42,497 nt of DNA, taken from positions 1 to 42,497 of the forward strand of contig JALWRH010000102.1 of assembly GCA_026994195.1 (NCBI GenBank). Reading direction: 5' to 3'. Numbering within the stretch: position 1 is the first letter of the stretch; each line of letters begins with the position of its first letter. The translations under genes and the position numbers were made by a program. This DNA comes from Sedimenticola sp. (lineage in GTDB: Bacteria; Pseudomonadota; Gammaproteobacteria; Chromatiales; Chromatiaceae). Below, in pieces: positions 1 through 42,497 of the stretch. The notes below the pieces were generated by a model. The model did not search any database and was not told the DNA's origin. It saw only the letters and a program-made list of their open reading frames with translations.

Positions 1-354
1 AATCACGCCCTTGAAACCGTCCAGATAGGATTCCGTGCAATACAATAGCCCGGCGTCCGCGGAATAGGCCCCGTGGCCATAGAAATGCCGCTCCGGAACA
101 GTCTCGATGACCCGGGTCAGGGTCATGCTGTTGAGGTCGATTTCGCAGGCCCCCGGCCCTTTTTTCTCAAAGACCGCCAGGGTCGTGGGCTGATCAGGTT
201 TGAGCGCCACGGCGTGGGGCAGAAAGTCCGTGCTGATCAGGGTCGGTTGATCTGATTCCGGTTGTAGCACAGAGAAAACAAAGCGCATTTCCTCGGCAGA
301 TTGCCCGGGCTCCAGGTATTGACCGCCCCCGAGAATGAGGTTCTTCTTTGACAT
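1..354 (-). CDS. DUF1513-like beta-propeller protein (3' part outside window)
   Basis: Only the first 118 residues are in the window; the gene runs off the left edge. The start at 354 is an ATG with an AGGTG ribosome site five bases upstream. Residues about 40-110 carry alternating hydrophobic strands and the run HGAYSADAGLLYCTE, which resembles the blades of DUF1513/YncE-type propellers (GxFSPDGxxLYxTE). DUF1513 proteins are usually exported, often by Tat; here no signal peptide is visible, so a cytoplasmic version or a different propeller family is possible. It lies 66 bases after rimO on the same strand and may be cotranscribed. Family call is moderate; that the frame is a gene is likely. 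Confidence 0.55.
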   Translation of the reverse strand, partial: MSKKNLILGGGQYLEPGQSAEEMRFVFSVLQPESDQPTLISTDFLPHAVALKPDQPTTLAVFEKKGPGACEIDLNSMTLTRVIETVPERHFYGHGAYSADAGLLYCTESYLDGFKGVI

Positions 355-369
355 TTTTCACCTACTGTT

Positions 370-409
370 GAATGAAATTCACCTGAACTCACGGCTTCAG
401 GTTTCATTC
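370..409. repeat. Inverted repeat between rimO and the downstream gene
   Basis: The arms GAATGAAA plus CCTGAA (370-377, 382-387) pair with TTCAGG plus TTTCATTC (396-409), with a four-base bulge on one side. No T-run follows on either strand, so it does not look like a simple terminator. It could be an mRNA processing or attenuating hairpin; no function is shown. Confidence 0.35.
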
Positions 410-420
410 CACAGTTTATA

Positions 421-1773
421 TCAGGTATTGTCTTCACCGACCATGCTGGCATACAGATCGTGTGCGTCGTTCCCCTTAATATCCACTTCCACAAAATCAC
501 CCGGCTGCACGTCCCAACTGCCCTGGATAATAACCTGGCCATCGATTTCCGGCGCATCCCCTGGTCCCCGGGCAATGACATGTTCTTCATGGGTTTCATC
601 CACCAGCACGATCATGCGCTGCCCTTTCCGCTGGGCAAGCTTGGCAGCAGAGATTTCCGCCTGCACTTCCATGAATCTTTCCAGGCGTTCTTCCTTGACC
701 GGCTCAGGCACCTGATCCGGCAAGGCATTGGCCGTAGCGCCGTTCACCGGGGAATAGGTGAAACAACCCACCCGATCCAGCCGGGCCTCCCGCAGGAAAT
801 CCAGCAGCTCAATGAAATCCTGTTCCGTCTCTCCAGGATAACCCACGATGAAGGTGGAGCGGATCACCAGCTCGGGACAGTCCTGGCGCCACTGGGCAAG
901 GCGGTCCAGCACCTTCTCTGTGGCGGCCGGGCGCCCCATGGACTTGAGGATACGTTCGCTGCCATGCTGCAGGGGCATGTCCAGATAAGGCAGGATCGCG
1001 CCTTCCGCCATGAGAGGAATAACCTGGTCCACCTGGGGATAGGGGTAGACGTAGTGCAGACGCACCCAGGCGGGCAGATCTCCCAGGGCCTTTGCCAGGC
1101 TGGCCAGACGCGTTGACATGGGTTTGCCGCCGACAAAATCCGTGCGGTATTTCAGGTCAACGCCATAGGCGCTGGTGTCCTGGGATACCACCAGCAGCTC
1201 ACGCACGCCAGCTTCCACCAGGCGCTCGGCTTCTGCCACGACTTCATTCAGCGGGCGGCTCACCAGATCGCCGCGCAAAGAAGGGATGATGCAGAACTTG
1301 CAGCGATGGTTGCAGCCTTCCGAGATCTTGAGATAAGCATAGTGCCGGGGCGTAAGCTTGACCCCCTGGGGCGGGATAAGGCTGGTCCAGGGATCGTGGG
1401 GCGCAGGCAGCTGCTCATGCACCAGGGCCATGACCTCCTCATAGGCATGAGGACCGGTGATACCCAGCACCTTGGGGTATTTCCCGCGGATCTCCTCGGC
1501 GCGCGTTCCCAGGCATCCGGTGACGATGACCCGCCCGTTGGCATCCAGGGCTTCGCCTATGGTCTGCAGGGATTCCTCCACTGCGGCATCGATGAAGCCA
1601 CAGGTATTAACGATGACCAGATCAGCTTCCCCGTAGCCGGACACCATGGCATAGCCCTCGGCACGCAGCTGGGTGAGTATGCGTTCGGAATCCACCAGGT
1701 TCTTGGGGCAGCCCAGGCTGACGAAGCCGATGGCGGCCTGCCGTTCCGAAGTCCGGCCCGCGGGTTCAGGCAT
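421..1773 (-). CDS. rimO: Ribosomal protein S12 methylthiotransferase RimO
   Basis: RimO is the radical-SAM enzyme that adds a methylthio group to an aspartate of ribosomal protein S12. The N-terminal UPF0004 domain shows the second-cluster cysteines C22 (SLGCPKN), C58 (NTCGF) and C87 (TGCLG); the radical-SAM CxxxCxxC is C154/C158/C161 ([10 protein letters not shown]); a C-terminal TRAM-like domain follows (residues about 380-450, [12 protein letters not shown]). At 450 residues it has the normal family length. I chose the ATG at 1773 because the extra 15 residues of the longer frame are not RimO-like. Its start overlaps the stop of the small upstream gene by eight bases, suggesting coupled translation. 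RimO rather than MiaB is supported by the [12 protein letters not shown] signature. Confidence 0.95.
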
Positions 1774-2095
1774 TGAGAAAATCAGTGAGGGAAACGGCCT
1801 GGTTCTGGCCGATTTCAACTGTCATGCTTTCTTCCAGAGCGACCTGTCCTTCCTTGATGTAGGGCAGCATCTGGGAACACAGCTGATAGACAATAGCCAT
1901 GCCGTCCCGATTCCTGTCGCCTTCAGGCAGGGCATCGATGCCTTGCACGAGTTCATCGACATAGGCTTGGAAAATCTGCCCCTGATCCTCAAGGCTGGCA
2001 CTTTTGAATTCTTCTGTAAAAGTTACCTGCAACTCCCAACCGGGAGAGTCCGGCGCATCGATAACACCTATCTTCAAAGGCCCGTTTATTTCCAT
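1766..2095 (-). CDS. Conserved-looking small acidic protein of unknown function
   Basis: This is a 109-residue acidic protein with no signal peptide, membrane segment or recognised motif. The start at 2095 ([15 protein letters not shown]) is preferred to an upstream start at 2197, which would overlap trmJ. The protein alternates beta-like and helical stretches ([23 protein letters not shown]). It sits between trmJ and rimO on the same strand and its stop overlaps the rimO start by eight bases, so it is almost certainly translated with rimO. The company of two RNA/ribosome modification genes hints at, but does not show, a translation-related role. I do not recognise the family. Confidence 0.7.
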
Positions 2096-2159
2096 TTCCG
2101 CTCCAACATGATCAGCATGGGCACATTGTAGCAAAATGGCGCGCACATCCTGTGCGCGC

Positions 2160-2891
2160 TCAGTTTCGGCGCGCAGACTTCCGCCCCTGGGCCGCACTCA
2201 GAATTCCACGCAGAATCTTGATCTCATCCATGTCCGGGTCAGCCCGGTAGAAGAGGCGCTTGAGCCGGCGCATGAGCTTGGCGGACTTGCGCGGATCGAG
2301 GAAACCTATGTCCTCAAGAGCTTGCTCCAGGTGTTCGAACAACCCCTGCATATCTGCTGCGGTCACCCCGTCCCCCGCTCCGGAATCTCTGGAGGGACTT
2401 CTACCCTGGCGTTGCATCATCAGTTCATAGCTGAGAACCTGCACCGCCATACCCAGGTTTAGGGAGGAGTAATCCGGGTTGGAGGGAATATTCACCAGAT
2501 ATTGGCAGCGCTCCAGCTCGGCATTGGTCAGCCCTGTGCGTTCCCGGCCGAATACCAGGGCCACCCTGCCCCCTGCCGCACGCTGCGCCACCAGTCCGGC
2601 GCACGCTCTGGGATCGAGCTGAGGCCAGGCCACGCTGCGCAACCGAGCACTGGCGCCCACCACCAGAGAGCAGTCCGCCACCGCCTCATCCAGGCTCCTG
2701 TACACCTGGGCCTCATGCAGAATATCATCCGCGCCGGAAGCCCTTGCGACACACTCTTCCGTCATGAACTGCCGGGGATTCACCAGCGCCAGATCCTCCA
2801 GACACATGTTCTTCATGGCCCGGGCCACGGCGCCGATATTGCCGCCATGGGAAGTTTCCACCAGTACGATGCGCACGTTTTTCATGGGCAT
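2160..2891 (-). CDS. trmJ: tRNA (cytidine/uridine-2'-O)-methyltransferase TrmJ
   Basis: TrmJ is a SPOUT methyltransferase that methylates the ribose 2'-O of position 32 in tRNAs, using S-adenosylmethionine. The N-terminal VLVETSHGGNIGAVARAM and the knot segments VFGRERTGLTNAEL and NIPSNPDYSSLNLGMAVQ are classic for the family, and a C-terminal helical extension follows. The start at 2891 (MPMKNVRIVL) gives 243 residues, close to E. coli TrmJ; an in-frame ATG at 2885 is an alternative, and the 36 residues upstream in the open frame are not conserved-like. It is divergent from suhB, as in E. coli, with only 46 bases between the two starts. Confidence 0.93.
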   Translation of the reverse strand: MPMKNVRIVLVETSHGGNIGAVARAMKNMCLEDLALVNPRQFMTEECVARASGADDILHEAQVYRSLDEAVADCSLVVGASARLRSVAWPQLDPRACAGLVAQRAAGGRVALVFGRERTGLTNAELERCQYLVNIPSNPDYSSLNLGMAVQVLSYELMMQRQGRSPSRDSGAGDGVTAADMQGLFEHLEQALEDIGFLDPRKSAKLMRRLKRLFYRADPDMDEIKILRGILSAAQGRKSARRN

Positions 2892-2895
2892 GGAG

Positions 2896-2901
2896 TATAA
2901 T
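2896..2901 (+). promoter_or_regulatory. Candidate -10 box for suhB
   Basis: A perfect TATAAT lies 36 bases before the suhB start in the short trmJ/suhB divergent gap. No good -35 is found 16-18 bases upstream (the sequence there is GCACGT-like), so this is a weak prediction. Confidence 0.25.
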
Positions 2902-2937
2902 GCCTTATCCCATTCAACGCCTGATGTATCCTTTCCC

Positions 2938-3735
2938 ATGAATCCCATGACCACCATCGCCGCCCGTGCCGCCCGCGACGCCGGCAAGCTTCTGCTCAAC
3001 TATTTTAATCACATGGACAAAGTGAAAGTGCAGGAGAAACAGGCCAATGATTTCGTCACGGAAGTGGATCGTGCTTCTGAGCAGATCATCATCAACGCCA
3101 TAAAAAAAGCCTACCCGGATCATGCCATTCTGGCAGAAGAAAGCGGCAGCCACGCGGGTAACGACTACCTGTGGATCATCGACCCCCTGGACGGCACCAC
3201 CAACTACTTGCACGGTTTCCCCCAGTTCTCCATTTCCATCGCTCTACAGTACAGAGGTGAACTGGAAGCCGCCGTGGTCTACGATCCCCTTCGCGACGAG
3301 ACCTTTAGCGCTCACAAGGGCGGCGGCGCCTATCTCAACGATCACCGCATCCGCGTGACTCCGCAGAAAGATCTGCATGGCGCGCTGTTGGGCACCGGCA
3401 TACCCTACCGGGATCAGCGTCACGTAGATGCTTATTTCGGCATGATGAAAGCCCTGATCAAGGACGCCGCCGGGGTGCGCCGTCCCGGTTCCGCGGCCCT
3501 GGACTTCGCCTGGCTGGCGGCGGGGCGCATCGATGGCTTCTGGGAGCTGGGCCTGGCCCAGTGGGACTTTGCCGCCGGCACCCTGCTGGTGCGCGAGGCA
3601 GGCGGCGTGGTAACGGATCTCAGGGGTGGTGACAGGCACTTTGAGACCGGCAATATGGTGGCCGGAAATGTGAAGATCCATCAGGAAATGCTGAAAACCA
3701 TCAAGCCCTTCCTTTCAGAGGATCTTCCTGCCTGA
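2938..3735 (+). CDS. suhB: Inositol-1-monophosphatase SuhB
   Basis: SuhB is a Mg-dependent inositol monophosphatase that in enterobacteria also joins the rRNA antitermination complex. The metal and substrate motifs are present: ILAEESG (about residue 66), DPLDGTTNYLHGFP (about residues 82-95) and WDFAAGTLLVREAGG (about 210-224). The 265-residue length and the N-terminus MNPMTTIAARAARDAGK align directly with E. coli SuhB (MHPMLNIAVRAARKAGN), which fixes the start at 2938; the longer open frame overlaps trmJ and is rejected. It is divergent from trmJ. Confidence 0.93.
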   Translation: MNPMTTIAARAARDAGKLLLNYFNHMDKVKVQEKQANDFVTEVDRASEQIIINAIKKAYPDHAILAEESGSHAGNDYLWIIDPLDGTTNYLHGFPQFSISIALQYRGELEAAVVYDPLRDETFSAHKGGGAYLNDHRIRVTPQKDLHGALLGTGIPYRDQRHVDAYFGMMKALIKDAAGVRRPGSAALDFAWLAAGRIDGFWELGLAQWDFAAGTLLVREAGGVVTDLRGGDRHFETGNMVAGNVKIHQEMLKTIKPFLSEDLPA

Positions 3736-3745
3736 CCCGTACGTC

Positions 3746-3760
3746 GTGCCGAGCCGGCAC
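3746..3760. repeat. Short hairpin after suhB
   Basis: GTGCCG and CGGCAC form a six-base stem with an AGC loop, ten bases after the suhB stop. There is no T-run, so it is at most a 3'-end stabilising hairpin. Confidence 0.3.
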
Positions 3761-3804
3761 AGCCTCCCACATAAGTTCTCTCAACCAGATGAGCTTCCAT
3801 CATT

Positions 3805-3874
3805 GATGACTGCAAGTCATTGAAAACAAAGGAAGCGGAACACTGCATTTTCCGCTTCCTGTATCGAATGATAC
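3805..3874 (+). repeat. Structured intergenic element, copy 1 (three hairpins)
   Basis: Three consecutive hairpins: ATGACT-gca-AGTCAT (3806-3820); AGGAAGCGGAA paired with TTCCGCTTCCT (3830-3860, nine-base loop); and GTATC-gaat-GATAC (3861-3874). The first two align without gaps through their linker with a second copy at 39885-39947 in the same orientation. Stem differences between the copies are compensatory (A-T to G-C in the first stem, G-C to T-A in the second). It lies between suhB and the HDOD gene, ending about 77 bases before the latter. Function unknown. Confidence 0.6.
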
Positions 3875-3951
3875 GGGGAGAGACTTTTCTAAAGAATTCG
3901 TCCTGCCAGCCGACCATTCATCTGACCTCGGTATATATAAGGATGAATCCC

Positions 3952-4818
3952 ATGCAACAGCAACCTCTGGAACAACCCATCCAGGAAAGAGAACTCAGCT
4001 TTCTGCAGGATCTCACGGAAAAACTGGCTTCCCGGGAAATCGATCTGCCTCCCTTCCCCGATATCTATGCCCGCATCATCCGAACCCTGCATGACCCCGA
4101 TGTGTCCATCCAGGACATCAGCCGTATGGTGGTGGCAGCACCGGACTTATGCGTGCGCATTCTGTTGCTGGCCAATTCCGCTCTGCTCAACCGCTCTGGC
4201 GTCAAAGTTACAGACTTGAATATCGCCGTTTCCCGCCTGGGTCTGTCTGCGGTGAACAACGCTACCGTGACCCTTGCCACCAAGGATGTGTTCCAGGTCA
4301 CCAAGGGTTCCAGCCTGAGCTACATGCTCAACAAGACCCGGGTCGAATCCGTGAGAGTGGCTGCCTACAGCTACCTGCTTGCCATCAGGGCGGGCATGGC
4401 CAGTGAAAAACATGATGCCATGCTGGCCGGCCTGTTGCACAACATCGGCACCCACTACATCCTTTCCCGCGCCGAAGAATTTCCGGATCTGGTTTCCAAG
4501 GAAATCATTGATAGCTGGGGACCCGGCATCGGCCAGGCCCTGGTCAGCAATTGGGGTTTTCCGGAAAGCATCTGCTCCGCCATCGAAAAGCAGAATGAGC
4601 TGCAACTCGAATCCGAGGATGAAGAGGAGACAGAGCTGCGCGACATACTCGTGTGCGCCATCATCCTGTCCAATGTAGACAACAACGGGGAAACGCCTGG
4701 CGTGGACTACGACGAAATACCCGCCTGCCGGAAGCTGGGTATTTCCGAGGAGACTCTGCCGGGAATATTGGAAGACTACGAGGAAGAAGTGGCCTCCTTC
4801 GTATCCGCACTGCGATAG
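3952..4818 (+). CDS. HDOD-domain signalling protein
   Basis: HDOD domains are degenerate HD-type modules found in bacterial signalling and stress proteins. Here one HDOD domain fills residues about 30-230: the region begins LPPFPDIYARIIRTLHDPDVSIQDISR, continues through the AVSRLGLSAVNNATV helix and includes HDAMLAGLLHNIG, in place of a full catalytic HD site. An acidic stretch (residues about 230-240, many E and D) precedes the C-terminal helices. I chose the ATG at 3952 because AAGGA at 3939-3943 sits eight bases upstream; the ATG at 3943 overlaps that site. No GGDEF, EAL or receiver domain is fused. It stands alone, converging with the RND pump gene. Confidence 0.88.
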   Translation: MQQQPLEQPIQERELSFLQDLTEKLASREIDLPPFPDIYARIIRTLHDPDVSIQDISRMVVAAPDLCVRILLLANSALLNRSGVKVTDLNIAVSRLGLSAVNNATVTLATKDVFQVTKGSSLSYMLNKTRVESVRVAAYSYLLAIRAGMASEKHDAMLAGLLHNIGTHYILSRAEEFPDLVSKEIIDSWGPGIGQALVSNWGFPESICSAIEKQNELQLESEDEEETELRDILVCAIILSNVDNNGETPGVDYDEIPACRKLGISEETLPGILEDYEEEVASFVSALR

Positions 4819-4855
4819 TCACTGCCAGCGCATATATGCTACTGGTGATAACTGC

Positions 4856-7800
4856 TCAGTCGGCCGCTATCACGGATTGCGCCTTGTAAGCCTGTCGCCG
4901 TTCCACAAAGCCTTCATGCAGCCTTAGCAGGGAAGGCACGAGCAACAGCACCAGGAAGGTGGCAAATGCCAGGCCAAAGGAAATGGAGACCGCCATGGGG
5001 ATGAGGAACTGGGCCTGAAGGGAGGTTTCGAACAACAGGGGGGTCAGCCCGGCGATGGTGGTAAGGGAAGTAAGCAGCACCGCACGCAGGCGCTGACAGG
5101 CCGCTTCGACGATGGCCTTGTCCGTTTCCATACCCTGCTGACGCAGTTCCTTGTAGAACACCACCAGAATGATGGAGTCGTTGACCACGATACCCGACAG
5201 GCCAAAGATGCCGAACAAGGACAGAATGGTCAGCTCGATACCCATGAGCCAGTGGCCGACAATGGCGCCGACGATGCCGAAGGGAATGATGCTCATCACC
5301 ACCAGGGGCCAGCCGTAAGAACCAAACACCCAGGCCAGAACGATATAAATCATAGCCAGGGCGAACAGGGCGCCTTTCTTCATGTCGGCCATGGTTTCCT
5401 TCTGATCCTGGGCCTTGCCTGTGTAACTCATATGCACGCCCCATTTGTGCAACACCTTGGTGAACAGCTCCTTCTTTAACTGGGCACGGATGTCGTTGGC
5501 GTTGTTGCGTGAGCTGTCCACGTCAGCAAAAACTGTCGCTGAAAGTTCACCATCATAGTGACGCAGGATCTCGAATCCCTGGCGTTCCTTTAAGCGCAGG
5601 GCGGTGGTCAGGGGAATACGGCCGCCACCAGGCAGACGCAGATTCAGGGAATCCAGCCCGGACAGGTGGTAGCGGCGCTGATCCGGGAGCATGACCCGGA
5701 CTTCCAGTTCATCCCGCCCGTCGATGAAGATCTGGCTCAGATTGCCGGTGAGCGCATTTCCCAGTTGGCGAGCCACTTCCGCCTCTGTAAGGCCCTGGGC
5801 GCGGCCCATGGGCGTGAGTTCATAGATGAGCTGCTGGTGGCCGTAAGGCATGTCGTCCTCGATGCCGCTGACGCCGTCCATGCCTTCCAGCACCGTAGTA
5901 ATGGCCAGAGCGGCTTCTTTCAGCTTGTCTGTGTCTGGCCCGGTGAGCTTGATCTCCAGGTCACGCCCCGGCGGCCCCCCGCCCCGGCGTGAAGTGAGGG
6001 TCATTTTCTCCAGGCCCGGCGCATCGTCGAAATGCTTGCGCCACTCATCCAGGAACTGCTGGTTGCGCACGTCCCGCTCATCGGAAGGCACCAACTCGGC
6101 TGTGACCGTGGCGAACTGTTCCCCGGCGCGGCCGGACTGGGCATTGGAGAAAACCCCCATACCATGAGAGACCTTGGCAGTGCGGATCAGGTTGCCCCCG
6201 AGAGCCTTTTCCGCCTGATACATGGCTTTTTCCACTTTACTGATAAAGGCATCCACCCGATCCGGCGGGGTGCCGGAGACAAAGCTGGCGCTGGCATGGA
6301 TCACGTTGCCTTCCACTGTGGGGAAGAAGGTAAAGCCAATGCGCCCCCCCGCGAGCAGACCAACAGCTACAATCAGGGCGGCCAGGGCCGAGGCTATGGT
6401 CACTCCGGGACGCGCAACAGCAGCTTTCACCAGAGGACGGAACCGCCGGTCACGGAAGTGTTCGAAGCCCCTGTCCAGTTTCTGGCGCAGGGCGCCGGGC
6501 CGCTGGTGGTGCGCCTTGCGGAAACTGTGACGCAAGTGTCCCGGCAACACCAGGAAACTCTCGACCAGAGAGGCAATGATCACGCAGATGATGACAAAAG
6601 GAATATCGAACATGATGGTGCCGATGATGCCGGACACCATCATCAGAGGAATGAAGGCCGCAATGGTGGTCAGAGAAGAGGACATGACTGGCGCCAGCAT
6701 GCGCCGCGCCCCACCCTCGGCGGCTTCCAGTGAGCGCTCGCCCTTCTGGTAGTGCGCCAGGGCATCCTCGCCCACCACGATAGCATCATCCACGATGATC
6801 CCCAGGGCCATGATGAGGGCGAACAGGGAAATCATGTTGATACTGCCTCCAGCCAGCCACACCAGGGCCAGGGTGGCCATGAAGGATACAGGGATGCCCA
6901 GGGTCACCCACCAGGCCACCCGGGCATTGAGGAACAGGAACAGGATGGCCACCACCAGCACCAGACCGCTGAGACCGTTCTTCAGCAACAGGTTGATGCG
7001 GTCGCGGATAAGCAGCCAGCTTTCGTCATAGACAGTGATCTGCACACCCTTGGGAAGATCCTTGCGTGTTTCTTCCAGCCATTCCTGCAGGATGGTGGCG
7101 GATTCAAGAGTATCGCCGGTGGTGGCACGCTGGGCGCGCAGTTCCACAGCCGGCTTACCCTGGTAGGTGATGGTGATCTGGTTGGGACGGGGCCGGCGCT
7201 CGACGCTGGCCACATCACCCAGGCGCACATAATCGCCTTTCAGATTGGTCACCAGGGGCAGTTCCTCGAACCCTGCGGCGTCCCGGCGCTGTCCCAGGGT
7301 GCGCAGTTCCCGGGCCACGTCCCGCTTGCCGATCTGTCCGGCAGGCAGATCCCGGCTGATCTCGTTGATGCGCCGCCCCACTTCCGCCAGGGACAGGTTC
7401 AGGGCCTGGAGCTGGCGCTGGGGCAGCTGCACAGCGATTTCCTCTTCCGGCAGGCCGCGAATATCCACCTTGGCCACACCTTTGGCCAGCAATTCCTCCT
7501 CGAAGCGGTAAGCCAGCTTGCGCAACTCCTCCAGGTTGGAAGGACCATGAATGAGCAGACGCGCGATGGGTTCGAAGTTGATCACGTGGCTGACTTGGGG
7601 GGTCCGCGCATCCTGAGGCAGGTTACGCACGGCCTTTACCCGGGCATCCACCCGATCCGTGGCATCTCCCATATCGGTTCCCTCGGGAAACTCCAGGATG
7701 ACAACCCCCACCCCCTGCGCCGAGGTGGAGGTGATCTTGTCCAGACCCTCCACGGAACGCAGTTCCTGCTCCAGGGGAATGGTGATGGATTTCTCCACGT

Positions 7801-7996
7801 CTTCCGCTGTAGCGCCGGGCCAGACCACGCGCACCGTGACTATCTGGATATCGAACGTCGGAAAAAACTGGGTGTTCAGGGACGACAGCGCCAGGGCGCC
7901 GGACAGGAGCATGATGATCATCACCAGATTCGCCGCTACCGGGTGGCGGGCAAAAACACCGATGATGTCGTCCTTGTGGCGGAAACCATCAGTCAT
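4856..7996 (-). CDS. RND-family efflux pump inner-membrane subunit (AcrB type)
   Basis: This 1046-residue proton-driven exporter has the usual length and two-repeat layout of AcrB-type pumps: TM1 near residues 20-40, two large periplasmic loops and twelve membrane helices. The TM4 proton-relay aspartates are present in GIIVDDAIVVGED. In TM10 the segment reads GIVVNDSIILVV, so the lysine that AcrB carries there (K940 in AKNAILI) is replaced by asparagine, as in several uncharacterised COG0841 branches. The start at 7996 overlaps the membrane-fusion gene's stop by eight bases, so the two are coupled. No outer-membrane channel is adjacent; the nearest TolC-like gene is at 16281-17576. Substrate cannot be told from sequence. 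Confidence 0.93.
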   Translation of the reverse strand: MTDGFRHKDDIIGVFARHPVAANLVMIIMLLSGALALSSLNTQFFPTFDIQIVTVRVVWPGATAEDVEKSITIPLEQELRSVEGLDKITSTSAQGVGVVILEFPEGTDMGDATDRVDARVKAVRNLPQDARTPQVSHVINFEPIARLLIHGPSNLEELRKLAYRFEEELLAKGVAKVDIRGLPEEEIAVQLPQRQLQALNLSLAEVGRRINEISRDLPAGQIGKRDVARELRTLGQRRDAAGFEELPLVTNLKGDYVRLGDVASVERRPRPNQITITYQGKPAVELRAQRATTGDTLESATILQEWLEETRKDLPKGVQITVYDESWLLIRDRINLLLKNGLSGLVLVVAILFLFLNARVAWWVTLGIPVSFMATLALVWLAGGSINMISLFALIMALGIIVDDAIVVGEDALAHYQKGERSLEAAEGGARRMLAPVMSSSLTTIAAFIPLMMVSGIIGTIMFDIPFVIICVIIASLVESFLVLPGHLRHSFRKAHHQRPGALRQKLDRGFEHFRDRRFRPLVKAAVARPGVTIASALAALIVAVGLLAGGRIGFTFFPTVEGNVIHASASFVSGTPPDRVDAFISKVEKAMYQAEKALGGNLIRTAKVSHGMGVFSNAQSGRAGEQFATVTAELVPSDERDVRNQQFLDEWRKHFDDAPGLEKMTLTSRRGGGPPGRDLEIKLTGPDTDKLKEAALAITTVLEGMDGVSGIEDDMPYGHQQLIYELTPMGRAQGLTEAEVARQLGNALTGNLSQIFIDGRDELEVRVMLPDQRRYHLSGLDSLNLRLPGGGRIPLTTALRLKERQGFEILRHYDGELSATVFADVDSSRNNANDIRAQLKKELFTKVLHKWGVHMSYTGKAQDQKETMADMKKGALFALAMIYIVLAWVFGSYGWPLVVMSIIPFGIVGAIVGHWLMGIELTILSLFGIFGLSGIVVNDSIILVVFYKELRQQGMETDKAIVEAACQRLRAVLLTSLTTIAGLTPLLFETSLQAQFLIPMAVSISFGLAFATFLVLLLVPSLLRLHEGFVERRQAYKAQSVIAAD

Positions 7997-9233
7997 TCGC
8001 CACAATCTCCACCAGCAGGCTCTCTACGGCATTGGGCAACTGGGTGACCAACAGGCGCTGGCCATCCTTCAAATCGGGGGAACGGATCAACACCTGGTTG
8101 TTGCCATCCCGCCATATCTCGCCCACGCGCTGTACCTTTACCGGCCGCAGGCGGTTCTCTTCATCGATGACGTACACTTTGTCCGAGCCATACACAGCTT
8201 CGAAAGGTACGGGCACGACATTCTCCTGATCCGGCAGGGTCAGGCGCAGTTGCAGCACCCGCCCCTTTTGCAGCCAGTCCTGTCCCTCATCGATAAGGAA
8301 CAAAGCTTCTATGCCGCCGCTGCCCTGGCGCACTTCAGCGCCCAGGGAGATCAGATGACCTTCCACCTTGCGCTGATCCACACTGCCGGAAACCTTCAAT
8401 GCATTGCCATCAGCCAGTGCCTGGCGCACCTGGGGCACATAGATGGCAGGGAGCATGGCGCGGAACATGAGACTGTCGTTCTCAAACATGTCCAGGAGTT
8501 TCCCCCCTACGTTCACCCGGTGTCCCTGAGCCACATAGACCCGGGTCACGCGGCCATCAAAGGGCGCGACGATGCGGGTTCGCCGAAGTTGCAGGTGTGC
8601 CTTGTCCAGAGCTGCCTCGGCCCGCGCCAGGGTCGCCTCCAGTTCCTGCATGCGCGATTCATGGGTGCGGATGCTCTCTTCGATACGGGCAATGCTGATG
8701 GCCTGGCGGGCGGCGCTCTGGCGCGCCGTGTCCAGGGCCGACTGGGAGCTAACCTGCTTTTTGCTCAGGTTCAGCAGGCGCTTTACCTCCGCCTGCACCA
8801 GCTGATAGAGCTTGCGCTCACTGGGCAGAGCCTGGAGATCCGCCTGGTGACGGGATTCCTGGGCGGCAATGGCGGCTTTCGCCTTGGCCACATCAGCCTC
8901 CGCCAGCTGCACGTCCAGGCGGGCGTCGGCATCATCCAGTTCCAGCAGCAGATCACCGCTGCTCACCTGGCTGCCTTCGATGACATGTACCTTCTGCACA
9001 TCCGCGGACAGGGCTGCAGTGATCACCGAGTAGTTGAGCGCGTCCACTGCACCGTACAGCAGAATGTTGGTGGGCCAACTGCCCAGCTGTACATCCTGGG
9101 CCGCCACCGGCCAGGATTTTTCCTTCACCTCGATGGATTTGCTGTGGGGGCGGCTGGCCTTGAGCATCATGAAGACACCCACAGCCAGAACAATGATGAG
9201 CAGGGGCAAAAAGAGCCTGCGGAATCTTTTCAT
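7989..9233 (-). CDS. RND efflux membrane-fusion (periplasmic adaptor) protein
   Basis: The 414-residue adaptor links the RND pump to an outer-membrane channel. An N-terminal membrane anchor (residues about 5-24) without a lipoprotein cysteine is followed by a lipoyl half-motif (VHVIEGSQVSSGDLLLELD), a long alpha hairpin (residues about 105-195, rich in A, E, K, Q and R), the returning half-motif RIVAPFDGRVTRVYVAQGH, and beta-barrel and membrane-proximal domains. It lies immediately upstream of the RND gene with an eight-base overlap and downstream of an MFS gene on the same strand. Confidence 0.9.
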   Translation of the reverse strand: MKRFRRLFLPLLIIVLAVGVFMMLKASRPHSKSIEVKEKSWPVAAQDVQLGSWPTNILLYGAVDALNYSVITAALSADVQKVHVIEGSQVSSGDLLLELDDADARLDVQLAEADVAKAKAAIAAQESRHQADLQALPSERKLYQLVQAEVKRLLNLSKKQVSSQSALDTARQSAARQAISIARIEESIRTHESRMQELEATLARAEAALDKAHLQLRRTRIVAPFDGRVTRVYVAQGHRVNVGGKLLDMFENDSLMFRAMLPAIYVPQVRQALADGNALKVSGSVDQRKVEGHLISLGAEVRQGSGGIEALFLIDEGQDWLQKGRVLQLRLTLPDQENVVPVPFEAVYGSDKVYVIDEENRLRPVKVQRVGEIWRDGNNQVLIRSPDLKDGQRLLVTQLPNAVESLLVEIVAND

Positions 9234-9319
9234 ATTGGTTCTTCGGTTTTGTCTGAATCCCAGGAATCTGGCCGGTCAATAGCGTTGAATCCGACAGACT
9301 CCCAGCACCCAGGTTGTTA

Positions 9320-10474
9320 TCAGTTTGCCGGAGATGCCTCCTCGACTTTCCCAACAGGTATATGGCGCCACACCACCCAGGCGCCCAGCAAAGCCGTGGC
9401 GGACGCCATAGTATAAGCCAAAGGTGCCCCCCACTGCTCCCAAATCACGCCACTGATGAAAGTACCCAAAGCCCCTCCGGCACCGAAGCTCAGACTGGCG
9501 TACAAAGCCTGTCCCCGGCCCTGATGCCGCCCGCGAAAATAATCATGCACCATGTGGATGGCTGAAGCATGAAAACTGCCAAAACTGGCAGCATGCAACA
9601 GTTGTGCGACTACCAGCACCGGCACTACCTCAGGAAACCAGCCAATGAGGAGCCAGCGCAGGGCGGCCAACATCAGGCTCACACGCAATATGGCCGCAGA
9701 GCGCCAGCGCCGCAACAACCGGTGCATGAACAGGAACAACAGTACTTCGGCAATGACGCCTATGCTCCACAGCAGGCCAATATCACTCTTGCTGTAGGCA
9801 TAGTCCTGGAGGTAAATGGAAAAAAACGCATAGTAGGGACCATGGCTCATCTGCATCAGAAACACGGCGGCAAAAAAAGCAAGAATATGAGGCTTCTTCA
9901 GCACCGCCAGTATGGATGGCTGGGCCTCATGCGCTTCATGGCCATCCTCCTTCACCAGCAGACTGGACAACAGGATACCCCCGAATACAGTAATCAAGGC
10001 CGGCAACACCACGGCAGTTCCCCGCCTGTCTACCAGCCACCCCACCATCACAACCGTGAGGATAAAGCCCACGGAGCCCCACAGGCGCAGGCGGGAATAA
10101 CGCGCGGCATCATTTCCCAGGTGATTGAAGACCACGGCTTCGAACTGCGGCAGGGACGCATTCCAAAAAAAGCTATAGAAAGCCATCACCAGCGCAACCT
10201 GAAGGAAGCCCTGGGCAGCAAACATGCCCAGCAGGGAAACAAGGGCCAGAAGGGAAGCCAGGCGCACCAGCAGCATACGATGTCCCAGGTTGTCCCCCAG
10301 CCAACCCCAGACATTGGGCGCCACCACCTTGGTCGCCATGATAATGGCCATCAGCGAACCGATGGAAAAGGCATCGAAACCCATAGCTTGCAGGTACAAC
10401 CCCCAATAAGGCATGAGGGTGCCCAGGGCGGCAAAATAGAAGAAATAGAAGGCGGACAGGCGCCAGTAGGGCAT
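9320..10474 (-). CDS. MFS transporter, HcaT/nucleoside-H+ symporter-like
   Basis: A 384-residue protein with about twelve hydrophobic helices. It starts YWRLSAFYFFYFAALGTLMPYWGLYLQ, a pattern typical of the HcaT/LacY-like (MFS_1_like) group, and carries the loop-2 signature variant GDNLGHRMLLVR. The 86-base gap to the membrane-fusion gene on the same strand makes cotranscription with the RND pump possible. The substrate is unknown; HcaT homologues are annotated as aromatic acid transporters, but that should not be carried over. Its start faces the DUF1800 gene across 147 bases. Confidence 0.88.
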   Translation of the reverse strand: MPYWRLSAFYFFYFAALGTLMPYWGLYLQAMGFDAFSIGSLMAIIMATKVVAPNVWGWLGDNLGHRMLLVRLASLLALVSLLGMFAAQGFLQVALVMAFYSFFWNASLPQFEAVVFNHLGNDAARYSRLRLWGSVGFILTVVMVGWLVDRRGTAVVLPALITVFGGILLSSLLVKEDGHEAHEAQPSILAVLKKPHILAFFAAVFLMQMSHGPYYAFFSIYLQDYAYSKSDIGLLWSIGVIAEVLLFLFMHRLLRRWRSAAILRVSLMLAALRWLLIGWFPEVVPVLVVAQLLHAASFGSFHASAIHMVHDYFRGRHQGRGQALYASLSFGAGGALGTFISGVIWEQWGAPLAYTMASATALLGAWVVWRHIPVGKVEEASPAN

Positions 10475-10621
10475 GACGGACAGAAAGCAGCAGGAAAAGG
10501 CCTCATTCTATACGCCTGCCCCAGCGCCTGCTATGAAAACCCTTTCTGAGAAGATCATCACGGATGCAAAGCCCACCGTCTTCTACAGTAATAATCCTGA
10601 ATGGGCACTTGACAGCATTTC

Positions 10622-12400
10622 ATGGATTCACCAATACACAACACAGACAGAAGAGCTTTTCTCAAGTTCAGCGGGAGCGCAGGTGTCGGTCTGGCAGCGT
10701 ACAGCAACCTGAGCACTGCCGCAGCGGTGGAATCCGCAGGCTGGCAACCGGCCATGTACAGGGCTAACCCGCTCCGTTCTGCGGCAAGCACTCTGACACC
10801 CTTGCCACCGCTGGCCGCCATGACCCTCAACCGCGCCGCGTTCGGCGTGGCTCCCGGCGATATCGAAGACTTCAACGCCAGGGGCGCATCGGATCTCGCC
10901 CGCCTGACCTCCTGGGTGGATGAACAGCTGGACCCCCAGTCCATCGATGACAGCGACCTGGAAAGCCGCTTGGCCAACCCGGCTTTCCGCACCCTGAATA
11001 AATCCCTGACCCAGTTGTGGATCGATCACTACCGTCCGGAAAACATTACCTGGGAGGAACGGGTGCGTCCTGCTTGGGAAATCCTTTACGCCACCATGAC
11101 CCGTGCTATTTACAGCAAGCGCCAGTTGCATGAAGTGATGGTGGATTTCTGGCACAACCATTTCAATGTCTACGCCTACGAAACACCCAATGCCAGCGTT
11201 TGGGTGCACTACGACCGGGATGTGATCCGCCCCCACGCATTTGGCAATTTCCGCCAGATGCTGGAAGCCAATGCCAAGAGCACGGCCATGCTCTACTACC
11301 TGGACAACGTGGACAGCAGCGATGAAGGCCCCAATGAGAACTATGCCCGCGAGCTGCTGGAGTTGCACACCCTGGGAGCGGAAAACTACCTGGGCATCAT
11401 GAATCAATGGGATGTACCCAAAGACAGCCAGGGCCGCCCCATCGGATATGTGGACGGCGATGTACTGGAAGTGGCACGCTGCTTCACCGGCTGGACAGTC
11501 GCCAACGGCCACTGGTCTGATCCCTCCGATCCGGATACGGGCGAATTCTACTACCGGGATTTCTGGCACGACCGCTTCCAGAAGTATGTCCTGGGCGAAT
11601 TCATTCCCGCCGACCAGGCGGCCTTGCAGGATGGCCTGCGGGTTCTGGACAAGCTGGCAGAACATCCAGGCACCGCCAATTACATCTGCCGCAAGCTGAT
11701 CCGGCGCCTGATAACAGATGAACCGCCGGAAAGCCTGGTGGCTTCCACGGCAGCAGTATTCCATGCCAACTGGCAGGCCCCGGACCAGATTGCCCAGACC
11801 GTACGCCATATACTGCTGTCCCCGGAATTCCGCACCACCTGGGGCGCCAAGATGAAGCGGCCTTTCGAAACCCTCATGGGAGCCATGCGCGTCTGCGGCG
11901 CGGAAATCACCCTGAACCCCGATGACAATGACAGCGAGAGCCTGACCTGGCTCATGGAGAAAACCGGGCATCTCCCTTTCTCCTGGATTCCACCCAACGG
12001 ATTTCCCGACACCCGCACCACCTGGCAGGGCAGCACCCCTGTCATCATGACCTGGCATATCATCAACTGGCTGATGCAGATCACCGATGCGGGTGGCCAC
12101 TTCAAGCTGGACGTGCTCAACCAGACTCTGAACGCCCCGGAGCTGGCGGATCCTGCCAATCACACTCCCCGCAAACTGGCGGCTTTCTGGTTCGAGCGCA
12201 GTCTGGGCTACCCGCCAGACGCCTCACAGATCGCCAAAGCCGCAGAAATGCTCACCCATTCTGATGAATATACCGGCACCCCCTGGGGGCTGGATGAACC
12301 CATTGATCTGTCCCAGGACGAATGGCCCCACTACTGGCAGTCGGGCCTGCGCACCCTGGTGGCCCTGATTCTCATGTCTCCGGACTTCCTGCAGCGTTGA
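10622..12400 (+). CDS. DUF1800 protein with Tat signal
   Basis: DUF1800 proteins are exported proteins of unknown function that are very often encoded next to DUF1501 proteins. This one has 592 residues. The N-terminus holds a Tat-type signal (DRRAFLKFSGSAGVGLAA, residues about 9-26), and the domain starts at about residue 65 with MTLNRAAFGVAPGDIEDF. Family landmarks include FWHNHFNVYA, NYARELLELHTLG, VARCFTGWTV and a C-terminal segment ending ALILMSPDFLQR. No clear ribosome site precedes the ATG at 10622, but later starts would remove the signal. It is the first gene of a three-gene plus-strand operon, seven bases before the DUF1501 gene. Confidence 0.9.
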   Translation: MDSPIHNTDRRAFLKFSGSAGVGLAAYSNLSTAAAVESAGWQPAMYRANPLRSAASTLTPLPPLAAMTLNRAAFGVAPGDIEDFNARGASDLARLTSWVDEQLDPQSIDDSDLESRLANPAFRTLNKSLTQLWIDHYRPENITWEERVRPAWEILYATMTRAIYSKRQLHEVMVDFWHNHFNVYAYETPNASVWVHYDRDVIRPHAFGNFRQMLEANAKSTAMLYYLDNVDSSDEGPNENYARELLELHTLGAENYLGIMNQWDVPKDSQGRPIGYVDGDVLEVARCFTGWTVANGHWSDPSDPDTGEFYYRDFWHDRFQKYVLGEFIPADQAALQDGLRVLDKLAEHPGTANYICRKLIRRLITDEPPESLVASTAAVFHANWQAPDQIAQTVRHILLSPEFRTTWGAKMKRPFETLMGAMRVCGAEITLNPDDNDSESLTWLMEKTGHLPFSWIPPNGFPDTRTTWQGSTPVIMTWHIINWLMQITDAGGHFKLDVLNQTLNAPELADPANHTPRKLAAFWFERSLGYPPDASQIAKAAEMLTHSDEYTGTPWGLDEPIDLSQDEWPHYWQSGLRTLVALILMSPDFLQR

Positions 12401-12407
12401 GGACACT

Positions 12408-13724
12408 ATGAGCAGAATGAACAGACGCGCCTTCCTCAAAACCCTGGGCCTGTCCACGGCGGCAGGACTGGGATGGCGCAATATGGCGTTCGCCGATGCC
12501 AGTGACACCCAGAATATTGTCATCGTAATCTTTCTGCGCGGCGCCTGCGATTTTCTCAACCTTTTTCCCCCGGTGAGTGGTGCTGACAGGAACCTGTATG
12601 AAACGGCCCGGCCCAATCTGAAGATCCCTCTGGGGCAGGTTCTGCCCCTGGACGGGCAATTCGGGGCGCACCCGGCTGCTGCTCCCCTGAAAACCCTGTT
12701 CGACAACAACCAGCTGGCCATCGTACGCGCCGTGGGAAACACCGTGCAGCCCTCACGCAGTCATTTCGATGCCCAAACCCTGCTGGAATCAGGCACTCCG
12801 GGCACCAAGGGCACCAGCACAGGCTGGCTGGCACGCTATTTCTCCACGATTCCCAACCTGCCACCCAGTATCACCATACCCTCGGTAGCAGCTTCCAGTT
12901 ACACCCCCACCTCTTTTCTTGGAGATCCCTCCGTTCTGACCATGGATGATCCGGAATATTTCAGTCTGGACAATGCCCATTGGGGCTGGGATGAACGCAT
13001 GGCAGCAGTGTTACCGACCCTGCACACAGGTGACAGCCCCTTGGAACAGGCCACTTCGCAGGCCATCACCGCCATGCAGATCATTGGCTCCCAGGATTTT
13101 ACCGGTTATGTGCCTGGCGGCGGTGCCGTATATCCCAATGGTTACTTTGGCGATCAACTGAAAATGCTCGCCCAGATCATCAAAATGAATGTCGGATTGC
13201 GCACGGGCACCCTGGATTTTGGCGGCTGGGATACGCACAATGACCAGGGTAACGGTGCTACAGGCTATTTTGCCGACAATCTTGTGACACCGTTGGCAAA
13301 TGGACTCCAGGCTTTCCTCACAGATCTGGGAGCAAGCGGAAACTATCTGCATAGAACCACTGTCATAGTACAGACGGAATTTGGCAGGCGGGTACGTGAA
13401 AATGCCGACTACGGCACTGATCACGGGTATGGAGCTGATATACTGATCTCAGGTGATGCCAGCCAGATTGTCGGCGGATTCCATGGAAGCTGGCCCGGAC
13501 TGGCCAGCAACCAGTTGTTTGAGGGGATGGATGTTGCTGTCACCACAGACTACCGCCGCGTACTGAGTGAAATACTCATCCGGCGACTGGAAAACCCCTA
13601 TTTGGGAGCAATATTTCCCGGCTATACGGGGTATTCCCCCCTCGGTGTGGTACAAGGCACTGACCTTGACCCTATTTATGATAACCCCAGTGACGAGATA
13701 TTCTCCGATGGATTTGAAGATTAG
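12408..13724 (+). CDS. DUF1501 protein with Tat signal and DGFE C-terminal tail
   Basis: DUF1501 proteins have an alkaline-phosphatase/sulfatase-like fold and are usually Tat-exported partners of DUF1800 proteins. This one has 438 residues. It begins with a twin-arginine signal (MNRRAFLKTLGLSTAAG), followed by NIVIVIFLRGACDFLNLFPP, the central GGWDTHNDQ and VQTEFGRRVRENADYGTDHGYG, all family hallmarks. GAGGA lies just before the ATG. The protein ends in DEIFSDGFED; a near-identical tail (VFTDGFESP) ends the unrelated secreted protein at 24161-25957. The tail's codons contain the start codon of the next gene in another frame, so translation is likely coupled. Confidence 0.92.
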   Translation: MSRMNRRAFLKTLGLSTAAGLGWRNMAFADASDTQNIVIVIFLRGACDFLNLFPPVSGADRNLYETARPNLKIPLGQVLPLDGQFGAHPAAAPLKTLFDNNQLAIVRAVGNTVQPSRSHFDAQTLLESGTPGTKGTSTGWLARYFSTIPNLPPSITIPSVAASSYTPTSFLGDPSVLTMDDPEYFSLDNAHWGWDERMAAVLPTLHTGDSPLEQATSQAITAMQIIGSQDFTGYVPGGGAVYPNGYFGDQLKMLAQIIKMNVGLRTGTLDFGGWDTHNDQGNGATGYFADNLVTPLANGLQAFLTDLGASGNYLHRTTVIVQTEFGRRVRENADYGTDHGYGADILISGDASQIVGGFHGSWPGLASNQLFEGMDVAVTTDYRRVLSEILIRRLENPYLGAIFPGYTGYSPLGVVQGTDLDPIYDNPSDEIFSDGFED

Positions 13725-15000
13725 CAAGAAACCCCTGAAGCTCTGGATGGCCGCAGCCCCGCTGCTGCTGGGCAGCCTGTTTACTCATTCTGTACTGGCT
13801 TGCAGTACCTCAGCATGGAGTCGTGTCGAAAATCCGGAAGTCACGCTTTTTGCCCGCCCTGAATCCCGCTGTACCGGCGGCTGCGGATTGCGCATCAAGC
13901 TCAATGGCACCCAGCCAGCCTATGTGGAAGACGACACCCCTGGCAACCTGGCGGATGATGTCACCTCTTACTATGCCAAGTTCCACCTGGATACCACCTG
14001 GCTGAACATGAATGACGGTCAGAAAGTCACCGTCTTCTCCACCAACGCCTCCGGTGGTGTTCCAGCTTTCGGCCTGCAGGTCGTGCAGGTGGCCGGCAAG
14101 AAGTACGCCCACATCTTCGCCCACCGGGATAATGGCTCCCAGATCGCCACCAACAGCGCAGCCAGCGAATTGACCGACGGCTGGCACACCATTGAACTCA
14201 TGTGGAACGCTTCCAGCGCTGCTGGCGCCAATGACGGTTCCCTGAGCCTGGCCCTGGACGACGTTGACAGCGTACTCAGTCTATCCTCCCTGGACAACGA
14301 CACCCTTGCCATAATCACCGCCCAGTTGGGGGTGGTTTCCGGCAATGATGCCAATGTCACCGGCAACCTGCATATCGATGCCTTCACTTCCCAGCGTACC
14401 GCCAGCACCGCCACACCGGAAGCCTGCCTCACTTATAACCAGCTGTTTACGGACATTCCAAGCTGGCACAGTTTCTATAGCTGGATTCAATCCATTGGCT
14501 ACGCCTCCATCGCTTCAGGATGTACTGCAACCACCTATTGCGCCGACAACAATGTCACCCGGGCGCAGATGGCGGTCTTTCTCGAAAGAGGCATGAACGG
14601 CGGAGACTATCAGCCTCCTGTGGGCACCGGCACCCAGTTCAACGATGTTCCCGCCAGCCACTGGGCCGTCTCCTGGGTGGAAAAATTTGCAGCAGACGGA
14701 ATCACCACCGGTTGTGGAGGCAGCAATTTCTGTCCTGAGAGCAACGTGGACCGCACGCAGATGGCCGTATTCCTGCTTCGCGCCGAGCACGGCGCTGCCT
14801 ACACGCCTCCTCCTGCCAGCGGCACCATGTTCGGTGACGTGAGCACCAGCACCCCCAATGCCGCCTGGATCGAACAACTGGCTGCAGAAGGCATTACCGG
14901 TGGCTGCGGCGGCGGCAACTACTGTCCTTCCGGCACGGTTACCCGGGGACAGATGGCCGTATTCGTGCAGCGCACCTTTGATCTGCCACTGCGCAACTGA
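13708..15000 (+). CDS. Secreted protein with three C-terminal SLH-like repeats
   Basis: A 430-residue protein with a Sec signal peptide (hydrophobic residues about 10-28, ending SVLA before a cysteine-containing mature start). Residues about 45-230 form a beta-rich region, possibly a LamG-like sandwich (YYAKFHLDTTWLNM, GWHTIELMWN, DDVDSVLSL). Three SLH-like repeats begin near residues 245, 311 and 374. Each has FxDVPxxxWAxxW, then GIT-G-C, a YC or FC pair and VxRxQMAVF. The two cysteines per repeat replace the usual glycine/phenylalanine positions and could form a disulfide. The start at 13708 overlaps the DUF1501 gene by 17 bases. SLH domains anchor proteins to cell envelopes in other phyla; the ligand here is unknown. 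Confidence 0.88.
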   Translation: MDLKISKKPLKLWMAAAPLLLGSLFTHSVLACSTSAWSRVENPEVTLFARPESRCTGGCGLRIKLNGTQPAYVEDDTPGNLADDVTSYYAKFHLDTTWLNMNDGQKVTVFSTNASGGVPAFGLQVVQVAGKKYAHIFAHRDNGSQIATNSAASELTDGWHTIELMWNASSAAGANDGSLSLALDDVDSVLSLSSLDNDTLAIITAQLGVVSGNDANVTGNLHIDAFTSQRTASTATPEACLTYNQLFTDIPSWHSFYSWIQSIGYASIASGCTATTYCADNNVTRAQMAVFLERGMNGGDYQPPVGTGTQFNDVPASHWAVSWVEKFAADGITTGCGGSNFCPESNVDRTQMAVFLLRAEHGAAYTPPPASGTMFGDVSTSTPNAAWIEQLAAEGITGGCGGGNYCPSGTVTRGQMAVFVQRTFDLPLRN

Positions 15001-15019
15001 CCGGCAACCGCAAGCACCT

Positions 15020-15055
15020 AAAAAAGCGGGGCATGTTTCCATGCCCCGCTTTTTT
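15020..15055 (+). terminator. Rho-independent terminator of the DUF1800-DUF1501-SLH operon
   Basis: An AAAAAAGCGGGGCATG arm (15020-15035) pairs with CATGCCCCGCTTTTTT (15040-15055) around a four-base loop, 19 bases after the stop at 15000. The A-run and T-run on the two sides mean it could also act for minus-strand transcripts leaving aroC. Confidence 0.87.
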
Positions 15056-15111
15056 ATTGCCTGCCAGCCATACAGGCCATTGATTGACTTTGATCATAGA
15101 AAAACCACACC

Positions 15112-15180
15112 CGTAGGTCGGGCTTCAGTCCGACAAAACAGCTGCCACGCCCGGACAATGTCGGACGAAAGTCCAACCTG
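15112..15180. repeat. REP-like palindrome pair (forward then reverse)
   Basis: 15112-15134 reads CGTAGGTCGGGCTTCAGTCC followed by GAC, itself a small palindrome. 15160-15180 is a degenerate reverse-complement copy (GTCGGACGAAAGTCCAACCT). The same unit recurs in inverted pairs at 38362-38411 and 39774-39832. It sits between the operon terminator and the end of aroC. Confidence 0.65.
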
Positions 15181-15183
15181 AGG

Positions 15184-16281
15184 TCATGGCGCAGCCGGTT
15201 TAACCGCCACCGGCGGCTGCACATCCCCGTTCTGCGCCCGGTGTCTAAGGGCATGATCCAGCAGCACAATGGCCAGCATGGCCTCGGCTATGGGCACCGC
15301 GCGAATTCCCACGCAGGGGTCATGACGCCCTTTGGTGATAACATTGCAGGCTTCTCCGCCAGTATTCACCGTGCGCCCCCCCAGGCGGATACTGGACGTG
15401 GGTTTGAAAGCGACCCTGGCTACAATGTCCTGGCCGGATGAAATACCGCCAAGAATGCCGCCGGCATTGTTGCTGAGAAAACCCTCAGGAGTCATCTCAT
15501 CACGATGCTCCGTGCCCTTCTGGGCCACGGAGGCGAAACCCGCGCCAATCTCCACGCCCTTGGCCGCATTGATGCTCATCAGCGCATGCGCCAGATCTGC
15601 ATCCAGGCGGTCGAACACCGGTTCACCCCAGCCCGGTGGTGCGCCTTCGGCGACCACAGTGACCTCGGCGCCCACAGAATTGCCCTCCTTGCGCAGATCA
15701 TCCATATAGGCTTCCAGCGCCTCCACCTGTTCAGCACAGGGCCAGAAAAAAGGGTTTTCTTCCACAGGCTCCCAGGAAAAACTGTCCGGGCGGTTTTCTC
15801 CCAGAGCAGACAGGTATGCCCGGACACGAACGCCAAAGCGTTCCTGCAGATATTTCTTGGCAATGGCGCCAGCCGCCACCCGCATGGCCGTCTCCCGGGC
15901 GGAAGAACGTCCCCCACCACGGTAGTCGCGAATGCCGTATTTCTGCAGATAGGTGTAGTCCGCATGACCGGGCCGGAAGCTGGCCGCAATCTCCGAGTAG
16001 TCCTTGGAACGCTGATCCGTGTTGTGAATCAGCAGGCCAATGGGTGTGCCTGTTGTTTTTCCCTCGAACACACCGGACAGGATCTGCACCTCATCCATCT
16101 CCCGGCGCTGGGTGGTGTGCCGGCTCTTGCCGGGACGGCGGCGTTCCAGGTCTGGCTGTATATCGGCTTCGCTCAGCGCCATGCCTGGCGGGCAACCGTC
16201 CACCACGCAACCGATAGCCAAGCCGTGGCTTTCCCCAAAACTGGTGACGGTGAACAGCTTGCCAATGGTGTTTCCCGACAT
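15184..16281 (-). CDS. aroC: Chorismate synthase
   Basis: AroC makes chorismate from 5-enolpyruvylshikimate-3-phosphate with reduced FMN, the last step of the shikimate pathway; chorismate feeds pabB, also in this window. The 365 residues match the family. Signatures are [19 protein letters not shown] at the N-terminus, [15 protein letters not shown], and [20 protein letters not shown] near residue 125. Its ATG overlaps the stop of the TolC-like gene by one base (TAATG), so it is the third gene of the M23 - TolC - aroC operon. Confidence 0.97.
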
Positions 16282-17576
16282 TATTGCTTCACCAGCAGGG
16301 CATTGATCTTTTCGATATCTTTCACGTCCAGTACGCCGGCCGCCTGGCGCAGGCGCAGCATGTTCACCACATACACATATCTGGCCCGGGCATAGTCACG
16401 CAAAGCGCGGTAGTAATCCCGCTGGGAATTGAGTACATCCACCAGGGTCCGCGTTCCCACCTCGAAACCTGCCTGGGTAGCCTCTAGAGCGCTCTTGGTG
16501 GAAATCTTCGCTGCTTCCAGGGCGCGCACGGCACTGATACTGGCCTGCACGCCACGATAGGCATTGCGCACGGCCTTGTCCGTGGCGCGCCGCGCCTGAT
16601 CCAGCCGTTCCTGGGCAGCAACGAGATCCGCCCTGGCCTGGCGGGTGGCCGCGGTGACGCCACCACCGGAATACAAGGGTACGTTCAACTGCAGGCCGAT
16701 AGTGCCGGTATCCACATCCGCAACCCGATCCTGGCTGGTTTCAAAACGGTTGTAGCCCCCCACGAGATCCAGGGTGGGATAGTGGCCGGATTTCTGCACC
16801 TCAATCTCCCGCTGGGCGATCTGCGTAGCGTCAGAAGCGGCTTTCACTGAAGGATTGTTCTCGAGACCAAAAGCACTCCAGTCATCGATGGCGGCAGGAA
16901 CAGGAGGATCAAGGCCGATCTGCTTCTTCAGATCCGCCAGCTTTTCCGGAACCATACCCAGGATCTGACGAAGATCCTCCCAGGCATTGTCAAGTTCGTT
17001 CTGGGCGAGAATCTCATCGGTCACCGACTGATCGTAACGGGCCTGGGCTTCATGTACGCCGGTAATGGCGATGAGGCCCACTTCAAAGCGTTGCTTGGCC
17101 TGTTCCAATTGACGTGCAATAGCCTTTTTGTCGGCCCGTACGAAAGTCACCCCTTGCTTGGCGGACAGCACATTGAAATAGGCATCCGCCACTCTCAGGA
17201 TGAGATCCTGCTCCTTGGCGCGGTAATCCGCATCCGCAAGCTCCAACTGCCAGTCTGCCTGTTCCAGGCGCACGAAGCGATCCCGGCGGTAGATCGGCTG
17301 GAGCAGGTTGATACCCAGGCTCCCTGTGTGGTAACTGTCTGAAGGACCATTATCGATATCCGTGTGGCGTGCGTTGACATCGCCACCAATACTGATGTTG
17401 GGCAGCAAGGCGGACATGGCCAGAGGACGCGCCTCTTTACGGGATTCCCTTACGGCGGCGGCTTCACGCAATACCGGATCCTTTTCGAGCGCCATATTGA
17501 GCACTTGCAGCAGATCCTCGGCACTGCTCACTTGCGAAATCAATGCCAGCAGGGAAGCAATCAGTATCTTTTTCAT
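16281..17576 (-). CDS. TolC-family outer-membrane channel protein
   Basis: TolC-like trimeric channels span the outer membrane and periplasm and carry out the last step of type I secretion and RND efflux. This one has 431 residues. It has a signal peptide ([19 protein letters not shown]) followed by the two OEP repeats: ALPNIS-type [12 protein letters not shown] near residue 60, and the long alpha-helical pairs with [10 protein letters not shown] and [20 protein letters not shown] in the second half. The start at 17576 was chosen because the signal peptide begins there and the ATGA overlaps the M23 gene's stop. It could partner the RND/adaptor pair at 4856-9233 or the ABC exporter at 18555; neither is shown. 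Confidence 0.92.
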
Positions 17577-18400
17577 TGGCTGTTTTCCACTTTTCCGGAA
17601 ACCATGGGCCCTACGATCAACTGCGGGTCCAGTCGTTTTCCGCGTAGATTCATGCGCCAGTCCAGATGTGGCCCGGTAACCCGGCCAGTGGCGCCCATTT
17701 TGGCAACAATCTGCCCTTTCTTCACAACCTGTCCTTTCTCGACCAGTATCTTGCTCAGGTGCAGAAAGGTGGATGATAACCCATGTCCATGGTCCATGAT
17801 CAGCGTACCTCCGGAATAGAACATGTCCGGGTGCGCCAGAGTCACGATTCCATCCGCCGGTGCACGTACCGGCGTACCCACCGGGCCGGCAATATCCACA
17901 CCGTAGTGGGGCCATTTCGGCTTGCCATTGAGAATCCGCTGGCTGCCATAGACACCACTGATTCTACCCCTTACCGGCCAATCGAAACCATGTAAAAAAT
18001 CAAGGCGTTCGTCGATTCTTGCCCGGGCTGCTTTCACGGCAATACGATCCGCCTTGATGCGCTTGAGATCTTCCTCCCTGGGAGTGACCTTGCGCGGCGG
18101 CAAACCATCGATACGCTGGATATCGAATTTACGCTGGGTGATCTTCAGGACATGTTTTTCCTGAGTGCCGTCAGGAAGATGGATCACCAGGGTGGACTCC
18201 GCCGGGGCATCCCGGGTGAACCCCATGAGAAAATCTCCGTTGGGTGATACCGGCAGCTTCTCCCCATCCTGAAAAACCTCGGCCCCCGGTTCAGTCTTGG
18301 CGAAGATCAGCCCTCCCTGGGTGAACTTGCCATGGAATTGCACGGAAGCCCCGCTCATCGCAGACAGCAGAAACAGGAACAGAGAAAGGACAGTACGCAT
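17573..18400 (-). CDS. M23/LytM-type peptidase with HxD in place of HxH
   Basis: A 275-residue exported protein (signal peptide residues 1-18, ending SGAS) with a beta-rich N-terminal half and a LytM/M23 domain at residues about 140-262. M23 peptidases are zinc endopeptidases that cut peptidoglycan cross-links, or inactive activators of amidases. H165 and D169 (HYGVD) supply the first ligands and H214 (FLHLS) is present, but the usual HxH is H245-L-D247 (TGPHLDWRM). Aspartate may still bind zinc, or the enzyme may be inactive. It is first in an overlapping operon (ATGA) with the TolC-like gene and aroC. Confidence 0.92.
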   Translation of the reverse strand: MRTVLSLFLFLLSAMSGASVQFHGKFTQGGLIFAKTEPGAEVFQDGEKLPVSPNGDFLMGFTRDAPAESTLVIHLPDGTQEKHVLKITQRKFDIQRIDGLPPRKVTPREEDLKRIKADRIAVKAARARIDERLDFLHGFDWPVRGRISGVYGSQRILNGKPKWPHYGVDIAGPVGTPVRAPADGIVTLAHPDMFYSGGTLIMDHGHGLSSTFLHLSKILVEKGQVVKKGQIVAKMGATGRVTGPHLDWRMNLRGKRLDPQLIVGPMVSGKVENSQ

Positions 18401-18554
18401 GAGTGTTCAATCCGGATACGGAGATAAAGAAATCATTTTAACAAAACTTGCCTGGATCAAGGGGGCGGAGTCCAATCAGCATGGTTCATTTGATTGCGCA
18501 ACAAGCTATCCCGATTTGACTCCGACACCGATCATATCCTGATAAAATCACCCG

Positions 18555-20372
18555 ATGAATTCATCCGGACCGCAGCATGACGTACGCTCCACCCCCTATT
18601 CCTGGGGAGAAGTCATGCGTATGGTGCTTTCCCATCGCAAAGAGCTGTTCAGCGCCAACATCATCGCAGTGCTCGGCACCCTGGCAGCGGTGCCGGTTCC
18701 CCTGCTAATGCCTTTGCTGGTGGACGAGGTGCTGCTGCACAAGCCGGGTACGCTCACGGCCTGGGGGCAGCGCCTGTTTCCCGACAGCTGGCAGGGACCG
18801 GTGCTCTATATCATTGGGGTGCTGTTCCTTACCCTGATCCTGCGCATGCTGGCCCTGGTATTCAATGTCTGGCAGGTGCGCCAGTTCACGCGCATATCCA
18901 AGGATGTAATCTTCCGCATTCGCCGGGATCTGCTCAACCGGCTGCAGTATTTCTCCATGGCGGAATACGAAGTGCTGGGTTCCAGCACCGTGGCCTCCCA
19001 CCTGGTGACGGATCTGGATGCCGTGGATCAGTTTGTGAGCAACTCCACCAGCAAGTTCATCGTCGCCCTACTCACGGTCATGGGCACCGCCGCAGTGCTG
19101 CTGTGGATGCATTGGCAGCTGGCCCTGTTCATCCTCCTGCTCAATCCCGTGGTGATATGGTTCACCACTCTGTTCGGACGAAAGGTGAAAATGCTCAAGG
19201 CGCGGGAAAACCGCGCCTGGCAGGCATTCCAGGAAGCCCTGTCAGAAACCCTGGACGCCATCGAGCAGATCCGCGCCAGCAACCGGGAACGCCACTACAT
19301 CCGCCGCATCATCGACAAGGCAGACCGTATCCGCAGCAGCTCCGCCAGCTTTGCCTGGAAAAGCGATGCCGCCAACCGCCTGTCATTTCTCGTATTTCTG
19401 TTCGGTTTCGATATCTTCCGCACTGTGAGCATGTTCATGGTGCTCTATTCTGACCTGAGCATCGGCGAGATGCTGGCGGTGTTCGCCTATCTTTGGTTCA
19501 TGATGGGGCCGGTGCAGGAGCTGCTCAACATCCAGTATGCCTACCACGCCGCCCGCGCTGCCCTGGGACGCATCAACGAACTGGTGGATGTGCAACTGGA
19601 GCCCAATTTCCCACATGAAGCAAACCCCTTTGCAGGAAAGGAAACGGTTTCCATACAGATGCGCGACATCGGTTTTTCCTACGGTGAAGGGCCACCCATA
19701 TTGCGGGACGTGAACCTCAACATCGCCGCCGGTGAAAAGGTCGCCCTGGTGGGCGCCAGCGGGGGCGGCAAGAGCACCCTGGTGAAAATCGTCCTGGGAC
19801 TGTATCTGCCCAACCGCGGCTGTGTATGCTTCGACGAAGTGCCGGTGACCAAGATCGGCCTGGACGTGGTGCGCGCCAATGTGGCCACGGTATTGCAACA
19901 CCCGGCCCTGCTCAATGACAGTGTGCGCATGAACATCACCCTGGGCGCAGACATCCCCGAGAACAAGCTGTGGCAGGCCCTGGAAATCGCCCAGTTGCGC
20001 GAGGTGATGGAAAAGCTGCCCCAGGGTCTGGACACCCTCATTGGCCGCAACGGCGTACGCCTGTCCGGCGGTCAGCGCCAACGCCTGGCGGTGGCACGCA
20101 TGATTCTCAGCGATCCCAGGGTGGTCATTCTGGACGAGGCTACCTCCGCCCTGGATACCGACACCGAAACCCGACTGCACGCAGCACTGTCAGACTTCCT
20201 GAAAAACCGCACCACTCTCATCATCGCTCACCGCCTCAGCGCAGTGAAGCAGGCCAACCGGGTACTGGTATTCGAGGATGGGCGCATCGTGGAACAGGGC
20301 AGCCACGATGAGCTGATACGCGAAGCCGGGCTGTATGCCAGCCTGTACGGCAGGCAGGAACCCCCGGGGTGA
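18555..20372 (+). CDS. ABC exporter, fused membrane and ATPase domains
   Basis: A 605-residue half-transporter of the MsbA/MdlB type, expected to act as a homodimer or with a partner. The membrane domain covers residues about 30-330 with six hydrophobic segments. The ATPase domain has Walker A GASGGGKST (about 399-407), the signature LSGGQRQRLAVARM (from about 503), Walker B VVILDEATSALD (about 523-534) and the switch histidine in IIAHRLS (about 558). All catalytic residues are intact. It is divergent from the M23-TolC-aroC operon across 154 bases; no second ABC half-gene is adjacent. Substrate unknown. Confidence 0.93.
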   Translation: MNSSGPQHDVRSTPYSWGEVMRMVLSHRKELFSANIIAVLGTLAAVPVPLLMPLLVDEVLLHKPGTLTAWGQRLFPDSWQGPVLYIIGVLFLTLILRMLALVFNVWQVRQFTRISKDVIFRIRRDLLNRLQYFSMAEYEVLGSSTVASHLVTDLDAVDQFVSNSTSKFIVALLTVMGTAAVLLWMHWQLALFILLLNPVVIWFTTLFGRKVKMLKARENRAWQAFQEALSETLDAIEQIRASNRERHYIRRIIDKADRIRSSSASFAWKSDAANRLSFLVFLFGFDIFRTVSMFMVLYSDLSIGEMLAVFAYLWFMMGPVQELLNIQYAYHAARAALGRINELVDVQLEPNFPHEANPFAGKETVSIQMRDIGFSYGEGPPILRDVNLNIAAGEKVALVGASGGGKSTLVKIVLGLYLPNRGCVCFDEVPVTKIGLDVVRANVATVLQHPALLNDSVRMNITLGADIPENKLWQALEIAQLREVMEKLPQGLDTLIGRNGVRLSGGQRQRLAVARMILSDPRVVILDEATSALDTDTETRLHAALSDFLKNRTTLIIAHRLSAVKQANRVLVFEDGRIVEQGSHDELIREAGLYASLYGRQEPPG

Positions 20373-20381
20373 ACAGCGCGG

Positions 20382-21011
20382 CTACTGCTTGGCCATGATG
20401 GACATGCGCACCAGCTCGGCCAGGGACGACGCCTTCATCTTGTCCATGACCTTGGCCCGGTGGGCTTCCACGGTCTTGGCAGAAACCCCCAAAGCGCTGG
20501 CGATCTCCTTGTTGGATTTCCCCGCGGTGACCATATCCATGACTTCGTGTTCCCGGGGCGTCAGTGTGGCCAGGCAGGCGGCCAGCTCAGCGCGCAGCGT
20601 CTGCTCCTGACGCTGGCGTTCGTCCACGGCCAAGGCATTGCGGATGGCGTCCAGCAGCAGTTCGTCATTAAAGGGTTTTTCGATGAAATCAATGGCGCCT
20701 TCCTTCATGGCGCGCACGGACATGGGCACATCACCATGGCCGGTGATGATGATCACGGGAATGGTGATCTCGTGGCGGCGCAGGTATTCCTGCAGTTCCA
20801 GGCCACCCATGCCAGGCATGCGCACGTCCAGCAACAGACAGCCGGAACGGCCAGGGTAATAGGCTTCCAGAAAGGCTTCCGCCGACGCATAGCATTCCAC
20901 CGGCAGATCCACTGACTCGATCAGCCATTGCAGGGAACTGCGCATGGCTTCATCGTCATCCACGACAAAAACCGTGGGGCGGGGCGCATTTCTGTTTCCA
21001 TTCTCGTTCAT
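20382..21011 (-). CDS. FixJ-family response regulator
   Basis: A 209-residue two-component regulator. The receiver domain (residues about 12-125) has the acidic pocket DDD18-20, phosphoacceptor D62 (LLDVRMPG), the ITGHGD threonine and the lysine of FIEKPF. A LuxR-type helix-turn-helix occupies about 145-205 (LTPREHEVMDMVTAGKSNKE, then KTVEAHRAKVMDKM). ITGHGDVPMSVRAMKEGAIDF is typical of FixJ/TtrR regulators. It follows the histidine kinase gene by 73 bases on the same strand and is surely its partner. It converges with the ABC gene, nine bases away. Confidence 0.94.
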   Translation of the reverse strand: MNENGNRNAPRPTVFVVDDDEAMRSSLQWLIESVDLPVECYASAEAFLEAYYPGRSGCLLLDVRMPGMGGLELQEYLRRHEITIPVIIITGHGDVPMSVRAMKEGAIDFIEKPFNDELLLDAIRNALAVDERQRQEQTLRAELAACLATLTPREHEVMDMVTAGKSNKEIASALGVSAKTVEAHRAKVMDKMKASSLAELVRMSIMAKQ

Positions 21012-21084
21012 TCCAGAACCTCGGGTATGAGCAGCGCTCAGTGTGGCGCAATCCCAGCCCTCCGGTCAACCGGATGCACGGGTT

Positions 21085-23658
21085 TCATGACGCAATGCTC
21101 TCTAAGACTGCACCGCTCATAGGCAGTTCAATGGTGAAGACAGAGCCTTTTCCAGGCAGGGAATCCGCACGGATTCTCCCCTTGTGTTCTGCAATGATGG
21201 TCTGGCTGATGGACAGGCCCATGCCCATCCCCGTCTTCTTGGTGCTGAAGAAAGGATCGAACAGATGCTTCAGGTCTTCCGCGGAAATACCGCTGCCATT
21301 GTCCTCAACTCTGATATAGGCATCCCGGGATGAGCTGACACCGGTCTCTATGATCAGCCGGCGTTCCTCCACGGGCTGGGCCTGCAGAGCATCCAGAGCG
21401 TTGCGCAACAGGTTGAGTACCACCTGTTCGATCTGCACCGGGTCCACCCAGGCCAGCACCGGTTGCTGGCTGAGATTGAACTCCATGGCAATCCGCAGTT
21501 GTTGCCGGTCATGGGCAATGAGGGCGCAGGCATCTTTCACCAGGGCATTGAGATCTGCTTTTTCGCGCACGGGTTGCTGACGGGTGACCATGCTGCGCAG
21601 GCGCTTGATGATTTCACCGGCACGGCTGGCCTGCTGGGATATCTGCTCCATGGCGGTGATCAGCTCTTCCTTCTCCCCCATACCCAGGCGGATGCGCCGG
21701 CTGCAGCCCTTGGCGAAATTGACGATGGCAGACAGGGGCTGATTCAGCTCATGGGCGATGCCCGTGGCCATTTCACCCATGGTGCTCAGGCGGGATACGT
21801 GGATCAGCTCGTTCTGGCGGTGACGGGCTTCTTCCTCGGCACGCCGCACGGCGGTAATATCCCGGCCATAGATGTTCACGTAACCGAGGCTGGCCACCGG
21901 CGCGAGCAACAGAGAGAAAATGCCGTCCCGGGTTTCCACTTCCACCTCCCTGGCCCTGCCCTGCTCCAGCACCTGTTCCACCAGGCGCTTCCAGAAAATG
22001 GGTACGGTCTGCATGCGTTTGCAACCCCAGTATTCCAGCAGGCCATCACTGGCCTTGTTGGCATAGATAACCACCCCCGGCTGATTGATGCGCAGCACCG
22101 GCAAGGGGCTTTCCCCGGGAAAAGCCGCCAGGCTGGTGATTTCCTGGGCCTGGCGCTTGCGCTCGGAAATATCCCGGATATATGTGGTGAAGAACAAATG
22201 ATCCTCCAGCATCACCGGTTTGATAGCCACTTCCACGGGAAACAGGCGTCCATCCTTGCTGCGCGCCGTAAGGGTGCGCAGTACCGGCGGCGTCTCGGGT
22301 TCGGTTTCCTCCAGACAATCATAGAGCTGGGCGTTGAAGGCCTGGCGCGAGCCCTTGTCAAACACCAGTTCATCCAGGGAGTGCCCCAGGGCTTCTTCCC
22401 GGCGGTAGCCAAACGTCTTTTCCGCCGTGGGGTTGAAATCCACGATATGCCCGGCCTGGTCGATGGTGACGATAGGGTCCAGGGAGGCATCCAGCACTGC
22501 GGTCTTCAGGGCCTCGCGCTCCTGGATCTCTGCGGTGTAGCGGGCACGCATCTCTTCTCTGGCCTTCATCACCGCCTGGGTGAAGCTGCGGATCCAGTCC
22601 TCCATGATGAGCAGCTGGTTACCCCCCCGGGGCGTGGGATGTTCGATGTGCAGGGCGCGGCTGGAGAAATTCGCCACTCTTCTCAGGAGCCGGTTGATGC
22701 GGCTGGACACCAGGATGAACAGCAACACGAAGATCAGACCCACGATGGCCGCGCCGGTGAGACGGTGGCGGCGTTCCACGGCGATGATGCTCTGGCGGGT
22801 GGCCTCTACCACATCCCGGGAGATCAGAGTAGCAAACAGCAGGTTGACGGGAGAGTTGCCATACTCGAAAAAGGACTGGGCCGTAATCACATAATCAGAC
22901 TCCAGATCCTTTATCATGGCGCCCACCAGGACCTCGCTGCTGTGGCTTGCCGCCAGTATCGACTGACTCTCTCCATCCACCAGGGCCACAGTGGTTTCCG
23001 AAGTGCTGGCGCGCTGCTGCGAGGCATCCAGAAAGGCGCCATCGATACGCACCAGCAACACCAGGGAGCCCATAAGGTTGTAGCTGGCATCCTCCACAGG
23101 TTCGGCAATGAGCATGTACAGCTTGCCATCCAGACGGGTGATATAAGCGGTCTGGCGCGTATCCGCCAGGGCATGCTGGAGCTCGGAAGCGGTCTCCCTG
23201 GGCAAAGGCTGATCTCCCAGCTGATAAACCTCCCGGATCTGCCCTTCCACATCCGTGAGCAGTGCATGACTGGGTTTTACCGGCAGGCCGTCTATGGCCG
23301 AGGCCGGCAACCATACAGGGGGGTTCTTCCGGTACAGGCGGGGTTCTTTGTCGTCATCATTGGCGAACCAGAATACCGGTTCCAGATAATCCGCCATGCG
23401 CCGGTGACTGGCCAGCAGGCGGGTAGTGTTCACATAGGACTGGGTGAAGCTATCGAAGCGCGCCAGAGACTCGCTGGCCCGGGTTTCCAACTGCCCCTGC
23501 AGCTCCTTGTCGAAGATATTGCCGATGGCCCGGGTTTGTATGGGATCGATAACGATCCACATGGCCGCTGCCGTGAGCAGGCCGAACAGGGCCGCCAGCA
23601 CCGGCATGGGCACCCGGCGCAGCAGGTTTCGCAGATAGGCTCGGCGGGGTCTATGCAT
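21085..23658 (-). CDS. Two-PAS membrane sensor histidine kinase
   Basis: An 857-residue kinase. Membrane helices at about 19-38 and 301-319 enclose a 260-residue periplasmic sensor region of no recognised family. Two PAS domains follow (about 384-505 and 510-605; the first has DASLDPIVTIDQAGHIVDFN and a PAC segment ending RDISERK). The dimerisation/phosphoacceptor helix has H636 (GIAHELNQPLSAIV). The ATPase domain has N-box LNLLRNALDAL, DNGSGI (about 786) and GMGMGLSIS (about 810). This is a FixL/DctB-type layout; no heme-binding FixL signature could be confirmed. The start at 23658 is only 35 bases from the divergent RDD gene. Confidence 0.94.
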   Translation of the reverse strand: MHRPRRAYLRNLLRRVPMPVLAALFGLLTAAAMWIVIDPIQTRAIGNIFDKELQGQLETRASESLARFDSFTQSYVNTTRLLASHRRMADYLEPVFWFANDDDKEPRLYRKNPPVWLPASAIDGLPVKPSHALLTDVEGQIREVYQLGDQPLPRETASELQHALADTRQTAYITRLDGKLYMLIAEPVEDASYNLMGSLVLLVRIDGAFLDASQQRASTSETTVALVDGESQSILAASHSSEVLVGAMIKDLESDYVITAQSFFEYGNSPVNLLFATLISRDVVEATRQSIIAVERRHRLTGAAIVGLIFVLLFILVSSRINRLLRRVANFSSRALHIEHPTPRGGNQLLIMEDWIRSFTQAVMKAREEMRARYTAEIQEREALKTAVLDASLDPIVTIDQAGHIVDFNPTAEKTFGYRREEALGHSLDELVFDKGSRQAFNAQLYDCLEETEPETPPVLRTLTARSKDGRLFPVEVAIKPVMLEDHLFFTTYIRDISERKRQAQEITSLAAFPGESPLPVLRINQPGVVIYANKASDGLLEYWGCKRMQTVPIFWKRLVEQVLEQGRAREVEVETRDGIFSLLLAPVASLGYVNIYGRDITAVRRAEEEARHRQNELIHVSRLSTMGEMATGIAHELNQPLSAIVNFAKGCSRRIRLGMGEKEELITAMEQISQQASRAGEIIKRLRSMVTRQQPVREKADLNALVKDACALIAHDRQQLRIAMEFNLSQQPVLAWVDPVQIEQVVLNLLRNALDALQAQPVEERRLIIETGVSSSRDAYIRVEDNGSGISAEDLKHLFDPFFSTKKTGMGMGLSISQTIIAEHKGRIRADSLPGKGSVFTIELPMSGAVLESIAS

Positions 23659-23693
23659 GGCCTAATACTACCAGACCCGGTAAACTTGTCCTC

Positions 23694-24164
23694 ATGAGCG
23701 AAAACCGAGCCGATCTGAGCAACGCCGCCCTTCCCGGCCTGTTCCGCCGCCTGGCAGCCATACTCTACGACAGCGTTCTGGTGCTGGCGCTGATGGCGGC
23801 GGCATTTACCTTGGTGTATCTACCCCTGGCCCTGGGTCTGGGACTGGAAGACCTGCGCCAGTACCCACTCTATCAGCATCTCATGTTCATATGGATGCTT
23901 GTGGTAGGCATCAGCTTTCATCTCTGGTTCTGGACCCACGGCGGCCAGACTCTGGGCATGCGCGCTTGGCGCCTGAGACTGTTCTCGGCCGATGGCGCCC
24001 CGGTCAGTCTGAAACAGGCTCTGATCCGTTATGCCGTGGCCATCCTCTCCGTTGCCGCCGCAGGCCTGGGCTTCCTGTGGATACTCTGGGACAAGGACAA
24101 ACGCGCCTGGCACGACCTGGCCTCGGGCACCCGGCTGGTGCTGGTGAACCCCAACATCTCATGA
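23694..24164 (+). CDS. RDD-family membrane protein
   Basis: A 156-residue integral membrane protein with the RDD domain: an N-terminal helix preceded by LFRRLAAILYDSVLVLALM (the R and D that name the family), a second helix pair (FIWMLVVGISFHLWFW), GGQTLGMRAWRLRL, and the C-terminal DKDKRAWHDLASGTRLV signature. RDD proteins are diverse; some transport ions or solutes, most are uncharacterised. Its stop overlaps the start of the next gene (ATGA at 24161-24164), tying it to the secreted protein. Confidence 0.9.
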   Translation: MSENRADLSNAALPGLFRRLAAILYDSVLVLALMAAAFTLVYLPLALGLGLEDLRQYPLYQHLMFIWMLVVGISFHLWFWTHGGQTLGMRAWRLRLFSADGAPVSLKQALIRYAVAILSVAAAGLGFLWILWDKDKRAWHDLASGTRLVLVNPNIS

Positions 24165-25957
24165 ACAGGAATTACCGTCTGCTGGCCTTCTTTCTGCTGC
24201 TGCCAGCATTTGCCGCCCTGGCTACACCGGTGAGTATCGACGACGACAGCTGGAAACATCCTGTGATACGTCCTTTGCCCCCTATCGATGATGGGCGATC
24301 CCTGGTGCCGGTGCCCCGAACACCCTCACCTGGCGTCAGCATCACCGAAGGCGACGACTGGCGTCTTCCGTCCTGGAGCCAGCCCCTGGACGATCTGCGC
24401 TTCTATTCCGAAGAAAGTTCCAGCGCCGATCATGTGAACGTGCATGTCATCGACATCACCTGGCGCCAGATCAATCCGTCCCCGGGCGTGTTTTCCATGA
24501 CAGACAGCGGCAGCGCTGCGGGCATGAGCTTCCCTTCCCTGCAGGACCAACTGGCCTTGGACGGCAGCTACTGGTTGCGCATCTGGGTGACCGGAGAAGA
24601 CTGGGCCCCCGCCTGGGTCAAGAGCGACTGCGGCATCACCACCACCTGGCTGGATCATGACGGCCAGGCCAGGCACCTGCCCATCTGGAACCCATGTGTC
24701 TGGGGGCATGTAAAAACCATGTTCCGCCAGCTGTTCCTGGGCTGGAATCTCATCAGCGACCCGGAGATGCTGTTCGTGCAGGTACCCGGTGGTTTCTACT
24801 ACACAGAATTCGATTTTGATATCCCTTTCAAGGCCGCCGCCAGCGGTGATCTGGACTTCGCCACCTTCGACAGCTGGTTCCACCAGGCCATGTCAGAGCT
24901 GGTGGCTATCGCCAACGGGGAGAACAGCAACGCCAGTGACGACTATGCCTGGAAGCTGGTGTACACCGGCGAAGACTATCCGTTCGACACTACCTGGAAC
25001 GGCGCCACCAACCTCTTCGCCCGGGATGCGGTCCAGGCCGGCATGGGCATACGCAACGGCATCACCGAGCTGTTCAACTTCCACCTCAACCACACCCCCG
25101 CCTACGGCGCCGCCATTGGCCAGGACGGCCACATCGTCATCGACGAGAGCTGGCCTCTGCTGCGGGACAAGCGCGTCATTGGCGCCGAGAACGAATGCTA
25201 CAACGCCTGCGGCTATCATGTTTCAGACCTGTACTACAGCATCCGCCTGTCCAACCTCAAAGCCCTGCAGATGCGCACCAAACGCCTCTACGTGGTGCCC
25301 CAGGACAGTTACCTGTCCAGCTATCCGGAACACTGGAACTGGGTACGCCATGAACTGGGAAAGCAGCGCGAAGATGCCCCGGACGCCTGGGTGGCCCTGC
25401 GCACGGCTCAGGACAAGTACTGGATAGACGACGACAGCCATACCTGGAACGGCGCCCCCTGGGTGCGCAACCTGGAACGCTGGCTGGTACAGAAGGACGT
25501 GGGCAGCGATGGCATGACCCGGCGCGGCACCGACCACCGGGTGAACGAAGTGGATGCCGACAATGGTGAATCCTGGGAAGGCCGCCAGACGGATCACACC
25601 TCAGGTCAGGATTATTTCTATTTCTTCGTGGACGATGTATTCGCCAACGACCCCGGCCAGCAGTGGCAACTGAAGGTCACCTACGTGGACGCGGGCAGCA
25701 GCAGCTGGCGGGTGGAATACGCCAACAGCAGCTCGCTGTTGGAAAGCGATCCCGTGCCTCGCGCCAACAGCGGCCTGGTGAAAACCGCCACCATCGACCT
25801 GCCCAACGCCCGGTTCAGCAACGGCCTGGCCAACCAGGCCGACTTCCGCATCTACAATGGCGGCAGCGAAGACCTGGAGATTCGTTTCGTGCGACTGGTC
25901 AAACTCAAGCCGCCGGCTATTCAAATCGTCTTCACCGACGGCTTTGAGTCGCCCTGA
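24161..25957 (+). CDS. Secreted protein of unknown function with DGFE C-terminal tail
   Basis: A 598-residue exported protein with a signal peptide (MNRNYRLLAFFLLLPAFAAL, residues 1-21). Residues about 75-330 recall (beta/alpha)8 glycosidases: VHVIDITWRQINPSPGVF is followed by YWLRIWVTGEDWAPAWV and later GGFYYTEFDFDIP and GAENECYNACGYH. I cannot assign a family or catalytic pair. A beta-sandwich-like region follows at about 465-585. The protein ends IQIVFTDGFESP, like the DUF1501 protein of this window. It is translated with the RDD gene (ATGA overlap) and converges on rhlE with three bases between the stops. A glycosidase role is inference only. Confidence 0.82.
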   Translation: MNRNYRLLAFFLLLPAFAALATPVSIDDDSWKHPVIRPLPPIDDGRSLVPVPRTPSPGVSITEGDDWRLPSWSQPLDDLRFYSEESSSADHVNVHVIDITWRQINPSPGVFSMTDSGSAAGMSFPSLQDQLALDGSYWLRIWVTGEDWAPAWVKSDCGITTTWLDHDGQARHLPIWNPCVWGHVKTMFRQLFLGWNLISDPEMLFVQVPGGFYYTEFDFDIPFKAAASGDLDFATFDSWFHQAMSELVAIANGENSNASDDYAWKLVYTGEDYPFDTTWNGATNLFARDAVQAGMGIRNGITELFNFHLNHTPAYGAAIGQDGHIVIDESWPLLRDKRVIGAENECYNACGYHVSDLYYSIRLSNLKALQMRTKRLYVVPQDSYLSSYPEHWNWVRHELGKQREDAPDAWVALRTAQDKYWIDDDSHTWNGAPWVRNLERWLVQKDVGSDGMTRRGTDHRVNEVDADNGESWEGRQTDHTSGQDYFYFFVDDVFANDPGQQWQLKVTYVDAGSSSWRVEYANSSSLLESDPVPRANSGLVKTATIDLPNARFSNGLANQADFRIYNGGSEDLEIRFVRLVKLKPPAIQIVFTDGFESP

Positions 25958-25960
25958 GGT

Positions 25961-27286
25961 TCAGGCGGCAGTGCTTGCCCGCCGCCGGGAGCGCTGCTGG
26001 CGGGGCTTGGCGTTGCGGTTGCCATTCGCGGGCCCCGCGGGACGGCCCCGCCCACGCCCGCCCCTGCCCCGGCCACCACCAGGCTTCCCGGAGCGACCAC
26101 CCTTGCCACCCCGGCCGTTCTGTATGGGCTCGGCCTTGATGGAAGGGTCCGGCTCGTAACCTTCCAGCACCACGCTGGGTACCGGTTTTTTCAGTAGGCG
26201 TTCGATGTCCCTGAGCAGCTTGTGCTCGTCCACGCAGACCAGGGAAACGGCTTCACCCTCGTTTCCGGCGCGGCCGGTGCGGCCGATGCGGTGTACATAG
26301 TCCTCGGGCACATTGGGCAGTTCGAAGTTCACCACATGGGGCAGCTGGTCGATGTCCAGGCCCCGGGCGGCGATATCCGTGGCCACCAGCACCCGCACGT
26401 CGCCCTTCTTGAATCCCGCCAGAGCCCGGGTGCGGGCGCCCTGGCTCTTGTTGCCATGAATGGCGGCAGCGGTGAGGCCGTCCTTCTCCAGCTGCTGGGC
26501 CAGGCGGTTGGCGCCGTGCTTGGTGCGGGTGAACACCAGCACCTGACGCCAGTTCCGCGATCCTATGAGGTGGCTCAGAAGCTCGCGCTTGCGGCGCTTG
26601 TCCACAGGATGCACCACCTGCGCGATACGCTCGGCGGTCGTGTTGCGCTGCGCCACTTCGATGAGTTCGGGCTGATTCAGAAGGCGGTGCGCCAGCTCCT
26701 TGATCTCCCTAGAGAAGGTGGCGGAGAACAGCAGATTCTGCCGCTGGCTGTTGTCCGGCAGCAAAGCCAGCACCTTGCGGATATCATGGATGAAACCCAT
26801 GTCCAGCATACGGTCGGCCTCGTCCAGCACCAGGATTTCCACCTGGGAAAGATCCACGGTCTTCTGGCTCACGTGATCCAGCAGGCGGCCGGGCGTGGCC
26901 ACCAGCACGTCCACGCCCCGGCGCAGCTTTTCGATCTGCGGATTGATCTTCACCCCGCCAAACACCACGGCGGAACGCAGGTGCAGGTGGCGTCCATAGG
27001 TTTCCACGCTTTCGCCTACCTGGGCGGCCAGTTCACGGGTGGGAGTGAGCACCAGGGTGCGCACTGGACGTTTGCCCTTGGGCAGGGGTCTCTCACTCAG
27101 GCGCTGGAGCAGCGGCAGAGTGAAGCCCGCGGTCTTACCCGTGCCCGTCTGGGCGCCAGCCATGACGTCCTTTCCCTGAAGGATCACGGGAATGGCTTTT
27201 TTCTGGATGGGAGTGGGTTCAGTGTAGCCCTGGTCGCTCACGGCGCGCAGGAGTTCGGCCCTCAGGCCGAGAGTATCAAATGACAT
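25961..27286 (-). CDS. rhlE: ATP-dependent RNA helicase RhlE
   Basis: A 441-residue DEAD-box helicase of the RhlE group, involved in ribosome assembly and RNA turnover. Motifs in order: the Q motif ([11 protein letters not shown]), Walker A AQTGTGKT (about 45-52), [28 protein letters not shown] (155-158), SAT, then domain 2 with [14 protein letters not shown] and [10 protein letters not shown]. The N-terminus MSFDTLGL and the GGVxINPQ segment point to RhlE. The tail from about residue 390 is a low-complexity RG/GGR-rich region ending in basic residues, likely an RNA-binding extension. No operon partner; 518 bases of non-coding DNA lie upstream. Confidence 0.95.
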
Positions 27287-27409
27287 GGGATAGTAGTTTC
27301 CAGTCTTGCCCTCTCTGCCATATAGACAGGAGCCGGTTCGGGCTGGATAAGGGTTTCTTTCAAAGCAGAGTGCTCAAGAAATTCCGCGCGAAAATCGCAT
27401 GAACGCCAA

Positions 27410-27437
27410 CCGGAAAGGCGTTCGAGAAGGCGGCAGT
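27410..27437 (+). repeat. 28-base direct repeat, copy 1
   Basis: Starts CCGGAAAGGCGTTCGAGAAG and ends CGGCAGT. It matches 29473-29500 at 27 of 28 positions (one C/T difference), and AGAAGC follows shortly after in both. The two copies bracket the PMT-like glycosyltransferase gene. Confidence 0.75.
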
Positions 27438-27497
27438 GTAACAGAAGCCGCTGCCCCTGGCCACACTCCTGGTGACGGAAAACCCCATATTCGCAGG

Positions 27498-27520
27498 CGG
27501 ACTTCAGTCCATCAGTCCAA
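27498..27520. repeat. Degraded REP-like unit
   Basis: GGCGGACTTCAGTCCATCAG followed by TCC keeps the GGACTTCAGTCC core of the REP-like palindromes found in pairs elsewhere in the window. The flanks are degraded and no partner copy is seen. Confidence 0.4.
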
Positions 27521-27544
27521 CAACAACGGTCTCGACTGAGCAGT

Positions 27545-27562
27545 ATGGGGCCGAAGCCCCAT
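27545..27562. repeat. Perfect hairpin with CGAA loop
   Basis: ATGGGGC (27545-27551) pairs with GCCCCAT (27556-27562) around CGAA. There is no T-run on the plus side. It is isolated and could be a remnant of a palindromic repeat or a transcript-end hairpin. Confidence 0.4.
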
Positions 27563-27804
27563 CTTCTGACGCGGATATTGCCATTGCCAGGGGTATGACG
27601 GACCCATGAAAGTCAATGCTATTAGAGTTTGGCCGCACGTAACAAGACAAGAGCATTTTGTCAGCTGCCATCAACGGCGCTACAATTCCCACTCACGGGT
27701 GTCAGAAAAATCACAAGAAAACCCATTAGCACAGGCTGACTGCCAATCAATAACCTTTCTGATCCTGAACCCCTGGGAAATCAGCTGCCACTTCTGCGAT
27801 AAAC

Positions 27805-29430
27805 TTGAACACTGACAATAAAGCACTGTCAACGCCCCCGGCACACATCGGCCTGTTGTTGCTGTTGTGGCTCGCGCTATTGCTGGTCAGTCTGTTCCTC
27901 CGTCCCCTGTTCCCCGTGGATGAAACGCGCTATGCCTCGATTGCCTGGGACATGTGGCTGCACGGCAATTATCTCGTGCCCCATCTAAACGGATTTCCCT
28001 ATTCCCACAAGCCTCCCCTGCTGTTCTGGCTGGTCGATCTGGGCTGGTGGTTGTTCGGCGTCAACAACATATGGCCGCGCCTCATTTCCCCCTTGTTCTC
28101 ACTCGGCTGCCTGTACCTGACCTACCGGCTGGCAAGACATGTATGGCCCGACCGGCCAGGCATTGCGGTGGACGCCACCTGGATGCTGTTCGGCACCTTA
28201 TTCTGGCTCATTTTCTACCCTCTGATGCAGTTCGACCTGATGCTGCTGTTCAGCAGCCTGCTGGGCATGCTGGCGCTCTGGAAGGCCGGCCAGAACCAGT
28301 CACGCGGGTGGTGGCTGTTAACCCTGGCCTTGGGACTGGGCCTGCTCAGCAAGGGACCGGTGATATTGCTGCACCTGCTGCCGGCTGCGCTGCTTGCCCC
28401 CCTGTGGGCGACGTCCTACGAAGCCGGTTGGAGCAGATGGTACCTGAGGCTGCTGATGTGCCTGCTGGGGGGCATCGTCATGGTACTGACCTGGGCCATT
28501 CCCGCTGCCATCAGCGGTGGCGAGGCTTACAGAAACGCCATCTTCTGGGGACAAACGGCCCACCGGGTAGTTAATTCCTTTGCCCATAAGCAACCCTGGT
28601 GGTGGTATCTGCCCATGCTGCCCGTCATGTTGTTTCCCTGGGCAATCTGGCCACGCTGGTGGCGCACTTTCTCTGCCTGGCCACTGGGGAAGAGCAATTT
28701 CCGGAAATACCCGGTATTGCGTTTTCTTGCCAGCTGGATACTGCCTACATTCATTTTGTTCAGCCTGGTCAGCGCCAAACAGATCAAATACCTGCTGCCC
28801 ATCCTCCCTGCCATTGCCATCCTCATGGCCTGGATGATCAACCAGTATGCGGACAGGAGAAAAACCCGGCGTTTCGATTTTGCCGCGTTCCTGCTGACGG
28901 CATGGGGGGTACTGCTGGCGGCCTTGCCATTTCTTCCCCCCCAGGAAAAATTGTACTGGATTCAGAATATCTCCCCCTGGTGGGGAGCCGTGCTGATTCT
29001 TCTGGGCATTGCCGCAGGGTTGTGGAAGGCATGGCTGCCGAAACAGGATATCCTCAGAATTGCCACTGCTTCGGTCATCATAAGCTTCTTTTCCCACTTC
29101 GCACTGCTGAATGCAGCGGTTGGTTCCTATGATTTGCGGCCCCTGAGCCAGTTGCTCAAACAGCTTCAGGACAAGGGGAGCGATATTGCCTACGTGGGGA
29201 AATACCAGGAAGAATTCGGATTTCTCGGCCGCCTGGAAAACCCCGTGCGACAACTGTTCCGTTCTGAAGCCAAAGACTGGGCAGAGGGGCATCCCCAGGC
29301 CTACATGGTGGTATACGACAAGAAGCAAAGAATCTCACCGGACCAGGCCCTTTTCAGCCAGGATTATCATGGCCGCAGAAATTCCCTGAAAGTGTTGACC
29401 ACGGAGAAATACCTGAAAATACACTACTGA
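27805..29430 (+). CDS. ArnT/PMT-like membrane glycosyltransferase
   Basis: A 541-residue GT-C type enzyme with about eleven hydrophobic segments. Such enzymes move a sugar from a polyprenyl-phosphate donor to lipid A or proteins. The first periplasmic loop has LFPVDETRYASIAWDMWLHG, in which the DETRY motif is the catalytic-loop hallmark of ArnT, followed by HLNGFPYSHKPPLLFWL. The periplasmic C-terminal region (about 440-541) is shorter and less similar than in ArnT itself. The only upstream start in frame is TTG at 27805, with no clear ribosome site, so the true start is uncertain. No arn or ept genes are nearby; the gene is flanked by 28-base direct repeats. Acceptor and sugar unknown. Confidence 0.85.
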   Translation: MNTDNKALSTPPAHIGLLLLLWLALLLVSLFLRPLFPVDETRYASIAWDMWLHGNYLVPHLNGFPYSHKPPLLFWLVDLGWWLFGVNNIWPRLISPLFSLGCLYLTYRLARHVWPDRPGIAVDATWMLFGTLFWLIFYPLMQFDLMLLFSSLLGMLALWKAGQNQSRGWWLLTLALGLGLLSKGPVILLHLLPAALLAPLWATSYEAGWSRWYLRLLMCLLGGIVMVLTWAIPAAISGGEAYRNAIFWGQTAHRVVNSFAHKQPWWWYLPMLPVMLFPWAIWPRWWRTFSAWPLGKSNFRKYPVLRFLASWILPTFILFSLVSAKQIKYLLPILPAIAILMAWMINQYADRRKTRRFDFAAFLLTAWGVLLAALPFLPPQEKLYWIQNISPWWGAVLILLGIAAGLWKAWLPKQDILRIATASVIISFFSHFALLNAAVGSYDLRPLSQLLKQLQDKGSDIAYVGKYQEEFGFLGRLENPVRQLFRSEAKDWAEGHPQAYMVVYDKKQRISPDQALFSQDYHGRRNSLKVLTTEKYLKIHY

Positions 29431-29472
29431 CCCGGTGACAAGGCATACATCAGACGTTTGCCTTTGGGCAGG

Positions 29473-29500
29473 CCGGAAAGGCGTTCGAGAAGGTGGCAGT
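29473..29500 (+). repeat. 28-base direct repeat, copy 2
   Basis: Second copy of the repeat at 27410-27437, 43 bases after the glycosyltransferase stop and 60 bases before the YaiI gene. Confidence 0.75.
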
Positions 29501-29560
29501 TCTATATAGAAGCGCCTGATATATACTGGCTTATCTTCAATTTCCGATCCCGAGACTTTC

Positions 29561-30022
29561 ATGCCCATCCAAACCATCTGGGTCGATGCCGACGCCTGCC
29601 CGGTCGTCATCAAGGAAATTCTTTACCGGGCCGCCAACCGGCGGAAGCTTCCCCTGGTGCTGGTGGCCAACCAGCCCCTGCAGACACCCCCTTCCCGGCA
29701 CATACGCAGTGTGCAGGTAGCTGCCGGTTTTGACGTGGCGGACAACTATATCGTGCAGCAAAGTCAGGCGGGGGACCTGGTCATCACAGCAGATATCCCT
29801 CTCGCCGATGAAATCATTCTCAAGGGCTGCACAGCCCTCAATCCCCGGGGAGAACTCTACACCCGGGAGAACATCCGCCAGCGCCTGAATATGCGCGATT
29901 TCATGGAAACCCTACGCAGCAGCGGCATCCAGACCGGTGGCCCGCCGCCCCTGGACCAGCGGGACCGGCAGGCCTTCGCCAACCAGCTTGACCGGCTGTT
30001 GCAGAAAAACCAGAGGGAATAA
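29561..30022 (+). CDS. yaiI: YaiI/YqxD family protein (DUF188)
   Basis: A 153-residue cytosolic protein of the UPF0178/DUF188 family, which has a PIN-like fold; its substrate is not established. Family motifs: [16 protein letters not shown] at the N-terminus, [33 protein letters not shown], and [19 protein letters not shown]. All conserved acidic residues of the putative active site (DAD near residue 9, D in DVADNYI, D in TADIPLA) are visible. It is a single gene between a glycosyltransferase and an orphan solute-binding protein. Confidence 0.93.
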
Positions 30023-30071
30023 ATCGGCTGGCCGGGGCATCCTCCCTAAGATAACCACAGGAGGAGACCCA

Positions 30072-31043
30072 ATGAAACAACCGATTTCCATCAAGGCCGG
30101 CCTGCTGCTGGCCGCCAGCGCCTGGCTGTTTTCCGGCGCCCCGGCCCTTGCAGTGAAAGATGCCGGCCACAGCAAGGACTACCGTACATTCCATGCCAAT
30201 GGTCAGATCGATTTTGGCCGCATAGGCGATTCTTATGATGCCGACCTGAGCATGTATCTGGCCGGCAACCAGTTCATGGTCATGAAGGAATTGATCCAGG
30301 ATTTCCAGAAACACCACCCCGACATAAAGCGGATCTTCGTGGAAACTATCCCGCCAGGACAGATCCTCAAGGGTCAGCTGCTCAAACAGGGCAGTATCGA
30401 AGGCCAGAAGATCGCCATGAATCCCGACCTGTACGCCAGCGTCAACCTGGGACACCTGAAGAAGCTCAAAGCCAAAGGGCGCATGGACAAATACATGATC
30501 TACACCCACAACAAGCTGGAACTCATGGTGGCCAGGGGCAACCCCAAAGGCATAAAGGGGCCGAAGGATCTGGCGCGGGACGACCTGGTGCAGTCCCATC
30601 CCAATCCCCTGACCGAAGGCATCTTCAAGTTCTACGGCGCGGAAATGCTCAAGGATCTGGGGCTGTATGAAAAAGTAACCGGCAATGCCCAGTGCAAAAG
30701 CTGCTGGGCGGTGCCCGGCAAAACCTGGTTCACCCAGCGTCACCACCGGGAAACCCCACAGCGCATCGAGGAAGGCAAGGCCGACGTAGGCATTGTCTGG
30801 ACAACGGAAATTGCCCATGCCAAAGCCACGGGACGTCACATCGAGGGCGTTCCCATTCCCGCGCCCTACAACAAACAGGACAAGGTTGGCTATGCCATCG
30901 GCATGCTCAAGGATGGACGCCAGCCAGGCAATGCTCAGGTATTTCTTGATTATCTTGCATCCGCCAACGCACAGAGTATTTACGCAAAATATGGATTCGT
31001 CAGCGCCTCTGCGGATGAACTGGCGCTCAAACCTATTCCTTGA
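30072..31043 (+). CDS. Orphan periplasmic solute-binding protein
   Basis: A 323-residue exported protein with a signal peptide cleaved after ALA at about residue 27, and a periplasmic binding-protein fold of the molybdate/sulfate-like (SBP_bac_11) type: LSMYLAGNQFMVMKELIQDF, DLYASVNLGHLKKLK, ELMVARGNPKGIKGPKDLAR and EEGKADVGIVWTTEIAHAK. An AGGAGG-type ribosome site (30059-30064) fixes the start at 30072; the longer frame overlaps YaiI. A CxxC pair (QCKSCWAV, about residue 213) may be a disulfide or metal site. No permease or ATPase gene is adjacent, so transporter partner and ligand are unknown. Confidence 0.88.
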   Translation: MKQPISIKAGLLLAASAWLFSGAPALAVKDAGHSKDYRTFHANGQIDFGRIGDSYDADLSMYLAGNQFMVMKELIQDFQKHHPDIKRIFVETIPPGQILKGQLLKQGSIEGQKIAMNPDLYASVNLGHLKKLKAKGRMDKYMIYTHNKLELMVARGNPKGIKGPKDLARDDLVQSHPNPLTEGIFKFYGAEMLKDLGLYEKVTGNAQCKSCWAVPGKTWFTQRHHRETPQRIEEGKADVGIVWTTEIAHAKATGRHIEGVPIPAPYNKQDKVGYAIGMLKDGRQPGNAQVFLDYLASANAQSIYAKYGFVSASADELALKPIP

Positions 31044-31074
31044 CCGATTGTCCTCACTCTGACCCTCTCCCCAG

Positions 31075-31098
31075 CCCTCCCCCGTTCACGGGGGAGGG
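31075..31098. repeat. GC-rich palindrome after the solute-binding protein
   Basis: CCCTCCCCCG pairs with CGGGGGAGGG around TTCA, ten base pairs, 31 bases after the stop. TTTTT comes about 12 bases later, so it may assist termination. A similar C/G-rich palindrome set lies at 35304-35366. Confidence 0.55.
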
Positions 31099-31176
31099 AG
31101 ATTTGGGAAGTTTTTCCATATTAGCGCTGGTGGGACTGAAGTCTGATCTGCCCAGCATATCGGAACTGCAGGCTGT

Positions 31177-32589
31177 TCAGTCCAGAACCGCGATTTCCAT
31201 GCGATGGGTGGCCTCGGGATTGTCCGGCGAGGGTCCTTGAGTGAGAACCGCCACGCCGGAGCGGTATCCCTGTTCCCGCAGCCAATCCCGACAGAAGGGC
31301 GTCCAGTCGGGATATTCTTTCTCCACATGCACTGGATGCACGCCCCGGGAAAACTGCAGGTTCTGGCAGGTGGCCTGGTCGGTGCTGAAAGCCGTTATCC
31401 ATACCGGCAGGCGATAGCGGGCAATGTTTCTCGCCGTGCAGCCGGAGCGGGTGGGCACAATAACCGCCAGGGGAGCCAGAGCCGCCACCGCCTGCTGTAC
31501 ACAATGGGAAATCAAGTCCACCGTGACTGTTTTGCCAAACGCACTTTTCTCCAGCTGGCGCACGTCCCTGGGCATACCGGCTTCCGTATCCCTGGCGATA
31601 CGCGCCAGCATGGCCACGGACTCCACGGGATAGCGCCCCACGGCCGATTCCGCGGAAAGCATGACGGCATCCGTGCCGTCCAGGATGGCATTGGCGACAT
31701 CCGTGGCTTCGGCACGAGTGGGCAGGCGGTGCACGATCATGGATTCGAGCATCTGGGTTGCCGTAATTACAGGCTTGCCCCGCAGATTGGCCTTGTACAT
31801 GAGCTCCTTCTGCACCATGGCGATACCGGAGATGGGAATTTCCACGCCCAGATCGCCCCGGGCGATCATGAGGCCATCGGACACATCCAGTATCTTGTCC
31901 AGCTCATCGAGAGCGCCCTTGCGTTCGATCTTGGCGATGACAAAAGCTTTGCGCCCCATCTCTTCCATAGCCTCACGCAGATCACTGACATCCCTGGCCG
32001 AGGCCACGAAAGACTGGCTCACCGCGTCCACTCCCTGTGAAAGCGCGAATTCCAGGCATTCCCGGTCATGGGGCGTAAAGGCGCTGAAACCCAGATCCAC
32101 TCCCGGCAGATTCAGCCCCTTGCGCGAAGACAACTCTCCTCCGGCATGCACTTCGCAGAGTACATCCTCGCCCTGAATACTGATCACTTCCAGGGAAATC
32201 AGCCCGTCATTGAGAAACAGCCGCGTCCCCGGCTGCACGATGGAAGGCAATTCAGGCAAGGTCACAGACACCCGGTGGGCGTCACCCAGGATCGACTCCG
32301 TGGTGAGAATGATGCGGTCTCCCCGGACCAGCTCCACGGTGTCGCGCATTTCACCAATACGGATCTTGGGTCCTGGAAGATCAGCCATGATGGCAAGGCG
32401 CCTGCCAGTGGCCTTGGCCGCCTGGCGCAACAAGCGGATGTTTCTGCCATGGGTATCGAAATCCCCGTGAGAAAAATTCAGGCGCGCCACGTTCATGCCC
32501 GCTTCCAGCAGGGCTTGCATGGTTTCCAGAGAATTGGACGCAGGACCAATGGTGGCGACAATACGGGTCTTGTTGGCGGGCGGGTTCAC
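31177..32589 (-). CDS. pyk: Pyruvate kinase
   Basis: Pyruvate kinase converts phosphoenolpyruvate and ADP to pyruvate and ATP. The 470 residues cover the whole enzyme: KTRIVATIGPASNS at the N-terminus, MNVARLNFSHG, the B domain (about 70-165), KIERKGALDELDKIL with the catalytic lysine, MIARGDLGVEIP, and TRAEATDVANAILDGTDAVM. The C-terminal domain (from about 355) carries the allosteric-site fold. The start is GTG at 32589, inside a GTGA overlap with the upstream TAXI-like gene. It is the last gene of the pabB - TAXI - pyk operon. Confidence 0.96.
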   Translation of the reverse strand: MNPPANKTRIVATIGPASNSLETMQALLEAGMNVARLNFSHGDFDTHGRNIRLLRQAAKATGRRLAIMADLPGPKIRIGEMRDTVELVRGDRIILTTESILGDAHRVSVTLPELPSIVQPGTRLFLNDGLISLEVISIQGEDVLCEVHAGGELSSRKGLNLPGVDLGFSAFTPHDRECLEFALSQGVDAVSQSFVASARDVSDLREAMEEMGRKAFVIAKIERKGALDELDKILDVSDGLMIARGDLGVEIPISGIAMVQKELMYKANLRGKPVITATQMLESMIVHRLPTRAEATDVANAILDGTDAVMLSAESAVGRYPVESVAMLARIARDTEAGMPRDVRQLEKSAFGKTVTVDLISHCVQQAVAALAPLAVIVPTRSGCTARNIARYRLPVWITAFSTDQATCQNLQFSRGVHPVHVEKEYPDWTPFCRDWLREQGYRSGVAVLTQGPSPDNPEATHRMEIAVLD

Positions 32590-33878
32590 GACTGGTGAGA
32601 TTCCTGTAGCTTTTGCCGCACAAAATCGATATGCAAGCGCAGGTGGTAAAGCTGATAGGCAAACGACAAGGGCACCACAACGTCGCGCACCTCGCGTTCA
32701 AGCTCATCCAGTTTATCAAGATAGACCTGTTTCTCCTGGGTGGATGCCTTGAGGATGTTCCGATCCACTTCCTGCAATTCCTCGTACCAGCGGTAAATAC
32801 GCGCCCGCATGCGCCAGCGGTACAGAGGCGGCACAACTCTGAACAATGGTAATAACAACCCCAGGAGGGGCAGGATCATGATCTTGGTGCGGTCCAGCAG
32901 GGAAGCCGCCCAGAATGGCAGAAAACGCTGCAGGAATGGCGGACCATCCCGGTAAAAGCGTTCCGCTTCCGCGCTCAGGGGGAAGCTGATATGCCGGGGA
33001 CTGGGAAACTCCCCCTCCCCGCTGAACCAACCAGCATCACGATGCACCTTGTCCAGAACCTGCATCATCAGCGCAACGATGGCCGGGTGCAGATCTTCCT
33101 GTATGACCAGTTCCGAGGTTGCTGCCAGCAGATGGATGTCTTTGGACGGGATATTGACCGCCAGATCTTCCGCGCCTTCAGGCAAGGTGAGCTCCACCAG
33201 GAAAGGATGCCGCCGCGCATAGGCTGTCGCCCGTTGAATGTTTACCAGCTTGACCTGGGGATCATGGAGCAGGGAAGCCACCCGTTCGCTCTTGGGCGAT
33301 GCGACAAAAAACGCCACGTCGATACTGCCCTCATGCAGGCGTCGCGCCGCTTCCCCGGAATCCAGGGAAAGCCGCTGCGCACCATCCAGAGGAATCTGAT
33401 TCTCCTGCAACAGCAATTCCACCAGCGCCCGGGTTCCCGACCCCTCGGGGCCAATGGCCAGGCGCAGACCTTTCAGATCCGTGAGCCTGTCGATGTCCAG
33501 ATCCGATCTCTGAAACACCCAAAGGGGTTCATAGTACAAACTGCCCAGGCTTTCGAGGCGCGTGCCCACCTGCCCAGGCTTTGCCACGCCCCCCTGTACG
33601 AAAGCCATGTCCACCCGGCCTTCCGACAACAGCCGCAGATTATCCACAGAACCATGGGTATCCACGATCTCCAGGGTGATGCCCTGCCTGGCCAGGAGTT
33701 TCTGGTAGCGTCGCGCAAACGCATCGTATGCGCCCCCCGGTTCACCGCTGGCCATGAGAATATGGTCTGGTGGAGCAGGTTTTATATACTGGTAAGCTAG
33801 CATAAAACCGATCAGCACCAGCAGTACAAGAGGCCCATAGACCGCCAGCAGTTCCTTCCAACCCTGATTAGTTTTCAT
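32586..33878 (-). CDS. Membrane-anchored TAXI-family solute-binding protein
   Basis: A 430-residue protein with a TAXI-type (TRAP-associated extracytoplasmic immunogenic) binding domain at residues about 38-310: HILMASGEPGGAYDAFARRY, SVDNLRLLSEGRVDMAFVQ, LKGLRLAIGPEGSGTRAL. Unlike free binding proteins it has an N-terminal membrane helix (about 13-30), a second helix (about 332-350, IMILPLLGLLLPLF), and a basic, coiled-coil-rich tail (about 355-430) expected in the cytoplasm. No TRAP permease is adjacent; the one at 41564 is of the DctM class. The topology suggests signalling or scaffolding rather than uptake (inference). It overlaps pabB by 11 bases and pyk by four. Confidence 0.9.
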   Translation of the reverse strand: MKTNQGWKELLAVYGPLVLLVLIGFMLAYQYIKPAPPDHILMASGEPGGAYDAFARRYQKLLARQGITLEIVDTHGSVDNLRLLSEGRVDMAFVQGGVAKPGQVGTRLESLGSLYYEPLWVFQRSDLDIDRLTDLKGLRLAIGPEGSGTRALVELLLQENQIPLDGAQRLSLDSGEAARRLHEGSIDVAFFVASPKSERVASLLHDPQVKLVNIQRATAYARRHPFLVELTLPEGAEDLAVNIPSKDIHLLAATSELVIQEDLHPAIVALMMQVLDKVHRDAGWFSGEGEFPSPRHISFPLSAEAERFYRDGPPFLQRFLPFWAASLLDRTKIMILPLLGLLLPLFRVVPPLYRWRMRARIYRWYEELQEVDRNILKASTQEKQVYLDKLDELEREVRDVVVPLSFAYQLYHLRLHIDFVRQKLQESHQS

Positions 33879-35250
33879 AGCTCAGCGCCTGCGCTTCTTT
33901 ATTGAACAGTTTGAAGAGTGCCGCCGCCTTGTCCAGGCTCTCCTGGTACTCCTCATCCAGACGGGAATCCGCCACGATGCCGCCACCGGCATGATACACC
34001 GCCCGCCCCCCGCTCAGCTGCAGGGTGCGTATGGCAATACTGGTGTCCATGTTGCCCTGGCTGTCTATCCAGCCGATACTGCCACAGTATATATCCCTGG
34101 GCCCGGCTTCCAGTTCCTGGATGATCTCCATGGCCCGCCGTTTGGGCGCCCCGGTTATGGACCCTCCGGGAAAACAGGCGGCCAGCAGGCTCAAGGCGTC
34201 TTCCCCGTCAGCCAGCTTGCCCGTCACCGTACTCACCAGATGATGGACCGTGGGATAGGATTCCACTTTGAACAGTTCTGGCACCTGAATGCTTCCCGGC
34301 TCACATACCCGCCCCAGATCATTGCGCATGAGGTCCACGATCATCAGGTTTTCCGCCCGATCCTTGGCGCTTTGAGTCAGCGCCCTGGCCAGGATCCGAT
34401 CCTGTTCCGGGGTGGCGCCCCGGGGCCGCGTGCCCTTGATGGGACGGGTTCGCACCCGGCCTTTGTTCACCCTGAGAAACTGTTCCGGCGAAGAGCTCAG
34501 GATGCTGGCGAAAGGCAATTCCAGTAGTGCGCCGTAAGGTGCGGGATTCTGTTCCCGCATGGCGAGATATAAAGCGAAGGGGTCACCCTCGAAAGACAGG
34601 GAAAAGCGCTGGGCGTAGTTCACCTGGTAGCAGTCACCTTCGCGCAGATAGTGCTGAATACGGCGAAAGGCCCGGGCATAGTCGCCTGGGGACGACTGGG
34701 CGCTGATGCCTTTGGCGCCAGGCTGAAAGATGTCAGGGGGGTCGGTCTGGGCGGCGGATTCCAAGGCTTGGACGAGGCCTTTGGGGATTCGACCAAGATC
34801 CCCGGAAAGCCAGGACTCGCGGGTTTGCAGATCATGCACCAGCACCCAGTCATAGAGCCCCAGGGCCACCTCGGGAAGCTCCCCCGTTACTGGCTCCAAC
34901 GTCTGCAGACGGCGCCCCAGATCATAGGAAAAGTAGCCCATAGCGCCACCGCCAAATGGCGGTGGAGCGGTATCTGTTCTGCTTTCCACCAGCAGTTCCC
35001 TGACAAGCGGCAACACAGGCTCCCGGCTGTGGCGGATACGTCCATCCCGGTATTCCAGAACCGTTGATCCTCCCTGACAGGTCAGACGCACCCGGGGATC
35101 TGCGGACAGAATATGGTAACGCCCGCCCTGGGTCAGATACTCGCCACTGCCACTGTCCAGCCAGCAGGGCCAGGGCAGCCGGCGCAAGACCTGATAGAAA
35201 CGGGGAATGTCTGGAGGAGCGGACAGCAAACAGGTAGGCATAGGGCGCAT
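33868..35250 (-). CDS. pabB: Aminodeoxychorismate synthase component I
   Basis: PabB forms 4-amino-4-deoxychorismate from chorismate with ammonia from PabA, on the way to folate. The 460 residues have the anthranilate-synthase component I N-domain (to about 165) and the chorismate-binding domain. The binding-domain motifs are GDCYQVNYAQRFS, RPIKGTRPRG (the catalytic lysine of PabB rather than the alanine of TrpE), DLMRNDLGRVCEPGS, and FPGGSITGAPKRRAMEIIQE. The C-terminus is normal and no aminotransferase PabC is fused. It heads the operon with the TAXI-like protein and pyk. The start could also be at 35241 (MPTCLL). Confidence 0.94.
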   Translation of the reverse strand: MRPMPTCLLSAPPDIPRFYQVLRRLPWPCWLDSGSGEYLTQGGRYHILSADPRVRLTCQGGSTVLEYRDGRIRHSREPVLPLVRELLVESRTDTAPPPFGGGAMGYFSYDLGRRLQTLEPVTGELPEVALGLYDWVLVHDLQTRESWLSGDLGRIPKGLVQALESAAQTDPPDIFQPGAKGISAQSSPGDYARAFRRIQHYLREGDCYQVNYAQRFSLSFEGDPFALYLAMREQNPAPYGALLELPFASILSSSPEQFLRVNKGRVRTRPIKGTRPRGATPEQDRILARALTQSAKDRAENLMIVDLMRNDLGRVCEPGSIQVPELFKVESYPTVHHLVSTVTGKLADGEDALSLLAACFPGGSITGAPKRRAMEIIQELEAGPRDIYCGSIGWIDSQGNMDTSIAIRTLQLSGGRAVYHAGGGIVADSRLDEEYQESLDKAAALFKLFNKEAQALSYEN

Positions 35251-35303
35251 TTTACCCTATTGCCCACATCCTTGATGATGAAAGGAAACCACCCCTCAGT
35301 CCT

Positions 35304-35366
35304 CTCTCCCCTCGGGGAGAGGGGACATATGAACCTCCCCAACCCACCCCCGCGTGCGGGGAGGGG
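35304..35366. repeat. GC-rich palindrome set
   Basis: CTCTCCCC-tc-GGGGAGAG (35304-35321) is followed by a second palindrome, CCCCGC-gt-GCGGGG (35348-35361), enclosed by CCTCCCC and GGGGAGGGG. It lies between divergent and convergent ends upstream of pabB and resembles the palindrome at 31075-31098. Probably a dispersed intergenic repeat. Confidence 0.55.
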
Positions 35367-35395
35367 AAACTGGGATTACGCTTTCATATCATAAG

Positions 35396-35421
35396 GAAAA
35401 AGCGGCGCCGTCCCTGGCGCC
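35396..35421 (-). terminator. Rho-independent terminator of the propeller-SLH gene
   Basis: On the minus strand GGCGCC (35421-35416) pairs with GGCGCC (35409-35404) across a six-base loop, followed by GCTTTTT. It lies ten bases after the stop at 35431. Confidence 0.7.
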
Positions 35422-35430
35422 AAGGGTGGC

Positions 35431-37635
35431 TCACTTGTTCAGCAGATTGAAGGCGCGCGTCAGGAACACCGCCATGGCATCTCTCCGCACAGGATCATCC
35501 GGGCAGTAGTTGCTGGCATCGCATCCGGAAGTGATGCCTTCCGTGGCCAGCTGCTCGATCCAGGCAGCGGCCCAGTGATCCTGGGGCACGTCAGCAAACA
35601 TGGTGCCCGTGGCCGGGGGCGGTGAATAGCCGGACCCATGCTCGGAACGCAGCAGGAATACAGCCATCTGATCCCGGTTGACCGTACCGGAAGGACAATA
35701 GTTCCCGCCTCCACAACCCGCAGTGATGCCATCAGCATTCAGGCCCTCGATCCAGGCAGCAGCCCAATGGCTGGCGGGCACATCGGCAAAAACCGTACCC
35801 GTAGCCGCAGGCGGCATGTAGTCACTGCCATGGATGCCGCGTTCCAGGAACACCGCCATGGCATCCCGCCGGACATCATCACCCGGGCAATAGTTGCTGG
35901 CATCACAGCCGGATGTGATGCCGCTGTCCGCCAGCGCCTGTATCCAGGTGTAGGCCCAGTAGCCTAGGGGAACATCCGCAAACAGGGGATCATTGTTCTG
36001 GTTGGTTACGGGAAGGTCCTGGATGGTCCGGGTGTCATAGATAGGGTCACTGGAACTGATGGTGAATTGGATGCTGTAAGCCTGGTCACCATCATCATCG
36101 TTGTCTTCGACACCAGTGATGGTGACGGTCTGGGGGGTATTCCAGGTTCCCGGCGTGAACACCAGAGTAGAAGGAGATACCTGTCCTTCCTGGAGATTGC
36201 TGGAACTTATCTGTATGGTTACGTCCCCCGTGGGTTCATCCTCCAGCACCACGTCGAAAGTGGCGCTGCCGCCGGCCTCTGTGGTCACCAGGCTGCCATT
36301 GGGCGTGATGGCCACGCTGGGGACACGCATGACGAAAGTGGCCATATCCCAGTCCGTGGCGTTTTTCAGCCCGCCCGTGAAGGCGATACGATCCTCCTGA
36401 ATATGCACCCCGACAGCCATGCTTTCGGTGGTTCCGGTAATCAGCTGCTCCCGCAGCAGGGCCCCTGTATCCGCATCCAGGCGCTCCAGGCGGGCGTGCA
36501 TGAGGCCGGTGGTTTCATCCGTGACCCTGCCGACCACGATGAGAGTATCGGTGACCGGATCCCAGACCAGGTCATTGGGAACAGCATCGGCACCAGAGGT
36601 CAGACCGTCATAGGTTCGGGTCCAGAGACGCACCGCGCCGCCGCTGCCGTCACCGCCGGCCGCGTACTTGATAACCACCCACTGATAGTGATGATTGTCG
36701 CCGTTGTCCGTCCCTGTGTTCAGCGCGCCCGCCACATACACATCATTGCTGGCGTCCGTGGTCACCTTGCCCGCCCAATCATACAGGCCATTGCCGTCCA
36801 GGGTGTCGGACCACAGCAGGGTGGAGCCGCTGGCGTCGTACTTGCGTACATGCCAGTCCAGGTTATTCTGGGAAATGCCAATCCGCCCTGTGGCAATCAG
36901 GTTGCCGGCGCTGTCGATGGCCGCGCCAAAGGCCATATCAGCATACAGGTAATCCGATGAATAATCGTAGTACAGGGGAAAACCGCTGGCCACAGTACCC
37001 GAGGCATCATGCAGGTACATGACCCAGTCATGTTCCCCATTATTCCATCCATGAAAGGCATCCCCGGCGCTGAACACATTGCCCGCATCATCCACATCCA
37101 GGGCATAGGCCGCGTTCCAGGCGCTGCTGGAAGAACCCTCCAGCTTATAGTCCCAGTTGATGGTCTGCCCATCCGGGGACAGGCTCATGATCCAGAAGGC
37201 ACTGATGTATTGCGGAGAAGCGGCCCAGCTGCCATCCCACTTGCCCGCCAGCACGACACGGTCGTCCGGATCCACCCGCAAGGCATAAAAACGCTCCCTG
37301 GAGTCACATTTCTGGATGTTGCAGTTGGTTCCCTCCACGTCTCCTGAATCATACTCCTGGCGCCAGAGCTCATTGCCATCCGGGTCATACTTGAGGACCA
37401 GGGCATTGTCATTGTATGGCGTACCGGTCTGGGGCGCATCCACGTTCCCCGCGATCACTACATTTCCCTGGCTGTCGAAGGCTACGCCGTAAGCCAGGTC
37501 ATTCTTGTCATCGCCACCGTTGCTGTCCAGGAGTTGCTGCCAGACATCAATGCCTACGACACCCACACCCTGGGAAAAGGCCAAGGGTGCCGCCGTCAAC
37601 AACCCTGCCAATATCGCCCATTGCTTTCGTTTCAT
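35431..37635 (-). CDS. Secreted beta-propeller / Calx-beta-like protein with three SLH-like repeats
   Basis: A 734-residue secreted protein with a Sec signal peptide (residues 1-21, ending AFS). Residues about 40-430 carry SBBP-like propeller repeats (AYGVAFDSQGNVVIAGN, YALDVDDAGNVFSAGD, AAIDSAGNLIATGR). Residues about 435-540 form a Calx-beta-like sandwich (EAGGSATFDVVLEDEPTGD). Three SLH-like repeats begin at 551, 616 and 680, each with G-C, a YCP and VxR plus MAVFL. They are close relatives of the repeats in the protein at 13708-15000, including the same linker (GSxYxPPxATGT). A GGAG ribosome site sits seven bases before the ATG at 37635. Role unknown; likely a surface or outer-membrane-associated protein. 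Confidence 0.88.
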   Translation of the reverse strand: MKRKQWAILAGLLTAAPLAFSQGVGVVGIDVWQQLLDSNGGDDKNDLAYGVAFDSQGNVVIAGNVDAPQTGTPYNDNALVLKYDPDGNELWRQEYDSGDVEGTNCNIQKCDSRERFYALRVDPDDRVVLAGKWDGSWAASPQYISAFWIMSLSPDGQTINWDYKLEGSSSSAWNAAYALDVDDAGNVFSAGDAFHGWNNGEHDWVMYLHDASGTVASGFPLYYDYSSDYLYADMAFGAAIDSAGNLIATGRIGISQNNLDWHVRKYDASGSTLLWSDTLDGNGLYDWAGKVTTDASNDVYVAGALNTGTDNGDNHHYQWVVIKYAAGGDGSGGAVRLWTRTYDGLTSGADAVPNDLVWDPVTDTLIVVGRVTDETTGLMHARLERLDADTGALLREQLITGTTESMAVGVHIQEDRIAFTGGLKNATDWDMATFVMRVPSVAITPNGSLVTTEAGGSATFDVVLEDEPTGDVTIQISSSNLQEGQVSPSTLVFTPGTWNTPQTVTITGVEDNDDDGDQAYSIQFTISSSDPIYDTRTIQDLPVTNQNNDPLFADVPLGYWAYTWIQALADSGITSGCDASNYCPGDDVRRDAMAVFLERGIHGSDYMPPAATGTVFADVPASHWAAAWIEGLNADGITAGCGGGNYCPSGTVNRDQMAVFLLRSEHGSGYSPPPATGTMFADVPQDHWAAAWIEQLATEGITSGCDASNYCPDDPVRRDAMAVFLTRAFNLLNK

Positions 37636-37755
37636 GATGATTCTCCTCTCATTTTGGGGTTCTTCGTGGGAAATAAACGAAAACCGGAGGAAAAAGAGCT
37701 CATCATTTTTTCTTCCGCTGGGAAAACCAGCGAAAAGGGTGTTACGGAGATCGGT

Positions 37756-38340
37756 TCAAGACAGGTCGTTCACCAGGGACCGAGCCACGGGGGCCGGAAT
37801 AGAAGGCAGTTCCACCGAGAGTTCCGGATGGTCCATACCTGCAGCAATAGGTGCCCCATTCTTTGCCGCATCCACCATTGCCGGACTGAGCTCAAAACGC
37901 AGAAAATGTACGCTGGATGTTTTTTCTTCGGTGCTGCGTTCCAGATCTTCGTTGGCGACAGGATAGACTTTGTCCAGGTCGCCGACCCGCACCCAGGTCT
38001 TTTCTTCGACGCCCACAAGGCGGGCGAGCATGCGCTTACGCTCCTCCACGTCCGGGTACTCGATCATGAAGGTGGCTTTCCAGTTACTGCCGTCTGGAAT
38101 CAAGGGGTTGTAGGCGTCCAGCTCCTCCTGGATGCCCGCCGCGTCGAAGATCTTTTCGATGCGCAGCATTTCCTGAATCTGGTACTGCATGGTCAGGCGA
38201 TCCTCGAAATACAGGGCCGCATGATCGTTCAGGCGCACAAGGCGGTTTTTCTTGTGTTCCATGACCCGTTTGCGGAATTCGGGGCGGGCCTGGTCGTATT
38301 CCTCCAGGCTCATGAGGTCCTGGCGTGTCAGTTTGTTCAT
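37756..38340 (-). CDS. DUF3501 family protein
   Basis: A 194-residue cytosolic protein. It begins MNKLTRQDLMSLEEYDQARP and contains RVMEHKKNRLVRLNDHAALYFEDRLTMQ, followed by WKATFMIEYPDVEERKR and SVHFLRFELSP, the layout of DUF3501 proteins. The family has no established biochemical function. It is downstream of the Fe-S protein (76 bases, holding an inverted REP-like pair) and of rubrerythrin on the same strand. I recall these families being neighbours in other proteobacterial genomes, which hints at a shared role in peroxide or redox stress. Confidence 0.87.
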   Translation of the reverse strand: MNKLTRQDLMSLEEYDQARPEFRKRVMEHKKNRLVRLNDHAALYFEDRLTMQYQIQEMLRIEKIFDAAGIQEELDAYNPLIPDGSNWKATFMIEYPDVEERKRMLARLVGVEEKTWVRVGDLDKVYPVANEDLERSTEEKTSSVHFLRFELSPAMVDAAKNGAPIAAGMDHPELSVELPSIPAPVARSLVNDLS

Positions 38341-38361
38341 TGCTTTACTCCTGCTGAGATT

Positions 38362-38411
38362 GTTGGACTGAGGTCCAACCTACAGACTCGTAGGTTGGGC
38401 TTCAGCCCGAC
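38362..38411. repeat. REP-like palindrome pair (reverse then forward)
   Basis: GTTGGACTGAGGTCCAACCT (from 38362) and GTAGGTTGGGCTTCAGCCCG (from 38390) are oppositely oriented copies of the REP-like unit, separated by about seven bases. The pair sits inside the Fe-S protein/DUF3501 operon gap, so it would be transcribed and could fold into a large hairpin. Confidence 0.7.
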
Positions 38412-38416
38412 AAGAT

Positions 38417-39745
38417 TCAGATACCGTAAGCCTTGCGCAACAAGCGCAGGGGATGCTCGGCCTCCTGACCATTGTCCAGGGCATGGGCGATATGATGCCC
38501 CGCCATGACGCAGTCGCTGGTCAGGTGATCCGGCTGGAACTGTTCCACCTTGCGCGCCACAGGGCGCACCAGTTTCATGGAGATGGCATGGAACTCCTTC
38601 TTCACCGCATAGGTGCCGTCATGGCCGGAACAGCGCTCGATGGCCTGCATTTCGGTGTCCGGCACCAGTTGCAGCAGCTCCCGGGTCTTGTTGCCGATGC
38701 GCTGCACCCGCTGGTGACAGGCCACGTGATAGGACACCTTGCCCAGGGAGTGCTTGAAATCCGTGTTCAGCTTGCCGTGTTTGTGACGCAGCATCAGGTA
38801 TTCGAAGGGATCGTAGACATGATCCCGTACTTTGAGCACGTCTTCATCCTCAGGAAACATCAGGGGCAGTTCCTGCTTGAACATGAGCACGCAGGACGGG
38901 ATGGGCGCCACGATATCCCAACCATTTTCTATCATCGCTGCCAGCGCCGGAATATTGACTTCCTTTGCCTCTGCAACTGCTTCCAGGTCACCCAGTTCCA
39001 GCTTGGGCATGCCGCAGCAGCGTTCTTTCTCCGCGATGGTCACGGGAATACCGTTGTGCTCGAACACGGCCGCCAGATCCTCACCGATATCCGGCTGGTT
39101 GTTGTTGCCATAGCAGGTGGCGAACAGGGCCACCTTACCCGTGGTCGGGCCGGCAGCTTCTCCACGGGCATCGGGCTTGGGCCGGATGCGCTTGCGCAGG
39201 GACTTGCTGGTGTACTTGGGGATCACAGCGTCCTGATCCACGCCCAGGGTCTTTTCCAGCAGCTTGCGGAATCCACCGTTGGCGTTCATGGCGTTCACCA
39301 CGCCGGCGACGATGGGAATGCCTGCCAGCTTTGGCACGGTATCCGTGGCGGACAGAATCTTGTCCCGGGTTCTGGCGCCGTGATTCTTGAAATGCACCGC
39401 CTTGGCCTGGAGCATCAGGTGAGGAAAATCGATGTTCCACTCGTGGGGCGGCACATAGGGGCATTTGGTGAGAAAGCAAAGATCACAGAGATAACAGTGA
39501 TCCACGACTTTCCAGTAATCTTTTTTATCCACGCCATCGACTTCCATGGTGTCGGACTCGTCCACCAGGTCGAACAGCGTAGGAAAGGCATTACAGAGGC
39601 TGACGCAGCGGCGGCAGCCGTGGCAGACGTCGAACACGCGCTCCATTTCCGTGAGCAGTTTTTCCTCGCTATAGAAATCAGGATTCTTCCAGTCCACAGG
39701 GTGCCGGGTGGGCGCCTCCAGACTGCCTTCACGTTTTTCGCTCAT
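38417..39745 (-). CDS. HdrD/GlpC-like (Fe-S)-binding oxidoreductase
   Basis: A 442-residue protein with two N-terminal [4Fe-4S] motifs and C-terminal cysteine-rich (CCG-type) domains, as in GlpC and heterodisulfide reductase subunit D. Cluster cysteines: C41, C44, C47, C51 (CHGCRRCVSLC), then C84, C87, C90 and C95 (CYLCDLCFLTKCP), the last with four rather than three residues between cysteines. The first CCG domain has FATCYGNN and ERCCGMPKL; the second has HVACHQR and ERCSGHDG, where CCG has become CSG. The start at 39745 has GGAGA just upstream; the longer frame lies in repeat DNA. Its electron partner is not known; rubrerythrin upstream is a candidate (inference). Confidence 0.92.
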   Translation of the reverse strand: MSEKREGSLEAPTRHPVDWKNPDFYSEEKLLTEMERVFDVCHGCRRCVSLCNAFPTLFDLVDESDTMEVDGVDKKDYWKVVDHCYLCDLCFLTKCPYVPPHEWNIDFPHLMLQAKAVHFKNHGARTRDKILSATDTVPKLAGIPIVAGVVNAMNANGGFRKLLEKTLGVDQDAVIPKYTSKSLRKRIRPKPDARGEAAGPTTGKVALFATCYGNNNQPDIGEDLAAVFEHNGIPVTIAEKERCCGMPKLELGDLEAVAEAKEVNIPALAAMIENGWDIVAPIPSCVLMFKQELPLMFPEDEDVLKVRDHVYDPFEYLMLRHKHGKLNTDFKHSLGKVSYHVACHQRVQRIGNKTRELLQLVPDTEMQAIERCSGHDGTYAVKKEFHAISMKLVRPVARKVEQFQPDHLTSDCVMAGHHIAHALDNGQEAEHPLRLLRKAYGI

Positions 39746-39773
39746 CTGCTGTCTCCTCGAAATGCTGGATTTT

Positions 39774-39832
39774 GTAGGTTGGACTTCAGTCCAACCAAAG
39801 GCGACCGATTGTCGGGCTGAAGCCCGACCTAC
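39774..39832. repeat. REP-like palindrome pair (forward then reverse)
   Basis: GTAGGTTGGACTTCAGTCCA (from 39774) and its reverse-type partner GTCGGGCTGAAGCCCGACCT (from 39811) form an inverted pair. Each unit is also a small palindrome. It begins the run of hairpins between the Fe-S protein and rubrerythrin. Confidence 0.7.
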
Positions 39833-39841
39833 GCGGAAGGG

Positions 39842-39884
39842 TGTCGCAAAAGGCGACAGCCGCCGCGATGCAGGGATGCATCGC
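39842..39884. repeat. Two hairpins in the rubrerythrin/Fe-S protein gap
   Basis: TGTCGC-aaaag-GCGACA (39842-39858) and GCGATGCA-ggga-TGCATCGC (39865-39884) are perfect hairpins. They lie directly between the REP-like pair and the structured element copy 2. Confidence 0.6.
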
Positions 39885-39981
39885 CATTTTCGATGGCTGT
39901 AAGCCATTGAAAATGGAGGAATCGGAAAATCGCATTTTTCCGATTCCGAGTCGTAAAAGTCCAGGGATGGGCTTTTACGAC
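39885..39981 (+). repeat. Structured intergenic element, copy 2 (three hairpins)
   Basis: Hairpins: CATTTTC plus ATGGCT pairing with AGCCAT plus GAAAATG (39885-39915); GGAATCGGAAAA pairing with TTTTCCGATTCC (39918-39947); GTCGTAAAAG pairing with CTTTTACGAC (39950-39981). The first two match copy 1 at 3805-3860 without gaps across the linker, with paired substitutions that keep the stems. It reads in the plus direction while the surrounding genes are on the minus strand. Confidence 0.65.
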
Positions 39982-40010
39982 ATCAATTTGGGTAAGTCCC
40001 TCCCTGGACT
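39958..40010. repeat. Alternative inverted repeat after rubrerythrin
   Basis: AGTCCAGGGA (39958-39967) pairs perfectly with TCCCTGGACT (40001-40010). This pairing excludes the 39950-39981 hairpin, because the two share bases 39958-39967. On the minus strand the second arm is followed by TTTTACG, so it could act as a weak terminator or a switch between rubrerythrin and the Fe-S protein gene. Confidence 0.5.
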
Positions 40011-40020
40011 TGCAGGACAA

Positions 40021-40440
40021 TCAGCTATCCAGGGCATCCAGGGCCTTCTGGAAACGGTTGGCATGGGAACGCTCGGCCTTGGCCAGGGTCTCGAACCAGT
40101 CGGCGATCTCGTCGAAGCCTTCGTCACGGGCATCTTTGGCCATGCCGGGATACATATCGGTGTACTCGTGAGTTTCACCGGCAATAGCTGCCTTGAGGTT
40201 GTCGGAAGTACCGCCGATGGGAAGGCCGGTAGCAGGATCACCCACTTCCTCCAGGTATTCCAGGTGGCCGTGAGCATGACCGGTCTCACCTTCTGCGGTG
40301 GAGCGGAATACAGCGGCTACGTCGTTGTAGCCTTCCACGTCCGCCTTGGCGGCGAAGTACAGATAACGGCGGTTGGCCTGGGATTCGCCGGCAAAGGCGT
40401 CTTTCAGATGCTGTTCGGTTTTTGAACCTTTAAGTGACAT
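40021..40440 (-). CDS. Rubrerythrin (diiron domain only)
   Basis: Rubrerythrins are diiron peroxidases that reduce hydrogen peroxide. This 139-residue protein has all seven diiron ligands: E19, E52, H55, E89, E92, E123 and H126 (ExxH, ExxE, ExxH patterns in [20 protein letters not shown]). It stops right after the four-helix domain, so it lacks the C-terminal rubredoxin domain of classical rubrerythrin and must take electrons from another protein. AAGGAGAA precedes the ATG at 40440. It lies downstream of oxyR with a candidate OxyR site between, and upstream of an HdrD-like Fe-S protein and a DUF3501 gene. Confidence 0.93.
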
Positions 40441-40544
40441 GTCAGTTCTCCTTTCTTGGTTTATGTTGGAAACAGGAAGACGGTCCCGGAGATCTCAGCG
40501 GGGCGTCTTCATATTCCGGAATGGTCTCGCCATCCTCGAAAGGA

Positions 40545-40550
40545 ACTATA
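40545..40550 (-). promoter_or_regulatory. Candidate -10 box for rubrerythrin
   Basis: TATAGT on the minus strand matches five of six consensus bases and lies about 105 bases before the rubrerythrin start. There is no good -35, as is common at activator-dependent promoters. The candidate OxyR site would be centred near -66 from the resulting start point. Confidence 0.35.
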
Positions 40551-40596
40551 GTTGACGGGGGAAAGATAATTGAAATTGTTTGTTGCAATACCCTTG

Positions 40597-40611
40597 ATAG
40601 GCATTGCCTAT
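40597..40611 (-). promoter_or_regulatory. Candidate OxyR-binding site
   Basis: ATAGGCATTGCCTAT has the ATAG-N7-CTAT spacing of OxyR half-operators and is a perfect inverted repeat around a central T. A partial third half-site (CAAT for CTAT, seven bases further, 40586-40589) continues the pattern on one side; the fourth is absent. It begins immediately after the oxyR stop codon and faces the rubrerythrin gene. Chance occurrence cannot be excluded. Confidence 0.45.
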
Positions 40612-40621
40612 GGGCCTGTTT

Positions 40622-41551
40622 TCAGTCCAGGTGCTTGATGCAGCTCAGCTTGCTGGCATGCACGGCCTGGCGCAGCACGTCGATAGCCTGGGGCCGGGGA
40701 AAACTTTTGCGCCAGGCCAGGGCCACGATGCGACTGGGATCAGCATCCTGGAAGCGTTTGATGCTCACCAGACGCTGTGAGAAACGGTCGGCCCCGGCGG
40801 CGGAACAAGGCAGTATGGTGACGCCCATGCCGCTTGCTACCATGTAGCGTATAGTCTCCAGAGAACTGCCTTCCAGATCGGCGAGCATATCCCCTTCAGC
40901 CAGATTGCGTTTGCGCAGGCAATCCGGGCAGATTTCCAGCACCTGGTCCCGGAAACAGTGGCCGGAACCCAGGAGCAGCACTTTTTCCCGGCTGATGTCC
41001 TCAATACTCAGCTTGTCCCGCTGATTGAGAGGATGGGAACCCGGCACCAGGGCAACGAAATGCTCTTCGTACAGGGGAACCGTGAGAATGCCATGCTCTT
41101 CAAAAGGCAGGGAGATGAGAATGGCGTCCACTTCCCCCTGCTTGAGCTTTTCCGCCAGGACGTGGGTGTAGTTTTCCTCGATGACCAGGGGCATTTGCGG
41201 CGCCCGCTGGGCCAGCTCAGATATGAGATGAGGAAAAAGGTAGGGGCCAATGGTATAGATGGCGCCGATGCGCAGGGGCGCGGCCAGCTGGTCCCGGCCA
41301 TGCTCGACGATCTCCCTGATGACGCCCGCCTCTTCCAGCACCCGCTGGGCCTGGGTCACCACCTGCTCACCCACGGGCGTGACGGTGACCTCGCCCTGGC
41401 GCCGCTCGAAAAGCTCCACACCCAGCTCCCGCTCAAGCTTGCGTACCGCCACGCTCAAAGTGGGTTGGCTGATGAAACAGGCTTCCGCCGCTTTGCCAAA
41501 ATGCCGGGCCCTGGCTACGGCAACGATGTACTTCAGTTCGTTCAGCGTCAT
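40622..41551 (-). CDS. oxyR: Hydrogen peroxide-inducible regulator OxyR
   Basis: OxyR is a LysR-type regulator activated by hydrogen peroxide through a disulfide. The 309-residue protein has the N-terminal helix-turn-helix (residues about 15-45, FGKAAEACFISQPTLSVAV) and a LysR substrate domain. The redox cysteines sit at exactly C199 and C208 (GSGHCFRDQVLEIC), as in E. coli, so peroxide sensing should be intact. A third cysteine, C211, is close by. Its start is only 12 bases after the TRAP permease stop, so it may be read from that operon as well. The rubrerythrin gene follows 181 bases downstream with a possible OxyR site between. Confidence 0.96.
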   Translation of the reverse strand: MTLNELKYIVAVARARHFGKAAEACFISQPTLSVAVRKLERELGVELFERRQGEVTVTPVGEQVVTQAQRVLEEAGVIREIVEHGRDQLAAPLRIGAIYTIGPYLFPHLISELAQRAPQMPLVIEENYTHVLAEKLKQGEVDAILISLPFEEHGILTVPLYEEHFVALVPGSHPLNQRDKLSIEDISREKVLLLGSGHCFRDQVLEICPDCLRKRNLAEGDMLADLEGSSLETIRYMVASGMGVTILPCSAAGADRFSQRLVSIKRFQDADPSRIVALAWRKSFPRPQAIDVLRQAVHASKLSCIKHLD

Positions 41552-41563
41552 GGGCAGAGTGTA

Positions 41564-42497
41564 TCAGAACAGTTGTGATACCAGGAACAGACTCAGCCAA
41601 GGCACATAGGTGATGACCAGCAGAGCCAATATGAGCACACCCATCCAGGGCAGGGCCGCCTTGGTGACTTCCCCCAGGCTCATACCGGACAACCCGGCAG
41701 CCACGTACAGGTTCAGGCCAACAGGGGGCGTGATCATACCTACTTCCATGTTGGTGGTCATGACGATGCCCAGATGAATGGGATCGATGCCCAGGGAAGT
41801 GGCGATGGGATGGAACAAAGGCGCCAGGATGAGCAGGATGGCAGAGGGCTCCATGAAATCTCCGGCAAACCAGAGAATGATGTTCACCATGAGCAGGAAC
41901 ATCCAGGGTTGAGGCTCCGAGGACAACACGGACTGGGCCAGTTCCTGGGGAATGCGCTCCTCGGTGAGTACGTGGGCGAAGATCATGGCGCAGGCAATGA
42001 TGAACAACAGCATGGAGGTCATTTTGGCTGCTTCCAGCATGACTTCCGGCACCTTGCTGAATCCCATGTCCCTGTGCACGAACAAGGCGATAAAAGCCGA
42101 ATACACTGCGGCCACGGCCGCCGCTTCCGTTGGCGTGAACACCCCGCCATAGATGCCGCCCACCACGATGAAAATCAGCAGCAGCCCCCAGAAGGCCCGC
42201 AGGAAACACCGGAACAGGTGCTTCCATCCCTGCCAGGGCTCGCTGGGAATGTTCATGCGCCGGGCGGCGAACCAGGTTGCGGCCATGAGAAATACGCCCA
42301 TGAGCACTCCGGGGAGTATGCCGGCAATGAACATCTTGCCCACGGATTCCTCCACCGCATCGGCATATACAATCATGGGGATGGAAGGGGGAATCAGAAT
42401 CCCCATGCTGCCGGAAGTCGCCACCACTCCCACGGCGAAGCGCTTGTCATAGCCCGCGGCAATCATGCCGGGAATCATGATGGAGCCAATGGCCACC
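41564..42497 (-). CDS. TRAP transporter large permease, DctM type (5' part outside window)
   Basis: The last 310 residues of a TRAP large permease, the twelve-helix subunit that uses a sodium gradient to import substrates, often C4-dicarboxylates. Family landmarks include IGSIMIPGMIAAGYDK, the GSMGILIPPSIPMIVYA loop, GGVFTPTEAAAVAAVYS, and GDFMEPSAILLILAPLF followed by GMITPPVGLNLYVAAG. The N-terminal part lies beyond the right edge. The binding protein and small permease are presumably upstream, outside the window. The stop is 12 bases before oxyR. Confidence 0.95.
   Translation of the reverse strand, partial: VAIGSIMIPGMIAAGYDKRFAVGVVATSGSMGILIPPSIPMIVYADAVEESVGKMFIAGILPGVLMGVFLMAATWFAARRMNIPSEPWQGWKHLFRCFLRAFWGLLLIFIVVGGIYGGVFTPTEAAAVAAVYSAFIALFVHRDMGFSKVPEVMLEAAKMTSMLLFIIACAMIFAHVLTEERIPQELAQSVLSSEPQPWMFLLMVNIILWFAGDFMEPSAILLILAPLFHPIATSLGIDPIHLGIVMTTNMEVGMITPPVGLNLYVAAGLSGMSLGEVTKAALPWMGVLILALLVITYVPWLSLFLVSQLF

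What the first reader, a model, noticed from the sequence alone, without database searches (positions are those of the whole stretch)
3805..39981. Homologous three-hairpin elements with compensatory stem changes
Seen directly: the segments 3805-3860 and 39892-39947 align through two stems and their linker (AGYCATTGAAAA, then AGGAA and CGG), about 36 kb apart and in the same orientation. Stem 1 changes A-T to G-C (3809/3817 versus 39896/39904) and stem 2 changes G-C to T-A (3835/3855 versus 39922/39943), so pairing is kept while sequence changes. The third hairpin differs in sequence but is present in both. This suggests selection on a DNA or RNA structure: a non-autonomous repeat mobilised by a REP-type transposase, or a small structured RNA. 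I do not recognise a named family.
Basis: partly seen in the sequence, partly recalled or inferred. Interest (0 to 1): 0.72.

Follow-up and report, generated by a model that had tools for sequence, protein, structure and literature searches.

The report
Mobile element carrying CsrA-type RNA hairpins
The two look-alike hairpin stretches belong to a widespread family of short jumping DNA elements in gammaproteobacteria that borrow other transposons' enzymes and appear to carry small RNA hairpins shaped like the binding sites of a global bacterial regulator, CsrA/RsmA; the RNA role is predicted from sequence only.

Summary
Both stretches and their compensated pairs are present, and the repeat recurs in this genome and in 66 of 370 sampled gammaproteobacterial genomes. 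The full element (window 39836-39988; 3797-3860 is a decayed copy) has five hairpins, H0 to H4, in 151-161 nt.

It is a MITE. It has terminal inverted repeats and target-site duplications: 4 bp, mostly YTAR, for end types A (24/42) and D (16/21), and 3 bp for type B (12/20). IS5-family elements with matching ends lie in some of the same genomes. So it is not REP/RAYT-type.

The unexpected part is the core. Stems diverge between lineages but stay paired, while H1 and H4 loops keep GGA (54/61 and 52/62; H0, H2 and H3 1-5 of 61-62). H1 reads CANGGANG, the CsrA/RsmA hairpin motif, in 53 of 62 lineages. Stem mismatches favour G.T over A.C on this strand (35:11), which fits selection on RNA or single-stranded DNA. 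Rfam's best match to this copy, below threshold, is RsmW, an RsmA-binding sRNA.

Best reading: a MITE that carries an Rsm/Csr-type RNA. Binding and transcription are untested.

The parts
39836..39988 (+). Full-length five-hairpin MITE, end type B (copy 2)
   Evidence: Ends placed by TIR match; folds at -87.1 kcal/mol into five hairpins. The right end has decayed and no TSD is left at this copy (flanks CGCG/TGGG).
39836..39852 (+). Left terminal inverted repeat, type B (GAAGGGTGTCGCAAAAG)
   Evidence: Pattern match with 1 mismatch
39839..39861 (+). Hairpin H0 (left TIR hairpin, no GGA loop)
39865..39884 (+). Hairpin H1, hexaloop AGGGAT at 39872-39877 (CAGGGATG: CsrA/RsmA-type motif CANGGANG)
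   Evidence: fold; conservation; ANGGAN and RUACARGGAUGU from passages of PMC3791407 and PMC3856055
39885..39915 (+).
39918..39947 (+).
39948..39984 (+). Hairpin H4 (right TIR hairpin, loop CAGGGATG at 39962-39969)
39859..39989 (+). Sub-threshold full-length match to Rfam RsmW (RF02809), 43.4 bits against a gathering score of 52, E 1.7e-6 for 151 bases searched
   Evidence: not reported when the same copy was searched within 37 kb (L029)
3797..3860 (+). Decayed copy 1: only H2 (3803-3823) and H3 (3830-3860) recognisable; TIRs, H0, H1 and H4 not recognisable
   Evidence: BLAST match 3788-3859, 79%; fold
3861..3874 (+).
   Evidence: comparison of copies

Best explanation
[quoted passage not shown] IS5-type DDE transposases move it in trans, by its terminal inverted repeats, with a 4-bp YTAR duplication for end types A and D. 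Another transposase, not identified, moves type B, with a 3-bp duplication. Between its ends it carries a conserved core of hairpins that works, when transcribed from the + strand, as a CsrA/RsmA-binding RNA. The apical GGA loops of H1 and H4 would bind a CsrA/RsmA dimer, so transcripts that contain the element act as local CsrA sites or, added over dozens of copies, as a sponge. Shown computationally: the MITE anatomy, TSDs, IS elements with matching ends, five-hairpin architecture, covariation, conserved loops, and strand bias of stem mismatches. Inferred: transcription, CsrA/RsmA binding, and any benefit to the element.
For: MITE: TSD match A 24/42 (permutations within the type: mean 6.2, maximum 13 of 1000), D 16/21 (4.2, maximum 10), B at 3 bp 12/20 (1.4, maximum 5). 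Over all 84 copies with two ends, exact 4-bp matches are 41 against a within-genome permutation mean of 13.2, maximum 22 of 2000. Other lengths and offsets give 0-2 per type. IS elements with matching ends: G302 L194 (type D, TSD ATAA), G006 L206 (type A, TSD TTAA), G393 L207 (type A, no TSD seen), G007 L202 (type C left end). L206, L194 and the readable part of L202 are NCBIfam transpos_IS5_4, above its cut-off. L207 is known only by Pfam DDE_Tnp_1. RNA core: with hairpins found by structure alone, loops (with closing pair) holding GGA are H1 54/61 and H4 52/62, against H0 1/62, H2 5/61, H3 2/62; TCC occurs in 0 and 1 of the H1 and H4 loops. H4 was not in the model used to fetch copies. CANGGANG in H1 53/62. 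H1 pairs, aligned on GGA only: the six outer pairs are Watson-Crick in 43-51 of 53 distinct rows, above every one of 2000 shuffles. Stem mismatches G.T:A.C = 35:11 distinct contexts (p 5e-4), and 20:6 for H0/H4 alone (p 0.009). RsmW is the top Rfam match of the window copy. The only RsmW match in the own genome at E up to 1 is an element copy (80 of 1053 candidates scored). csrA is present in 63 of 66 element genomes against 261 of 304 others (cross-tabulated by hand; Fisher p 0.038).
Against: No expression or binding data. Private mutations of individual copies are strand-symmetric (G.T 59, A.C 57), and copies show no orientation bias to neighbouring genes (20 against 25), so single insertions do not look maintained as RNAs. 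The loop evidence has weaker sides: in H4 the strict CANGGANG is in only 24 of 62 (CA(N)GGA in 42), and in a wider 12-nt apex window TCC is also in 21 of 57 H4 (GGA 48 of 57). RsmW is below its gathering score (43.4 against 52). The same window copy gives no RsmW match when searched within 37 kb under stricter filters (L029 among 13 loci). 13 of 20 element genomes have no RsmW match at E up to 1, and 3 of 10 genomes without the element have one at E 0.2-0.9. Only 2 of 20 short element loci match it at E up to 1, and the third own subfamily does not. Palindrome-rich DNA also gives sub-threshold matches to unrelated families (sX4 6.9e-5, AS-pc01 1.4e-4, gyrA 1.6e-4). No IS with type B ends was found. 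The own genome, a draft, has no DUF772 or DDE_Tnp_1 match, so its copies may be immobile now.
Confidence: 0.6

Rival explanations
1. A MITE whose core hairpins act only as DNA. Extruded or single-stranded hairpins help transposition, or shape the ends at replication, and the GGA loops are a protein site on single-stranded DNA.
For: TSDs and TIRs show DNA transposition; private mutations are strand-symmetric; no gene-orientation bias; G.T is also the better-tolerated mismatch in single-stranded DNA (general knowledge).
Against: The core is kept across four end types and two TSD lengths, so it is not tied to one transposase. GGA loops occur in H4 but not in H0, although both hairpins are built from the TIRs. 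The loop motif is that of an RNA-binding protein.
Confidence: 0.2
2. A plain MITE with palindromes perfected by template switching during replication. Covariation is then mutational and the loops are relics of ancestry.
For: Both-side-changed pairs that still pair also occur among copies of one genome (13 kept, 4 not); long palindromes are prone to such correction (general knowledge).
Against: Among private changes, one-sided ones dominate (159 one-sided against 17 two-sided). Correction would be strand-symmetric, but lineage-level mismatches are 35:11 G.T:A.C. H1 and H4 loops keep GGA while stems turn over. Stems change less than unpaired sites in 7 of 7 groups.
Confidence: 0.12
3. REP/REPIN-type palindromes moved by a REP-associated tyrosine (Y1) transposase.
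For: Short intergenic palindromes in many copies; GTAG-type REP-like palindromes do exist in the same window.
Against: Target-site duplications and inverted ends shared with DDE-type IS elements. No transposase stood out among the 25 largest ORF clusters around 105 loci, judged by eye; RAYT genes were not searched for.
Confidence: 0.03

Closest known systems
IS5-family MITEs (non-autonomous derivatives of IS5-type insertion sequences)
   Same: Short, no coding capacity, TIRs like those of IS5-family elements in some of the same genomes, 4-bp YTAR duplications, many mostly intergenic copies
   Different: The body is not an internal deletion of the IS but a structured core shared by elements with unrelated ends, one type with 3-bp duplications, and found in more than one class
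RsmW sRNA of Pseudomonas aeruginosa (Rfam RF02809)
   Same: In the Rfam consensus, consecutive hairpins with GGA in the loops of the first and the last; full-length alignment at 43.4 bits. RsmW binds RsmA with Kd 11.5 nM (PMC4950607, abstract and passages seen)
   Different: RsmW is described there as an sRNA processed from the PA4570 3'-UTR; the element is multicopy and mobile, and scores below the RsmW gathering threshold
CsrB/CsrC and RsmX/Y/Z sponge RNAs
   Same: Repeated hairpins with GGA in the loop; tandem arrays of the element in genome G052 hold 10 loop GGAs in a 900-nt stretch (predicted fold)
   Different: CsrB and CsrC are genes regulated through BarA/UvrY (PMC3856055 passages), rsmX is in several copies in some Pseudomonas (PMC4950607 passage); here transposition spreads the units and no promoter has been shown
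REP/REPIN elements with RAYT transposases
   Same: Palindromic, intergenic, multicopy
   Different: TSDs, inverted ends and five different hairpins

Membership tests
MITE (IS5-type) | Short, non-coding, multicopy | tested here: met
   151-161 nt in the three main types; 33 BLAST matches in the own genome, some of them partial or reverse-strand palindrome matches
MITE (IS5-type) | Terminal inverted repeats | tested here: met
   84 of 115 copies with both ends recognised at 70% or more; 31 dropped
MITE (IS5-type) | Target-site duplication of fixed length | tested here: met
   4 bp in A 24/42 and D 16/21; type B 3 bp in 12/20. Type B therefore fits another transposase. Type C was not counted
MITE (IS5-type) | Autonomous IS with the same ends in the genome | tested here: met
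   4 of 24 transposase loci examined, out of 30 fetched (L194, L206, L207, L202); two more have ends only partly like type D (L212, L201). None in the window's own genome and none for type B (6 genomes searched, 10 stretches read)
MITE (IS5-type) | Mobilised by that transposase | not testable with these tools
   Needs an experiment
Csr/Rsm sponge RNA | ANGGA/CAGGA in loops of short hairpins | tested here: met
   GGA in the loop: H1 54/61, H4 52/62; the longer A.GGA/CAGGA 52/61 and 29/62
Csr/Rsm sponge RNA | Binds CsrA/RsmA | not testable with these tools
   -
Csr/Rsm sponge RNA | Transcribed | not testable with these tools
   No RNA data held
RsmW (RF02809) | Reaches the Rfam gathering score (52 bits) | tested here: not met
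   43.4 bits; no match over the cut-off in 30 or in 370 genomes
REP/RAYT | No TSD; hairpin mobilised by a Y1 transposase | tested here: not met
   TSDs present; the RAYT gene itself was not searched for

The most novel reading that the evidence does not exclude
A family of parasitic DNA elements, widespread in gammaproteobacteria and present beyond them, carries a CsrA/RsmA-binding RNA as its only cargo. It keeps this RNA core while exchanging its ends to match whatever IS5-like or other transposases are at hand, so it is a mobile CsrA sponge, and Rsm-type sRNAs such as RsmW may be domesticated or ancestral relatives of it.
Probability: 0.4. Interest if true: 0.9.

Novelty: new variant of a known kind. 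Interest (0 to 1): 0.78.

Why it matters
MITEs are usually regarded as empty DNA between inverted repeats. A MITE core whose stems covary and whose loops keep a regulator's binding motif across many families and more than one bacterial class would mean that a non-coding parasite carries a functional RNA cargo, and that CsrA/RsmA sites can be spread through genomes by transposition. It would offer a direct route for the origin of new Rsm sRNAs and for rewiring of post-transcriptional control, and it is testable with one in vitro binding assay.

Tried and rejected
Rfam at gathering scores: no match in the window and none in 20 element loci apart from a tRNA. REP/RAYT: rejected on TSDs. A neighbouring autonomous gene: ORF clustering around 105 loci; of the 25 clusters printed, judged by eye, the large ones seem to be ORFs running through the repeat and the small ones often the same locus fetched twice; none was followed further. 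Composite transposon on contig C15 (left half at 1127, right half at 5082): the ORFs between look ordinary, so I take these for two decayed half copies. Cis-regulation of neighbours: no orientation bias (20 against 25 of 45 tandem cases); of 115 copies, 24 lay between convergent and 21 between divergent genes, 18 were called inside an ORF by a crude ORF caller and 7 lay at contig edges. Named plasmid and phage relatives: no match to a type D consensus and only a 22-nt end match of type A in two Paraburkholderia plasmids. Type B partner IS: not found in the 6 genomes searched and 10 stretches read.

Rows left out of counts and known biases: 31 of 115 copies without two recognisable ends. The 100 fetched copies are high-ranking matches, not a random draw, and the end motifs were set from copies already seen. 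Groups under 5 copies were left out. In 3 of 7 groups the GGA columns include a linker GGA between H2 and H3. One search uses one copy per genome, usually the best-scoring one, for 49 lineages, two of them own subfamilies; four were turned round by hand; related lineages are not independent, and shuffles ignore relatedness. Some weak model matches (L337 and L338) do not look like the element.
Full report
What was claimed and what is there. Both are present and the named pairs are right. The window is contig C102 of a 3.0-Mb draft genome. The H2 core pattern occurs at 18 places in the own genome, 17 of them distinct, against 0 for the reversed control.

Anatomy. Alignment of the own copies shows an element of five hairpins. 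H0 and H4 are built from the terminal inverted repeats; H1, H2 and H3 form the core. Copy 2 in the window is full length (39836-39988) and copy 1 is a remnant of H2 and H3. The genome holds two main subfamilies, A (161 nt) and B (153 nt), whose H0, H1, H3 and H4 stems differ but still pair. A third, 165-nt five-hairpin element shares the B ends (C33). No Rfam family reaches its gathering score on the element.

Distribution. A covariance model of H1-H3 (R1) matches 26 of 55 genomes, the own one included, at E up to 0.01, with up to 75 matches in one genome (matches may include reverse-strand ones). It matches 66 of 370 gammaproteobacterial genomes (53 of 273 genera) at E up to 0.001 and 17 of 397 in a phylum draw. 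Only 12 and 11 candidates per genome were scored in those two draws, so copy numbers there are lower bounds. Of the 17, 12 lie outside the class; I read 7 of these 12 (L326, L327, L328, L330, L331, L333, L335), and six show the same hairpin order with quite different stems, while L327 is only partly like it. Two weak in-class matches do not look like the element (L337, L338). Some genomes hold tandem arrays of H1-H4 with a spacing of about 124 nt (L305, L307).

It is a MITE. I took 115 copies (100 high-ranking ones fetched own); 84 had both ends recognisable. The ends fall into types A, B, C and D. Duplications: type A 4 bp in 24 of 42, type D 4 bp in 16 of 21, type B 3 bp in 12 of 20, far above permutations and at one length each; over all 84, 41 exact 4-bp matches against at most 22 in 2000 within-genome permutations. 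The 4-bp duplications are TTAA, TTAG, CTAG or CTAA in 35 of 41, i.e. YTAR, which I recall as the target of the IS5 group. Of 30 transposase loci fetched I examined 24; four have ends matching a MITE type: L194 in G302 (D), L206 in G006 (A), L207 in G393 (A) and L202 in G007 (C), the last interrupted by a copy of the element. L206, L194 and the readable part of L202 belong to NCBIfam transpos_IS5_4. The own genome has no DDE_Tnp_1 or DUF772 match. No partner was found for type B. The REP-type transposase reading is therefore not supported.

The core is under selection as a single strand. Four results bear on this. First, covariation: with H1 copies aligned only by their GGA (57 of 62 lineages, 53 distinct rows), the six outer pairs are Watson-Crick in 43-51 of 53 rows, more than in any of 2000 shuffles; the two innermost are not. 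For H3, 5 of 8 pairs exceed all shuffles. For H4, whose stem length varies, 4 of 8 do. Second, within genomes stems change more slowly than unpaired sites in 7 of 7 groups (pooled 214/7347 against 93/1457 for unpaired sites other than GGA loops). Third, over 49 lineages, one copy each, stem mismatches are G.T in 35 and A.C in 11 distinct contexts (p 5e-4); for H0 and H4, which were not in the search model, 20 and 6 (p 0.009) (raw counts 70 and 16). Such a bias is expected if the + strand folds as RNA or single-stranded DNA. Fourth, against a role of each insertion, private changes are symmetric, G.T 59 and A.C 57 over 60 copies, and copies have no orientation bias to genes (20 against 25). I read this as selection on the spreading lineage, not on individual insertions.

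The loops point to CsrA/RsmA. With hairpins found by pairing alone in 62 lineages, the loop with its closing pair holds GGA in 54 of 61 H1 and 52 of 62 H4, but in only 1 of 62 H0, 5 of 61 H2 and 2 of 62 H3; the reverse strand's TCC is in 0 and 1 of the H1 and H4 loops. An earlier, cruder count with 12-nt apex windows gave GGA in 32 of 35 H1 and 48 of 57 H4, but there TCC was also in 21 of 57 H4. H4 was not part of the model that fetched the copies, so its count is not circular; H1 was, and its count may be inflated. H1 reads CANGGANG in 53 of 62 and the stricter ACARGGATGT in 18 of 62; H4 reads CA(N)GGA in 42 and CANGGANG in 24 of 62. The SELEX consensus for CsrA is RUACARGGAUGU (PMC3856055, passages), and RsmN/RsmA bind an ANGGAN loop, AAGGAU in RsmZ-2 (PMC3791407, passages). 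Loop GGA positions also change less than other unpaired sites within genomes (23/582 against 93/1457, p 0.034). csrA is found in 324 of 370 genomes; cross-tabulated by hand it is in 63 of the 66 element genomes and in 261 of the 304 others (missing in G115, G141 and G209, all fragmented drafts); this is weak and confounded.

RsmW. Searched in a short stretch, the window copy's best match in all of Rfam is RsmW (RF02809), 43.4 bits against a gathering score of 52, E 1.7e-6, full length, with both GGA loops aligned (alike). In the own genome the single RsmW match at E up to 1 is an element copy (C83, 41.5 bits), and it is the best match in a 370-genome draw in which 9 candidates per genome were scored. 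Two matches in G052 come at E 0.0014 and 0.009; the first lies in an element array, the second was not checked. Limits: the same window copy, searched as L029 among 13 loci of 37 kb under stricter filters, is not reported, nor is RsmW in any other of those 13. 13 of 20 element genomes have no RsmW match, and 3 of 10 genomes without the element have one at E 0.2-0.9. Among 20 short element loci two match RsmW (43.4 and 36.3 bits) and eight match parts of RsmV weakly (E 0.04-0.8). The third own subfamily does not match, one G054 match at E 0.0015 is not an element, and hairpin-rich DNA gives matches to unrelated families down to 7e-5. So RsmW is a lead to homology or convergence, not a family assignment. 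RsmW is reported to bind RsmA with Kd 11.5 nM and to come from the PA4570 3'-UTR (PMC4950607, abstract and passages).

Mechanism proposed. Shown: transposition with fixed duplications, IS5-family elements with matching ends for types A, C and D, and a conserved five-hairpin single-strand structure with GGA loops. Inferred: the + strand is transcribed by read-through from neighbours; H1 and H4 bind CsrA/RsmA; many copies together titrate it or place nearby genes under its control; and the element gains by this. Confidence 0.6 for the whole, about 0.95 for MITE, about 0.75 for single-strand selection.

Literature. Searches of the open PMC set, judged from listings, titles and starts of abstracts, showed no paper that joins MITEs with CsrA/RsmA or describes this element; the one paper holding both 'CsrA' and 'miniature inverted-repeat' is the Rfam 12.0 update (listing only, not opened). 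That set lacks most subscription journals. The Thiomargarita MITE paper (PMC4853749, passages) describes other MITEs, with a 10-bp direct repeat or TATAG ends.

Noticed in passing
window 15113-15134, 38390-38411, 39774-39795, 39811-39832: Four GTAG-type REP-like palindromes (GTAGGTYGGRCTTCAGYCCRAC); one own element copy (L008) is fused to such a palindrome.
   Followed up: no
window 35446-35922: Three direct repeats at 192-nt spacing (60-83% alike) inside the ORF 35431-37635, probably a repeated protein domain.
   Followed up: no
L307 (G052:C1:12451-16534), L305, L382: Tandem arrays of the H1-H4 unit (about 124-nt period in L305 and L307), one beside a tRNA gene, with 10 GGA loops in a 900-nt stretch: CsrB-like in layout.
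   Followed up: partly
H3 apex in most lineages (window 39926-39938): The H3 apex AAA-YCRCR-TTT is also strongly conserved and I know no binder for it; the H2 loop tends to GYAAG.
   Followed up: no
L049 (C15:1127 and 5082), L051 (C93), L050 (C49), L053 (C41), L052 (C95): Half copies: two left halves stop at the same base in H2 (CATTTTCGATG) and right halves begin near H3, as if breakage recurs at the H2 palindrome.
   Followed up: partly
L202 (G007:C70): A complete type C element sits inside the transposase gene of an IS5-type element whose left end matches the element's own ends.
   Followed up: no
L106, L398, L372: Sub-threshold Rfam matches to the gyrA RNA motif over H3-H4 in three lineages; probably chance likeness of two hairpins.
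   Followed up: no
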